Source of the DNA: Burkholderiales bacterium
GTDB lineage: Bacteria; Pseudomonadota; Gammaproteobacteria; Burkholderiales; Burkholderiaceae_E
Length of the DNA stretch: 52,871 bases
Assembly: GCA_017307915.1 (NCBI GenBank)
Contig: JAFKGG010000371.1
Span: forward strand, 1-52,871
Direction: 5' to 3'
Shown: piece by piece, positions 1 through 52,871 of the stretch
Layout: the number at the start of each line of letters is the position of its first letter
Position numbering within the stretch: position 1 is the stretch's first letter
Translations under genes and position numbers: made by a program
Notes under the pieces: generated by a model
Database searches by the model: none
Seen by the model: the letters and a program-made list of their open reading frames with translations, nothing else
Told to the model about the DNA's origin: nothing

Positions 1-291
1 GTCGACGTCAGCTGCGCCTTTCTCGAACTGATGAATCCCTCGCTGGCCGACGCAGTGGCCGCGGCTGCCGCTGCCGGCGCCCGGCGCATCGCGATCGCGC
101 CGGTGTTCTGGGCCGCCGGCACGCATCTGCGGCGCGACGTGCCGGCGCTGCTGGCGCAGGCGCGCGCAGCGTTTCCGCACGTCAGCATCGACATCTGGCC
201 GGTGCTCGGTGAACGCGAGGCGCTGCTGCGCGCGCTGGCTGACGATTATGGCGCGTCGTGGCGCGCCGGGTCGGGCAAGGCTCCCCCCTGA
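1..291 (+). CDS. cbiX: CbiX-type sirohydrochlorin chelatase, C-terminal part
   Basis: The reading frame is already open at base 1 and ends at a TGA at 289-291, so only the last 96 residues are present and the true start lies outside the window. The fragment reads AFLEL near its beginning, then an Ala-rich helix and IAIAPVFWAAGTHLRRDVP, which matches the C-terminal half of small CbiX/SirB chelatases. These insert cobalt or iron into sirohydrochlorin on the way to cobalamin or siroheme and act in the cytoplasm. The metal-binding His residues of the N-terminal part cannot be checked. The assignment rests on short motifs only. The stop codon lies inside a small hairpin (283-307). Confidence 0.72.
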   Translation, partial: VDVSCAFLELMNPSLADAVAAAAAAGARRIAIAPVFWAAGTHLRRDVPALLAQARAAFPHVSIDIWPVLGEREALLRALADDYGASWRAGSGKAPP

Positions 292-307
292 AACACGGGG
301 TCGACGC
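283..307. repeat. Short hairpin repeat, copy 1
   Basis: CCCCCCTGA is followed after a few bases by GGGGTCGACGC. The C and G runs pair as a short stem around TGAAACA. A very similar element (CCCCCCTGA, five bases, GGGGGTCGACGC) occurs at 34051-34076. Here the TGA is the stop codon of the upstream gene and no strong T-run follows, so it may be a weak terminator or a small dispersed repeat. Confidence 0.45.
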
Positions 308-360
308 TGCTGCGCCGATGCGGTTCAATCCAATATCGGCAGCACGTGTAGTTTTTAGCA

Positions 361-1314
361 GTGAACGACTCCATCGACGGCCTTCTGATCGAACTGTATC
401 GAGGCAGCCGCGAGGTTGGCTGGCGGCAGTTCCAGGATTGGGCGCTCGACCTGTTGCAGACGCGACTGCGCTTCGATTCGGCCTGGTGGGGCAAGGGCAG
501 CTACCACGCCGGCTATGTCCACCATCTGCACCTGTATCGCTGCCGGCCCGAGATCGTCGAGGATTACCGGCGCTGGGTCGATCACGACTTCATGCGCGCC
601 GCGGTGATGAGCCGGCCGGGCGTCTCGGTCAACCTGTCCGACGTGATGAGTCGCGAAGAATTCATCCGTACGCCGGTCTATCGCCATTTCTGCCAGCCGC
701 ATAGCATCGAATGGAGCCTGGCCACGGTGTCGATGGTCGACGAAAAGGCCGGGCTGCTGCAATGGATCTCGCTGCGCCGATCCGACCCCGGCCAGCCCTT
801 CACCGAGGCCGAGCGCCAGCTCAAGCAGCGGCTGGTGCCGCATCTGATCGAGGCCGAGCGCGGCTGCCGTCAATACTTTCTGCGCGAATCAGGTGCGCGG
901 CTGCGCGGCCGCCCTTGGGGCCTGTGCGACGCGCACGGCCAACTGCATGAGATCGGGCCGCAGTTCGTCGATACGCTGCGCCGCGAATGGCCGGATTGGA
1001 GCGGCCCCGAACTGCCGGCGCCGCTGTTCGATGCGTTGCGCGCCGGGCGGCCGTACGACGGCGAGAACATCGTGATCGATACCGAGAGCGTCAACGGCTT
1101 GTACTGCCTCTTCGCACGCAGCCGCACCGCGATCGATTCGCTGAGCCCGCGTGAACGACAAGTAGCAGGGCGCTATGCACGCGGCGAAGACCACGCACGG
1201 ATCGCCAGCAGCCTGGGCGTGTCGCCGGTGACGGTGCGCAACCAGATCCAGTCGGTGTATCGCAAGCTGGGCATCAACAACAAGGCAGAGCTGGCGACGC
1301 GGCTGTCGGTCTAG
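361..1314 (+). CDS. LuxR-family transcriptional regulator
   Basis: This 317-residue protein has a C-terminal LuxR/GerE helix-turn-helix at about residues 261-317, with the family signature LSPRERQV and the recognition-helix segment VSPVTVRNQIQSVYRKLGI. The N-terminal 250 residues contain no recognisable receiver domain (no phosphorylatable Asp pattern), so it is an orphan regulator rather than a two-component response regulator. The segment may be a sensory domain of unknown ligand. The start is a GTG at 361 without a clear Shine-Dalgarno sequence, so the N-terminus is uncertain. The gene is single and convergent with the glutathione peroxidase gene, with 19 bases between the two stops. Its targets cannot be inferred. 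Confidence 0.85.
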   Translation: MNDSIDGLLIELYRGSREVGWRQFQDWALDLLQTRLRFDSAWWGKGSYHAGYVHHLHLYRCRPEIVEDYRRWVDHDFMRAAVMSRPGVSVNLSDVMSREEFIRTPVYRHFCQPHSIEWSLATVSMVDEKAGLLQWISLRRSDPGQPFTEAERQLKQRLVPHLIEAERGCRQYFLRESGARLRGRPWGLCDAHGQLHEIGPQFVDTLRREWPDWSGPELPAPLFDALRAGRPYDGENIVIDTESVNGLYCLFARSRTAIDSLSPRERQVAGRYARGEDHARIASSLGVSPVTVRNQIQSVYRKLGINNKAELATRLSV

Positions 1315-1333
1315 CCAAGGGCGCCGGCGCGCG

Positions 1334-1813
1334 TCAGAGCAGCTTTTCGATCGCCGGCGCCAGTTCAGCCGGCGCCGTGGTCGGCGCGAAGCGCTCGACG
1401 ACGCGGCCGTCGCGATCGATCAGGAACTTGGTGAAGTTCCACTTGATCGCTTCGGTGCCGAGCAAGCCCGGCGCCTGCTTGCGCAACCAGCGATACAGCG
1501 GATGCGCGCCGTCGCCGTTGACCTCGATCTTGGCGAACATCGGAAAGCTCACGCCGTACTGCGTTTCGCAGAATTGGCCGATCTGCGCCGCATCGCCCGG
1601 CTCCTGCCCGCCGAACTGATTGCACGGAAAGCCCAGCACCTCGAAGCCGCGCTCGCGGTATTGCTGGTACAGCGTTTCCAGGCCGGCATACTGCGGCGTC
1701 AACCCGCACTGGCTGGCCGTGTTGACGATCAGCAGCACCTGGCCGCGATACTCGGCCAGCGAACGCGGCGCGCCGGCCAGCGTATCAGCGTCGAAATCGT
1801 AGAGGGTGGTCAC
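1334..1813 (-). CDS. Glutathione peroxidase family protein
   Basis: 159 residues, the usual length of bacterial GPx/BtuE proteins, which reduce hydroperoxides with thiols (glutathione or thioredoxin). The Cys-type active site is visible: NTASQCG with Cys36, FPCNQFGGQEPG with Gln70, and KWNFTKF with Trp125 and Asn126, completing the catalytic tetrad of the family. I chose the GTG at 1813 because it overlaps the TGA of the upstream EamA gene as GTGA and has GGAGG nine bases upstream. The longer frame upstream is antisense-shifted coding sequence of the EamA gene and lacks homology. The overlap implies co-translation with the exporter gene. There is no signal peptide, so it is probably cytoplasmic. 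Confidence 0.9.
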   Translation of the reverse strand: MTTLYDFDADTLAGAPRSLAEYRGQVLLIVNTASQCGLTPQYAGLETLYQQYRERGFEVLGFPCNQFGGQEPGDAAQIGQFCETQYGVSFPMFAKIEVNGDGAHPLYRWLRKQAPGLLGTEAIKWNFTKFLIDRDGRVVERFAPTTAPAELAPAIEKLL

Positions 1814-2730
1814 GAGTGGGATCCTCCAGTGTTTGCGGCAGCGCCGGCGGGCGTGCGCCGCGACAGCGCAGCCGACAGGGTCGCGCCCAGAATCAGCGCG
1901 CCGCCGATCAGCGTACGCGCATCCAGCCGCTCGCCGCTCAGCCACGCCGACGAAGCGGCGGCGAAGGCTACTTCCGACAGCATGATGATCGAGGTGACCG
2001 CCGCCGGCAGCCGCGCCGCGCCATATTGCAGCCCGAAATTGGCGGCCAGCAGCACCAGCGCCAAGCCCGCGACACCGGACACCCACAGCGGCGTCGGCGC
2101 GGGCACGAAGGCGATGCGGCCGGCTGCGCTCATGGCCAGCGCGATCGCGGTGGCGACCACGAAGCCGCCGAAGAACATCGCCAACGCGCGCGTGTCGTCA
2201 CTGCTGTCGCGATAGCGGCGCACCAGCACGTTGACGCCGGCGAAGGCGGCGCCGCCGACCAGCCCCAGCCAGTCGGCCAGCGAACCCGGCAGCGGCAGGC
2301 CGATGGCGGGTTGCCACAGCACGATCAGCGCGCCGGCCAGCGCCATGCCGACGCGCGCCAGCGCGGCGGGCGGTACGGTCTCGCGCAGCAGCACGCGAGC
2401 CAGCAGCAGCGACCACACCGGCATCAGGTAGAACAGCAGCACGACGCGCACCACCTCGCCGACCATCACGCCCCAGTTGAAGGCGGCGTTGGTGGCGCCC
2501 GAAGCCAGCACCAGCCACCACAGCGCCGGCCGCCGCAGCAGCCCCAGCCAGGCGCGCGGCCGCCACAGCGTGATGACGAGGGTGGAGAACAGGAACGCCA
2601 GCCCGGTGGCCCACAGGCTGTGCAGGCCAAGTGCGTTGAGCTGCCGGAACGGCCACCACGACACGCCCCCGACGAAGGCATTGAACAGCAGGCAAGCGAG
2701 CGCGAGCGGCGGAAGGGCTAGGCGGGACAT
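1810..2730 (-). CDS. EamA-family (DMT) membrane transporter
   Basis: 306 residues with about ten hydrophobic helices arranged as two EamA-type halves, the architecture of the drug/metabolite transporter superfamily of inner-membrane exporters. Typical segments include FSTLVITLWRPRAWL in the first half and a C-terminal repeat with SEVAFAAASSAWLSGE followed by the conserved Gly-Gly-Ala-Leu-Ile pattern. The substrate of such proteins (amino acids, metabolites, drugs) cannot be read from sequence. The ATG at 2730 opens the gene. Its stop overlaps the GTG of the glutathione peroxidase gene by four bases, so the two form a coupled pair. The neighbour upstream on the same strand is rpoH, separated by a terminator. 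Confidence 0.88.
   Translation of the reverse strand: MSRLALPPLALACLLFNAFVGGVSWWPFRQLNALGLHSLWATGLAFLFSTLVITLWRPRAWLGLLRRPALWWLVLASGATNAAFNWGVMVGEVVRVVLLFYLMPVWSLLLARVLLRETVPPAALARVGMALAGALIVLWQPAIGLPLPGSLADWLGLVGGAAFAGVNVLVRRYRDSSDDTRALAMFFGGFVVATAIALAMSAAGRIAFVPAPTPLWVSGVAGLALVLLAANFGLQYGAARLPAAVTSIIMLSEVAFAAASSAWLSGERLDARTLIGGALILGATLSAALSRRTPAGAAANTGGSHS
1823..1827 (-). promoter_or_regulatory. Ribosome binding site deciding the GPx start
   Basis: GGAGG on the minus strand lies nine bases before the GTG at 1813, inside the end of the EamA coding region. It supports the short GTG start of the peroxidase over the longer upstream frame. Confidence 0.7.
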
Positions 2731-2802
2731 TGGCCGCGAGCATACTGCATCGGGACCAGGGATGCGCTCAGGCGCTGCCGCGCGGCATGCTCAAGCCGTC
2801 AC

Positions 2803-2838
2803 AAAGAAAAAGCCGCCGGGGGAAGATCCGTCGGCGGC
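2803..2838 (-). terminator. Intrinsic terminator of rpoH
   Basis: On the minus strand CGCCGAC-type stem sequence (GCCGCCG paired with CGGCGGC, seven perfect pairs, 13-base loop) is followed directly by TTTTTCTTT. It lies 62 bases past the rpoH stop and before the EamA gene on the same strand, so it should separate the two transcripts. Confidence 0.8.
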
Positions 2839-2900
2839 CAAGAGGAGGGAGGAAACTACCAACGTCGCCGCCCCGAGGGGGTTGGGAACGGCGACCTGGG

Positions 2901-3800
2901 TTAGACGTACGAGGCGAGTGCGCCTTTCATCTTCTGCAGCGCCTTGGTCTCGATCTGGCGGATGCGCTCGGCCGATACGCCGAACTCGTCAGCCAGCTCG
3001 TGCAGCGTCAGCGAGCCACCGTCGGCTTCGTCGCGCAGCCAGCGCGCCTCGATGATGCGGCGGCTGCGCGCGTCGAGCGCGGACAGCGCCTGCTCGATGC
3101 CTTCGCCTTGCAGCCGATCATATTCGCGCGATTCGATCACCTGCGTGGGCTCGGAATGGGCTGCCGCCAGCCACGAGATCGGCGCATAGCTTTCCTCGCC
3201 GCTGTCGTCGGTATGGCCTTCGAGCGCGACGTCCTGCCCCGACAGGCGCGTCTCCATCTCGATCACGTCTTTGCCCTGCACGTTGAGCTGGCGCGCAATC
3301 TCGTCGATCTGCGCCGGCGACAGCGTGTGCGCGTCGGCCTTGTGCGAACGCAGATTGAAGAACAGCTTGCGCTGCGCCTTGGTGGTGGCCACCTTCAGCA
3401 TGCGCCAGTTCTTCAGGATGTACTCATGGATCTCGGCCTTGATCCAGTGCATGGCGAACGACACCAGGCGCACGCCGCGTTCCGGGTCGAAGCGCTTGAC
3501 TGCTTTCATCAGGCCGATGTTGCCTTCCTGGATCAGATCGGCGTGCGGCAGGCCATAGCCCAGATACTGGCGTGCCACCGAGACCACCAGGCGCAGGTGC
3601 GACATGACCAGCTCGCGCGCCGCGTCCAGGTCGTTGTCTTCGCGAAAACGGCGGGCCAGCGACACTTCCTGCTCGGCGCTGAGCATCGGCAAGCGGTGCA
3701 CGGCCGAGATGTAGGCGTCCAGATTCCCGACGGCCGGCAGCGCCAGCGACGCGCTGGCGTGGCCAGTGGACACGAGAGCAGTCGAATTCCGTTTGGACAT
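2901..3800 (-). CDS. rpoH: RNA polymerase heat-shock sigma factor RpoH (sigma-32)
   Basis: 299 residues, close to the usual 285-310. Sigma region 2 is clear (HLRLVVSVARQYLGYG, LIQEGNIGLMKAVKRFDPER), as is the family-specific RpoH box QRKLFFNLR, which separates it from other group 3 sigma factors. The C-terminal region 4 carries a helix-turn-helix around LHELADEFGVSAERIRQIE. It directs RNA polymerase to chaperone and protease promoters. I chose the ATG at 3800, preceded by AAGGAAA, instead of the longer frame from 3872, whose extra N-terminus does not resemble the family. The promoter region contains a CIRCE element (3882-3908), so HrcA probably controls transcription. A terminator follows at 2803-2838. 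Confidence 0.95.
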   Translation of the reverse strand: MSKRNSTALVSTGHASASLALPAVGNLDAYISAVHRLPMLSAEQEVSLARRFREDNDLDAARELVMSHLRLVVSVARQYLGYGLPHADLIQEGNIGLMKAVKRFDPERGVRLVSFAMHWIKAEIHEYILKNWRMLKVATTKAQRKLFFNLRSHKADAHTLSPAQIDEIARQLNVQGKDVIEMETRLSGQDVALEGHTDDSGEESYAPISWLAAAHSEPTQVIESREYDRLQGEGIEQALSALDARSRRIIEARWLRDEADGGSLTLHELADEFGVSAERIRQIETKALQKMKGALASYV

Positions 3801-3878
3801 GGATGCGTTTCCTTTTCTCGCCCGGGGTATCGCCTTCAAGGTCTTGATGACCCATGGGTCAGTTCCGGGCACAGCGCA

Positions 3879-3908
3879 ACATTAGCACTCTCGGGGCGGG
3901 AGTGCCAA
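3879..3908 (-). promoter_or_regulatory. Candidate sigma-70 promoter of rpoH, overlapping CIRCE
   Basis: On the minus strand TTGGCA (3903-3908, the left arm of CIRCE) is followed by 18 bases and TAATGT (3879-3884). A -35 box inside the HrcA operator would explain repression by occlusion. The -10 match is only moderate. Confidence 0.45.
3882..3908 (-). promoter_or_regulatory. CIRCE element (HrcA operator) upstream of rpoH
   Basis: Read on the rpoH strand the sequence is TTGGCACTC-N9-GAGTGCTAA, one base off the perfect inverted repeat TTAGCACTC-N9-GAGTGCTAA that HrcA binds. It lies about 80 bases before the rpoH start. CIRCE normally represses groESL or dnaK operons when no unfolded protein is present; here it would make the sigma factor itself HrcA-controlled. 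Confidence 0.9.
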
Positions 3909-4013
3909 TAAAACCTTCCGATCAGCATGATCGACGCAGACGATCGGCGGCGGCGCAGTCTTGCGGCCCGCGCGCCGGCGCCGGGCCATGCCGGCCGACG
4001 ACTCTGAAATCTG

Positions 4014-4046
4014 TTGCAAGTATATGAATTATAATGAAAAATATTC
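4014..4046 (+). promoter_or_regulatory. AT-rich promoter island upstream of maiA
   Basis: A conspicuously AT-rich stretch in GC-rich DNA contains TTGCAA (4014-4019), TATAAT (4030-4035) and TATTCT further on. The perfect -10 hexamer lies 54 bases before the maiA start, but the -35 partner has no good spacing. It is probably the maiA promoter, and could also read toward rpoH. Confidence 0.4.
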
Positions 4047-4088
4047 TATCCCTCAGAACACCCACACCACCCGAGGATGAGGCATCGC

Positions 4089-4736
4089 ATGCTGAAGCTC
4101 TACACCTATTTCCGCAGTTCGGCCGCTTTCCGCGTGCGTATCGCCCTGAACCTGAAAGGCCTTTCCTGGGAGCCCGAGGTGATCTGGCTGCCCGACGGCG
4201 AGCAGGCCGGCGATGCTTACCGCGCCGTCAACCCACAGGGCCTGGTGCCCTTGCTGGTCGACGGTGACCAGCGGATCGCGCAGTCGCTGGCCATCATCGA
4301 GTATCTGGACGAAACCAAACCGGGCCCCAAGCTGCTGCCGGCCGATCCGCAGGGCCGCGCGCGCGTGCGCTCGCTGGCGATGCTGATCGCTGCCGACATC
4401 CATCCGCTGAACAATCTGCGCGTGCTCAACTACCTGCGCCAGTCGGTGCAGGCCGACAAGGCCACCGTCGACACCTGGTATCGGCACTGGTGCACCGAAG
4501 GGCTGGCCGGCTATGAGCGGCAGCTGGCCGACGGCCGTGCCGGGCGTTTCTCGCACGGCGACGAGGTCAGCCTGGCCGACGTCTGCCTGGTGCCGCAGAT
4601 CTTCAACGCGCGCCGCTTCGAGACGCCGCTGGCGGCATTCCCGCGCACTTTGCGCGTGTTCGACGAGTGCATGAAGCTCGAGGCGTTCCAGAAGGCACTG
4701 CCCGAGGCGCAGCCGGAGGCGGCCCGGGCGGCTTGA
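4089..4736 (+). CDS. maiA: Maleylacetoacetate isomerase (zeta-class GST)
   Basis: 215 residues, the typical length. The zeta-class signature near the N-terminus is plain: YTYFRSSAAFRVRIALNLKG, including the Ser pair that activates glutathione, followed by NPQGLVPLL and QSLAIIEYLDE of the thioredoxin-like domain. The all-helical C-terminal domain carries EVSLADVCLVPQIFNARRF, usual for MaiA. The enzyme isomerises maleylacetoacetate to fumarylacetoacetate in tyrosine or homogentisate breakdown; related enzymes act on maleylpyruvate. The ATG at 4089 is chosen because GAGG lies six bases upstream; an in-frame ATG at 4077 is less likely. No other tyrosine-degradation gene is adjacent, so the exact substrate is inferred. 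Confidence 0.88.
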   Translation: MLKLYTYFRSSAAFRVRIALNLKGLSWEPEVIWLPDGEQAGDAYRAVNPQGLVPLLVDGDQRIAQSLAIIEYLDETKPGPKLLPADPQGRARVRSLAMLIAADIHPLNNLRVLNYLRQSVQADKATVDTWYRHWCTEGLAGYERQLADGRAGRFSHGDEVSLADVCLVPQIFNARRFETPLAAFPRTLRVFDECMKLEAFQKALPEAQPEAARAA

Positions 4737-4865
4737 GCGAGCCGGTCGAGCGGCGCCTGTCGCCCGACTGGCGGAGCGCCCAGGCGGGCTGGTCGGGCAT
4801 AGCATCGGTGGGTAAACACGGCTGTTGCACTGTCGACAACGGCCGGTCGCAGGAAGCCCGCCAGC

Positions 4866-5600
4866 ATGTCGCCGAATTTGCCTCACGAGTTGCCGTTCAC
4901 GGTGCGGATCGTGCGTACCGAAGAAGATCTGCGCCGTGCCGTCGCGGTGCGTGCAGACGCCCTGCGTGAGCGTCTGCCGGAGGCCGACGGCATCTTCGTG
5001 TCGCCGGAAGAGGAAGACTTCCAACCGAATACCGTGCTGCTGCTGGCTGCCTCGCAGCGCGACGGCAGCCCGCTGGGCAGCCTGCGCATGATGACCAGCG
5101 AGCGCGGCAAGCGCCTGACCGTGGAGCGCGCGCTCGAACTGCCCGAAACGCTGCGCGGCCAGTCGATCGCCGAAGCCTCGCGCCTGGCGGTGCGCGCAGA
5201 CCGCGGCGGCACCGTCGTGCGCATGATGCTGTGGAAGGCCTTCCATCGCTATTGCCTGGCGATGCAGATCAACCGGATGCTGATCGCCGTACGCGACAGC
5301 GAGGTGCGGCTGTACGAATCGTTCGGTTTTGCCGATGCCGTGCCCGGCGGCTTGAACGTGAGCTCGGGTCGTTCCGGCGCCGAGATGCGGCGCGTGTTGA
5401 CGCTGGGCGTGTTCGAGCCGCTGCAACGCGCCGAGATTCGCGCGCATCCCTTGTACGATTTCTTCTTCACCGAGCGGCACGCCGAGATCGAGGTGTTCTC
5501 GTCGGTGGCCAGCCGCTGGAATGCACCGCGCGTGCGCACGCAGCCCTTGCCCGACCACGCGCGCATCGCCGAGCAGCTCGAAAAACTCGCCTTCGTCTGA
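4866..5600 (+). CDS. GNAT-fold acyltransferase of the FeeM / acyl-HSL-synthase-like type
   Basis: 244 residues. The region around residues 10-160 resembles the FeeM-like N-acyl amino acid synthase fold: an Arg-rich entry (VRIVRTEEDLRRAVAVRADAL), LGSLRMM, then AEASRLAVRADRGG and a segment ending in ESFGFADA. These features are also shared with autoinducer synthases and with acyltransferases linked to exopolysaccharide systems. Such enzymes transfer a fatty acyl group to an amine, but donor and acceptor are unknown here. It has no signal peptide. The stop is one base from the convergent ftsY stop. The gene has no obvious operon partner. OlsB at 14.5 kb is a second, distinct acyltransferase of the same broad fold. 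Confidence 0.68.
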   Translation: MSPNLPHELPFTVRIVRTEEDLRRAVAVRADALRERLPEADGIFVSPEEEDFQPNTVLLLAASQRDGSPLGSLRMMTSERGKRLTVERALELPETLRGQSIAEASRLAVRADRGGTVVRMMLWKAFHRYCLAMQINRMLIAVRDSEVRLYESFGFADAVPGGLNVSSGRSGAEMRRVLTLGVFEPLQRAEIRAHPLYDFFFTERHAEIEVFSSVASRWNAPRVRTQPLPDHARIAEQLEKLAFV

Positions 5601-5601
5601 G

Positions 5602-6822
5602 TCAGTCCAGCAGCGCGCTGGCGAATTCCTCGGCCGAGAAGGCCTGCAAGTCGTCGATGCCTTCGCCCACGCCGATGAAATACACCGGGATCGGCTTGTC
5701 GCGCCGCGTATAGGCCAGCGCTGCCAGCGCGCCGCCTTTGGCGGTACCGTCGAGTTTGGTCACGACCAGGCCGGTCAGGCCGATCGCTTCGTCGAAGGCC
5801 TTGACCTGAGCCAGCATGTTCTGGCCGGTATTGCCATCGAGCACGGCCAGCGCCTCGTGCGGCGCGCCATCCATCGCCTTGGCGGTGACGCGGCGGATCT
5901 TCTTCAGCTCTTCCATCAGGTGCAACTGCGTCGGCAGCCGGCCTGCGGTGTCGATCATCACCACGCCGGTGCGACGTGCGCGGCCTGCCGTGACGGCGTC
6001 GAAGGCGACTGCAGCCGGGTCGCCGCCGGCCTGCGCGATCACTTCGACGCTGTTGCGTGCACCCCATTCGGCAAGCTGCTCGCGCGCGGCGGCGCGGAAC
6101 GTATCGCCGGCAGCCAGCAGAATCGTCTTGCCTTCGCGCTGCAGATGGCGGGCCAGCTTGCCGATCGACGTCGTCTTGCCGGCGCCGTTGACGCCGGCGA
6201 TCATCAGCACCAGCGGCTCGGCGCGGTCGATGTCCATCGGACGCTCGAGCGGTTTCAGCAACTCCACGAGTAGCTCGCGCAGCGCCTGCTTGACCTGCGC
6301 GCCGTCGCTCAGTCGCTGCTGGCGCACGCGCGTCTGCAGCTCGCGCATCAGCCAGTCGGTGGTTTCGACGCCGGCGTCGCTGACCAGCAGCGCCGATTCC
6401 AGCTCTTCGAACAGCGCGTCGTCCACCCGTACGGTCGAGAACAGGCCGGCCAGATTGCTGCGGGTCTTGGACAGGCCCTGCCGCAGCCGCGACATCCAGG
6501 AATTGCGCTCGGGCGCCGGCGGGGCCAGCACGAGTTCGGCGCTTGCCGGGGCTTCTTCCGCGACGGATCCCCCCGCAGCCGGGGCTGGCTCAGAGCCGGC
6601 CGGCGCGAACGCGGCTGGCGCAACTGGGCGCGCCGCAGACGGCGCTGGCGCAGATAGCCCTGGCGCGGCCGATGTTTCAGCCGTGACAGGACGATCGCCG
6701 TCCCGCGCCAACGCAGCCGCCGCCTCGGATTCGGCGGTGACGGCAGTGGGCGCAACGGGGGACTCGACCGGGGCCGCGGCAGGTGGGGCCGCGGGCTTTT
6801 TTCGACGCAGGAATCCGAACAT
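5602..6822 (-). CDS. ftsY: Signal recognition particle receptor FtsY
   Basis: 406 residues. The C-terminal NG domain is complete: G1 GVNGAGKTT at 210-218, DTFRAAAREQL at 240-250, G3 DTAGR at 291-295 and G4 TKLDG at 355-359. It is the membrane-associated GTPase that receives ribosome-SRP complexes and passes nascent membrane proteins to SecYEG. The N-terminal 105 residues begin MFGFLRRKK and continue as a Pro/Ala-rich low-complexity stretch, replacing the acidic A domain of E. coli FtsY. I used the ATG at 6822; the much longer frame reaching 9960 is antisense to the peptidase genes. It is divergent from the M16 gene with only 36 bases between starts. Confidence 0.95.
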   Translation of the reverse strand: MFGFLRRKKPAAPPAAAPVESPVAPTAVTAESEAAAALARDGDRPVTAETSAAPGLSAPAPSAARPVAPAAFAPAGSEPAPAAGGSVAEEAPASAELVLAPPAPERNSWMSRLRQGLSKTRSNLAGLFSTVRVDDALFEELESALLVSDAGVETTDWLMRELQTRVRQQRLSDGAQVKQALRELLVELLKPLERPMDIDRAEPLVLMIAGVNGAGKTTSIGKLARHLQREGKTILLAAGDTFRAAAREQLAEWGARNSVEVIAQAGGDPAAVAFDAVTAGRARRTGVVMIDTAGRLPTQLHLMEELKKIRRVTAKAMDGAPHEALAVLDGNTGQNMLAQVKAFDEAIGLTGLVVTKLDGTAKGGALAALAYTRRDKPIPVYFIGVGEGIDDLQAFSAEEFASALLD

Positions 6823-6858
6823 GGCTACACTCCCCATGAATTCTAACCGCGCCCGCCG

Positions 6859-8355
6859 ATGTCCCCGCCGCTTCGTCCTTTCCGACCCCCGTTCGCGTCG
6901 CTGTTGTTCGCCATCCTGGCCTTGGTGCTGCCGTTTGCCGGTGCGCCGGCGCAGGCGCAAGGCCAGGCGGTCACCCAGGCTCCACAGCCGCGACCGCCGC
7001 AGCCGCCCTCGCAGCCCTCCGCCGCAGCCGCCCCGCTCGCGCCGGCCCCCGTCACGCCGGTGTTCGAACGCACGCTGCCCAACGGCATGAAGGTCATCGT
7101 CAAGGAAGACCACCGCGCTCCCACCGTCGTGCACCTGGTGCTGTACCGGGTCGGCTCGATCGACGAGGTCAATGGCCGCACCGGCGTGGCGCATGCGCTC
7201 GAACATATGATGTTCAAGGGTACGAAGAAGATCGGCCCGGGCGAGTTCTCGCGCCGCGTCGCCGAGCGCGGCGGCCGCGAGAACGCGTTCACGTCGCGCG
7301 ACTACACCGGCTATTACCAGCAGATCGGCGCGCGGCACTTGAGCGAGATGATGCAGCTCGAGGCCGACCGCATGGTCAATCTGCGCCTCACCGCCGAAGA
7401 GTTCGACAAGGAAATCCGCGTCGTCATGGAAGAGCGCCGCTGGCGCATCGAGGATCGCGCGCAATCGCAGGTCTACGAGCAGTTGATGGCCAGCGCGTTC
7501 GTGACTTCGCCGTACCGCACGCCAACCGCCGGCTGGATGAGCGATCTCGAATCGATGAAGGTCGATGATCTGAAGGACTGGTACCGCGACTGGTACACGC
7601 CGTCGAACGCGGTGCTGGTGGTGGCCGGCGACGTATCGGGCGAAGCGGTATGGCGGCTGGCTGAGCGAACCTACGGCCGCATTCCGGCGCGTGCGCTGCC
7701 GGTGCGCAAGCCGCAGCGCGAGCCCGAGCAGCGCGGCGTGCGCCGCTCGTGGGTCAAGGCGCAGGCCGAGAATCCCTATGTGATCATGGGTTTCAAGGTG
7801 CCCAAGCTGGAAGACGTCGAGCGCGACGTCGAGCCGTATGCGCTCGAAGTGCTGTCGGCCGTGCTCGACGCCGATGAAAACGGCCGGCTCACCCGCGATC
7901 TGGTGCGCGGCACGCGCGTCGCCAACCGCGCCGGCGCCGGTTACGACATGAGCGGCCGCGGCCCGACCTTGTTCATGCTCGACGGCACGCCGGCCGCCGG
8001 GCGCAATACCGAAGAAGTCGAGCGCGCGCTGCGTGACGAGGTGGCGCGCATCGCGCGTGACGGCGTGCGCCCCGAGGAGCTCGAGCGTATCAAGACGCAG
8101 TACGTCGCCTCGCGCATCTACCAGCGCGATTCGGTGATGTCGCAGGCGATGGAGATCGGCGTGCTCGAAGTGATCGGCATGTCGCACCGCGACGCCGACC
8201 GCATTCTCGAACGCATCCGTGCCGTCACTGCCGAGCAGGTGCAGGCCGTGGCGCAGAAATACTTCGGCGATGACGCTCTCACCGTGGTCACACTGCTGCC
8301 GCAGCCGATCAGCAATGACGCGCCGAAGCGGCCGCCGGCCGGCGTGCGGCATTGA
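6859..8355 (+). CDS. M16 family zinc metallopeptidase, catalytic subunit
   Basis: 498 residues. A signal peptide of about 34 residues (hydrophobic SLLFAILALVLPFAGAP, cleavage near AQA-Q) is followed by a Gln/Pro/Ala-rich linker to about residue 66. The M16 domain has the inverted zinc motif HxxEH as HALEH (His112-His116), with the expected downstream Glu in EIRVVMEERRWR, so it should be catalytically active in the periplasm. The C-terminal M16 domain spans the rest. It is followed after 18 bases by a second M16 gene lacking the zinc motif, the standard pairing of active and inactive subunits in bacteria. The protein substrate is unknown. The start ATG lies 36 bases from the divergent ftsY start. 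Confidence 0.92.
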   Translation: MSPPLRPFRPPFASLLFAILALVLPFAGAPAQAQGQAVTQAPQPRPPQPPSQPSAAAAPLAPAPVTPVFERTLPNGMKVIVKEDHRAPTVVHLVLYRVGSIDEVNGRTGVAHALEHMMFKGTKKIGPGEFSRRVAERGGRENAFTSRDYTGYYQQIGARHLSEMMQLEADRMVNLRLTAEEFDKEIRVVMEERRWRIEDRAQSQVYEQLMASAFVTSPYRTPTAGWMSDLESMKVDDLKDWYRDWYTPSNAVLVVAGDVSGEAVWRLAERTYGRIPARALPVRKPQREPEQRGVRRSWVKAQAENPYVIMGFKVPKLEDVERDVEPYALEVLSAVLDADENGRLTRDLVRGTRVANRAGAGYDMSGRGPTLFMLDGTPAAGRNTEEVERALRDEVARIARDGVRPEELERIKTQYVASRIYQRDSVMSQAMEIGVLEVIGMSHRDADRILERIRAVTAEQVQAVAQKYFGDDALTVVTLLPQPISNDAPKRPPAGVRH

Positions 8356-8373
8356 ACCGATCGGGCCTGAGCG

Positions 8374-9891
8374 ATGAAAGTACTCGAATCGATCTCCTTC
8401 CTGCCGGCGCCGCGCTTGCCGCGCTCCGCGCATCGGCCGTCGCCAGTGCTGTCGCTGCTGCGGCGTCGTCTCGCCGATTGGCTGCTGCTGTCGTCGATGT
8501 TGTTCACGATGCTGTATGGCGCGCTGGCGCAGGCCGCGCTGCCGATCGAACACTGGACCACCGCCGGCGGTGCGCGCGTCTATTTCGTGCGTGCCGACGC
8601 GATTCCGATGCTCGACGTCAACATCGATCTCGATGCCGGCGCACGCTTCGATCCGCGCGGCCGCGAAGGGCTGGCCTCGCTGACGCAGGCGATGCTGTCG
8701 CGCGGCACCGACACGCTCGATGAAGCCGCCATCGCCGAAGCCTTCGCGCGCATCGGCGCGCAGCGCGGCGGCGGCGTCGGCGATGACCGCACCAGCCTGA
8801 GCCTGCGCACGCTGACCAGCGAGGCCGAGCTGCGGCAGGCCGTCTCGCTGCTGACGGCGATCATCGCGCGCCCGTCGTTTCCGGCCAACGTGCTGGCGCG
8901 CGAAAAAGAGCGCGTCACGCAGGCGATCCGCGAATCCGAATCCAAGCCCGAGACGATCGTGCAGCGCACCTTCGGACGCTTGCTGTATCCGCAGCATCCG
9001 TATGGCGACTACAACACCGTCGAGTCGATCAACGCGATCAGCCGCGACGACCTGGTGGCATTTCACAAGTCGTTCTACGGTGCGCGCCGCGCGGTGGTGT
9101 CGATGATCGGCGCGATCACGCGCCAGCAGGCCGAGGCGATCGCCGAGCAGCTCACTGCCGGGCTGCCGCCCGGCGACGGGCCGACCTCGGTGGCGCCGGT
9201 CGAGCGCCTGACGCGCGGCATCGAGCAGCGCATCGACCATCCGGCCACGCAAAGCCACATCCTGATCGGGCAGCCCGCGATTGCGCGCGGCGATGCCGAT
9301 TTCTTCCCGTTGTTCGTCGGCAACTACGTGCTGGGCGGTGGCGGCTTCGTCTCGCGGCTGTACAACGAAGTGCGCGAGAAACGCGGGCTGGCCTACAGCG
9401 TGTATTCGTATTTCGCGCCGCAGCTGCAGCCCGGCCCGTTCACGGTCGGCCTGCAGACGCAGAAGGAACAGACCGACGTCGCGCTCGGCGTGGTGCGCGA
9501 AACGCTGACCACCTTCCTGCGCAACGGCCCGACCGCTGCCGAGCTGCGCGCCGCCAAGGACAACCTGATCGGCGGTTTTCCGCTGCGCATCGACTCGAAC
9601 CGCAAGATCCTCGACCATCTGTCGCTGATCGGTTTCTATCGCCTGCCGCTCGACTATCTCGACCGCTGGACCGAGCGCGTCGAGGCGGTGACGCTCGAAC
9701 AGGTACGCGCGGCGTTCGCGCGGCACGTGCAGCTCGATACGATGGTGACGGTGGTGGTCGGTGCCGGCACGCCGGGCAGCGCCCCGGCCGGTGCAGGCGG
9801 CGCACCCGCCGCGCCGGGCGCAGCCGCCGGCGGTCGCGTGCAGGCCGGCACCGATGCCGCGCCGAGCCGTTCGTCTGCAGGCGCGCGTTGA
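8374..9891 (+). CDS. M16 family peptidase-like protein, non-catalytic partner
   Basis: 505 residues. After a long, basic leader a hydrophobic segment near residues 35-55 (DWLLLSSMLFTMLYGALAQAA) looks like a signal peptide or anchor. At the place where the catalytic partner has HALEH this protein has GLASLTQAML, so the zinc ligands are missing. The C-terminal M16 domain is well kept, including GGGGFVSRLYNEVREKRGLA with the Arg/Tyr region that contributes to substrate binding in M16 heterodimers. It should therefore complete the active site of the preceding gene product. The C-terminus ends in a Gly/Ala-rich tail. Its TGA overlaps the TTG start of rsmD, so the operon continues into rsmD and coaD. 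Confidence 0.9.
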   Translation: MKVLESISFLPAPRLPRSAHRPSPVLSLLRRRLADWLLLSSMLFTMLYGALAQAALPIEHWTTAGGARVYFVRADAIPMLDVNIDLDAGARFDPRGREGLASLTQAMLSRGTDTLDEAAIAEAFARIGAQRGGGVGDDRTSLSLRTLTSEAELRQAVSLLTAIIARPSFPANVLAREKERVTQAIRESESKPETIVQRTFGRLLYPQHPYGDYNTVESINAISRDDLVAFHKSFYGARRAVVSMIGAITRQQAEAIAEQLTAGLPPGDGPTSVAPVERLTRGIEQRIDHPATQSHILIGQPAIARGDADFFPLFVGNYVLGGGGFVSRLYNEVREKRGLAYSVYSYFAPQLQPGPFTVGLQTQKEQTDVALGVVRETLTTFLRNGPTAAELRAAKDNLIGGFPLRIDSNRKILDHLSLIGFYRLPLDYLDRWTERVEAVTLEQVRAAFARHVQLDTMVTVVVGAGTPGSAPAGAGGAPAAPGAAAGGRVQAGTDAAPSRSSAGAR

Positions 9892-10585
9892 GCCGCTCCA
9901 CACGAACCAAAGCCGGCGAGGCCGGCCCCGGTCGAAACGCGGCAGCCGGCGCTCGATCATCCGGCCGCGCAGCCGCTCCCGGCCGCGCAGTCACCCCTGG
10001 CCGCGCAGCCCCGGGCGCCGCCCATCGCGTCCGCATCATCGGCGGCGACTGGAAACGCACGCCGCTCGACGTGCCCGACGTGCCCGGCCTGCGGCCCACC
10101 CCCGACCGCGTGCGCGAGACGCTGTTCAACTGGCTGGGCCAGCGCCTGGACGGCTGGCGCTGCCTGGATGCCTTCGCCGGCACCGGCGCGCTCGGCTTCG
10201 AAGCGGCTTCGCGCGGCGCCGCGCGCGTGGTGATGATCGAAAACGACCGGCGTGCCCAGGCGGCGATCGCACGCAGCATCGAGCGGCTAGGTGCGGGCGA
10301 CCGCATGCGGCTGCTGGGCGGCGATCTGTTCGAGCTGTTGCCGCGGCTGCAGACCGAGGGCGAGCAATTCGACCTGCTGCTGCTCGACCCGCCGTTCGGC
10401 CAGGGTCTGCCGGCGGCTGCGCTGCCGCGCTTGGTGCCGCTGCTGGTGCCTGACGCGCTGATCTACGTCGAGGCCGAGGCGCCATTTTCGCCGCCAGCAG
10501 GGTTTTTGATGCTGCGCGCCGATCGTGCCGGGCAGGTCCATTATCATTTGTTGCGCCGCGATGACAGCGCGGAACAGGAGCCGAC

Positions 10586-10589
<4 letters not shown>
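9888..10589 (+). CDS. rsmD: 16S rRNA (guanine-N2)-methyltransferase RsmD
   Basis: 233 residues. The RsmD core starts with [13 protein letters not shown], followed by [15 protein letters not shown], the SAM-binding [17 protein letters not shown] and the catalytic LLLLDPPFG near residue 165. The enzyme methylates G966 of 16S rRNA. The frame begins with a TTG that overlaps the preceding stop as TTGA, and no ATG or GTG lies before the core. This gives an unusual N-terminal extension of about 45 residues made almost only of Ala, Gly, Arg, Pro, Ser and Thr. The true start could be a later rare codon. The end overlaps the coaD start by four bases (ATGA), so the two are coupled. Confidence 0.9.
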
Positions 10590-11477
<888 letters not shown>

Positions 11478-11527
11478 ACTGCGCGGCCTGATGGCGTCAT
11501 CCTGCTGTCATCGACGGCGCGCACGAT

Positions 11528-11532
11528 GGAGG
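11528..11532 (+). promoter_or_regulatory. Ribosome binding site deciding the sixA start
   Basis: GGAGG lies eight bases before the ATG at 11541. It falls inside the alternative reading from the in-frame ATG at 11526, so translation should begin at 11541. Confidence 0.75.
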
Positions 11533-11540
11533 TTCAATCG

Positions 11541-12026
11541 ATGAACGATATGGACCTGATCCTGTGGCGTCACGCTGACGCCGGCGATTCCACCAGCGAC
11601 GCTGCCGCCGATTTCCAGCGGCGGCTCACCGATCGCGGCCGCAAGCAGGCCGAACGCGTCGGCCGCTGGTTGCAAGGGCGTCTGCCCGAACGCTACGTGC
11701 TGATCGCCAGCCCGGCGCCGCGGGCCGCCGAAACGGCCGCTGCGCTCGGCGGCAAGCTGCGTACCGACGTACGTCTGGCGCCCGGCGCCGACGTCGCCGA
11801 CTACCTGGCGGCGCTGAACTGGCCCGAGGGGCCCGAAGCCCGCACGCGCCACATCGTGCTGGTCGGCCATCAGCCCACCTTGGGTCGGCTAGCGAGCCTG
11901 CTGCTGGCCGGCAGTGAAGCCGACTGGAGCATCAAGAAGGGCGCCGTCTGGTGGCTGTCGACGCGCGAGCGCGAGGGGCAGGAACAAGTCGTGCTGCGCG
12001 CTGCGATCGCACCCGATCTGGCCTGA
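11541..12026 (+). CDS. sixA: Phosphohistidine phosphatase SixA
   Basis: 161 residues. The histidine-phosphatase signature appears as LILWRHADAG at the N-terminus (RHA rather than RHG, as usual for SixA), with the second catalytic His in VLVGHQPTLGRLASLLL. Family members remove phosphate from phosphohistidine, for example on HPt domains or the nitrogen phosphotransferase proteins. The start at 11541 has an ideal ribosome binding site; the ATG five codons earlier overlaps that site. A terminator follows at 12124-12160. The gene stands alone after the ferredoxin with a 63-base gap. Confidence 0.9.
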   Translation: MNDMDLILWRHADAGDSTSDAAADFQRRLTDRGRKQAERVGRWLQGRLPERYVLIASPAPRAAETAAALGGKLRTDVRLAPGADVADYLAALNWPEGPEARTRHIVLVGHQPTLGRLASLLLAGSEADWSIKKGAVWWLSTREREGQEQVVLRAAIAPDLA

Positions 12027-12123
12027 TGGGCAGACGGTAGCGGTTTACCGGCCGCGCGCAGGCGGTCGAGCGCCTGCCATTCTCTTCCTCCTCCAACAAA
12101 CGTTCTCCCGGGTTCATCGTCTT

Positions 12124-12160
12124 ACGGCCGGCGGCGGCTCCACCCGCTCCGGCCGTTTTT
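12124..12160 (+). terminator. Intrinsic terminator downstream of sixA
   Basis: ACGGCCGG pairs with CCGGCCGT around a 17-base loop and is followed by TTTT. It ends the housekeeping transcript just before the porin promoter region. Flanking GTCTTAC (12120-12126) and GTAAGAC (12168-12174) could form a larger competing fold. Confidence 0.75.
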
Positions 12161-12165
12161 ATCGT

Positions 12166-12199
12166 CTGTAAGACGAACGTCATAGGCGTTCTCTAGGCT
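12166..12199 (+). promoter_or_regulatory. Candidate Pho box and -10 element of the porin gene
   Basis: CTGTAAG-ACGA-ACGTCAT (12166-12183) gives two 7-base PhoB half-sites with 11-base periodicity (5 of 7 matches each to CTGTCAT). After exactly ten bases comes TAGGCT (12194-12199). This is the geometry of the E. coli phoA promoter. The predicted transcript start is about 50 bases before the porin ATG. Confidence 0.6.
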
Positions 12200-12258
12200 G
12201 CACGCTGCACGCAAACAAACAGCTCCTTCACCGTGCCAACCTCTGGGATCGCAAGAAC

Positions 12259-13263
12259 ATGAAAGTTCGCAACATCAAGACATCCGCCTGCTGCATTCTT
12301 GCCGCAACCTGCGCGGCGGTCGCCGCACAATCCGCCTTCGCTCAGACCAATGTCCAGCTCTACGGCCGCCTCGATACGAGTATCGATCTGATGGACAACG
12401 GCGCAAACTCGCGCACCGCCGTGTCGAGCAATTCATCGCGATGGGGATTGCGCGGCACCGAGGATCTCGGCGGTGGCATGCGCGCTTTGTTCAACCTCGA
12501 ATCGGGTTTCTCCTCGGATAGCGGCGCGAGCAACGGTGCCTTCGATCGTCGTTCGGTGGTCGGTATTTCGGGCGGTTTCGGCCAGGTCGTGCTGGGGCGC
12601 GAATACACGCCGTTCTACACGCTGATCACCCGGCACTTCGATCCGTTCGGCAACGCTGGCGCAGGCGCCTCGGGCGACGTCCTGCCGTTTCGCTCGCGCG
12701 AAAGCAACTCGGTCATGTACAGCTTGCCCAAGCTGTCGGGCTTCTCGGGCTCGCTGATGTACACGGCCGACGAAACCGATACTGGTCCTGCGGTGAACCG
12801 TGCCGTCGGCGCGGGGTTTGACTGGAGCGGCAACGGCTTCGGCCTGGGGCTGGGCTACCACGACCGCAAGGCGAGCGCCACGGCCGATCGTCGCGATCTG
12901 CTGTTGGCCGGTTCCTACAAATTCTCCGGTTGGCAGATCGGTGCCCAGTATTCGCGCTACGAAGCCTCCGACGATAGCTTCGACCAGCGCAGTTGGGGTC
13001 TGTCGGCGCGCACCAAACTCGGCTCCGGTGAAGTGCTGCTTTCATACATCGATCTGGACGACAAGAGAGTGCAAGACGGCGGCGCGCGCAAGCTGTCGAT
13101 CGGCTACTACTACGCGCTTTCCAAGCGCACGACGGTGTACACGGTGCTGGCGTATATCGACAACGATGGTCGCGGCAAATTCGCCGTCGGTCCCGACAAA
13201 CAGGTCGTCGCGGCGGGTGACAGCGCTCGCAATCTGCAGATCGGCATCCGCCACAACTTCTGA
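12259..13263 (+). CDS. Outer-membrane porin, Burkholderia/Neisseria type
   Basis: 334 residues with a signal peptide ending at AQSAFA-Q and a mature N-terminus NVQLYGRLDTSIDL typical of general trimeric 16-strand porins (Gram-negative porin family of betaproteobacteria). Other family marks are SSRWGLRGTEDLGGGMRALF, VVLGREYTPFY (start of the constriction loop region) and a final beta-strand ending in IGIRHNF, the C-terminal Phe signal for outer-membrane insertion. It allows diffusion of small solutes. A Pho-box-like promoter suggests induction under phosphate limitation and perhaps anion preference, but selectivity cannot be read from sequence. It is monocistronic and convergent with the ligD-type gene. 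Confidence 0.93.
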   Translation: MKVRNIKTSACCILAATCAAVAAQSAFAQTNVQLYGRLDTSIDLMDNGANSRTAVSSNSSRWGLRGTEDLGGGMRALFNLESGFSSDSGASNGAFDRRSVVGISGGFGQVVLGREYTPFYTLITRHFDPFGNAGAGASGDVLPFRSRESNSVMYSLPKLSGFSGSLMYTADETDTGPAVNRAVGAGFDWSGNGFGLGLGYHDRKASATADRRDLLLAGSYKFSGWQIGAQYSRYEASDDSFDQRSWGLSARTKLGSGEVLLSYIDLDDKRVQDGGARKLSIGYYYALSKRTTVYTVLAYIDNDGRGKFAVGPDKQVVAAGDSARNLQIGIRHNF

Positions 13264-13276
13264 AGCTTCGAGGAAG

Positions 13277-13307
13277 GCGGCGACGATTCGGCACGCCGAA
13301 TCGCCGC
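13277..13307. terminator. Strong hairpin between convergent porin and ligD genes
   Basis: GATTCGGC and GCCGAATC (13285-13302) form a perfect eight-pair stem, extended by GCGGC with GCCGC after a small bulge. There is no T-run on either strand, so it is at best a hairpin-only, bidirectional terminator or mRNA 3'-end stabiliser. Confidence 0.45.
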
Positions 13308-14386
13308 TAGGCCGGCGGTTCGAACCCCAGAGCGCGAAACGCCCGCGTCAGCCCTTGGCGCGAGCGCCTATAGCCAGCCCACGCCTGGCGTGCCGCATCG
13401 AGATGTCGATGCGCATCGGCGATGCTCCAGTGCGCGCTGTTCGGCAGCTCGTCGAGCTCATCCCAGCCGAGCGGCATCGATACCGGCAGCCCAGCGCGGG
13501 CGCGCGCCGAAAACGCCGCCACTGTGGTGGCGCCGCGGCCGTTGCGCAGATAGTCGGCGAAGATGCGGCCGACCCGGTTGCGCGGCCCGCTCTTGGCCAC
13601 GAAGCATTGCGGCAGCGTCTGCGCCAGGTGATTGACCGCCGCCTGCGAGAACGCCTTGACCGTGTCCCAGTCGTACTTCGCAGCGATCGGCACCACCACG
13701 TGCAGGCCGCGGCTGCCGCTGGTCTTCAGGAACGCGGTCAGCGACAGGTCGGTCAGCAGCGCCTGGGTGGAGCGCGCTGCTTCGAGCATCATCGGCCAGG
13801 CCACGCCCTCGCCTGGGTCCAGGTCGAACACGATGCGGTCGGGCCGTTCGCCGCGCGCGTTCGAGGTATGGAACTCGATCGCGTTCATCTGCACCGCCTC
13901 GATGATCGCGCGCACGCTGCCGATTGCCAGCATCGGCGGATCACCGGTGCTCTCGCGCAGCGCCGGCGAGGCCAGCGGATGCTTCTGGAAGAAGCGTTCG
14001 CCGTTCAGGCCGTCGGGTGCGCGTACCAACGCCACCGGGCGATCGCGCAATTGCGTGAGCAGCAGCTCGGCGATGCTTTCGTAGTAGAGCGCCAGGTCGA
14101 GCTTGGTGATGCCGTTGGCCGGGTCGATCAGCCGGTCCGGATGGGTGATGCGCACGCCGCTGACGGTGGCGGCGCGGCGCGGTGGGCGGCGTCGAGCGAT
14201 GCTGCCCGCGTTGCCATTCGCAGCCTTGCCCGGCTCGTCGTTCGTGGCCATGTTCTCGCGCTTGTCTGCGATTTCGTCGTCGATATGCGGCTTTGGTGAT
14301 TCGCGCACGATGGTGCGCGGCGGCTTGGCGTTGCGCAAGCCCTGCAGCGCGCCTGGCGCACCCGGTCGTCGTGCATCCGTCGTCAT
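13307..14386 (-). CDS. Stand-alone LigD polymerase (primase-like) domain protein
   Basis: 359 residues. From about residue 75 on it is a complete LigD-type polymerase domain: VRITHPDRLIDPANGITK, LVRAPDGLNGERFFQKH, the metal-binding FDLDPGEGVAW and TSGSRGLHVVVP. In proteobacterial end joining this domain is normally the C-terminal part of a protein of 800-900 residues that also contains a DNA ligase and a phosphoesterase. Neither domain precedes it here: the gene begins 130 bases from the divergent olsB gene. The first 75 residues are charged, low-complexity sequence, possibly the remnant of the interdomain linker. It could add nucleotides at broken ends with ligase and Ku encoded elsewhere. 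The ATG at 14386 follows AGAGGA; a TTG at 14416 is less likely. Confidence 0.85.
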   Translation of the reverse strand: MTTDARRPGAPGALQGLRNAKPPRTIVRESPKPHIDDEIADKRENMATNDEPGKAANGNAGSIARRRPPRRAATVSGVRITHPDRLIDPANGITKLDLALYYESIAELLLTQLRDRPVALVRAPDGLNGERFFQKHPLASPALRESTGDPPMLAIGSVRAIIEAVQMNAIEFHTSNARGERPDRIVFDLDPGEGVAWPMMLEAARSTQALLTDLSLTAFLKTSGSRGLHVVVPIAAKYDWDTVKAFSQAAVNHLAQTLPQCFVAKSGPRNRVGRIFADYLRNGRGATTVAAFSARARAGLPVSMPLGWDELDELPNSAHWSIADAHRHLDAARQAWAGYRRSRQGLTRAFRALGFEPPA

Positions 14387-14441
14387 GTCGTCATCGTCCT
14401 CTGGCGCAGGCCGCAAGCGGCATGCCTGCCGCGTCGTGCAA

Positions 14442-14459
14442 GTTTCATCTGTCCGTCAC
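14442..14459 (+). promoter_or_regulatory. Candidate Pho box upstream of olsB
   Basis: GTTTCAT-CTGT-CCGTCAC contains two half-sites with 5 and 6 matches to CTGTCAT/C at the correct 11-base period. No good -10 hexamer follows at ten or eleven bases (AACCGC), so the promoter is weaker evidence than the box itself. Confidence 0.45.
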
Positions 14460-14515
14460 GGCCCCGACAAACCGCTGCGGCAAGGTTTCAGGCATCGCCA
14501 CAGACGGAGATATCG

Positions 14516-15256
14516 ATGGCATCAGCCCTGATCCGGGCGGGAAATCTGGAAGTGACGCTGGCCTGCGACGCCGATGACGTCGGGCGGGCGCAGCGCCTGC
14601 GCTACCGCGTGTTCGCCGAAGAACTGGGCGCGGCGATCGGCTCGGCCGATGGCCTGGACCGCGACATCTTCGATCCGTATTGCCAGCACCTGATCGCACG
14701 CGACCTCGACACCGGCGAGGTGGTCGGCACCTATCGACTGCTGTCGGCCGAGCAGGCCGGGCGGGTGGGCTGCCTGTACAGCGACGGCGAATTCTGGTTG
14801 ACCCGGCTCGATTCGCTGCGTACGCGGATGGTCGAGCTCGGCCGCTCCTGCGTGCATCCGGCGTATCGCAAGGGGCCGGTCATCATGCTGCTGTGGTCGG
14901 GCCTGGGGACGCTGCTGGCCGGCAGCGCCCACCGCTACCTGATCGGCTGCGTCAGCGTGCCGATCACCGATGGCGGCCATTACGCGGCCAGCCTGTACCG
15001 GCGGCTGGCCGACCAGCACCTGACCGACGAAACGCTGCGCGTCTGGCCGCGGCGGCGCCTCGACCTGGACCGGCTCGACCATCATCTCGACGTGCTGCCG
15101 CCGCCGCTGGTCAAGGGATATCTGCGCGCCGGTGCCAAGCTGCTCGGCGAGCCGCACCTGGATACGGAGTTCGGCTGCGCCGACTTTCCGATGATGCTCG
15201 ATCTGGCCGGCCTGCATGACCGCTACCAGCGCCGCTTCACCGTGGCCGGCGCGTGA
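14516..15256 (+). CDS. olsB: OlsB-like ornithine N-alpha-acyltransferase
   Basis: 246 residues. The GNAT-like fold of OlsB is recognisable by RLRYRVFAEELGA, FDPYCQHLIARD, GTYRLL and the central ELGRSCVHPAYRKG. OlsB makes lyso-ornithine lipid from ornithine and 3-hydroxyacyl-ACP; with OlsA this yields ornithine lipids, phosphorus-free membrane lipids that replace phospholipids under phosphate limitation. OlsA is not in the window. A Pho-box-like sequence lies about 60 bases upstream, fitting that role. GGAGA lies five bases before the ATG. Related proteins are annotated as hemolysin-like or generic acyltransferases, so the ornithine substrate is a family inference. Confidence 0.8.
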   Translation: MASALIRAGNLEVTLACDADDVGRAQRLRYRVFAEELGAAIGSADGLDRDIFDPYCQHLIARDLDTGEVVGTYRLLSAEQAGRVGCLYSDGEFWLTRLDSLRTRMVELGRSCVHPAYRKGPVIMLLWSGLGTLLAGSAHRYLIGCVSVPITDGGHYAASLYRRLADQHLTDETLRVWPRRRLDLDRLDHHLDVLPPPLVKGYLRAGAKLLGEPHLDTEFGCADFPMMLDLAGLHDRYQRRFTVAGA

Positions 15257-15337
15257 GGCTGGCTGCGGTCGAGATGCGGGGCCGCATGGGGTGACCGCGT
15301 GCCGGCGCGTGAAGCCGCGCCTGCCGGGCCTGCGCGT

Positions 15338-16834
15338 TCAGATCGCCTTGTAGTCGAACGCCGCGAACACCTTGGCGTCGCGCCATAGCTGCGCTTCGTC
15401 GAGCAGGCTGTCGTGCACCAGCGGCGACTGGCGCGCCCAGGTCGCCGGCATCTCGATACGCAGCTTGCGCTGTTTGAAGAACAGTGCCGGCACCGGAAGC
15501 TCCTGGTCATCGCGCTTGCGGTGCAGGATCGTCGCCACGCGTAGCGCCGCCACGGCCAGCCATTGCAGATCATCGAGCGGCGTGCGCAGCTTGCGCAGAC
15601 CGCCGACCTGCGTCAATGTCAGCAGCGCCAGGGCATCCTGCTCGCGCTGCGAAAAGCCCGGCATGTCGGCGTGCTGCAGGATGTAGGCCGAGTGCTTGTG
15701 AAAACCTTCGTGCGAGATCGAACGGCCGACGTCGGCTAGCCGCGCTGCCCAACCGAGCAGGCGGCGGCGGGCGTCGAGTTCTTCGCGGGCGCCGCGTGCC
15801 CCCTGGTCGAACAAGGCCAGCGCCGTGTCGTGCACGCGCTGCGCGTGCCGGGCATCGATGTGATAGCGGCGGCTCAGTTGCTCGACGGTGACCACGCGCA
15901 TGTCGTCGCCCGCGTCGCGGCCGAGCAGGTCATAGAGCACGCCATGGCGCAGCGCCCCGTTGCAATAGCGCAGCGACTCGATGCCCAGCTCGTCGAACGC
16001 CGCCATCATCACCGCCAGGCCGCCGGCCAGCACCGGCCGGCGATCGGGTTTCAAGCCGCGTAGTTCGAGGCGCTCGGCGCCGCCGGCCTCGATCAGCGCG
16101 GCATGGATGCGCGCCAGCGACTCGCGATCGAGTTCCTCGGTGTCCCACTCGGCCTGCGCGATCTGCGCCAGCGCCTTGGCGGTGCCCGACGTGCCCACCG
16201 CGTAGCGCCAGCCATGGCGGCGATAGTCGTCGCCGATCGGTGCAAACACGCCGCGTGCCGTGTAATAGGCGTGCTCGAAGCGGGTGCGATCGATGCGGCC
16301 GTCGGCGAAGGCACGCTGCGTCAGCGCCACGCAGCCGATCGGCGCCGATTCCAGCACGACCGGTTCGCGGTCGACGCCGATGATGCATTCAGTGGAGCCG
16401 CCGCCGATGTCGATGACCAGCCGCCGCTGCCCGTCGGGCGTCAGGGCATGCGCCGCGCCCAGGTAGATCAGCCGCGCTTCTTCGTGGCCCGAGATGACTT
16501 CGATCGGAAAGCCCAGCGCGGCCTCGGCCGACCCCAGGAAATGGCTGGCATTGCGCGCCACCCGCAAGGTATTGGTAGCCACCGCGCGCACCGTTTCGGG
16601 CGCAAACGAGCGCAGCCGTTCGCCGAACTGCGCCAGTGCGCGCAACCCGCGCGTCTGCGCGTCGGCATCGATCGAGCCGTCGGCGCGCAGACCGGCGGCC
16701 AGACGCACCGTCTGCTTCAGGCTGTCGAACGGCAGCACCGGTGCGCCGTGCACAGATTCGTCGACACGCCCGATCAGCAATCTGAAACTGTTCGACCCCA
16801 GGTCGACCGCTGCCAGCAATTTGTATCCCGCCAT
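15338..16834 (-). CDS. ppx: Exopolyphosphatase (Ppx/GppA family)
   Basis: 498 residues from the ATG at 16834. It belongs to the actin-like ASKHA fold: phosphate-binding DLGSNSFRLLIG at the N-terminus, VISGHEEARLIYLGA, and DIGGGSTECIIG for the second phosphate loop. The C-terminal half is the helical domain (HD-like) found in full-length Ppx/GppA. It releases orthophosphate from polyphosphate; GppA activity on pppGpp cannot be excluded. An ATG at 16849 is possible, but the residues from 16834 align with the family start, and longer frames toward 17002 overlap ppk1. It is divergent from ppk1 with about 100 bases between, pairing synthesis and breakdown of polyphosphate. Confidence 0.92.
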   Translation of the reverse strand: MAGYKLLAAVDLGSNSFRLLIGRVDESVHGAPVLPFDSLKQTVRLAAGLRADGSIDADAQTRGLRALAQFGERLRSFAPETVRAVATNTLRVARNASHFLGSAEAALGFPIEVISGHEEARLIYLGAAHALTPDGQRRLVIDIGGGSTECIIGVDREPVVLESAPIGCVALTQRAFADGRIDRTRFEHAYYTARGVFAPIGDDYRRHGWRYAVGTSGTAKALAQIAQAEWDTEELDRESLARIHAALIEAGGAERLELRGLKPDRRPVLAGGLAVMMAAFDELGIESLRYCNGALRHGVLYDLLGRDAGDDMRVVTVEQLSRRYHIDARHAQRVHDTALALFDQGARGAREELDARRRLLGWAARLADVGRSISHEGFHKHSAYILQHADMPGFSQREQDALALLTLTQVGGLRKLRTPLDDLQWLAVAALRVATILHRKRDDQELPVPALFFKQRKLRIEMPATWARQSPLVHDSLLDEAQLWRDAKVFAAFDYKAI

Positions 16835-16896
16835 CCCGCCCCGTGGCATTCTTACGATAGACAAACAATATGACAAATCGATGGCTCGCCGTGTCG

Positions 16897-16930
16897 CCGT
16901 CATCAAATCGTCACGTAATCGTCGCAAACT
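16897..16930 (+). promoter_or_regulatory. Candidate Pho box and -10 region of ppk1
   Basis: Three 7-base units with exact 11-base period: CCGTCAT (16897), TCGTCAC (16908), TCGTCGC (16919). Ten bases after the second unit lies CAAACT (16925-16930), a weak -10. The box overlaps the alternative upstream ATG of ppk1 (16881), which favours the start at 16938. Confidence 0.5.
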
Positions 16931-16937
16931 GCGGCCG

Positions 16938-18995
16938 ATGGATCTTTCGATCAGCGAGCCGCCGCGGTTGCTGAACCGCGAACTCGGCATTCTCTCATTC
17001 AACGAGCGCGTTCTCGCCCAGGCCGAGGACGAAACCGTGCCGCTGCTGGAGCGGCTGCGCTATCTCACCATCGTCAGCAACAATCTCGACGAGTTTTTCG
17101 AGATCCGTGTTGCCGAGCTGATGGAGTTCGCCCGACTCGGCCGCGGCGACGGTTTGCAGTCCCTGGAGGCGATCAGCGTCCGCGCGCGGCGGCTGGTCGC
17201 GCGCCAGTATGCACTTCTCAACACGCAGATCCTGCCCGCGATGGCCGCGCACGGGATTGTCGCGCTTCACAGCGCCGGTTGGAGTGAAGCGCAACGTCAA
17301 TGGGCCGAGCGCATTTTCGAGACCGAGATCGAGCCGCTGTTGACGCCGATCGCGCTCGACCCGGCGCATCCGTTTCCGCGCATCCTGAACAAGAGCCTGA
17401 ACTTCATCGTCGAGCTGCATGGCCACGACGCCTTCGGCCGGCGTGCCGGCGTGGCGATCGTACAGGCGCCGCGCGCGTTGCCGCGCGTGCTGCGCGTACC
17501 CGCCGACGTGTCGCAGGCGCCCTACGGCGTGATGCTGCTGACTTCGATCGTCGAAGGTTTCGTCGATCGGCTGTTTCCGGGCCTGACCGTGCGCTCGGTG
17601 CACCAGTTCCGCGTCACGCGCAACAGCGATCTGTTCGTCGATGACGAAGAGATCACCGATCTGCGCGCCGCATTGCAGGGCGAGCTGCTGCAGCGGCACT
17701 ACGGCGATTGCGTCCGGCTCGAAGTATCAGCGGGTATCTCCGAGGCGCTGACCGCCCGCCTGCTGCGCGAGTTCGACCTGGAACCGCAGAACTGCTATGT
17801 CGTCGACGGCGTGGTCAATCTGGTCCGGCTGCAGCAGATCATCGATCTGGTCGAGCGGCCCGATCTGAAGTTTCCGCCGTTCGAACCGGCGCTGCCGGCG
17901 CCGCTGCGCGACAAGGATCTGTTCGTGGCGATCCGCAAGCACGACATCCTGGTGCATCATCCGTACGAATCGTTCATGCCGGTGATGGAGTTCCTGGTCA
18001 GCGCGGCGCGCGATCCACTGGTTGTCGCGATCAAGCAGACCGTCTATCGCACCGGCGCCGACTCGGCGCTGATGCAGGCGCTGATCGACGCGGCGCGGGC
18101 CGGCAAGGAAGTGACGGTGGTGGTCGAGCTGATGGCGCGGTTCGACGAAGAGACCAACATCAATTGGGCCGCCAAGCTCGAACAGGCCGGTGCGCACGTG
18201 GTCTACGGCGTGGTCGGCCACAAGACGCACGCCAAGATGGCCATGGTGTTGCGCCGTGAAACCGGCAAGGACGGGCCGGTGCTGCGCCGCTACGTGCATC
18301 TGGGCACCGGCAATTATCATCCGCGCACGGCGCGGCTGTACGAAGACTTCGGCCTGTTCACCGCCAACGAAGAATTGTGTGCCGACGTGCACGAAGTGTT
18401 TCGCCGGCTGACCGGCCTGGGCCAGCGCGGCACGCTGCATCAGATCATGCAGGCGCCGTTCTCGCTGCACGAGATGCTGCTGTCGTCGATCCGGCGCGAG
18501 GCGGCTCATGCCAAGGCCGGCAAGAAGGCGTACCTGGCGGCCAAACTCAATGCGCTGCTGGAACCCACCGTCATTGAAGCGCTGTACGAGGCGAGCTGCG
18601 CTGGCGTCAAGATCGATCTGATCGTGCGCGGCGTGTGCGCGCTGCGGCCGGGTGTGATCGGCATGTCGGAGAACATTCGCGTGCGCTCGATCATCGGCCG
18701 CTTTCTCGAGCACAGCCGCGTCTTCTATTTCTTCAATGGCGGCAAGAAGGACGTCTGGCTGTCGTCGGCCGACTGGATGGATCGCAACCTGTTCCGGCGC
18801 GTCGAGATCGCGTTTCCGGTTCGCGATCGCAAGCTGAAGGAACGCGTGATCGACGAGGCGATCGACGTGCATCTGCGCGACAACGCCAATACGTGGATCA
18901 TGGACGGCGAGGGCCACTATCAACGCAAGCGCACTCGCAGCAAGCGCTTCGTGTCGCAGCAGGTGCTGATCGCGCGGGTATCGGGCGAGTCCTGA
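16938..18995 (+). CDS. ppk1: Polyphosphate kinase 1
   Basis: 685 residues, the usual size. All four PPK1 domains are present: the N-terminal LLNRELGILSFNERVL and VSNNLDEFFEIRVAEL, the head domain with AHPFPRILNKSLNF, and two C-terminal phospholipase-D-like domains with HHPYESFMPV, KQTVYRTG and HKTHAKMAMVLRRE, which contains the His that is autophosphorylated in this family. It polymerises the gamma-phosphate of ATP into polyphosphate at the membrane periphery. I chose the ATG at 16938 because the protein then begins like its relatives; the open frame reaches back into ppx. A Pho-box-like element lies immediately upstream, and ppx is divergent. phoX follows downstream. Confidence 0.96.
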   Translation: MDLSISEPPRLLNRELGILSFNERVLAQAEDETVPLLERLRYLTIVSNNLDEFFEIRVAELMEFARLGRGDGLQSLEAISVRARRLVARQYALLNTQILPAMAAHGIVALHSAGWSEAQRQWAERIFETEIEPLLTPIALDPAHPFPRILNKSLNFIVELHGHDAFGRRAGVAIVQAPRALPRVLRVPADVSQAPYGVMLLTSIVEGFVDRLFPGLTVRSVHQFRVTRNSDLFVDDEEITDLRAALQGELLQRHYGDCVRLEVSAGISEALTARLLREFDLEPQNCYVVDGVVNLVRLQQIIDLVERPDLKFPPFEPALPAPLRDKDLFVAIRKHDILVHHPYESFMPVMEFLVSAARDPLVVAIKQTVYRTGADSALMQALIDAARAGKEVTVVVELMARFDEETNINWAAKLEQAGAHVVYGVVGHKTHAKMAMVLRRETGKDGPVLRRYVHLGTGNYHPRTARLYEDFGLFTANEELCADVHEVFRRLTGLGQRGTLHQIMQAPFSLHEMLLSSIRREAAHAKAGKKAYLAAKLNALLEPTVIEALYEASCAGVKIDLIVRGVCALRPGVIGMSENIRVRSIIGRFLEHSRVFYFFNGGKKDVWLSSADWMDRNLFRRVEIAFPVRDRKLKERVIDEAIDVHLRDNANTWIMDGEGHYQRKRTRSKRFVSQQVLIARVSGES

Positions 18996-19020
18996 AGGCG
19001 TGTGCCCGCGCCGGGCGCGG

Positions 19021-19054
19021 CCGACATCGAAGCGTCATCTTCGCTACCTAGACT
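19021..19054 (+). promoter_or_regulatory. Candidate Pho box and -10 element of phoX
   Basis: CCGACAT-CGAA-GCGTCAT (19021-19038) is followed after exactly ten bases by TAGACT (19049-19054). The half-sites each match CTGTCAT in 5 of 7 positions. The downstream part, CGTCAT-N3-CG-N1-T-N2-CTAG-N1-CT, is shared with the porin promoter at 12178-12199. Confidence 0.65.
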
Positions 19055-19105
19055 CTGCGTGTTCCGTCGAGATATCGACATAGACACAAAGCCGGAGTCG
19101 CCCTC

Positions 19106-21157
19106 ATGAGTCAGTCCACCACAGACTTGGTCGTTCGAAACAGCAGCAACAACGAACCGTTCAGCTCCATCCTCAACAAGAGCATGTCGCGCCGCGCCGT
19201 GATGCGCGGGGGCTTGGGGGCCATCCTTGCGGTGGCCACCGGCGGCGGGCTGGCCGCCTGCGGCAGCGGCGATGATGCGGAGTCTTCGGGCGGAAATGAT
19301 CCGGCGCCCAAGCTGGCGCTGGGCTTCCAATCGCTGCCTGTTTCGATGACCGACGCCTGTGTCGTGCCGGCCGGCTACGTCGCGCACGTGCTGGGCCCGT
19401 GGGGCACGCCGCTCGACGACAATGCCGCTGCCTGGGATCCGAACGGCAACAATACCTCGCACGACCTGTTGCACTCGACCGGCATGCACCACGATGGCAT
19501 GCACTACTTCCCGATCGACGGCAGCTCGGCCGAAGGCCTGCTGGCGGTCAATCACGAATACATCGACGAGGTTGCACTGCACCCGAGCGGCCCGACCGCA
19601 CCCAACGGCAAGCGCCCCGCCGAGGAAGCGCGCAAGGAGATCAACGCCCACGGCGTGGCGATCCTGCATATTCGCAAGACGAGCGGGCGCTGGAACATCG
19701 TGAAGAACTCGCGTTACAACCGCCGCTTCACGTCGGCAACGCCGATGAGCCTGGCCGGGCCGGTGCGTGCAAGCGATTGGGTCAAGACCCCGTTTTCGCC
19801 CAATGGTTCGCAAGTGCGCGGTACCAACAACAATTGCGGCAACGGTCATACGCCGTGGGGCACCTACCTGACCTGTGAAGAGAACTGGGCCGCCTGTTTC
19901 AAGAACTCGGCCGAACAGCCGCGCGAACAGAAGCGCGTGGGCGTACCGTCTGCCAGCGGGCGCTACAAGTGGGAGACTGCGGCCGGCGATCCTTCCGAGG
20001 TCAACGGCGAGTTCGCGCGCTTCGACATCACGCCGACCGGTGCCGATGCGCTGCAGGATTGGCGCAATGAGATCAACGGCTTCGGCTACATCGTCGAGAT
20101 CGACCCCTTCGACCCCTCCAGCATCGCCATCAAGCGCACCGCGATGGGCCGCTTCGCCCATGAGGGTTGCGCCTTCGGCAAACTCGAGGCCGGCAAGCCG
20201 ATCTCGTTCTACAGCGGCGACGACTCCCGCTTCGAATACATCTACAAGTTCGTCTCCGAAGCCGTCTGGGATCCCGCCGATCTGGGGCGCAGCGACCGGC
20301 TGGCCGTCGGCGCCAAGTACCTGGACAAGGGCACGCTGTACGTGGCGCGTTTCGACGCCGATGGCACCGGCGTCTGGTTGCCGCTGGTCGAAAGCACCAT
20401 CGGCAAGGAAGGCCGCACCCTGGGTGCGGAGTTCGGCAGCCTGGACGCGATCATCATCAACACGCGCGGCGCGGCCGACTTCGTCGGCGCCACGCCGATG
20501 GACCGCCCGGAGTGGACTGCGGTGCATCCGGAAAGCGGCGACGTCTACCTCACGTTGACCAACAACACTGCGCGCAACCAGAGCACCGGTACCAATGCGG
20601 CCAATCCGCGCCTGAACAACGTCAACGGGCACATCGTGCGTTGGCACGACGAAGGCAACCAGCGCAACTTCCGCTGGGACATCTTCGTCTTCGGTTCCGA
20701 AGCGCAGGCCGAGGCCGGCGTGAACCGATCGGGGCTGACCGCGCTGAACCAGTTCGCCAGCCCCGATGGCCTGGGCTTCGACAGCCGCGGGATCATGTGG
20801 ATACAGACCGACAACGGCATCGACGGCGGCCGCAACAATGCGGTGGCGCGCGCCACCAACGACCAGATGCTGGCGGTGATCCCGAAGGCGCTGGCTGATT
20901 CCAGCGGCACGGGGCCGGTCGTCAATGGCGACAACCAGGGCGATCTGCGTCGCTTCTTCGTCGGGCCGAACGAGGCCGAGGTAACCGGCTTGGCTTTCAC
21001 GCCCGATAACAAGACCCTGTTCCTGAACATTCAGCATCCGGTCAACTGGCCGTATACCGACGATGCCACGGTGGCGACGCCGACCGGCACGAAGGTGCGG
21101 CCGCGCTCGTCGACGGTGGTGATTCAGCGGGCAGACGGTGGCGCGATCGGGGTCTAG
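19106..21157 (+). CDS. phoX: PhoX-family alkaline phosphatase (DUF839)
   Basis: 683 residues. A twin-arginine leader with SRRAVMRGG is followed by a hydrophobic stretch and LAACG, which also fits a lipoprotein cleavage site, so the protein is probably exported folded by Tat and may be lipid-anchored. The body matches the PhoX/DUF839 beta-propeller: AVNHEYIDE, NNNCGNGHTPWGTYLTCEENW, RFAHEGCAF and SPDGLGFDSRGIMWIQTDNG, regions that hold the calcium and iron ligands in characterised PhoX. These enzymes release phosphate from phosphomonoesters outside the cytoplasm. GGAG lies eight bases before the ATG, and a Pho-box promoter is 50-80 bases upstream. Glycerol kinase follows, a possible use for glycerol released from glycerol phosphates. 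Confidence 0.92.
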   Translation: MSQSTTDLVVRNSSNNEPFSSILNKSMSRRAVMRGGLGAILAVATGGGLAACGSGDDAESSGGNDPAPKLALGFQSLPVSMTDACVVPAGYVAHVLGPWGTPLDDNAAAWDPNGNNTSHDLLHSTGMHHDGMHYFPIDGSSAEGLLAVNHEYIDEVALHPSGPTAPNGKRPAEEARKEINAHGVAILHIRKTSGRWNIVKNSRYNRRFTSATPMSLAGPVRASDWVKTPFSPNGSQVRGTNNNCGNGHTPWGTYLTCEENWAACFKNSAEQPREQKRVGVPSASGRYKWETAAGDPSEVNGEFARFDITPTGADALQDWRNEINGFGYIVEIDPFDPSSIAIKRTAMGRFAHEGCAFGKLEAGKPISFYSGDDSRFEYIYKFVSEAVWDPADLGRSDRLAVGAKYLDKGTLYVARFDADGTGVWLPLVESTIGKEGRTLGAEFGSLDAIIINTRGAADFVGATPMDRPEWTAVHPESGDVYLTLTNNTARNQSTGTNAANPRLNNVNGHIVRWHDEGNQRNFRWDIFVFGSEAQAEAGVNRSGLTALNQFASPDGLGFDSRGIMWIQTDNGIDGGRNNAVARATNDQMLAVIPKALADSSGTGPVVNGDNQGDLRRFFVGPNEAEVTGLAFTPDNKTLFLNIQHPVNWPYTDDATVATPTGTKVRPRSSTVVIQRADGGAIGV

Positions 21158-21312
21158 CGCGCCGCGTCGATACATACGGCCGCGGCCGCTGCGAATGAAA
21201 GGCCTATTGCCGGCCGATTCTGGACGAGCACGTCCGATCGGCCCGACAATGTCTGGCTCGATCCAAGTGCGGCCCGGCCGGGCCGCCGTGATCGAGCCAG
21301 GAGCAGATTCCG

Positions 21313-22794
<1,482 letters not shown>

Positions 22795-22849
22795 GGGCCG
22801 GGCGCCGCGGGCCGGCCAGACGAGTCGGTGTCGGCGACGCGGGCTAAAG

Positions 22850-23641
22850 CTACGGATCCAGCGCGACCGTCCCGCTCACGGTCACCGACACCGTCGCCTT
22901 TCCCTGCGCCGATGGCAAGGGCGCGATTTCGGCCGCAGCCGCGTCGCGCGCCATCGCCATCATTCGCGGCATCGGTTGCGGGGGCGGCGGCGCGGCACCG
23001 TCGATCGACACGTCACGCACCGCAAAACCGCGGAAGCCGAGCGCCTTGGTGGCGGCGCCGGCCTTGGCGCGAAACGCCTGCACGGCCTCGGCGATCAACG
23101 ATTGCTCGACTGCGAGCTGCGTCTCGCGGCTCAGCGAATACGTGATCGACTCGATGTTCAGCTTGCCGGCCAGCTCGCCGATCAGGCGATTGAACTCTTC
23201 CGAAGGTTGGGCGGTGATGCGGATCGAGCCGCGCGTGCGCCAGCCCACCACGCGGCTTTGCTGCCAGACCGGGTTGGTCTGGTAGCCGGCCGTCTGCACC
23301 TCGAGATTGCCGCGTGCCTTCAACAGCTCGATCACCGGGCCCAGTGCCTGGCTCACCTGGGTCTGGCCGGGGGCCGGCGTCGGCGACTCACGCTCGGCAT
23401 ACAGCGTGACGGTGACCCGGTCCTGCTCGACGTCGCGGTAGGCGCTGGCCGACACGCTGAGCAGCGCCGGCCGTTCGCCGCCGCGCGACAGCGATGGGCG
23501 CGGCGGCTCTTGCGCGCTGGCGCGTACCGGCGTGGCGGCAAACAGTACCGCGCCCGCCAACGCGATGCCCAGCCGCAACCAGCGAGAACGCGCAGCGCTG
23601 GAGCAGGCTGCAGGGTTCGGGGATCGATGGTCTTGCCTCAT
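22850..23641 (-). CDS. Exported SIMPL-domain (DUF541) protein
   Basis: 263 residues. An N-terminal signal peptide with hydrophobic LRLGIALAGAVLFAATP is followed by a DUF541/SIMPL domain: LLSVSASAYRDVEQDRVTVTLYAE near residue 60, GYQTNPVWQQSRVVGWRTRGSIRI in the middle and a final beta-strand ATVSVTVSGTVALDP. Family members are periplasmic or outer-membrane associated and linked to oxidative stress resistance or signalling, without a known biochemical activity. The region at residues 210-235 is Pro/Met-rich. It is monocistronic and divergent from the enoyl-CoA hydratase gene, with 213 bases between in which I see no clear promoter or other element. Confidence 0.85.
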   Translation of the reverse strand: MRQDHRSPNPAACSSAARSRWLRLGIALAGAVLFAATPVRASAQEPPRPSLSRGGERPALLSVSASAYRDVEQDRVTVTLYAERESPTPAPGQTQVSQALGPVIELLKARGNLEVQTAGYQTNPVWQQSRVVGWRTRGSIRITAQPSEEFNRLIGELAGKLNIESITYSLSRETQLAVEQSLIAEAVQAFRAKAGAATKALGFRGFAVRDVSIDGAAPPPPQPMPRMMAMARDAAAAEIAPLPSAQGKATVSVTVSGTVALDP

Positions 23642-23854
23642 CGTAAACCTCCAACAGTCGAGGAATCGATGTTAACGCTTGAGCTGAGCAAAGGAGGCTA
23701 TCCTGTAAAACGAGCGGCGCTGCCATGAGCCGATTGATCAGGCCAGGCCGGTCTTGGTGAGCACGCTTTACGCCGAATAACTGCTTTGTCAATGCTGTAA
23801 TGGCGGTATGCCGTCGAACCAGCCAGAATGTCGACTCCCTAGGAAAAGATCAGA

Positions 23855-24631
23855 ATGGACGAACTCACTCAATTGCAGTGGCACTACGCCGATCACGTCG
23901 TGACCCTGACGCTGAATGCGCCGCCGGTGAATGCGCTGACGCGCACCTTGAACGACGAACTGACGGCGGCGATGGATCGCATCTCCGAGATGGACGAAGT
24001 GCGCGCGGTGGTGCTGACCGGTGCCGGAAAGGTGTTCTGCGCGGGCGCCGATCTCAAGGGGCGGGCAAACGTCATCAAGGGGCCGGGCGATCTGCCGGCG
24101 CATTCACGACGCACGCGGGAATGCTTTCATTCGATCCGAGAATGCGCCAAGCCGGTGATCGCGGCGGTGAACGGGCCGGCCTTGGGCTCCGGCTTGGCCA
24201 TTGTGGCGTCGAGCGACATCATCGTGGTGTCCGAAAAAGCGAGCCTCGGCTTGCCTGAAGTGGATGTCGGCCTGCTTGGCGGCGGCAGTCATGCGATGCG
24301 GCTGTTCAGCCACTCGAAGGTGCGCACGATGATGCTGACCGGCGAACGCGTGCCGGGGGCGGAGCTCTACCGTCTCGGCATTGCAGAAGCCTGCGTTGCG
24401 CCGGATGAATTGATGCCCAGGGCGCTGTCGCTGGCCACGATCATCGCCAGCAAGAGCCCGGTGTCGACCCGCATGGGCAAGCATACGCTGAACGTGATCG
24501 AAGACATGACGCTGCGCGACGGCTATCGCTATGAGCAGGACATGACGGCGCAGATCGCCAAGACCGACGACGCGAAGGAAGCCCAGCGCGCATTCGCCGA
24601 GAAGCGCAAGCCGGTATTTACCGGCCGTTGA
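23855..24631 (+). CDS. Enoyl-CoA hydratase/isomerase family protein
   Basis: 258 residues of the crotonase fold. The oxyanion-hole and catalytic region is seen in VVLTGAGKVFCAGADLKGR (around residue 50-70) and VNGPALGSGLAIVASSDIIV, followed by LGLPEVDVGLLGGG, where the Glu typical of hydratases is present. It probably hydrates or isomerises an acyl-CoA in fatty-acid or aromatic-acid oxidation; the substrate is not determinable. AGGAAAAG lies about ten bases before the ATG. It stands alone, separated by 150 bases from the glycosyltransferase gene, so it is not evidently part of the glycan locus. Confidence 0.9.
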   Translation: MDELTQLQWHYADHVVTLTLNAPPVNALTRTLNDELTAAMDRISEMDEVRAVVLTGAGKVFCAGADLKGRANVIKGPGDLPAHSRRTRECFHSIRECAKPVIAAVNGPALGSGLAIVASSDIIVVSEKASLGLPEVDVGLLGGGSHAMRLFSHSKVRTMMLTGERVPGAELYRLGIAEACVAPDELMPRALSLATIIASKSPVSTRMGKHTLNVIEDMTLRDGYRYEQDMTAQIAKTDDAKEAQRAFAEKRKPVFTGR

Positions 24632-24780
24632 TTGCGTCGCGGCGGCCCCGTTTCGAAAGGCAGTGGCGCATCGTCGCGTACGAGATCGATTTGCTGCCCA
24701 GGATCGAACTGATCCGATTCTGATGGCACAATGCGGCGGTCCGATTCGTGCCGGTACTCAGCGCGGCAAACAAGAAATCA

Positions 24781-26046
24781 ATGCGGACTCCTTTTTCACA
24801 AGCGCAGAACGACGAACTGCCCATTGCGGGGCTCGCTCGATCGGCCGCCGCAGAGACGGCCTGCGCCCGCACGTCGGCTGGCGTGCGGCCGCTGCGTCTG
24901 CTGATCGGCCTGCAGTATTACCTGCCGCACCGCACCGGCTACACATTGCACGTGCAGCGCGTGGCGCGCGCGCTGGCCGCGCGCGGCCATTCGGTGACGG
25001 TGCTCACCGCTCGCCACCTGCCGCAGCTGACGCCGCGCGAAACCGTCGAAGGCGTCGACGTCGTGCGCCTGCCGGCGCCGCTGCGCATCAGCCGCGGCGC
25101 CGTGATGCCGGGCTATCCCTGGCATGCCTGGCGGCTGGCGGCGCAGGCCGATGCGATCTGGATCAGCACGCCATTGCTCGAAACCTCGCTGTGGGCAATG
25201 GTGGCCAGGCTGCGCCGGCGCCGGCTGGTCGTCACGCACCATGGCGATCTGCACTTGCCGGCCGGCGCGCTGAACCGCTTCATCGAAGGCTTCACCTTCG
25301 CCAACTACCGGATCGCGGCGCGCGCCGCCGATGCCATCGTGGGCTACAGCGACGACTACGCGCGCTTCAGCCCCTACCTGCGCCCGTATGCCGACAAGGT
25401 CGTCGTCAACTATCCGCCGCTGGAAATACCGCAGCCCGATGCCGAAGGCACGGCGCGCTTGCGCAGCCGGCTCGCGCCGCAAGGGGGGCCGGTGATCGGC
25501 TTTGCCGGCCGCTTCGTGCGGGAAAAGCGCCCCGACGTGCTGCTGGCGGCGGCGCTGCTGCTGCGCGAGCGCTTTCCCGGCTTGCGCATCGCATTTGCCG
25601 GCCAGCACCAGATCGGCTATGAAGACACTTGGCAGCGCTGCGGCGAGCTGCTGCAGCAGGTCGGCGACACCGCGGTGTTTCTCGGGCTGATCGAAGATGC
25701 CCAAGCGCTGGCCGATTTCTATGCGGCCTGCGACGTGCTGGCCTTGCCGTCCGAATCCGAATGCTTCGCGCTGGTGCAGGTCGAGGCGATGCTGTGCGGC
25801 ACGCCGGTGGTGACCAGCGATATCCCCGGCGCGCGCGTGCCGGTGCAGCAAACCGGCATGGGGCGGCTGTTCGAGTGCGGCGATGCACGGGCGCTGGCCG
25901 AGGCCGTCGCGGCGGTGCTGGCCGAGCCGGCACGCTACCGGCGTTCACGCCTGCAGATCGAAGCGGTGTTCGACATCGAACGCACCGTCGATCGCTATGA
26001 AGCGCTGTTCGCCGGGCGTGCGCCGGCGCCGGCCGGCTCGATATGA
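24781..26046 (+). CDS. Glycosyltransferase family 4 (GT-B fold)
   Basis: 421 residues. The N-terminal acceptor domain begins LRLLIGLQYYLPHRTGYTLH and continues VARALAARGHSVTVLT, typical of GT4 enzymes. The C-terminal donor domain has GFAGRFVREKRPDVLL and the motif EXFALVQVEAMLCGTPVV in the form ESECFALVQVEAM. It transfers a sugar from a nucleotide donor to a lipid-linked or polysaccharide acceptor in the cytoplasm. The donor is unknown. I chose the ATG at 24781; a GTG at 24748 would add eleven residues. The stop overlaps the methyltransferase ATG by four bases, so these two are translationally coupled and open the envelope glycan locus. Confidence 0.9.
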   Translation: MRTPFSQAQNDELPIAGLARSAAAETACARTSAGVRPLRLLIGLQYYLPHRTGYTLHVQRVARALAARGHSVTVLTARHLPQLTPRETVEGVDVVRLPAPLRISRGAVMPGYPWHAWRLAAQADAIWISTPLLETSLWAMVARLRRRRLVVTHHGDLHLPAGALNRFIEGFTFANYRIAARAADAIVGYSDDYARFSPYLRPYADKVVVNYPPLEIPQPDAEGTARLRSRLAPQGGPVIGFAGRFVREKRPDVLLAAALLLRERFPGLRIAFAGQHQIGYEDTWQRCGELLQQVGDTAVFLGLIEDAQALADFYAACDVLALPSESECFALVQVEAMLCGTPVVTSDIPGARVPVQQTGMGRLFECGDARALAEAVAAVLAEPARYRRSRLQIEAVFDIERTVDRYEALFAGRAPAPAGSI

Positions 26047-26948
26047 ACAGCGCCGCCAAGCAGGCAGCCATCGATCCGCGGCTGGCCGCGATGATCGCGC
26101 CCGAGCTCGATCCGGCCTATCGGCGCCGCGTCGCCACCGTGATGCGCTGGCTGCCGCCGTCGGCCGATGCCGATTCCCACCTCGTCGACATCGGCTGCGG
26201 CCGGGGTTATTTCATCCACTATTACACGCTGCTGGGCCAGCACGCGATGACCGGCGTCGAGTTCGACGCGCGCATCGCGGGCATGGCGCGGCGCGCGCTG
26301 GCCGGCCGCGAACGCGTGCAGATCGTGCGTGCCGCGGCCGGTGCATTGCCGCTGGCCGACCAAAGCTGCTCGGGCGCGGTGATGAGCGAGATCCTCGAAC
26401 ACGTGCCCGATGACGTCGCAGCGTTGCGCGAGGCCTGGCGCGTGTTGCGGCCGGGTGGCGTGGTGGCGGTCACCGTACCGCACGCGCGTTATCCGTGGCT
26501 GTGGGATCCGTTCAATCGCACTTTGCAGTGGTTGCGCCTGCCGCCGATTCGCCGTGGGTCGCTGGCCGGCATCTGGGCCGAACACCTGCGGCTGTATGAC
26601 ATCGCCACGCTGCGCGGCGTGGCGCAGCGCGCCGGTTTCGAGATCGAGCAGGAGTGTTCATTCGTGCGCTGGTGCCTGCCGTTTTCGCACAACCTGCTTT
26701 ACGGCGTCGGCAAGCCGCTGCTCGAATCGGGCTGGCTGCCGAAATCGGCGGCGCTGGTGATCGATCGGCATCGCGTGCCGGACGGCGTTTCCGCCGCTGC
26801 TGGCCACGCGCCGGCCGCCGGCGGCCCCAGCCGCCTGGCGCGTGCGCTGCATGCCTTGATGAACGTCGGCGAACGCTGGAACGCCGACGATCAAGGCGTG
26901 CACGCTGCTACCGTCAATCTGTGCATCAAGCTGCGCAAACCCGCTTAG
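26043..26948 (+). CDS. SAM-dependent methyltransferase
   Basis: 301 residues with a class I methyltransferase core: motif I VDIGCGRGYF near residue 50, an acidic residue in GVEFDARIAGMARRAL, and LPLADQSCSGAVMSEILEHV followed by VLRPGGVVAVTVPH, the Methyltransf_11 pattern. The C-terminal third is poorly conserved and ends with a conserved-looking basic segment. Because it overlaps the glycosyltransferase gene by ATGA it may methylate a sugar residue or the lipid-linked glycan, but this is only context. ppk2 follows 114 bases downstream behind its own probable promoter. Confidence 0.85.
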   Translation: MNSAAKQAAIDPRLAAMIAPELDPAYRRRVATVMRWLPPSADADSHLVDIGCGRGYFIHYYTLLGQHAMTGVEFDARIAGMARRALAGRERVQIVRAAAGALPLADQSCSGAVMSEILEHVPDDVAALREAWRVLRPGGVVAVTVPHARYPWLWDPFNRTLQWLRLPPIRRGSLAGIWAEHLRLYDIATLRGVAQRAGFEIEQECSFVRWCLPFSHNLLYGVGKPLLESGWLPKSAALVIDRHRVPDGVSAAAGHAPAAGGPSRLARALHALMNVGERWNADDQGVHAATVNLCIKLRKPA

Positions 26949-26974
26949 CGGGCAAACAGGCCGCGTGCGCCGCG

Positions 26975-27008
26975 TTGTCACGCGCTCTTAATCCTTCCCC
27001 GATAAGCT
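26975..27008 (+). promoter_or_regulatory. Possible Pho box and -10 element of ppk2
   Basis: TTGTCAC (26975, 6 of 7 matches) is followed by GCGC and the poor half-site TCTTAAT, then exactly ten bases and TAAGCT (27003-27008). The spacing equals that of the porin and phoX elements, but the second half-site is weak. Confidence 0.35.
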
Positions 27009-27062
27009 GAACGGCGACCGGCATCATCGATGCCGGCCAACTGCGCAAACGGACGCATCGCC

Positions 27063-28073
27063 ATGACCTCGGAATTCTCACGGCCGGATCTGCCCGTCGG
27101 CGACCGGGAACGATCGATCGACTCCGGCATGCCGCCGTCGCACCGGGCATTCGAGGGTTCCGATGACGAAGCTGCCTGGCAACGGCTTCAGCAGGAATGG
27201 ATCGATAGCTACGACGAAGAGCTGGAGCTGGAGATCGACGACCGGATCGTGGCCGATCGGGGCGACGCGCAGCAGGACGAGCAAAGCGGCGCTTCGGCGC
27301 GCGAGCTGCGGCAGCGCTACTTCCGCGAGCTGCTGCGCTTGCAAAGCGAGCTGGTGAAGCTGCAGGATTGGGTGGTGCACAGCCGCCACAAGCTGGTGGT
27401 GCTGTTCGAGGGCCGGGATGCGGCCGGCAAGGGCGGCGTGATCAAGCGCGTGACGCAGCGCCTGAACCCGCGGATCTGCCGTGTCGCGGCGCTGCCCGCG
27501 CCCAACGACCGTGAGCGCACGCAATGGTATTTCCAGCGCTACGCGGCGCACCTGCCGGCGGCCGGCGAGATCGTGCTGTTCGATCGAAGCTGGTACAACC
27601 GGGCCGGCGTCGAACGCGTGATGGGCTTTTGCACCGACGAGGAATACGAGGAGTTTTTCCGTTCGGTGTGTGACTTCGAACGGATGCTGGTCCGCTCCGG
27701 CATCCAGCTCGTCAAGTACTGGTTCTCGATCACCGACGAGGAACAGCATCTGCGCTTCCTGAGCCGCATCCACGATCCGCTCAAGCAGTGGAAGCTGAGC
27801 CCGATGGACCTGGAATCGCGGCGGCGCTGGGAGGACTACACACGCGCCAAGGAAATCATGCTGGATCGCACGCACATCGCCGAAGCGCCGTGGTGGGTGG
27901 TGCAGGCGGTGGACAAGAAACGGGGGCGGCTGAACTGCATCGCGCATCTGCTGGAGCAGGTGCCGTACCGCGAAGTCGCGCATCCGGCGATCGTACTGCC
28001 GCGGCGCGAGTATCACGAAGACTATGTGCGCAAGCCGGTGCCGGCACAGATGATCGTGCCGCAGCGTTACTGA
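27063..28073 (+). CDS. ppk2: Polyphosphate kinase 2 (PPK2 family)
   Basis: 336 residues. The single PPK2 domain contains the Walker A motif EGRDAAGKGG followed by VIKRVTQRLNPRICRV, the Walker B region LFDRSWYNRAGVERVMGF and the lid-region sequence DPLKQWKLSPMD. This size and single domain fit class I PPK2, which phosphorylates GDP or ADP from polyphosphate, or the reverse. The first 85 residues are acidic and variable. The ATG at 27063 is preferred; an in-frame ATG at 27030 is possible. It sits inside the glycan locus but has its own promoter-like element, and it ends nine bases from the convergent epimerase gene. With ppk1 and ppx it completes polyphosphate metabolism in this window. Confidence 0.94.
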   Translation: MTSEFSRPDLPVGDRERSIDSGMPPSHRAFEGSDDEAAWQRLQQEWIDSYDEELELEIDDRIVADRGDAQQDEQSGASARELRQRYFRELLRLQSELVKLQDWVVHSRHKLVVLFEGRDAAGKGGVIKRVTQRLNPRICRVAALPAPNDRERTQWYFQRYAAHLPAAGEIVLFDRSWYNRAGVERVMGFCTDEEYEEFFRSVCDFERMLVRSGIQLVKYWFSITDEEQHLRFLSRIHDPLKQWKLSPMDLESRRRWEDYTRAKEIMLDRTHIAEAPWWVVQAVDKKRGRLNCIAHLLEQVPYREVAHPAIVLPRREYHEDYVRKPVPAQMIVPQRY

Positions 28074-28082
28074 ATCGTCACA

Positions 28083-29081
28083 CTAGCGCGCCGTACCGGC
28101 TTGCTGCTGGAACCAGGCGATCGTTGCGCTCAGCCCCTGGTCCAGGTCGATCTGCGGTTGCCAAGCTAGCGTAGCGCGCGCCACCGCGATGTTCGGGCAG
28201 CGCCGCACCGGATCGTCGGCGGGCAGCGGCATGAAACGCAGCGCCGAGCGCGATCCGCACAGCGCGACGATGCGCCGTGCCAGCGCGGCCACGGTGATTT
28301 CCTGCGGGTTGCCCAGGTTGACCGGCCCCCAGGCATCGCTGCCGGCTGCCGCCAGCCGCAGCAGGCCGTCGACGATGTCGTCGACGAAGCAGAACGAACG
28401 CGTTTGCGAGCCGTCGCCGTAAACGGTGATGTCCTGGCCGTGCAAGGCCTGCACGATGAAGTTCGACACGACGCGCCCGTCGTTGGCGCGCATGCGCGGT
28501 CCATAGACGTTGAACAGACGTGCGATGCGCGCGTCGATGCCGTATTGGCTGCGCCAGGTGGCGAACATGGTTTCGGCGCAACGCTTGCTTTCGTTGTAGC
28601 AGGCGCGCGCGCCGACCGGGTTCACGTGGCCCCAGTACGATTCGTGCTGCGGATGCTCGCGCGGATCGCCATAGATCTCGCTGGTCGAGGCCTGCACGAT
28701 GACGGCGCCTTGCCGGCGCGCCAGTTCGAGCAGGTTCATCGCGCCCAGCACCGAGGCCTTGATCGTCTCCACCGGATGCCGCTGATAGTCGACCGGCGAG
28801 GCCGGGCAGGCGAGGTTGATGATCAGCCCGGCTTCGACGTCGAGCGGTTCGGCGATGTCGCGTTCGAGCAGCTCGAAGCCGGCCGCGCCGGTCAATGCAG
28901 CGACATTGTCGCGCGTACCCGACAGGAAGTTGTCGACGCCGATCACCCGTGCGCCGCGCGCCAGCAGCGCGGCGCACAGATGCGAGCCGATGAACCCGGC
29001 GGCGCCGGTCACCAGCACGCGCCGGCCATCGAAGGGATTGCCGGCGCTCGTAGAGCTGGGGTCGGTCATGGCAGAGGTCAT
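28083..29081 (-). CDS. NAD-dependent epimerase, UDP-glucuronate decarboxylase-like
   Basis: 332 residues of the extended short-chain dehydrogenase family. NAD binds at VLVTGAAGFIGSH near residue 22. NLACPASPVDYQRHPVETIK, ASTSEIYGDPREHPQ and YWGHVNPVGARACYNESKR are close to UDP-glucuronate decarboxylase (UXS), which makes UDP-xylose; the catalytic Tyr and Lys are in YNESK, where most UXS proteins have YDEGK. It ends the minus-strand operon GT2 - YYY protein - epimerase (17 bases after the YYY stop), so it probably supplies a pentose or related nucleotide sugar for the glycan. Another sugar epimerase function is possible. Confidence 0.83.
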   Translation of the reverse strand: MTSAMTDPSSTSAGNPFDGRRVLVTGAAGFIGSHLCAALLARGARVIGVDNFLSGTRDNVAALTGAAGFELLERDIAEPLDVEAGLIINLACPASPVDYQRHPVETIKASVLGAMNLLELARRQGAVIVQASTSEIYGDPREHPQHESYWGHVNPVGARACYNESKRCAETMFATWRSQYGIDARIARLFNVYGPRMRANDGRVVSNFIVQALHGQDITVYGDGSQTRSFCFVDDIVDGLLRLAAAGSDAWGPVNLGNPQEITVAALARRIVALCGSRSALRFMPLPADDPVRRCPNIAVARATLAWQPQIDLDQGLSATIAWFQQQAGTAR

Positions 29082-29098
29082 GAAAACCAGGGTGGCGT

Positions 29099-31234
29099 TC
29101 AGCGGCTCGCCGCAGCGGGTTCGTCCAGATCGATGATCAGCGTATCGTCCGAACGATAGGCGATTCGGCCCAGCGAAGCCAGCAGTGCGGCATCGAGTTT
29201 CGGATACCGTTCACGCTCGTAGCGGCCGATGACCAGCCAGCGCGCGCCGTAGCGATCGATGATGCGCCGCGCGTCGGCCGCGTCGCGCGTTTCGTAGAGC
29301 GCAGCCACGTCGTCGCGTCGCGGCCAGACGCGATCGCCCGAGCCGCGCCAGAGCAACTCGTGCACCGGCCAGCCGAGCACGGCGGCAACGCCGGCATTGA
29401 TCGAAATGCGCCCCGCAAAGGTATAGCTGTCACCCACCGCTTCGATCAAGGGCCGGTCATCGCGCGCCTGCTGCGCCAGCCAGCGGATCGCGGCCATGTC
29501 CTGCGGGTGCGACAGCGCCAGGAAACGCTGGCCATCGAGCGTCCATTCGCGTTCACGCCAGCCGCCGAAGCCGCCTTGCAGTACGAACCAGCCGTAGTAC
29601 AAGGGCGGCACCAACGTCAGTTCGAGCAGCACGATGGTGGCCAGTCGCGGCAGCCGCCGGCCGGTACGCGCGCCGGCGCGCGCAATCAGCATTGCGATGC
29701 CGGCGCAGGCGGCCAGCGTCAGCAGCGTGAACGCCTGGAAGCCAAACTTGAACGCGGTATTGCTGCGATAGTGCTCGGGGCCGTAAATGTCTTTTACGTA
29801 GATGAATTCGGGTAGCAGCGCGAACGCCAGACCGAAGCCGGTGAGAACGATCAGCATCCGGTGCTCGGCGCTGCGGGCGATGCCCGGGGGGGCGATGCGC
29901 GCCGCGCGCCAGATCAGTACGCAGGCGGCCAGCGCCAGCAAGGCCTGCAGTCCATACAGGATCAGCCACTGCCAGACGGGGGTATGCGAATGCGTGAACC
30001 CGAAGCCTGCCGCGAAGCTGCGAAAGCGCAGCAGGAACGGCGCCACCACGATGGCCGACAGCAGCGCCGCGCCGATGCCGTCGGCCAGTCGCGCGCGAAT
30101 CGCCGCGGCATCGCGCCGGTACAGCGCGGCGCCGAAACGGGCCAGCAGCAAGCTGCCCAGCAGTGCGGCATACATCAGTGCGTCCCAGGCATTGCTCATC
30201 GCGAAGGTGCCGACCAGCGCGGCGGCGCCGGCCAGCCAGCCGCGCGCGCCGCTGCGTAGCCAGCCCAGCACCAGCGCCACGAACGACAGCACCAGCGGCA
30301 GGTTCAGCAGGTGCGCGTGCAGGTCGCCGACGTAGAAGGCATAGGCCGGAAACTCGTGGATCAGTTTGTCGCCGGTGGGCGGATCGAAGCCGACGAAGCG
30401 CGTCGGGTCCGACAGCAGGAAGGCCTGGCGCGGCGCTTCGACCCAGCCGAAATCGACCAGCCAGGGTTTGACGAAGCCATAGAGAAAACCGTGCACGTTG
30501 CCGCCCAGCGTCAGCCACAAGGCGGCGACGGCGGCCATCGTGCCGCGCAGCCGTTCGGGCAGTGCGCGCGCCAGTTCGGCGACGACGGCAAAGGCAAGCT
30601 GCCAGCACAGCGCGAACAGCGTGGCCAGCATCAGGTTGTAGCCGGCCGCGGGCGGCACGCCGCTCAGGTGGCACAGGAAAGCCGTCAGATAGTGGCCGAA
30701 GTAATAGTAGTTGATCGGCTCGCCGGCGAACCAGGGGTCGAACGGCGGCATCATCGACGACAGATACGCGGCGTTGACGAAGCCGAAGTCCATGAACTTT
30801 TCCAGCCCGATCAGATCGCGGTTGAAGCCGCGCATGGCCAGATAGAACAGGAACGGCAGGACAAAGCGCAGTTCGGCGGCAAACAGCGTCGGCCAGTCGT
30901 GGCGAAGAGCAGGGGTCTGCAATGACCTTGCGCTCGGTTCGGCTCGCGCGCGCAGCCGCGTCCACGCGAGCACGGCGGCCGCCACCGCCAGCGTCGATCC
31001 CCAGGCTCCGGCCGTGCCGTTCATCGGGATCCAGTGCGCCATGCTCCACAGCGGATACGCGCATGCCACCAGCATCAAGGGCCGCGCGATCGGCCAGCCC
31101 AGGTCGAGCCAGCCGGCGCAGGCAGTGCGCAACGCGCGCCAGCCGATGGCACTGAGCATCAGCAGCACCGCCCACCAGCGCAGCAGCTGCAGGAACGAGC
31201 CGTCGGACCAGGGCAGTATCAGTGCGTCCATCAT
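29099..31234 (-). CDS. DUF2298 (YYY family) multi-pass membrane protein
   Basis: 711 residues with about 12-15 hydrophobic helices. It is a full-length single-domain member of the Chlor_Arch_YYY / DUF2298 family, with INYYYFGHY at residues 174-182, HEFPAYAFYVGDLHAH at 293-308 and RSNTAFKFGFQAF further on. The C-terminal soluble part has LYETRDAADARRIIDRYGA and GRYERERY, also seen in the 1740-residue protein. The fold resembles GT-C membrane glycosyltransferases, with a conserved acidic/His motif (GDLHAH) as a possible catalytic site; no function is established. The start overlaps the GT2 stop by ATGA and the epimerase follows, an operon that suggests sugar transfer across or at the inner membrane. 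Confidence 0.85.
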   Translation of the reverse strand: MMDALILPWSDGSFLQLLRWWAVLLMLSAIGWRALRTACAGWLDLGWPIARPLMLVACAYPLWSMAHWIPMNGTAGAWGSTLAVAAAVLAWTRLRARAEPSARSLQTPALRHDWPTLFAAELRFVLPFLFYLAMRGFNRDLIGLEKFMDFGFVNAAYLSSMMPPFDPWFAGEPINYYYFGHYLTAFLCHLSGVPPAAGYNLMLATLFALCWQLAFAVVAELARALPERLRGTMAAVAALWLTLGGNVHGFLYGFVKPWLVDFGWVEAPRQAFLLSDPTRFVGFDPPTGDKLIHEFPAYAFYVGDLHAHLLNLPLVLSFVALVLGWLRSGARGWLAGAAALVGTFAMSNAWDALMYAALLGSLLLARFGAALYRRDAAAIRARLADGIGAALLSAIVVAPFLLRFRSFAAGFGFTHSHTPVWQWLILYGLQALLALAACVLIWRAARIAPPGIARSAEHRMLIVLTGFGLAFALLPEFIYVKDIYGPEHYRSNTAFKFGFQAFTLLTLAACAGIAMLIARAGARTGRRLPRLATIVLLELTLVPPLYYGWFVLQGGFGGWREREWTLDGQRFLALSHPQDMAAIRWLAQQARDDRPLIEAVGDSYTFAGRISINAGVAAVLGWPVHELLWRGSGDRVWPRRDDVAALYETRDAADARRIIDRYGARWLVIGRYERERYPKLDAALLASLGRIAYRSDDTLIIDLDEPAAASR

Positions 31235-31989
31235 GAGCGCGGCGGCAATGAACGGTGAAAGCGCAGCAACTCGCGCAAGGCCGTGCGGCAGAACGCGATC
31301 AGCCGGCGCCAGCGCAACGAGGCCTCGCCGGCGCTGCGCGCGAAATGCTGCACGTCCTGTTCGGCGATGCGCAGGCCGCGGCGGTGCAGATAGACGGTCA
31401 GCAGCACCGAAGGAATACGCGGCTGCGGCGGCATCGCGGCGGTCGCTTCCAGGGCCAGCGTGCGCGGCAGCAGCTTGTAGGGCACATTGGCATCGGTGCT
31501 GTGCACGCCCAGCAGGCCGCTCAACGCGCCGCGTAACAGCCGGCTGAGCACCAGCCGGTGACGCGGATCATGGCGTCGGCGTCGCACGCCAAGCACGGCA
31601 TCGTTTTGTCTGGCCAATTGCCAGGTGACGGCGAAGTCTTGCAGGCCGATCTGCCGGTCGCTGTCCAGCAGCAGGCACCAGTCGCCGCGCGCTTCGTGAA
31701 TGCCGCGTACCAGCGCCGGCCCATGCCCGGCATTGGCTTGCGTCACGACCCGTACGCGCGGATCGCCATCGGCAACGCGCTGCGCGACGGCGCCGGTGGC
31801 ATCGCGGCTGCCGTCGTCGACGATCACCAGTTCGGCCGACGGCACCACCGCGAATACATGCTCGATGACGTCGTCGATCGCTGCGGCGATGTTCTCGGCC
31901 TCGTTGTAGGCGGGCATCAGCACCGACAAGGTGGGAGCGGTTCGTACGCTGCCGGCACTGTCCGATGCGGGTGCTACACTGGCTCGCAC
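31231..31989 (-). CDS. Glycosyltransferase family 2
   Basis: 252 residues with a GT-A fold: LSVLMPAYNEAENI near residue 22, AELVIVDDGSRDAT, and LLLDSDRQIGLQDF, where DSD is the metal-binding DXD-like motif. There is no C-terminal membrane pair, unlike GtrB enzymes. It is likely to charge a polyprenyl phosphate or extend a lipid-linked glycan on the cytoplasmic face. The start is a GTG at 31989 with AGGAAAG seven bases upstream. It is the first gene of the minus-strand operon with the YYY protein and the epimerase, and is divergent from the FAD oxidoreductase gene with only 24 bases between starts, so the two operons share a control region. Confidence 0.9.
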   Translation of the reverse strand: MRASVAPASDSAGSVRTAPTLSVLMPAYNEAENIAAAIDDVIEHVFAVVPSAELVIVDDGSRDATGAVAQRVADGDPRVRVVTQANAGHGPALVRGIHEARGDWCLLLDSDRQIGLQDFAVTWQLARQNDAVLGVRRRRHDPRHRLVLSRLLRGALSGLLGVHSTDANVPYKLLPRTLALEATAAMPPQPRIPSVLLTVYLHRRGLRIAEQDVQHFARSAGEASLRWRRLIAFCRTALRELLRFHRSLPPRS

Positions 31990-32013
31990 GTCGATGCTTT
32001 CCTAGAGGGATGG

Positions 32014-33342
32014 ATGATCAAGGCAAGCCGCAACACCTTCGTTCTCGGTGGTGGCGTTACTGGCTTGGCGGCCGGCATTGCTTCGGGGCTGCCGGTGTAT
32101 GAACGCGAACGGTTCGCCGGCGGTATCTGCGCGTCTTATTATCTGCGCTCGGGTAGCAGCGAACGGCTGCCGGCGGCGCCGGCCGACGGCAACGCATGGC
32201 GTTTCGAACACGGCGGCGGCCATTGGATCTTCGGCGGCCATCCCGATGTGCTGGCGCTGCTCGAAACGATGACGCCGGTCGAACGCATCGCGCGCCGCTC
32301 GTCGGTGTTCTTTCCCGATGAGCAGCGCTACGTCGGCTTTCCGCTGCAGCACAACCTTGCGCAACTGCCCTCGGCGACGGCGCAGCGCGCGCTCGAAGAG
32401 CTGCTTGCCGAGCGTGGCCACGCCGCGCAGACGATGGCGCAATGGCTCGATGAACGTTTCGGGCCGACGCTGGGCGAACTGTTCTTTCATCCGTTTCATG
32501 GCGCCTACACGGCCGGTCTGTGGCGCTCGATCGCGCCGCAAGACGGCTACAAGACACCGCTGGATCGCGGCCAAGTGCTGCGCGGCGCGTTCGGGCAGGC
32601 GGCGCCGGCGGGCTACAACGTCGACTTCCTGTATCCGCGCGACGGGCTCGATGCATTGATGCGCGCGCTGGCGGCCCAGGCCGATCTGCGCCTGGGGCAC
32701 GAGATCGTGCGCATCGATGCGCCGCGCCGCGAGTTGCGCTTCGCCGACGGCACCACGCTGGCCTTCGACCGGCTGCTGGCCACCTTGCCGCTGAATCGCC
32801 TGATGGCGCTGGCGGGGCTCGACGTGGGCGAAGCGCCCGATCCCTACACTTCGGTGCTGGTGCTGAACATCGGTGCCGTGCGCGGGCCGCGCTGCCCTGA
32901 CGATCACTGGCTGTATCTGCCGCGCACGCAGGCCGGTTTTCATCGGGTGGGTTTCTACAGCAACGTGGCCGAGCATTTTCTGCCGGCCAGCGTGCGTGGC
33001 CGCGGCAGCCACGTGTGCCTGTACGTCGAGCGCTCCTATCCGGGCGGTGCGCGTCCCTCGGCCGACGAGCAGGCCGCCTGCGCGGCGGCGGTCGTCGAAG
33101 AATTGCAGCGCTGGGGCTTCATCGAAGAAACGCAGGCGCTCGATGCCTCGTGGGTCGACGTTGCTTATACCTGGCATCGCCCAGGCAATCGCTGGGTCGA
33201 ACGCTCGATCGCCGCGCTGGCCGAGCACGGCATTCGGGTGGCCGGCCGCTATGCGCGCTGGCACTTTCAGGGAATTACCGATTCGTTGCGCGACGGCCTG
33301 CTGGCCGGGCATGCGCTGCGCTTTGCCGCGCAAGCGGAATGA
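32014..33342 (+). CDS. FAD-dependent oxidoreductase, amine-oxidase/PPOX-like
   Basis: 442 residues. The dinucleotide-binding motif is at the N-terminus (FVLGGGVTGLAAG) and a second FAD-contact region is FEHGGGHWIFGG. The central YNVDFLYPRDGLDALMRAL and the C-terminal GRYARWHFQGITDSLRDG match the flavin amine oxidase / protoporphyrinogen-oxidase-like group. Such proteins occur in polysaccharide clusters (UDP-galactopyranose-mutase-like members) but the substrate is unknown. I chose the ATG at 32014 with GAGG five to eight bases upstream, because the longer frame runs antisense through the GT2 gene. Its divergence from the GT2-YYY-epimerase operon places it in the glycan locus. Confidence 0.82.
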   Translation: MIKASRNTFVLGGGVTGLAAGIASGLPVYERERFAGGICASYYLRSGSSERLPAAPADGNAWRFEHGGGHWIFGGHPDVLALLETMTPVERIARRSSVFFPDEQRYVGFPLQHNLAQLPSATAQRALEELLAERGHAAQTMAQWLDERFGPTLGELFFHPFHGAYTAGLWRSIAPQDGYKTPLDRGQVLRGAFGQAAPAGYNVDFLYPRDGLDALMRALAAQADLRLGHEIVRIDAPRRELRFADGTTLAFDRLLATLPLNRLMALAGLDVGEAPDPYTSVLVLNIGAVRGPRCPDDHWLYLPRTQAGFHRVGFYSNVAEHFLPASVRGRGSHVCLYVERSYPGGARPSADEQAACAAAVVEELQRWGFIEETQALDASWVDVAYTWHRPGNRWVERSIAALAEHGIRVAGRYARWHFQGITDSLRDGLLAGHALRFAAQAE

Positions 33343-33384
33343 GGCCGACCGCGCGACGCGGGCATCGCGGTCAGCCGGCGAGGA

Positions 33385-33879
33385 TCAGTGGCGGCGCGTC
33401 GAGCGCAAGCCGAGCCAGGCCACCAGCGCCACCAGCAGGTGCATTGCCACCAGGCTCGCCATCGATCCGCTGGGTACCTGCACCGGCGTAGGCGTGGCGT
33501 AGGGCGTGATCGTCGCGGTGATCTGCAGCGTCGGCGTGCTGGTGTTCGTCGAGGTCAGCAGGGGGGTGACCGTCGGCGTATTGGTTGGCGTGAAACTGGG
33601 GGTGATCGTCGGTGTATTGGTCGGCGTGAAAGTGGGAGTGACGGTCGGCGTATTGGTCGGGGTGAAAGTGGGGGTCGGCGTGGGCGTATTGGTCGGCTGC
33701 GCCTGTACGCGCTGCGCATGCATACCCATCGCAAAGACCGTTGCCAGCACCAGCGCGCCCGTCATCTTGCCGATTGCCTGGGCACCGCTTTGCCGCCGGC
33801 TGTGCAGCGGTGCGGCCGCAATCGGCAGGCGGCGCTCAGAAAAAGCGAGGCGGCCGACGTCATTCATGGTGTTGGACAT
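33385..33879 (-). CDS. Exported Thr/Pro-repeat protein with C-terminal anchor
   Basis: 164 residues with no known domain. A signal sequence ([16 protein letters not shown], residues 40-55, cleavage near VQAQ) is followed by four to five copies of a 12-residue repeat, PTNTPT-x-TPTFT, at about residues 62-118. Then comes a Thr-rich stretch, a Pro-Ser-Gly-Ser segment, one membrane helix ([18 protein letters not shown]) and the basic end RSTRRH. The tripartite end resembles C-terminal sorting signals processed by exosortases or related transpeptidases, but no known motif such as PEP or IPTL is present. Most Thr are in a Pro context typical of O-glycosylated stalks. It lies between the FAD oxidoreductase and the GT39-like fusion gene and may be their acceptor (inference). 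Confidence 0.75.
33526..33696 (-). repeat. 36-bp tandem coding repeats of the Thr/Pro protein
   Basis: The minus strand encodes repeats of PTNTPT followed by TPTFT-like units; on the plus strand GTATTGGT-CGG-GTGAAA-type units recur about every 36 bases. The copies differ by several bases, so the array is not freshly duplicated. It is protein-coding and not a CRISPR array. Confidence 0.85.
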
Positions 33880-33906
33880 TTTGCATCATCCCCGGGTTAT
33901 CCGACC

Positions 33907-33936
33907 AGTATAATTCGACGCTCAGCAAGTCTACAA
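33907..33936 (-). promoter_or_regulatory. Candidate promoter of the Thr/Pro-repeat gene
   Basis: On the minus strand TTGTAG (33931-33936), 18 bases and TATACT (33907-33912) precede the gene by 28 bases. The same AT-rich patch reads TATAAT on the plus strand (33909-33914) without a good -35, so it might also serve the fusion gene downstream. Confidence 0.4.
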
Positions 33937-34050
33937 GCGACCCGCCGCGCTGCGCGCGGGATTTCATGAATTGGGTCACAGCGGCCCTGGCTTGGCTGGA
34001 GATGCGATGGCGAGCGTGTTTCACGCCTCGTTGAAACCGATACTCGGCGA

Positions 34051-34076
34051 CCCCCCTGATTCATGGGGGTCGACGC
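34051..34076. repeat. Short hairpin repeat, copy 2
   Basis: CCCCCCTGA, five bases, then GGGGGTCGACGC; GACCCCC (34049-34055) and GGGGGTC (34065-34071) form a seven-pair stem. Nearly the same sequence stands at 283-307. The loop contains the first possible ATG (34063) of the fusion gene, which could hinder initiation there. Confidence 0.5.
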
Positions 34077-37000
34077 GAGTCGCCGCCGTCTTCATCGCTT
34101 TTTCCTTCTGCCACGCTACGTGATGACACGTGCCGGTGGCCTGGCTTCGCCGGTGCTCAGGCTGGCGGCGATCGTCGCGATCCTGATCGTCGGCGCTTTT
34201 TTCCGCTTCAGCGGCCTGAACTGGGACGACGCCAGCCAGCCGCATCCCGACGAGCGCTACATGAACCAGGTCACCAGCGCGCTGCATGGCGGCGTGCTGG
34301 TGCCGGCCGGCGCCGACGAGGCGGCGCGGGCCGCGCATCGGGCCGAATGCCTGGCGCGTCATCGCGCTAGCGACGGGGTCGGCGGCTGGTTCGATACGCG
34401 TTGCAGCGACCTGAATCCGGCCAACGTCGGCTATCCGGGCTATCCCTACGGCCAACTGCCGCTGGTGGCCGTTCGTCACCTAGCCGAAGCGGCCGCCGCA
34501 CTCAGCGGCCGGGCCGATGCCGCCCGCTACGACGGCATCGCGCTGGTGGGCCGCGTGTTTTCGGTGATCGCCGATCTGATCAGCATCGCGGCGATCGTGC
34601 TGCTCGGCCGCTTGCTGTGGGGATTGCGCATCGGGCTGCTGGCCGCATTGCTGTATGCGCTGTCGGTGCATGCCATCCAGGTCGCGCATTTCTGGACGGT
34701 GGATGCGGCGGCCACGCTGCTGGCGACCTGGAGCCTGCTGTTTCTGGTGCGATTGGCGCGCTTTGCACGGCCCGGCGATGCGCTGGCTTTCGGCGTGGCT
34801 TGCGGTCTGGCTTTGTCGAGCAAGATCAGTGTGCTGCCGCTGGTCGCGCTGCTGCCGATCGCCGCGTTGCTGGCGCCTTTGCGCACGCGCTTCGTCGAGC
34901 CGCCGGGCTGGGGCACGCGCGCTGCTTTGGCGCTGCCGGCGCTGCTGCTCGGGCTGGCCGGGACGGCGCTGGCGTTCCGGCTCGCCTCGCCGTATGCGTT
35001 CAATGGCCCCGGGCCGTTCGATCTCGGCCTGTCGCCGGCTTTCATCGAACAGGTGGCGGCGTCGCGCCGGCTTGCCTCGGGCGTCGTCGACGTGCCGTCG
35101 AACTGGCAGTGGCTGGCGCGCAGCGCCTGGTTCGCGCCCGGCCGCGACATGCTGGTCTGGGGGTTGGGGCCGCTGGCCGGAGCCGCCGCGCTGGTGGGTA
35201 TGTGCGTGGCCGGCTGGCGGCTGCTGCGCGCCGTCACGCCGATGCAGCGCGCGCGTGCCATCGTCTGGTGCTGGGTGGCCGGGTACTTCTTCTGGATGGG
35301 GCAGCAGTGGGTGGCGTCGATGCGCTACTTCCTGCCGATCTATCCGGCGCTGTGCCTGCTGGCGGCGGCGTGGCTGGGGCAATGGTGGCGGGCGCGGCGG
35401 GTGGCGAGCGCGGCGGGCCGCTGGTGGCCGGCCGTGGGCATTGCACTGGTCGTCGGCAGTTCGTTGGCCTGGGCGCTGGCGTTTCGGCCGGTGCACACGA
35501 CGCTGCACCCCTACGTGGCAGCCACGCATTGGATCCTGCGTCATGTGCCGGCCGGTGTATCGGCGTCGTTGCCGGGTGCTGACCGGGCGCTGCTGATCAA
35601 CTGGCCTGCCGCCGGTTCCTTCGGCGACGGCATTGCACCCGCGCTCGCCGCCAGGACCTTCGCGCCGGCCAGTGGCACGATCGACCGGCTGCGGCTGCAT
35701 CGCGTGGCGCTCGAGCGCGCATCGGTCGACGGCGCGCCGCCGCGCATATTGCTGCGGCTGCTCGATGCCGACGGCAAGCCGATCGCCACCACCGCGCGCG
35801 AGCCCTTGCCTTTGGACGCGCAAGCCCCGACGCCGGCGCGCCTGCACGGCATCGAGTTGAAGCTGGTCGCGCCGGTGACCCTGCAGGCCGATGCGCTGTA
35901 CCAGTTGCAGGTCGAGGTCGACGGCGGCGTGATCGGCTTGTCCGGCTCGTCGATCGCGCAGGAAGGGCCATGGAACGATAGCGTGCCGACGCGCGTGCCG
36001 TGGTTGAGCTCCGAGGTGGCGCTCGCTGCCGATGCGCCGTCGGGCACGGCGAGCCGTTTTGCGCCGAAGCTCGATGCATTCGCCGAGCGTTTCTACCGTT
36101 CGGTCGATCTGCTGATGGTCGGCAATGACGATGCCGACAAGCGGCGCCGGCTGCTCGACGGGCTCGACGACAGCGAATGGCTGGTCGTGCCGAACAATCG
36201 CTTCTACGGCGCGATGCAATGGAACCCGTTGCGCTTTCCGTTGTCGATCGCCTTTTACGATGCGCTGTTCGACGGCTCGCTGGGCTTCGCGCGGCATCGT
36301 GTCGTGGCATCGATGCCGCGGCTGGCCGGCATCGAGATCCGCGATCAGGTGCTGCCGCGGCCCGGCGAAGGCGTGACCCCGCGCCGCGCGCTGATGGCCT
36401 GGGCGCCCGAGGAAGCGTTCAACGTCTACGACCATCCCACTGTTTTCATCTTTCGCAAGAGCGATGCGTATTCACGCGAGCGGGCCGAGCGCTTGTTCGC
36501 CGGCATCGAGCTGACGACGATCGACGAGGCGCTGAACGCGCCGGCGCCGCAGGGGGCAGGGCGCATCGATTGGCCGACGCTGGCCGCGCGCGGCGCACCC
36601 GATGGCCTGCTGCTGCGCGAGGCGACGATGCCGGCGGGGGACGCAGCCAGCCGTTTCCCTCAGGGCACGGCCCAGACCTTTGCCGCGATACTGCTTTGGT
36701 ACCTGTGCTCGCTGCTGCTCGGCGTGATCGCCTGGGCATGGCTGGCGCCGGCCTGCGCCGGGCTGGCCGATCGCGGCTGGGGCATCAGCCGTGTCGCCGG
36801 GCTGGCACTGCCGGCCTTTGCTGCCTGGCTGCTGGCGCAGCTTGGCGTGCCGGCGTGGAGCCGCGGCGGCCTGTTCGTGATCGTGCTGCTGCTGGCCTTG
36901 CCCGCGGCCCGGCAGTGCCGGCAAGCGTGGCGCACGCGTCGCCACGCAGCGGCAAACGAGGCGGCCCTTGCCTTGCCCTCGCGCCGGTACCTGCTCGCCT

Positions 37001-39285
37001 TCGAAGCCGCGTTCGTCGCGCTGTTTGCGATCGGCCTATTGCTGCGGCTGGCGGCCCCGGATCTGTGGGCGCCGGTGCTGGGCGGCGAAAAACCGATGGA
37101 CTACGCGCTGCTCAACGCGGTGCTGGGCAGCGCCACGTTCCCGCCGGCTGACCCGTGGTTCAGCGGCGGCCGCGTCAATTACTACTACTTCGGCTGGGTG
37201 CTGGCGGGCGTACCGATCAAGCTGCTCGGCGTGGCGCCGGCAACGGCGTTCAACCTGGCGCTGGCGAGCTGGTTCGCGATGACCGGCATGGCCGCCGCCG
37301 CGCTGGCCTGGAACGTCTGCCGTATCGCTGCGCTGCCGCTCGGTCGTCGTGCCGCCTGCATCGGTGCCGGCGCGGCGCTGGTGGCTACGGTGCTGCTGGG
37401 CAACCTCGATGGACCGCGCGCGTGGTGGCCGAGTCTTGAGGCGGCAGCGGCTGCGATCGACGCCGACCCCGGCGCGCCGGCTGGGGCGGGCACCTCGGGT
37501 GCGTCGGGCGCAGTGATGCGCGCGCTGCTAGCCAGCGCCGAGCGCTGGTACTGGGCACCGTCGCGAACGGTCGCCGAGCGCGCCGGCAATGGCGCCGAGA
37601 TCAACGAGTTTCCGGCGTTCTCGTTTCTGTATGGCGACCTGCATCCGCATCTGCTGGCGATGCCTTTGCAATTGGCGCTGTTGACCTTGATGCTGGCGAT
37701 GATCCGTCTACCGCTGCCGGGGGCGCGATCTTCCGCTTGCGCAAGCGTGCATGGCAGCGCCGGTGCAAGCGCATCACCGAACCGTTCGGCACCACCGCGC
37801 ATCTTCGCCGCCTCGATCGGAGCGCTGACGTCGGCACTCGCCTTCACTGGCGTCGGCATCGCGCTCTTGCGCATGACCAACAGCTGGGATTGGCCGCTGT
37901 ATCTGCTGTTCGGCCTGCTGGCCGCGGGGCTGGCCGGTTGGCGCTTGCCGCCGGCATGGCGCTGGCCATCGCAGGCGCCTGCAGCAGGCGGCGAATCTTG
38001 GGTGCAGGCCGCGGCCGCAGCCCTTGCGCTGTTCGTCGTGCAACTGCTGGCGGCGTGGCCGTTCAGTGCCCTGTTCGCCACCGGTTCGGTGGGGCTCTCC
38101 TGGTATGGCGGTTCGCGCACCTCCTTGTCGAGCTGGCTGCTGATGCACGGCTGGTTCATCGCTGTGCTTGTTTTGTGGGCGTGGCATCTGTCACGTACCG
38201 GCCCGCGCACTGTCCCAGGCCTTGCCACGGGCGTAACCAATGGCACGATCGCGGGCCCAATCGCGGGCATTACCGCGCCCGAACCATGGCCGTGGCTGCC
38301 GCGCGGCTTGCGCCTGCTGCGCTGGCTCGGTCTGGGCTATACGCTCGCGGCCTTGCTCTGGCATTGGTTCGTGCCGGCCGCGACCGTACCCGCGTTCGCC
38401 CTGCAGATGGCCTTGCTTGCCTGGTTGCTGGAACTGGCCTGGCGCTGGCGTGACCGAACCGGCACGCTGCTCGGTCTGCTGGCCGGCGCGGCCGGCTGCG
38501 CCATCGCGTTCGGCGTCGAATGGCTGGTGGTCGGGCAGGACATGGGGCGCATGAACACCTTCTTCAAATTCCATCTGCAGAGCTGGCTGTTGCTGGCCGT
38601 GGCTGCCGGTGTGGCGATCGCGCATCTGGCGGCGCTCGGTCGCGCTGCACGTCCCGCGCTTGCGCTGGTCCTCATCACCGCTCTGCCGGCGCTGGCCTTT
38701 CTGCCGCTCGGCGCGATCGGGAAGATGCAGAGCCGCTTCGATGCGTCGGCCCCATGGACACTGAACGGCGAGGCGTTCCTGGAATATGCGCGCTTGAATA
38801 CCGGCAACGCGACGATCGCGCTGGCCGGCGATGCGCAACTGATCGACTGGCTGCGCCGGCACGGGCGGCCGCACGACGTGATCCTGGAAGCGCAACTGCC
38901 CGAATACCGCTGGGGCAGCCGCATCGCGTCGTTCACCGGCCTGCCGACGTTGCTCGGCTACCGCCATCATCAGACGCAGCAGCGGCCGTTGCCGGCGCTG
39001 GGCCAGGCGATCGAGCTGCGCCGGCGCAACGTTGCTGCACTGTATGAAGCGGCCGACCCGCAGCGCGTCATCGAAACGCTGCGCCATTACCGCGTCCGTT
39101 TCGTCGTCGTTGGCGCGCTCGAACGCGCCGTCTATCCGGCCGCCGGGCTGGCCAAGTTCGCCGCGCTGGCGCAGGCCGGCGCGTTGCGCGTGGCGTTCAG
39201 CGCCGGCGACGATCTCATCTACGAGTTGCCGGGAATGCTCTTATCGCCGGAGACGGGCGAGCCGGTTCGCGGGCCGGCTTGGTGA
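34063..39285 (+). CDS. Giant membrane protein: GT39-like transferase fused to a YYY (DUF2298) domain
   Basis: 1740 residues (1720 if the ATG at 34123 is used; neither start has a clear ribosome binding site). The N-terminal half resembles GT39/PMT-type GT-C glycosyltransferases: an early membrane helix, then the acidic loop LNWDDASQPHPDERYMNQ at about residues 52-69 with the paired acidic residues used for catalysis in such enzymes, YPGYPYGQLPL, and a row of helices including AHFWTVDAAATLLATW. Residues about 540-860 are largely soluble and probably periplasmic. From about 980 it is a second YYY domain: VNYYYFGWV near 1037, NEFPAFSFLYGDLHPHL near 1179, MNTFFKFHLQSW near 1495, then the C-terminal soluble part. 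It is predicted to transfer lipid-linked sugars in the inner membrane. Its end overlaps the convergent GtrB-like gene by 67 bases. Confidence 0.85.
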   Translation: MGVDASRRRLHRFFLLPRYVMTRAGGLASPVLRLAAIVAILIVGAFFRFSGLNWDDASQPHPDERYMNQVTSALHGGVLVPAGADEAARAAHRAECLARHRASDGVGGWFDTRCSDLNPANVGYPGYPYGQLPLVAVRHLAEAAAALSGRADAARYDGIALVGRVFSVIADLISIAAIVLLGRLLWGLRIGLLAALLYALSVHAIQVAHFWTVDAAATLLATWSLLFLVRLARFARPGDALAFGVACGLALSSKISVLPLVALLPIAALLAPLRTRFVEPPGWGTRAALALPALLLGLAGTALAFRLASPYAFNGPGPFDLGLSPAFIEQVAASRRLASGVVDVPSNWQWLARSAWFAPGRDMLVWGLGPLAGAAALVGMCVAGWRLLRAVTPMQRARAIVWCWVAGYFFWMGQQWVASMRYFLPIYPALCLLAAAWLGQWWRARRVASAAGRWWPAVGIALVVGSSLAWALAFRPVHTTLHPYVAATHWILRHVPAGVSASLPGADRALLINWPAAGSFGDGIAPALAARTFAPASGTIDRLRLHRVALERASVDGAPPRILLRLLDADGKPIATTAREPLPLDAQAPTPARLHGIELKLVAPVTLQADALYQLQVEVDGGVIGLSGSSIAQEGPWNDSVPTRVPWLSSEVALAADAPSGTASRFAPKLDAFAERFYRSVDLLMVGNDDADKRRRLLDGLDDSEWLVVPNNRFYGAMQWNPLRFPLSIAFYDALFDGSLGFARHRVVASMPRLAGIEIRDQVLPRPGEGVTPRRALMAWAPEEAFNVYDHPTVFIFRKSDAYSRERAERLFAGIELTTIDEALNAPAPQGAGRIDWPTLAARGAPDGLLLREATMPAGDAASRFPQGTAQTFAAILLWYLCSLLLGVIAWAWLAPACAGLADRGWGISRVAGLALPAFAAWLLAQLGVPAWSRGGLFVIVLLLALPAARQCRQAWRTRRHAAANEAALALPSRRYLLAFEAAFVALFAIGLLLRLAAPDLWAPVLGGEKPMDYALLNAVLGSATFPPADPWFSGGRVNYYYFGWVLAGVPIKLLGVAPATAFNLALASWFAMTGMAAAALAWNVCRIAALPLGRRAACIGAGAALVATVLLGNLDGPRAWWPSLEAAAAAIDADPGAPAGAGTSGASGAVMRALLASAERWYWAPSRTVAERAGNGAEINEFPAFSFLYGDLHPHLLAMPLQLALLTLMLAMIRLPLPGARSSACASVHGSAGASASPNRSAPPRIFAASIGALTSALAFTGVGIALLRMTNSWDWPLYLLFGLLAAGLAGWRLPPAWRWPSQAPAAGGESWVQAAAAALALFVVQLLAAWPFSALFATGSVGLSWYGGSRTSLSSWLLMHGWFIAVLVLWAWHLSRTGPRTVPGLATGVTNGTIAGPIAGITAPEPWPWLPRGLRLLRWLGLGYTLAALLWHWFVPAATVPAFALQMALLAWLLELAWRWRDRTGTLLGLLAGAAGCAIAFGVEWLVVGQDMGRMNTFFKFHLQSWLLLAVAAGVAIAHLAALGRAARPALALVLITALPALAFLPLGAIGKMQSRFDASAPWTLNGEAFLEYARLNTGNATIALAGDAQLIDWLRRHGRPHDVILEAQLPEYRWGSRIASFTGLPTLLGYRHHQTQQRPLPALGQAIELRRRNVAALYEAADPQRVIETLRHYRVRFVVVGALERAVYPAAGLAKFAALAQAGALRVAFSAGDDLIYELPGMLLSPETGEPVRGPAW

Positions 39286-40253
39286 GGCGCCGCGCCGTCA
39301 TCCGGAAAGCGCTCGCGCACCAGATACAAGGGCCGCTGCTTGACTTCACCATATATGCGGCCGACATATTCCCCGATCACGCCGATGCCCAGCAGCTGGA
39401 TGCCGCCGAGGAACAAACTGATCACGATCAGCGACGCATAACCGGGCACGTCGACGCCTTGCACCAGCGTGCGCACGACGATGAACGAGGCGTACAGAAA
39501 CGCCAGGCCGGCAATCGCCACGCCGCAATAGATCCAGAAGCGCAGCGGCGCGGTGCTGAAGCTCAGCATGCCGTCGAGCCCGAAATCGACCAGCCCGCGC
39601 AGCGTGAACTTGCTGGCGCCGCTGCTGCGCGCGCCGCGCACGTAGTCGACCGAGGTGGTCGAAAAGCCCAGCCACGCGAACATGCCCTTGAGGAAGCGCC
39701 TCCGTTCGGGCAGCAGCAGCAGCGCATCGACCACCTTGCGGTCGAGCAGCCGGAAATCGCCGACGTCGTCGGGTAACGGCGTATCGGCCAACCGATTGTG
39801 CAGCCGGTAGAACAGACGGCTGCCGAGCCGCTTCCAGTAACCATCGCCGTCGCGCGCCGTGCGCCGCGCCAGCACCACCTCGAAGCCTTCGCGCCAGCGC
39901 GCCACCAGCTCGGGGATCAGTTCGGGCGGGTCTTGCAGGTCGGCATCGATCGGCACCACTGCGTCGCCGCGCGCTTCCTGCAATCCGGCGGTCAGCGCGG
40001 CTTCCTTGCCGAAGTTGCGCGACAGGTCGATCACCCGGAAGCGCGCGTCGGCGCGTGCGGCGGCCAGCAGCATCGGCCAGGTCGCGTCGCGGCTGCCGTC
40101 GTTGACGCAGATGATCTCGACTTCCATCTGCAGGTCGTGCACGGCGTCAGCCGCGGCGCGCACGCGCCGGCAGAACGTTTCGACCGCGGCTTCCTCGTTA
40201 TAGAAAGGGGCGACTATCGAAAGCAGCGGCAGATCCGGCGAACGTCGGTCCAT
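39219..40253 (-). CDS. GtrB/DPM-like polyprenyl-phosphate glycosyltransferase (GT2)
   Basis: 344 residues. The GT2 domain has LSIVAPFYNEEAAVE near residue 10, ICVNDGSRDAT, SRNFGKEAALTAGLQEARG and the metal-binding DADLQDPPELIPEL. Two membrane helices follow at about residues 240-310 (WIYCGVAIAGLAFLYAS and IVISLFLGGIQLLGIGVIGEYVGRIY), the hallmark of GtrB, ArnC and dolichol-phosphate mannose synthase-like enzymes. They attach a sugar to undecaprenyl phosphate, the donor form used by GT-C/GT39 transferases, so it is a plausible partner of the fusion protein whose gene it overlaps tail to tail. The ATG at 40253 is used; the longer frame upstream is antisense to the LysR gene. Confidence 0.9.
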   Translation of the reverse strand: MDRRSPDLPLLSIVAPFYNEEAAVETFCRRVRAAADAVHDLQMEVEIICVNDGSRDATWPMLLAAARADARFRVIDLSRNFGKEAALTAGLQEARGDAVVPIDADLQDPPELIPELVARWREGFEVVLARRTARDGDGYWKRLGSRLFYRLHNRLADTPLPDDVGDFRLLDRKVVDALLLLPERRRFLKGMFAWLGFSTTSVDYVRGARSSGASKFTLRGLVDFGLDGMLSFSTAPLRFWIYCGVAIAGLAFLYASFIVVRTLVQGVDVPGYASLIVISLFLGGIQLLGIGVIGEYVGRIYGEVKQRPLYLVRERFPDDGAAPHQAGPRTGSPVSGDKSIPGNS

Positions 40254-40318
40254 CTGAACAGATCCTGGTATCCGGCGCCCACGTATGTCCACTTCGAAGG
40301 CCGGCGTGCGTCGATAGT

Positions 40319-41338
40319 CTAACCGCCGGCCTGGGCCGGCGTGCCGCGCAGGTTCTTCGCCTGTTCGGACACCAGCGCCCGGAACCAGCGCTGCCGCGGG
40401 TCGTGGTTGGTGCGTTCGTGCCAGTACAGCCCGCCGTATAGCGGCGGCATGACCAGCGGCGATGCAAGGACGCGTAGCGGCAGTTCGCGGCTGACCGTTC
40501 GAGCGAGCTGCTCGGGCACGGTGGCGATGGCATCGGAGTTGGCCACCACCCAAGGCACCGTCAGAAAACTCTGCGTGATCATGGCCACGTTGATGCGCCG
40601 CGCAGCATGAAGCTCGGAGGTGGCCGTCAGCGAGGACTTGCCGCGCGCACGATGCCGGCCGGGCGCAACGGGCAGGCCAAGATACTGTTCGAGCGTCAAC
40701 TGGCCGAGGTCGGCATCCGGGCCGGCGGCGCGCAGCGCGGCGGCGGGCCGCACGTGAGCCAGATCGAAGAAATCCTTCAGCCGCAGCCGCCGGCCGATTG
40801 CCGGGTGCCCGCGGCGGGCCAGGCATACGAAGCGGTCTTCGAACAGCTTGGCAACGCGTAGTCCGGGCCATGGGTCGTGCACCCAGCCGATGCGCAGATC
40901 GACCTCGCCGCTTTCGAGCATGCGGCGGGCCGCCGCCGGATCGGGCGGCCGCAGTTCGAGGCGCACGCCCGGCGCCACTTCGCGCAGCTTGGCGAACAGG
41001 CGCGGCGCCAGCGCCACTTCGAAATAGTCGGCGATGGTGAGCACGAAGGTCGATCGTTCATCTTCCGGCCGGAACGTGCCTGGCGGCGCCGACAGACGCT
41101 TGATGCTTTGCAGCGCCAGGCGCGCGGTGTCGTGCAGTGCCAGCGCTCGCTGGGTCGGCACCATCTCGCCGCGCCCGCGTACCAGCAAGGGATCGCCGAA
41201 ACGCTTGCGCAGCCGCGCCAGCGCATGGCTGACGGTGGGCTGCGACAGGCCCAGATGTTCAGCGGCACGGGTCACGCTGCGCAGGTCGAGCAGCGCGACC
41301 AGGCAACGCAGCGACGGCAGGTCGATATCTTCATGCAT
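40319..41338 (-). CDS. LysR-family transcriptional regulator
   Basis: 339 residues. The winged helix-turn-helix is at the N-terminus (SVTRAAEHLGLSQPTVSHAL, about residues 20-40) and the effector-binding domain follows with the NodD/LinR-like pattern EVALAPRLFAKLREVAPG. I used the ATG at 41338, since the family normally begins close to the DNA-binding domain; ATGs at 41347 and 41368 add unrelated residues. It is divergent from the Rieske oxygenase operon with 106 bases between starts, so it most likely controls that operon in response to the substrate. The intergenic region contains an AT-rich TATCTATATTTTTTC stretch but no obvious T-N11-A box that I could single out. Confidence 0.9.
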   Translation of the reverse strand: MHEDIDLPSLRCLVALLDLRSVTRAAEHLGLSQPTVSHALARLRKRFGDPLLVRGRGEMVPTQRALALHDTARLALQSIKRLSAPPGTFRPEDERSTFVLTIADYFEVALAPRLFAKLREVAPGVRLELRPPDPAAARRMLESGEVDLRIGWVHDPWPGLRVAKLFEDRFVCLARRGHPAIGRRLRLKDFFDLAHVRPAAALRAAGPDADLGQLTLEQYLGLPVAPGRHRARGKSSLTATSELHAARRINVAMITQSFLTVPWVVANSDAIATVPEQLARTVSRELPLRVLASPLVMPPLYGGLYWHERTNHDPRQRWFRALVSEQAKNLRGTPAQAGG

Positions 41339-41444
41339 GGCAAGCATGAAGCATATGCGGCGCAGCACATGGACGCAATCGACAAGGGATATCTATATTT
41401 TTTCAACGGAAGGAAATGAATGCCGAAACGAGGAGGAGGCGTCG

Positions 41445-42716
41445 ATGCTGTCGCGGGAGAAGAACGAGCTGCTGTGCCGTGTGGGACCAGGCACGCCGAT
41501 GGGCGAGGTTTTTCGGCGTTTCTGGAATCCGATCTGTCTGGCTTCGCAGGTTCCGGAAAAACGCGATCCGCTGCGCGTCGAAATCCTTGGCGAACACCTG
41601 GTGGCGTTTCGCAATGCCGCCGGTGAGATCGGGCTGCTGCCCGAGGCCTGTCTGCATCGCAGCGTATCGCTGGCGCTCGGCCGGGTCGAGAGCGACGGCA
41701 TCCGCTGCCTGTATCACGGCTGGAAATACGCGATCGACGGCAGGGTGGTCGACCTGCCGAACGCGCTGCCCGATGCGCAGCCGACACTGCGCAGCCGCAG
41801 TTATCCGGTGCGCGAAGCCGGCGGATTGGTCTGGGCCTATCTGGGGCCGCCCGAGAAACAGCCGCCGTTTCCGCGCTGGCCTTTCTTCAAGGTGCCGGTG
41901 GCGAACATGCGCGTGAACCGGATCAATGCCGACGTCAACTACATGCAGCAGCTGGAAGGCGGCACCGACTCATCGCACGTCGGCATTCTGCACACCAATT
42001 TCGCGCGCCCGGGCTGGGAGCGCGGCGAATTCTCGGCCAATCCCGATACCGACAATCCGGCAGCGCTATCGACCGCCGATCTCGCTCCGACGCTGGACCT
42101 CGAAGATACCGACTTCGGTTTCCACTATGCGGCCATGCGCGAGCTGCCCGGCGATGCGGACGGCCTGCACAACGTGCGCATCGTGCCGATCGTGATGCCG
42201 TCGACGCGCATCATTCCGTCGGTTGCGCTGCAGTTCGTGATCTTCGAGGTGCCGATGAACGACACGCGCACCGCTACTTTCGGCGTTACGTTCCGGCCCG
42301 ACGGCGGGCCGGTGGACCAGTGGAAGCTCAATGAGGCCAGCGGCCGCCACGATCCGGCGCTGTTCTGTGAGCAGACCAACCGCTATCTGGGCAGCTGGGC
42401 CAACAACTTCGGCCAGGTGCGCGAGAACATGGACCGCGATTGGAGCGGCATCCATGGCGTGGTCATGGAAGACATGGCGATGCAGATGACGCAGGGGCCG
42501 ATTGCCGACCGCAGCGTCGAGCACCTGCTGGCTGCCGACAAGGCGGTGGTGCGGGCGCGCCAGCAACTGCTCGAATCAGCGCAGCGCGTTGCCGAGGGCA
42601 AGGATCCGATCGGCGTGCATGCCGATCTGTCGGCGGTGATGGGCTGTGACAGGAGCGTTCCGCCGTCGACGCGATGGCAGGAACTGGTTCCCGGCCATCC
42701 TGCCCGAACGACCTGA
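41445..42716 (+). CDS. Rieske non-heme iron oxygenase, large subunit
   Basis: 423 residues. The Rieske [2Fe-2S] ligands are Cys69, His71, Cys88 and His91 (CLH then CLYH). The mononuclear iron site is in GGTDSSHVGILH, with Asp175, His178 and His183. The overall form, including DLPNALPD and the large C-terminal segment, fits the phthalate 4,5-dioxygenase / vanillate demethylase-like group, which hydroxylate or demethylate aromatic acids. No reductase or ferredoxin gene is next to it, so electrons come from elsewhere. GGAGG lies about eight bases before the ATG. A Bug receptor and a hydrolase follow in the same direction, and a LysR gene is divergent. Confidence 0.93.
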   Translation: MLSREKNELLCRVGPGTPMGEVFRRFWNPICLASQVPEKRDPLRVEILGEHLVAFRNAAGEIGLLPEACLHRSVSLALGRVESDGIRCLYHGWKYAIDGRVVDLPNALPDAQPTLRSRSYPVREAGGLVWAYLGPPEKQPPFPRWPFFKVPVANMRVNRINADVNYMQQLEGGTDSSHVGILHTNFARPGWERGEFSANPDTDNPAALSTADLAPTLDLEDTDFGFHYAAMRELPGDADGLHNVRIVPIVMPSTRIIPSVALQFVIFEVPMNDTRTATFGVTFRPDGGPVDQWKLNEASGRHDPALFCEQTNRYLGSWANNFGQVRENMDRDWSGIHGVVMEDMAMQMTQGPIADRSVEHLLAADKAVVRARQQLLESAQRVAEGKDPIGVHADLSAVMGCDRSVPPSTRWQELVPGHPARTT

Positions 42717-42774
42717 TCTACACAGCGGCGCGACGCAGTGTCGTCGCCGTCCAACATCACAGGAGGAGACAATC

Positions 42775-43797
42775 ATGAAACCGGTTTGCAATCCCGTTTC
42801 GGTGGATTTGGCCGGCCGCCGCGCGCTGCTGCATGGCGCTACGGCGCTGCTGGCCTGTGCCGCGCTGCCGCTGGCCCCCGCGGCGCTGGCCAGCGGTTAT
42901 CCCGACAAGCCGATCACGATCATCGTGCCGGTCTCGGTCGGCGGGCCCGCCGACGTGATGGTGCGCGCCATGGCGCAAAAAATGAGCGAGCGCATGGGCG
43001 TGCCGGTGACGGTCGACAACAAGCCGGGGGCGGGCGGCCTGATCGCCACCGAAGCCGGCATTCGCGCCAAGCCCGACGGCTACACGATCCTGATGATCAA
43101 TTCGGGGCTGGTGATGATGTCGGCGACGCAGCCGAAGAACATCCGCTTCGACATCCACAAAGACCTGCAGCCGATCACCTATGCGGTACGCATCCCGATG
43201 GCGATCATGAGCAACGCATCGGCGCCGTTTCGCACGCTCGATGAGCTGGTCAAGTATTCGAAGGAAAACCCGGGCAAGGTATCGGTTGGCGTCACGCCCG
43301 GCCTGGGCGGTTCGGCGCACCTGGCGCTGGAACGGATGAAGCTCAGGGACGGCATGAACGCGGTGGCGGTGCCTTACAAAGGCAGCTCGCTGGCGGTGCA
43401 GGCGCTGCTGTCCAACGAGGTGTCGGTGATCATCGATACGCTGTCGGGCGCGGCCGCGCAGCTCGAAGCCGGCAGGCTGCGCGGCTTTGCCATCCTGTCG
43501 GAATCGCGTTCGCCCCGCTACCCATCGATTCCCACTATCGGCGAAGCGGGCTTTCCTGGCTACGAGGCCGATACCTGGAACGGCTTCGCGCTGCCGGCCG
43601 GCACGCCCAGAGAGGTGGTCGATCGACTGCATCGCGAGATCACCACGACCATCGAGTTGCCCGACGTGAAGTCGCGCGTGCTGGCCGTTGGCCTGGAACC
43701 CGCCTTCAATACCCCCGAGCAGTTCGCGGCCAACCTGCGCAATGGCATCGAGCTGTGGACCAAAGTCGTGCGGGATGCGAAACTGAGTTTCGATTGA
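42775..43797 (+). CDS. Bug/TctC-family periplasmic solute-binding protein
   Basis: 340 residues. A signal peptide with an Arg pair and hydrophobic ALLACAALPLAPAALA precedes the mature start GYPDKPITIIVPVSVGGPADV, the classical Bug sequence. VDNKPGAGGLIATEAG and VPYKGSSLAVQALLSNEV are the ligand-loop motifs. Bug proteins bind carboxylates or aromatic acids in the periplasm; TctA/TctB membrane partners are not in this window, and in Burkholderiales most Bug genes are orphans that may also act in sensing. AGGAGGA lies before the ATG, 58 bases after the oxygenase stop, and the hydrolase follows after 21 bases, so the three genes form an operon. Confidence 0.95.
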   Translation: MKPVCNPVSVDLAGRRALLHGATALLACAALPLAPAALASGYPDKPITIIVPVSVGGPADVMVRAMAQKMSERMGVPVTVDNKPGAGGLIATEAGIRAKPDGYTILMINSGLVMMSATQPKNIRFDIHKDLQPITYAVRIPMAIMSNASAPFRTLDELVKYSKENPGKVSVGVTPGLGGSAHLALERMKLRDGMNAVAVPYKGSSLAVQALLSNEVSVIIDTLSGAAAQLEAGRLRGFAILSESRSPRYPSIPTIGEAGFPGYEADTWNGFALPAGTPREVVDRLHREITTTIELPDVKSRVLAVGLEPAFNTPEQFAANLRNGIELWTKVVRDAKLSFD

Positions 43798-43818
43798 CGA
43801 CCAAGCCGGAGGCCGCTC

Positions 43819-44730
43819 ATGCAGACTGCCACTTCCAGTGCCGGTGATCGGCAAGCGCGCGTCGCCGGCCTGTTGCGCGAAATCGCGGCGATCGGGCCGG
43901 TGTTCGATCCGGGCGTGCTGGCTCGTACGCGGGCGCTGTACCAGTCCGCGTTCGATCCACCGCCGGCCGGCGCGGCGGTCGACGTCCAGCTCGACCTGGC
44001 CTATGGGCCGCACGAACGCCATCGCCTCGACCTGTATCGGCCACGCGGCAAGGCCTCGCCGCCGGTGGTCGTGTTCATCCACGGCGGCGGTTTCGTTGCC
44101 GGCGACAAGCGTGGCGACGATCAGTTCTACCGCAACGTGGGCGAGTTCTTCGCCCGCAACGGCTTTGCCGCCGCGCTGTGCAACTACCGATTGGCGCCGG
44201 CTTTTCCCTGGCCGGCCGGCATGCTCGACGTCGGCAGCGCCATCGACTGGATCGCGCTGAACGCGCGCTCGCTGGACGTCGATGCGCGCCAGTTGTTTGC
44301 GATCGGGCAATCGGCCGGCGCCTGCCACCTGGCCGGCTACCTGTTCGACAAGGCCAGCGCGGCAGCGGCCAACGTGCGCTTGCGCGCTGCGATGCTGCTG
44401 AGCGGCACCTACCGCCTGATCGAGCCGCTGGGCCCCGGGCCGGCGGCCTATTTCGGTACGGCCACCGAGCTGTACGAGCACCGTTCGCCGATCGTGCATC
44501 TGCGCAACAGCGAAGTGCCGCTGTTCATCGGCGTGGCCGAGTTCGATCCGCCCGGCATGGCGCGGCACAGTTTCGACCTGGCGATGGCCGTGACGATGCG
44601 CGACCGCAAGAGTCCGGTATTCGCCTGGATGGCCGGACACAACCACGTCTCGACCGTGCACAGCCTGGGCAGCGTGCAGACCGACATGGGCGAGCAGTTG
44701 CTCGGTTTTCTGGCGCGCCACGCGGCGTAG
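43819..44730 (+). CDS. Alpha/beta-hydrolase, carboxylesterase type
   Basis: 303 residues. The oxyanion-hole motif HGGGF is at residues 88-92 and the nucleophile elbow GQSAGA has Ser165. The catalytic His is probably in GHNHVS near residue 275, with the acid in VAEFDPPGMA. This arrangement matches BD-FAE / kynurenine formamidase-like esterases. It may hydrolyse an ester or amide of the aromatic compound used by the oxygenase, but the substrate is unknown. There is no signal peptide, so it is cytoplasmic. It is the last gene of the oxygenase - Bug - hydrolase operon and is convergent with the next LysR gene, six bases apart. Confidence 0.9.
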   Translation: MQTATSSAGDRQARVAGLLREIAAIGPVFDPGVLARTRALYQSAFDPPPAGAAVDVQLDLAYGPHERHRLDLYRPRGKASPPVVVFIHGGGFVAGDKRGDDQFYRNVGEFFARNGFAAALCNYRLAPAFPWPAGMLDVGSAIDWIALNARSLDVDARQLFAIGQSAGACHLAGYLFDKASAAAANVRLRAAMLLSGTYRLIEPLGPGPAAYFGTATELYEHRSPIVHLRNSEVPLFIGVAEFDPPGMARHSFDLAMAVTMRDRKSPVFAWMAGHNHVSTVHSLGSVQTDMGEQLLGFLARHAA

Positions 44731-44736
44731 CCGGCT

Positions 44737-45645
44737 TCAATCGCGTGCGCCGGCCGGCCGCTCGCCGGCTGCACGCACCATGAAATCGATGAAGGTCGAG
44801 ATGGCGCGTGTGTGCTGGCGGCTGGGCATGTACAGCATGAACATCTGCGAGCCGAACAAGCTCAGCCGCCATTGTTCGAGCAGCCGCAGCACGCTGCCCT
44901 GGCGCAGATCGTCGGCCACCAGATAATCGGGTACCAGCCCGATGCCGATGCCGGCCAGGATTGCCTGGCGCACGAAGAAAAAGTTTTCCGAGATCAGCGT
45001 CGGCTCGATCACCACTTCGTGGCGCCGTTCGTTCAGGTAGGCCGAAACGCGCAGTTGCTGGCCCACCGCGTTCGACGTCACCACGCGCGCCGTGCGCAGC
45101 GCATCCAGGTCGCGCGGTAGCTCGTGCTGCTGGGCATAGTCGCGCGCGGCGCAGGCGATGAAGGTCACCGGCCCGAGCCGGCGCGCCACCAGCGATTGCG
45201 GCGGCTCCGACATCACGCGAATGGCGACGTCGACCTCGTCGCGCAGCAGGTCTTCGATGCGGTTCTCGAAGATCACGTCGAGCACGATGTCGGGATAGCG
45301 ACGCTTGAACGACAGCAGCGGCTCGGCCAGCACCAGTTGCCCGTAGCCGCTGGGCACGCTCACGCGCACCCGCCCGCGCAGGCTGCGGCCCAGCGTGGTC
45401 ACCGTTTCGCGCGCCGCGCGCAGCTCGTCTTGAATGCGCCGGCCGTGCTCGTACAGGCGCAGCCCGACTTCGGTAGGCTCGGCGCGGCGCGTCGTGCGGC
45501 GCAACAGCTGCACGCCGGCGGCGCGTTCCAGCCGCTGCAGGTGATAGCTGACGTTGGCGCGCGTCATCTTCAGCCGGCGCGCCGCCTCGCTCAGATTGCC
45601 GGCTTCGACGATTTCGACGAACAGCGTCAGCGACTCGGTGTCCAT
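44737..45645 (-). CDS. LysR-family transcriptional regulator
   Basis: 302 residues, typical length. The N-terminus carries the helix-turn-helix LSEAARRLKMTRANVSYHLQRLE (about residues 17-40); the effector domain follows with GRVRVSVPSGYGQLVLAEPLL. It belongs to the LysR group often annotated near AaeR/DsdC-like regulators; the inducer is unknown. It is divergent from the acyl-CoA dehydrogenase gene. The intervening region has four TTGTCAA-type half-sites right before its own start, which fits autoregulation and control of the dehydrogenase. Confidence 0.92.
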   Translation of the reverse strand: MDTESLTLFVEIVEAGNLSEAARRLKMTRANVSYHLQRLERAAGVQLLRRTTRRAEPTEVGLRLYEHGRRIQDELRAARETVTTLGRSLRGRVRVSVPSGYGQLVLAEPLLSFKRRYPDIVLDVIFENRIEDLLRDEVDVAIRVMSEPPQSLVARRLGPVTFIACAARDYAQQHELPRDLDALRTARVVTSNAVGQQLRVSAYLNERRHEVVIEPTLISENFFFVRQAILAGIGIGLVPDYLVADDLRQGSVLRLLEQWRLSLFGSQMFMLYMPSRQHTRAISTFIDFMVRAAGERPAGARD

Positions 45646-45660
45646 GGGGTAGGGGCTGGA

Positions 45661-45709
45661 TTGTCAAATAATGATTGACAAAGTGTCAATCGGATTTGAG
45701 ATTGTCAAG
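45661..45709. promoter_or_regulatory. Cluster of TTGTCAA operator half-sites
   Basis: TTGTCAA-N7-TTGACAA (45661-45681) and TTGACA-AAG-TGTCAA (45675-45689) are overlapping inverted repeats, and a fourth unit, TTGTCAA, stands at 45702-45708. The cluster begins 15 bases before the LysR start and 80-130 bases before the acyl-CoA dehydrogenase start. This is where LysR regulators bind (recognition and activation sites), and TTGACA could also be a -35 box. Confidence 0.7.
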
Positions 45710-45788
45710 CACTTCAAACGATACAACAATCCGGTACCTGCAGCGCGCCCGCGGCCGTTGCGCCTTTTCCCATTGCAAGAGACTGACC

Positions 45789-46961
45789 ATGGCCGTCGAT
45801 CACGAATCCTTTGAACTCCTGCTCGCCTCGGTGCAGCGCTTCGTGCGCGAGCGGCTGATGCCTGCCGAAGACCTCGTCGAGGAAACCGACGACGTGCCGG
45901 CCGACATCGTCGACGACATGAAGCAGCTCGGCCTGTTCGGCCTGTCGATTCCCGAGGAGTACGGCGGCATCGGGCTGTCGATGACGCAGGAATGCCGCGT
46001 CGTGCATGAATTGGGCCAGACGGCGCTGGCGTTCCGTTCGGTGTTCGGCACCAACGTGGGCATCGGTTCGCAGGGCATTCTGATCGACGGCACCGAAGCG
46101 CAGAAGCAGCAATACCTGCCGGCGGTGGCCAGCGGCGAGCTGATCATGTCGTTTGCGCTGACCGAACCCGATGCCGGTTCCGACGCCGCCTCGCTGAAGA
46201 CGCGCGCGGTGCTTGACGGCGACAACTATCTGATCAGCGGCAGCAAGCGTTTCATCACCAACGCGCCGCGCGCCGGTGCCTTCACGTTGATGGCGCGCAC
46301 GGGCGAATCCTGCGCTGGCGGCATTTCGGCGTTCATCGTGCCTGCCAGACTGCCCGGCATCGTGCTCGGCAAGCCCGACAAGAAGATGGGCCAGCGCGGC
46401 ACCAAGACCTGCGACGTGATGCTCGACAGCGTCGCGGTGCCGGCCGCGAACATCATCGGCGGCGTGCCGGGGCGCGGCTTCAAGACCGCGATGAAGGTGC
46501 TCGAGCGCGGCCGCCTGCATATCTCGGCGCTGGCCTGCGGCATGGCGCAGCGCATCCTCGACGAAGCCGCCGCCTATGCCGCGCAGCGCAAGCAGTTCGG
46601 CCAGCGCATCGGCGATTTCCAACTGGTGCAGGCGATGCTCGCCGATAGCCAGGCCGAGCTGTATGCCGGCTGGTCGATGGTGCAGGATTGCGCGCAGCGC
46701 TACGATGCGCGCGCCGAAGCCGGTGGCGGCCTGGATCGCGACCTCAGCATGCGCGCCTCGTGCGTGAAGATGTTCTGCACCGAGATGGTCGGCCGCGTCG
46801 CCGATCGCGGCGTGCAGATCCACGGCGGCTCGGGCTACATGAACGAGTACAAGGTCGAGCGCTTCTACCGCGACGTGCGGCTGCTGCGGCTGTACGAGGG
46901 CACGACGCAGATCCAGCAGATGATCATCGGGCGCGAGCTGATTCGTCAGCAGGTGGAGTAA
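45789..46961 (+). CDS. Acyl-CoA dehydrogenase
   Basis: 390 residues. The family signatures are SIPEEYGGIG, FALTEPDAGSDAASLKT (flavin and substrate binding), RGTKTCDVMLDSVAVP, and the C-terminal IHGGSGYMNEYKVERFYRD. The catalytic base is Glu370 in LYEGTTQ, as in short- and medium-chain dehydrogenases. It introduces a trans-2 double bond into an acyl-CoA with FAD and passes electrons to ETF. The acyl chain is not determined. The ATG at 45789 was chosen over longer frames that run into the operator region. It is divergent from a LysR gene, and its end overlaps the convergent AAA-LuxR gene by 38 bases. Confidence 0.95.
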   Translation: MAVDHESFELLLASVQRFVRERLMPAEDLVEETDDVPADIVDDMKQLGLFGLSIPEEYGGIGLSMTQECRVVHELGQTALAFRSVFGTNVGIGSQGILIDGTEAQKQQYLPAVASGELIMSFALTEPDAGSDAASLKTRAVLDGDNYLISGSKRFITNAPRAGAFTLMARTGESCAGGISAFIVPARLPGIVLGKPDKKMGQRGTKTCDVMLDSVAVPAANIIGGVPGRGFKTAMKVLERGRLHISALACGMAQRILDEAAAYAAQRKQFGQRIGDFQLVQAMLADSQAELYAGWSMVQDCAQRYDARAEAGGGLDRDLSMRASCVKMFCTEMVGRVADRGVQIHGGSGYMNEYKVERFYRDVRLLRLYEGTTQIQQMIIGRELIRQQVE

Positions 46962-49911
46962 GCGCGGCGCCGGCCTGCAGTTGCGCGGCGTGGCTAGCGA
47001 TCTGCGCGCGCGATTTCAGGCCCAGCTTGCGCAGGATGTTCTTCACGTGCGTCTCGATCGTCAGTTCGCTGAGGAACAGCTCGGCGGCGATCTGCTTGTT
47101 GGTCTTGCCGGTGGCCACCAGCGCCACCACTTCCATCTCGCGCGTGCTGACCGGATGACCTAGCGCCCGGCGCGGCGCCGTGCAGGCCAGCCGCAGCCCG
47201 CGCTTGCGCAAACGCTGGCTGACCATCGCCACGTCCCTGGCGGCGCCGATCGCGTCGAACGCGGCGCCGGCGCGGGCCAGTTCGGCGGCGGCGTCATCGG
47301 CCCGGCCCAGCGCATCGAGCGCATCGGCCAGATCGACGCGCGCCCGCGCGGCATCGTAGGGGCGGCGCGCCTGTTCCCAGTGCGCGATTGCTTGTTCCAG
47401 CTCGCTACAGGCCGGCGCCGCTTCGTCACGCAGCAGCCGCAGCAGCGCGCCGACGTGCGTCACCGCCGCCTCGGCGGGGCGCAGCGCGCCTTTCTGCAGC
47501 GAGCGGATGGAGCCGATCAGCGCCGCCGCCTTGTCAGCCAGGCCGGCACGAGCCGCCGCTTCGGCCGCCAGCGGCAGCATCTGCGGATGCAGCGAATAAA
47601 AGCTCAGCGGCTCGAAGCGGTTGGTGTGCGCCAGCAGCGCGTCGATGCGCTCCAGCGCGCGCAGGTAGCGTCCGTCGAGAAAATCCACGTACGCGGCGGC
47701 CGCGCCGACCGCGACGAACGAACGCATCTCGGTCTTGCCAAAGTCGTCGATCATCTGCTCGGCCTGCGCCAGATGCCGGCGCGCGGCGGCGCTGTCGCCG
47801 GCCATCCGGTAGGCGACGGCGACGAAGGCATGCGAGCGCGGCAGGATCGTGCCCTGGCCGATCGAGCGGTCGATGGCGATGGCGCGTTCGCCGATCTCGA
47901 TCGCTTCGCGCAGCCGTCCCAGCAGCGCATAGCGTTCGATGCGGATCGACAGCGGCCACGATTCGAGCGCCACCGCGTGCATGCGCGAGGCGATGCGGCT
48001 GCATTGCTCGCAGTGCTGTTCGAAGGTTTGCAGGTCGCCGTCATAACGCAGCAGCGCCGCCAGCGTGTAGTGAGCCAGATAGGCCGCGCCCGGGTACGGC
48101 AATGCTTCCGACAAGGCCACTGCCTTGCGGCCGGCCTGCATGGCGGCGCGCTGCTCGCCGCGATAGCCGTGCGCCAGGCACAGCACGATGTGCACGCGCG
48201 CGGCCAGCTCGGGCTGCGCTTCGTCGTCGACCTGCGCCAGCACGCGGGCGGCCTCGGCCATTGCGCCGGCGACGTCACCCTGGCGCGCCTTGCTTTGCGC
48301 ATACTCCTGCCGCAGCAACGCGCCCGCGACGCCGGCGGCGGCGCTGCCGGGGTCGTCGATGCCGAGCTGCAGCTCGGTGATCGCGGCGCCTTCGTGGCCG
48401 GCCTGCCACAGAGCGCGCGCCATGCAGCGCCGCAGCGAGGCACGCTCGCCGTCGTCGGCCAGCGGCAGCGCCGTGCGCCACGCCGTTACCGCCTGCTCGA
48501 ACTTGCCCAGCCGCTTATAGGATTCGCCCAGGTTCAGGTAGAGCTGCGGCAGCGACACCTGCGCCTGCGGCGAGGCGGTGGCCACGCGCAGCGCGCTGCT
48601 CAGCAGCGCCACCGCTTCATGATTGCCGAACACCGACACCGCGTCGTCGGCGGCGCGCAGCAAGTACGGCAGCGCTTCATGCTGGCGGTCCTGCGCGGCG
48701 CCGGCCACCAGGTGCAAGGCGACCTGTGCCGCATCGGTGCTGTCGCCGCCGCGCATCAGCTCATCGGCGATCAGGCGATGCAGATACTGGCGGCGCGCCG
48801 CACCCATCGTGCGATAGACAGTGGCTTGCACCAGCGGCTTGTGAAACTCGTAGACGATGTCGGCGCCGTTGACCACCTCGTTCAGGAAGCGCTGCGCGGT
48901 CAGTACGTCGAGCGCGTTGAGCAAGCGCTCCTCGTCGAAGCCGGTCACCGCCCTGAGCAGCGGATAGGCGATATGCGCCTCGATCACCGCGGCGATGGTC
49001 AGCACGCGCCGCGCGTCGTCGTCGAGCTCGCGCAGCCGCTCACCGATCAGCGAGCCGATCGATCCCGGCAGCGCGTCGCGCTGGGCGTCGGCGCGCGGCG
49101 GTGCGCCGCCGTCCTTGACTAGCGCATGCTTGAGGTATTCCCAGATGAACAGCGCATTGCCTTGCGTGCGTGCGTGAAGCTGCTGCACGTCGACCTCGGG
49201 CCAGGGCGCGCCGGTGCCGTGCGCGACGATCGCCGCAGTCGCAGCCACGCTGAGCGGCGCCAGCGCCATCGTCTCGGCCAGCCCCAGCGTCTGCAACGAG
49301 GCGATGCATTGGCTCAATGCACCGCCGGCCGGCGTCTCTTCGGCACGATACAGGCCGATGATCAGTACGCGTGCGCCCTGCACGCTGCGCACGACGCTGT
49401 GCAGGATCTCGATCGAGCTGGCGTCGGCCCATTGCAGATTGTCCAGCGCCAGCACCACCGGCGAGATGCTCGCCAGCCGCGAGATCAGCGCCGACATCTG
49501 GCCGAACAGCCGCGTCTGTTCCGAGCCGATCTCGCTCGGTCGCAGCGCTTCGGCGTGCAGCGAGAACTGGTCGCTGACCGCCGAGAACAAGCGCCGCAGA
49601 TCGGTGCTGTCGCCCAGCACGTGCAGCAGGTCGCGTCGGCGCAGCGAGCGCAGATGAAAGTCGAGCGCATCGACCCAGACCGCATACGGCGTATTGGCCG
49701 TGGCCGAAAACGCGCGGCCGCACAGGAACTGCACGCCTTGCGGATGCCGGCGCCGCAGTTCCTCGACCAACCGGCTCTTGCCCGCACCGGCCTCGGCGCT
49801 GATCGCGACGCAGCGTGCTGCTGACTGGCAGGCGGCGGCCAGATGCCGTTCCAGCGCCTCGATTTCCTGCTGGCGTTCGAGGAACGGACTCTGGAAGTTG
49901 GTCGAGCGCAT
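46924..49911 (-). CDS. Large ATP-binding LuxR-family regulator (AAA-TPR-LuxR)
   Basis: 995 residues. An N-terminal AAA/NACHT-like ATPase domain has Walker A AEAGAGKS (39-46) and a Walker B region VLALDNLQWAD near residue 155. A long helical region of TPR-like repeats (about 430-900) follows, and a LuxR helix-turn-helix ends the protein (TREMEVVALVATGKTNKQIA and ETHVKNILRKLGLKSRAQIA, about 921-980). This is the architecture of the LAL/MalT-like regulators, which couple ligand and ATP binding to transcription activation. It begins 17 bases after the CoA-transferase stop on the same strand, so it is probably co-transcribed with and may control the Bug-CitE-CoA-transferase genes. Its 3' end overlaps the acyl-CoA dehydrogenase gene. 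Confidence 0.9.
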   Translation of the reverse strand: MRSTNFQSPFLERQQEIEALERHLAAACQSAARCVAISAEAGAGKSRLVEELRRRHPQGVQFLCGRAFSATANTPYAVWVDALDFHLRSLRRRDLLHVLGDSTDLRRLFSAVSDQFSLHAEALRPSEIGSEQTRLFGQMSALISRLASISPVVLALDNLQWADASSIEILHSVVRSVQGARVLIIGLYRAEETPAGGALSQCIASLQTLGLAETMALAPLSVAATAAIVAHGTGAPWPEVDVQQLHARTQGNALFIWEYLKHALVKDGGAPPRADAQRDALPGSIGSLIGERLRELDDDARRVLTIAAVIEAHIAYPLLRAVTGFDEERLLNALDVLTAQRFLNEVVNGADIVYEFHKPLVQATVYRTMGAARRQYLHRLIADELMRGGDSTDAAQVALHLVAGAAQDRQHEALPYLLRAADDAVSVFGNHEAVALLSSALRVATASPQAQVSLPQLYLNLGESYKRLGKFEQAVTAWRTALPLADDGERASLRRCMARALWQAGHEGAAITELQLGIDDPGSAAAGVAGALLRQEYAQSKARQGDVAGAMAEAARVLAQVDDEAQPELAARVHIVLCLAHGYRGEQRAAMQAGRKAVALSEALPYPGAAYLAHYTLAALLRYDGDLQTFEQHCEQCSRIASRMHAVALESWPLSIRIERYALLGRLREAIEIGERAIAIDRSIGQGTILPRSHAFVAVAYRMAGDSAAARRHLAQAEQMIDDFGKTEMRSFVAVGAAAAYVDFLDGRYLRALERIDALLAHTNRFEPLSFYSLHPQMLPLAAEAAARAGLADKAAALIGSIRSLQKGALRPAEAAVTHVGALLRLLRDEAAPACSELEQAIAHWEQARRPYDAARARVDLADALDALGRADDAAAELARAGAAFDAIGAARDVAMVSQRLRKRGLRLACTAPRRALGHPVSTREMEVVALVATGKTNKQIAAELFLSELTIETHVKNILRKLGLKSRAQIASHAAQLQAGAALTPPADESARAR

Positions 49912-49928
49912 CGCCGGTGCTGCGTCGG

Positions 49929-51170
49929 TCAGATGATGCGCTGCTCGCGCAGCGTGCGCAGCTCGTCGTCGCTCAGCCCCAGCCGTTGCCGATAGACGGC
50001 GTCGTTGTCGGCGCCCTTGCGCCGGCCGGCGAAGCGGATCTGCCCGGGGGTTGCCGAAAAGCGCGCCAGCACGTTGGGCAGCAAGGCATGGCCCAGTTCG
50101 TCGTCGGCCGTGTTGACGAAGGCCGATCGGCTGCGCAGTTGCGGATCTTCGAGCAACTGTTCGGCGTCATACAGCGGCGCATGCGCCACCTTGTGCTCAG
50201 TCAGCACGCGCAGCGCGTCGGCGTAGGCGGTGCGGCCGAACCAGCCGGCCAGCACCGCTTCGATCGCATCGACGTTGGCCAGCCGCGCGCGATTGGTCGC
50301 GAAACGAGGGTCGTCGGGCAGTCCGGGCATGTCCATCGCCGCGGCCAGGCTGCGGAAGGTATTGTCGTTGCCCACCGTCACCGAGATCCAGCGCCCGTCT
50401 GCGGTCTGCCAGGCACCGCGCGGCGCCAGGTGATTGACGCGGTTGCCTTGCCGCTGCAGCGACTGTCCGGTGACGCTTCTGACCAGCGTCTGCACGCCGA
50501 GCACCGCCAGCAGCGGTTCGAGCAGCGACAGGTCGATTTCCTGGCCGACGCCGCTGCGTTCGCGATGAAACAAGGCGGTGACGACCGCGAACGCACCGGC
50601 GATCGCACCGATGTTGTCGCCCAGCGCCAGCGGCGGCAGCAGCGGCGGACGATCGGGGTAGCCGATCAACTGCGCCAACCCGCTCATCGCCTCGGCGAGC
50701 GTGCCATAGCCCGGCCGGTCGGAATACGGGCCGGTGCGGCCGAACGCCGTCACGTGCAGCATGATCAGCCGCGCTTGCTGCGCCGCCAGCGTGGCGTAGC
50801 CGATGTTCCAGCGCTCCAGCGTGCCGGGTCGGAAATTCTCGATCACCACGTCGGCCTCGCTGACCAGCCGGCGAAACAGTTGCTGGCCCTCGGCGGCGTG
50901 CAGGTCGAGCGTGATCGTCTGCTTGTTGCGATTGACCAGCTTCGACCACAGCGAGATGTCGTTGTGCACCGGCTCGAACGAGCGCGCCTGGTCGCCGTCG
51001 GGGTGCTCGATCTTCAGCACCTCGGCGCCGAAATCGGCCAGGTAGGCCGCGGCCGCCGGGCCGGCGAATACGGTCGAGCAGTCGACGATGCGCACGCCGT
51101 GCAGGGGCCCGGGCAAGGGGGCGGGCAGGGGACCATGCGAGGCCGGCGGGGATGGCGTCGTTCGCATCAT
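49929..51170 (-). CDS. Class III CoA-transferase (CaiB/BaiF family)
   Basis: 413 residues. The family start is LHGVRIVDCSTVFAGPAAAAYLADFGAEVLKIE, and the Asp-bearing loop VGNDNTFRSLAAAM and the NRNKQTITLDLHAAEG stretch are typical. These enzymes move CoA between an acyl-CoA donor and a carboxylic acid by way of an aspartyl-CoA anhydride. The ATG at 51170 overlaps the CitE stop as ATGA with AGGAGG directly upstream; a second ATG at 51167 is equally possible. With the CitE-like lyase it suggests activation and then C-C cleavage of a dicarboxylic or hydroxy acid brought in through the Bug receptor. The AAA-LuxR gene follows after 17 bases. Confidence 0.93.
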   Translation of the reverse strand: MMRTTPSPPASHGPLPAPLPGPLHGVRIVDCSTVFAGPAAAAYLADFGAEVLKIEHPDGDQARSFEPVHNDISLWSKLVNRNKQTITLDLHAAEGQQLFRRLVSEADVVIENFRPGTLERWNIGYATLAAQQARLIMLHVTAFGRTGPYSDRPGYGTLAEAMSGLAQLIGYPDRPPLLPPLALGDNIGAIAGAFAVVTALFHRERSGVGQEIDLSLLEPLLAVLGVQTLVRSVTGQSLQRQGNRVNHLAPRGAWQTADGRWISVTVGNDNTFRSLAAAMDMPGLPDDPRFATNRARLANVDAIEAVLAGWFGRTAYADALRVLTEHKVAHAPLYDAEQLLEDPQLRSRSAFVNTADDELGHALLPNVLARFSATPGQIRFAGRRKGADNDAVYRQRLGLSDDELRTLREQRII

Positions 51171-52066
51171 GCCTCCTGCGGATCGACCAGGCCGAGCTTC
51201 TCGGCAATCGCCAGCGTGCGCGCTGCGATGTCGATGTTCACCTTTTCGATCAATTTGCCGCCGATGATGACGGCGGCCCGGTTGGCGGCGCGCGCCTGGC
51301 CGATCGCATCGCGCATCTCCAGCGCGCTGTCGATCTCTTCGCGCGACGGCGAAAAGATGCGGTTGATGATCGCCACGTGCCGGGGATGGACGACCAGCGC
51401 GCCGTCGTAGCCGAGGCGGCGCAGGTAGCTGCCCCAGTCTTCGATGATCGAATCGCGGTTCATGTCCGTGAACGCGACGGCCGGCGCCAGCGGCACCAGT
51501 CCGTGATGGCGCGCCACGCAGACCATCTTGCCGAGCGGATAGGCGATGCGATCGGGAATGTCGACGAAATGCGCGCCCACCGATACCGTGTAGTCGCCGA
51601 CGCCGAAGCACAGGCCGCTCAGCCGCGGCACCTCGGCGGCAATGCGCTCGCAATGAATGACCGCGCCGGTGGTCTCGATCATCGGCCACATGCGCATCGC
51701 GCCGGCATTCGGCAAGGTATCGAGGAAGTCGGTCACTGCGATCAGATCGGCGGCATTGTTCGCCTTGGGCGGCATGATCACGCGGATGCCGGCATCGGCG
51801 CAGGCACGGATGTCGTCGCGCCACCAGGGCGTATCGGTGGCATTGACGCGCACCACCACTTCCTTGCCGCGGAAATCGATCGCCGCCATGGCTTCGAGCA
51901 GTGTGCGCTGCGCCGCGTGTTTCGATGCGTCTTCGTAGACCACGGCATCGTCGAGGTCGATCATCACCACGTCGGCATCGCTGTCGGCGGCCTTCTGGAT
52001 CATGCGCGGGTTCGATGCCGGCACCAGCAACATGCAGCGGCGCGGTTGAGCAGAAGCAATGTTCAT
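51167..52066 (-). CDS. CitE-like HpcH/HpaI aldolase / CoA lyase
   Basis: 299 residues of the TIM-barrel CitE family. PRRCMLLVPASNPRMIQKA at the start binds the CoA portion, MIDLDDAVVYEDAS has the metal-binding acidic residues, RVNATDTPWW follows the conserved Arg, and MIETTGAVIHCERIA supplies the second metal-binding Glu. Family members cleave citryl-CoA, malyl-CoA or related beta-hydroxyacyl-CoA; the size and absence of citrate lyase CitD/CitF genes favour a malyl-CoA or citramalyl-CoA lyase type. It overlaps the CoA-transferase start by four bases, so the two act together, and the Bug receptor gene lies 31 bases upstream. Confidence 0.92.
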   Translation of the reverse strand: MNIASAQPRRCMLLVPASNPRMIQKAADSDADVVMIDLDDAVVYEDASKHAAQRTLLEAMAAIDFRGKEVVVRVNATDTPWWRDDIRACADAGIRVIMPPKANNAADLIAVTDFLDTLPNAGAMRMWPMIETTGAVIHCERIAAEVPRLSGLCFGVGDYTVSVGAHFVDIPDRIAYPLGKMVCVARHHGLVPLAPAVAFTDMNRDSIIEDWGSYLRRLGYDGALVVHPRHVAIINRIFSPSREEIDSALEMRDAIGQARAANRAAVIIGGKLIEKVNIDIAARTLAIAEKLGLVDPQEA

Positions 52067-52097
52067 GTCGTTCTCTGGTCGGTGTTGCGAGCCGAGC

Positions 52098-52871
52098 TCA
52101 TTCGGCGCGGATGCCGGTTTCCTTGATCAGCGCAGCCCAGCTCGCCAGCTCGCCGCGAATCCGCTCCTGCAGCGCCGGCGATTCGCTCGCCGCAGCGGGC
52201 GGCTCGATGCCGAGCTTGCCGAGGCGTTCTTGCACCTCGGGGGTCTTCAGCGACGCCTCGATGCTCTGGCGGATGCGCTCGACGGCATCGCGCGGCGTCG
52301 CGGCCGGCGCCAGCACCGCGTACCAGGTCACGGCGTGATAACCGGGCAGGCCTTGCTCGGCGACGGTCGGCACGTCGGGCAGCAGCCCCGAGCGCCGATC
52401 CGAGGTGACGGCCAGCGCGCGCACTTTCTGCGACTTGATCAGCGGCAGCGCCGGCGCCATCGTCGAGATCATCAATTGCGTCTGGCCCGACATCAGGTCG
52501 GCCAGCGCCGGACCGCTGCCGCGGTACGGCACGTGCGTCATCGGAATGCCGCCCATATGCTTGAGCAACTCGCCCGACAGGTGCGGGCCGGTACCGGCGC
52601 CGCCGCTGCCGAACGACACGCGCTGCGGATGAGCCTTGGCATAGGCGGTGAGCTCGGCGATGTTGCGCGGCGCAAAGCCCGGAAAGGCGAGCAGCACATT
52701 CGGCGAGATACCGATCAGGGCCACCGGGATGAAGTCGTCCACCGGGTGATAACGCAGCGAGCCCGGCGACAGGTTCGGGCCGATGGTCAGCTCGGCCGAG
52801 GTACCCATCAACAGCGTGTAGCCATCGGCCGGTGACTTCGCGACCAGTTCGGCGCCCAGCATCGCGCCGGC
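52098..52871 (-). CDS. Bug/TctC-family periplasmic binding protein, N-terminus beyond the window
   Basis: 258 residues are present; the frame is open to the last base, so the signal peptide and about 60 residues are missing. SPADGYTLLMGTSAELTIGP near the visible start, VSFGSGGAGTGPHLSGELLKH, THVPYRGSGPALADLMSGQ and a Pro-rich VPTVAEQGLPGYHAVTWYAV segment are the Bug family pattern. It binds an organic acid in the periplasm. It is the first visible gene of the minus-strand operon Bug - CitE-like - CoA-transferase - AAA-LuxR, and so probably delivers or senses the substrate those enzymes degrade. Confidence 0.93.
   Translation of the reverse strand, partial: AGAMLGAELVAKSPADGYTLLMGTSAELTIGPNLSPGSLRYHPVDDFIPVALIGISPNVLLAFPGFAPRNIAELTAYAKAHPQRVSFGSGGAGTGPHLSGELLKHMGGIPMTHVPYRGSGPALADLMSGQTQLMISTMAPALPLIKSQKVRALAVTSDRRSGLLPDVPTVAEQGLPGYHAVTWYAVLAPAATPRDAVERIRQSIEASLKTPEVQERLGKLGIEPPAAASESPALQERIRGELASWAALIKETGIRAE

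Follow-up and report, generated by a model that had tools for sequence, protein, structure and literature searches.

A predicted GT-C-type glycosylation gene cluster with two DUF2298 (YYY) proteins and a candidate Thr/Pro-rich acceptor in a Burkholderiales genome

Introduction

Does a bacterial gene cluster coding for two YYY membrane proteins, several sugar enzymes and a small exported Thr/Pro repeat protein represent a glycosylation system, and is the repeat protein its acceptor? YYY (DUF2298) proteins are a conserved family of large membrane proteins; in this analysis they were encountered in archaea (with Haloferax volcanii as a control), Chloroflexota, Acidobacteriota, Clostridia and some proteobacteria. 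No published function for DUF2298/Chlor_Arch_YYY was found in the literature searched, nor any glycosylation system with YYY proteins, in agreement with the original prediction, which likewise was aware of none. The window analysed is a stretch of 52,871 nucleotides from a Burkholderiales bacterium (GCA_017307915.1, contig JAFKGG010000371.1).

Results

Gene content and layout

The gene inventory of the original prediction (two GT2, a GT4, a methyltransferase, a UXS-like enzyme, an FAD enzyme, a YYY protein, a fusion protein and a Thr/Pro protein) was found in full. The features are as follows:

24748..26046, + strand: GT4 glycosyltransferase (PF00534, 9.2e-27)
26043..26948, + strand: SAM methyltransferase (PF08241, 1.5e-18), starting within the 3' end of the GT4 gene
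27030..28073, + strand: PPK2 polyphosphate kinase (TIGR03707, 370.5 bits)
28083..29081, - strand: UDP-glucuronate decarboxylase (UDP-xylose synthase, UXS)-like SDR (best PDB matches are UDP-glucuronate decarboxylase 1)
29099..31234, - strand: single YYY protein (DUF2298/TIGR03662), predicted GT-C glycosyltransferase
31231..31989, - strand: soluble GT2, distantly similar to ArnC and dolichol-phosphate-mannose synthase (PF00535, 5.7e-26)
31993..33342, + strand: FAD enzyme, UDP-galactopyranose mutase (UGM)-like (PDB sequence matches)
33385..33879, - strand: candidate acceptor, an exported Thr/Pro repeat protein (TNTPT repeats) that ends in a membrane helix and an RR tail
34063..39285, + strand: fusion protein of 1740 residues (N-half and YYY half)
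34063..36672, + strand: fusion N-half, predicted PMT/OST-like GT-C module with an extracytoplasmic beta domain (predicted structure, profiles)
36673..39285, + strand: fusion C-half, second YYY (DUF2298) module
39219..40253, - strand: GtrB-like polyprenyl-phosphate sugar synthase (sll0501 match, two hydrophobic helices)

The repeat gene and the fusion gene are oriented away from each other, with 183 bp separating their listed ORF starts. The GtrB gene runs towards the fusion gene, and the ends of these two overlap by 67 bp. The adjacency on which the original prediction relied (repeat gene before, GtrB gene after the fusion gene) thus holds, but a common operon is ruled out: the three genes alternate strands and are therefore neighbours only. 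The cluster genes form several transcription units. Upon scanning for promoters and terminators, sites were no more numerous than in shuffled sequences. The PPK2 gene, which the original list had passed over although it lies within 24781-40253, is probably a passenger; no PPK2 match occurs among 108 YYY loci.

The YYY proteins and the fusion protein

Both YYY proteins belong to DUF2298/Chlor_Arch_YYY. The single YYY protein and the fusion YYY half score 316.5 and 314.7 bits, respectively, with PF10060 (curated cut-off 27.8), and 432.5 and 466.3 bits with TIGR03662 (curated cut-off 300.25). They carry a YYYxG motif (among 50 aligned sequences: Y176 in 49, Y177 in 50, Y178 in 48, G180 in 49), which is presumably the source of the family name.

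The AF2 model of the single YYY protein is of high confidence (pLDDT 89.1, pTM 0.93) and has 15 PDB fold matches with E<=1e-3. Thirteen of these are titled as GT-C enzymes or OST; the other two are translocon chains (8b6l_I, 9n9j_I) of OST/translocon entries. We predict a GT-C fold for this protein. By query, the TM-scores from Foldseek reach 0.33-0.42, which is low and places the match at the superfamily level. For the fusion N-half (pLDDT 85.5, pTM 0.88), all 33 PDB matches with E<=1e-3 are GT-C enzymes or OST/translocon chains, three being translocon chains, and the best ones include Emb arabinosyltransferases. Translocon chains in both sets are taken to be STT3. The N-half is also predicted to be a GT-C-fold module, while for the fusion YYY half this fold is inferred from its homology to the single YYY protein. 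The structural comparison with GT-C enzymes that the original prediction had suggested thus speaks in its favour.

The designation of the fusion as GT39-like requires qualification. The cluster fusion has no direct Pfam or NCBIfam GT39 call, and its N-half has no Pfam PMT match (GT39/PMT, PF02366, PF13231) at E<=0.01. Relatives do reach Pfam PMT families (PMT_2 with 45.1 bits at locus L035, PMT with 35 bits at locus L101), so we refer to the N-half as PMT-like and do not file it as GT39. The label thus rests on these relatives, on profile searches (PMT1 5.4e-5, AglB 9.1e-4, ArnT 1.7e-3) and on the fold.

It might be argued that only the fusion N-half is catalytic and that the YYY proteins are scramblases for lipid-linked sugars, or noncatalytic partners, with a GT-C fold. 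The YYY profile has no convincing match to solved structures: its 27 weak PDB matches (best E 0.03) are taken as chance, the top one being a chemokine receptor fusion and most others triosephosphate isomerases. When compared by hhalign, the YYY and N-half profiles align with a probability of only 10.5, so that common descent rests on the fold. In addition, Pfam named no flippase among ten cluster proteins scanned. Against this, several charged residues of the YYY family vary hardly or not at all, as would be expected for enzymes (E145, D304 and R490 in 50 of 50 sequences, H306 and H308 in 49), and nine 20-kb YYY stretches from the same order have no match of the fusion N-half type. We therefore consider a noncatalytic role of the YYY proteins improbable. 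Position 149 is acidic (D or E) in all but one of the 50 sequences and, together with E145, follows a long helix in the model. In the fusion N-half, D63-E64 (40 of 40 sequences) also follow a long helix, and an HPDER motif is invariant in 40 of 40 sequences. These acidic residues are candidates for the catalytic acid that GT-C enzymes have in their first extracytoplasmic loop.

Sugar-supply neighbours

The GtrB-like protein matches glycosyltransferase sll0501, which we take to be GtrB, over residues 11-314 (E 9.9e-101) and has two C-terminal helices above the hydropathy threshold, starting at residues 239 and 267. The SDR is, by sequence, a close homologue of a solved UXS (PDB 2b69, UDP-glucuronate decarboxylase 1; E 1.2e-102, residues 18-327). 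For the FAD enzyme, the 14 PDB sequences reached at E<=0.01 all belong to UDP-galactopyranose mutases, the best with 4.8e-13 over residues 65-332; a UGM model is not among its NCBIfam matches. The best PDB match of the soluble GT2, which has no helix above the hydropathy threshold, is chondroitin synthase (5e-12), followed by ArnC (4e-9) and DPMS (5e-8). It is plausible that these genes, together with those for GT4 and the methyltransferase, are the sugar-supply set of a polyprenyl-phosphate-sugar pathway.

The Thr/Pro repeat protein as candidate acceptor

The repeat protein has one C-terminal helix above the hydropathy threshold (residue 135), and a signal peptide that was recognised by eye only. 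Its four 12-residue units differ mainly at third codon positions (14, 8 and 31 pairwise changes at positions 1, 2 and 3), and the repeat is therefore real at the protein level. There is no CTERM sorting-signal match at E<=0.05 in this protein, and its assignment as a PEP-CTERM/exosortase substrate was rejected. An exosortase match (235 bits) is nevertheless present in the source genome.

Comparable proteins are encoded at other YYY loci. All three TPTNTPT matches of the source genome (G000) lie in the repeat gene, and all 13 of an Actinomycetota bin (locus L092) lie in a gene for an exported Thr/Pro protein inside its YYY cluster. An Acidobacteriota genome (L152) codes for an exported Thr/Pro protein between YYY and GT2/FAD genes. 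In a genome of the same order (L180), GH18 and GH19 chitinases with Thr/Pro linkers flank a minimal YYY+YYY+GtrB module on both sides. The refuting outcome named in the original prediction, that repeat and fusion genes never co-occur in related genomes, was not observed.

Across loci, the association is partial. Of the 39 non-Chloroflexota YYY stretches (646 kb), five contain a Thr/Pro-rich ORF and 34 do not, compared to none of 25 control stretches (402 kb; p 0.08 by Fisher's test). TPTxTPT was matched 38 times in a set of 30 YYY stretches from 24 genomes, 2.8 being expected from length, with 21 matches in one gene. Among 300 genomes of the order, a TPTxTPT count of at least 53 was reached by 8 of 9 genomes with DUF2298 and by 10 of 291 others (p 2.6e-10 by genome, 0.02 by family; relatedness confounds, as seven of the nine belong to one family, f5). 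Six Thr/Pro-rich genomes of family f21 are devoid of DUF2298. The count of the source genome itself (17) does not exceed that of the backwards-pattern control (18), and these controls are sizeable (41, 46) in two of the other DUF2298 genomes. The presence of TPTNTPT in 34 of 50 and of TPTxTPT in 22 of 24 YYY genomes was not counted, because for those phyla the searches covered YYY-positive genomes.

The main rival reading is that a surface polysaccharide or lipoglycan is built from polyprenyl-phosphate sugars by successive GT-C steps, with the Thr/Pro gene being a neighbour, its product at most an anchor. Mycobacterial arabinan is built in such a way by Emb/Aft enzymes. The pair of UXS and UGM-like enzymes suggests pentose or furanose sugars, Emb enzymes are among the best fold matches of the fusion N-half, and additional GT-C-type genes are located nearby at loci L035 (PMT_2, GT87) and L166 (PMT_2). 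Chloroflexota YYY loci have no local Thr/Pro enrichment (2 of 73, compared to 3 of 18 other stretches). What speaks for a protein acceptor is the link between DUF2298 and Thr/Pro-rich genomes across the order, the chitinases around the minimal module, and the confinement of TPTNTPT to the cluster in two genomes. We regard surface-glycan assembly as a serious possibility, with clearly less than an even chance. The repeat protein is a supported candidate for the glycan acceptor.

Recurrence in other genomes

In other phyla, too, YYY genes are accompanied by parts of the sugar-supply set. Relatives of the cluster GT4 in YYY loci reach 480 bits. A GT4 with at least 150 bits was found in 17 of 47 fusion loci with room for it, and a GT4-methyltransferase pair in 14 of the 47 loci that extend 5.5 kb or more upstream, compared to no such ORF for either enzyme in 39 control stretches. 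In the same order, GtrB lies close to YYY in 8 of 9 stretches, compared to 1 of 19 controls; for Acidobacteriota, the figures are 7 of 28 YYY loci and 0 of 20 controls. A Chloroflexota-dominated set of 80 loci has GtrB in one, FAD in two and GT2 in two. UXS is a weak cluster marker, with three UXS-like ORFs of at least 75 bits in the 39 control stretches.

Origin of the cluster

DUF2298 occurs in 1 of 18 genomes from the genus and 1 of 74 from the family, and its strong form is rare in the phylum (1 of 398). This rarity, and a source genome (6.1 Mb) larger than the range of the genus (2.6-4.7 Mb), could point to an artefact, either a dead island or a contig that entered the metagenome bin from a contaminant. 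In its left part, however, the contig is collinear with contigs of the genus (67-84% DNA identity), glpK is closer to the genus (75-81%) than to other genera (<=73%; full-length matches), and all cluster reading frames are open. A binning error is thus disfavoured, and the artefact reading, largely refuted, is very improbable.

We consider that the cluster was probably acquired horizontally. In a tree of 143 YYY domains, the single YYY protein groups with three Clostridia (support 1.0), while the fusion YYY half is deep in a clade of 77 fusion tips (support 0.895). They group differently, and we thus name no single donor. The fusion YYY half has no match in 72,556 plasmid records, and no tRNA was found beside the island within the window.

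Discussion

We see about an even chance that this is a horizontally acquired, GT-C-based extracytoplasmic glycosylation cluster with the Thr/Pro repeat protein as the likeliest local acceptor. Cytoplasmic synthesis of nucleotide sugars would fall to UXS and the mutase-like FAD enzyme, and GtrB, and perhaps the second GT2, would load the sugars onto polyprenyl phosphate. The lipid-linked sugar would reach the periplasmic face by flipping, and its outward transfer may be the work of three GT-C modules: the single YYY protein and both halves of the fusion. GT4 and the methyltransferase might extend or cap the glycan. The anchored repeat protein is the likeliest local acceptor, in keeping with a Caldicellulosiruptor GT39 enzyme that is needed for the glycosylation of cellulases with Thr/Pro linkers. 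The original proposal that the cluster decorates this protein gains from the GT-C folds, the sugar-supply genes and the Thr/Pro genes in other clusters, with the acceptor role remaining that of a candidate.

It is tempting to speculate further that DUF2298 is a new GT-C family whose main task in many phyla, with GtrB-type donors, is the O-glycosylation of enzyme linkers and exported proteins rich in Thr and Pro. The fusion would then be a two-site enzyme whose single chain both initiates and elongates the glycan, with pentose or furanose sugars coming from UXS and the mutase-like enzyme. We hold this extended scheme to be rather unlikely as a whole.

For DUF2298, this analysis provides a predicted GT-C fold and a gene context that recurs. 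With both, and with lipid-sugar synthases as part of the context, DUF2298 proteins become testable as glycosyltransferases, a first testable job for this family of unknown function. The genome-level tie to Thr/Pro-rich proteins supplies an acceptor to test. Glycosylation of enzyme linkers is relevant to secreted chitinases and cellulases.

The YYY proteins resemble known GT-C enzymes (DPY19, AglB/STT3, PMT, ArnT, Emb) in their predicted fold and, in the models, apparently also in conserved acidic residues that directly precede a loop helix. They differ in having no detectable sequence homology to them, and the fusion in combining two GT-C modules in one chain of 1740 residues.

As described in the excerpted text of PMC6151902, the GT39 of Caldicellulosiruptor bescii (Cbes_1864) is a PMT-family membrane protein of 556 residues encoded near CelA, a secreted enzyme with alternating Thr/Pro linkers, and its deletion abolishes glycosylation. 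Our cluster likewise has the gene for a PMT-like membrane enzyme near that for a secreted Thr/Pro protein. While a single GT39 protein is described there, DUF2298, the fusion and UXS/UGM-like genes are present here.

The Pgf system of Streptococcus mutans (cnm-pgfS-pgfM1-pgfE-pgfM2, with PgfM1 of PMT-2 type; excerpt of PMC5856776) shares with our cluster a membrane GT2, two multi-pass membrane proteins, a sugar epimerase and an adjoining gene for a candidate acceptor. In that excerpt, PgfM1 and PgfM2 are not described as DUF2298. The cluster GtrB scores below the equivalog cut-off of the PgfS model (292.7 vs 500 bits), and, compared with the excerpted Pgf system, the cluster adds UXS/UGM-like as well as GT4 and methyltransferase genes.

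Membrane proteins of the cluster

The original prediction listed two GT2 enzymes (one GtrB-like), a GT4, a methyltransferase (MT), a UXS-like epimerase, an FAD oxidoreductase, a single YYY membrane protein, a GT39-like/YYY fusion and an exported Thr/Pro repeat protein. Every one of these genes was found in the window. The features needed here are:

27030-28073, PPK2 gene, inside the cluster, 53-60% identical to genus copies elsewhere
29099-31234 (-), single YYY protein
33385-33879 (-), repeat gene, exported Thr/Pro protein
34063-39285 (+), fusion gene, with an N-terminal half (FusN) and a YYY half (FusC)
39219-40253 (-), GtrB gene

We predict that DUF2298 (the YYY family; PF10060, TIGR03662) is a family of GT-C fold, and its genes recur near lipid-sugar genes. 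This model-based assignment is the firmest advance of the analysis. The single YYY protein (711 aa, 432.5 bits) and FusC (466.3 bits) both exceed the TIGR03662 cut-off (300.25). A YYY profile sequence search gave no convincing relative among solved structures. The AlphaFold2 model of the single YYY protein (input alignment of 50 sequences; pLDDT 89.1, pTM 0.93) has 15 PDB matches at E<=0.001: DPY19 C-mannosyltransferase, the oligosaccharyltransferases (OST) AglB/OST/PglB, ArnT, plus two chains from translocon entries (8b6l_I and 9n9j_I), which we take to be the OST catalytic subunit. TM-scores are modest (0.33-0.42 by query). Residues E145, Y177, E294, D304, R490 and N492 are invariant (50/50); position 149 is acidic (D or E) in 49 of 50 sequences.

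A clostridial locus bearing a close relative of the single YYY protein (L100) also codes for a 777-aa membrane protein (5066-7399(+)) near its YYY gene. It scores 27.4 bits against the Pfam Dpy19 cut-off of 27.2 and is possibly a bacterial relative of C-mannosyltransferases.

FusN itself has no Pfam PMT match; its counterparts in L035 and L101 pass the PMT_2 and PMT cut-offs, respectively. A 40-sequence FusN profile matches Pmt1 (5.4e-5), AglB (9.1e-4) and ArnT (1.7e-3). The FusN model (pLDDT 85.5, pTM 0.88) is rich in beta structure around residues 499-633. A PDB search with this model gave 33 matches at E<=0.001: OST, Emb arabinosyltransferases, Pmt4, ArnT, ALG9/12, PglB and three translocon chains, presumably OST as well. 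The HPDER motif (61-65) is invariant (40/40); a DE pair at such a position is the catalytic motif of PMT/ArnT enzymes. Because of these matches, and of the homology of FusC to the single YYY protein, the fusion would carry two GT-C modules in one chain. Separately, an Acidobacteriota stretch (L166, 1694-4762(-)) has a PMT/PMT_2 domain fused to NHL repeats, adjoining a YYY gene.

Proposed sugar supply and gene layout

The GtrB-like protein has two hydrophobic helices and matches the solved sll0501 (E 9.9e-101). The UXS-like protein is closest to UDP-glucuronate decarboxylase 1 (E 1.2e-102), and all 14 PDB matches of the FAD enzyme at E<=0.01 are UDP-galactopyranose mutases (best 4.8e-13). For the soluble GT2, chondroitin synthase (5e-12) is followed by ArnC and DPMS. 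Judged by family, these genes would fit a route producing pentose or furanose sugars and attaching sugars to polyprenyl phosphate. The genes alternate in strand: the repeat and fusion genes diverge from each other, and the fusion and GtrB genes converge. PPK2 has no match among 108 YYY loci and looks like a passenger.

Recurrence in other genomes

From a species-genome collection, 110 relatives were taken and 80 kept. These are mostly Chloroflexota by record title, plus an Actinomycetota bin (L092), a Bryobacterales bin (L101), three Clostridia and two archaeal records. One record titled Borreliella garinii (L053) has a 1904-aa GT-C/YYY fusion resembling those of Chloroflexota, and its title is probably wrong. 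The N-half is fused to YYY in 68 of the 80, and a second YYY gene directly follows the fusion in 27 of 56 loci with room. Where at least 5.5 kb lies upstream (47 loci), a GT4 (at least 150 bits) occurs in 17 and a GT4-MT pair in 14; 39 control stretches had no such GT4 or MT match but did have three UXS-like ORFs. FAD (2/80), GT2 (2/80) and GtrB (1/80) genes are rare, and therefore the full set of the window is not the Chloroflexota norm. L101 holds MT, UXS, GT4, FAD, GT2, YYY, FusN and FusC together. Near YYY, the clostridial loci L110 and L100 carry a related FAD protein of the PRK07233 type; L110 also has GtrA and GtrB.

DUF2298 matches occur in 27 of 347 Acidobacteriota genomes (24 over the cut-off), with GtrB in 7 of 28 YYY stretches, and in 12 of 300 Burkholderiales genomes (9 over the cut-off). 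In the other eight DUF2298 genomes of this order, GtrB (at least 310 bits) lies near YYY in 8 of 9 20-kb stretches. A YYY+YYY+GtrB module was seen in L180, L236, L237, L239 and L241.

Origin of the cluster

The assembly (G000) has 6.11 Mb in 521 contigs (completeness 94.42%, contamination 4.75%), the window being its contig C136 in full. Listed genus genomes have 2.6-4.7 Mb, which points either to extensive gene gain or to a composite bin. Compared over full-length matches in 61 genomes, the glpK of G000 is 75-81% identical to same-genus genomes and at most 73% to the family's other genera; among plasmid records its nearest relatives are from Sphaerotilus and Aquabacterium. The window's left part aligns collinearly with contigs of the genus (DNA identity 67-84%). 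The cluster was not seen in four genus stretches of 18-20 kb used for comparison. DUF2298 is present in 1 of 74 family and 1 of 18 genus genomes; across the phylum, FusC (E<=1e-20) was matched in 1 of 398. We regard the cluster as a probable acquisition of this lineage. The single YYY protein clusters with three Clostridia (support 1.0) in a tree of 143 YYY domains, and FusC lies deep inside a 77-member clade (support 0.895); as they are placed apart, no one donor is named.

The candidate acceptor

All three TPTNTPT matches of the assembly lie in the repeat gene; two other genomes of 74 have the motif. The tail of the repeat protein, a helix followed by RR, is reminiscent of a sorting signal, yet matches no CTERM model. 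An exosortase match (PF09721, 235 bits) is at G000:C367:21349-22101.

Other Thr/Pro-bearing proteins lie near some YYY genes. In the L092 genome, a single exported gene, placed between YYY and the FAD gene, holds 13 of 13 TPTNTPT matches. In L152 (Acidobacteriota), a gene between YYY and GT2/FAD encodes a 457-aa exported-type protein that combines Thr/Pro repeats with cadherin/Fn3-like domains. Large Thr/Pro-bearing proteins, PilY1-like by our reading, are also encoded near the YYY genes of L157 and L158 (Pfam on L157 gives PA14 only). In L180, the YYY+YYY+GtrB module has a chitinase on either side, GH19 (4542-6299(-)) and GH18 (12870-14879(+)). Both carry CBM5/12 and long Thr/Pro linkers; here linker glycosylation could be tested.

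Thirty YYY stretches (24 genomes) have 38 TPTxTPT matches where their length predicts 2.8, all in five stretches and 21 in L092. Of 39 YYY stretches outside Chloroflexota (646 kb), 5 contain Thr/Pro ORFs, compared with 0 of 25 control stretches (402 kb; p 0.08), which we count against the association. They occur in 3 of the 80 loci (L051, L083, L092). For Chloroflexota (the 80 less L092, L100, L101, L104, L109, L110 and L111, with L053 kept), the count is 2 of 73 versus 3 of 18 other stretches. No Thr/Pro ORF lies within the stretch examined in L101, L153, L165, L166 or L175, all of which have FAD and/or GT2 genes.

At the genome level, TPTxTPT counts, which are DNA matches rather than proven exported proteins, are 53-177 in 8 of the 9 DUF2298 genomes of the order (G000 has 17); counts of at least 53 occur in 10 of the 291 others (p 2.6e-10; without G000 8/8, p 3e-11), three genomes with sub-cut-off DUF2298 matches (counts 0, 0 and 2) being entered as negatives. 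By family, the figures are 2 of 3 with DUF2298 versus 3 of 48 (p 0.02); in family f5, seven positives have 53-177 and two negatives 5 and 15 (p 0.03). The control pattern, read backwards, gave 18 in G000 and 5, 2, 18, 11, 22, 41, 1 and 46 in the remaining eight DUF2298 genomes (G170, G209, G246, G276, G286, G305, G334 and G362), a point against the association. The link fails in family f21, where genus g36 includes six genomes with 65-173 matches and without DUF2298. Together with family f32, genomes of this genus without a DUF2298 match range over 65-199. Thr/Pro-rich genomes of this kind must be served by another glycosylation route, or by none.

It had been proposed that the cluster decorates the repeat protein. 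The anatomy was right, and the genome-level association and a few co-localisations support the repeat protein as a candidate acceptor, its role being putative. Among single readings of the window the proposal ranks first, with roughly an even chance of being correct, a judgement that already allows for the candidate status of the acceptor.

Comparison with known systems

The literature searched did not name Chlor_Arch_YYY, and a search combining GT-C and DUF terms gave nothing judged to bear on DUF2298. Of the literature searched, PMC8756737 and PMC12828279 name DUF2298, the former listing it alongside PMT2 proteins in a Chloroflexi gene-neighbourhood table. According to PMC6151902, a GT39 gene lies near the gene for CelA, whose linkers are mainly alternating Thr and Pro, and deletion of the GT39 gene abolished protein glycosylation. 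PMC5856776 describes pgfS, pgfM1, pgfE and pgfM2, which adjoin the acceptor gene cnm and modify surface proteins. The cluster in the window would work like the GT39/CelA and Pgf systems but is not assigned to either.
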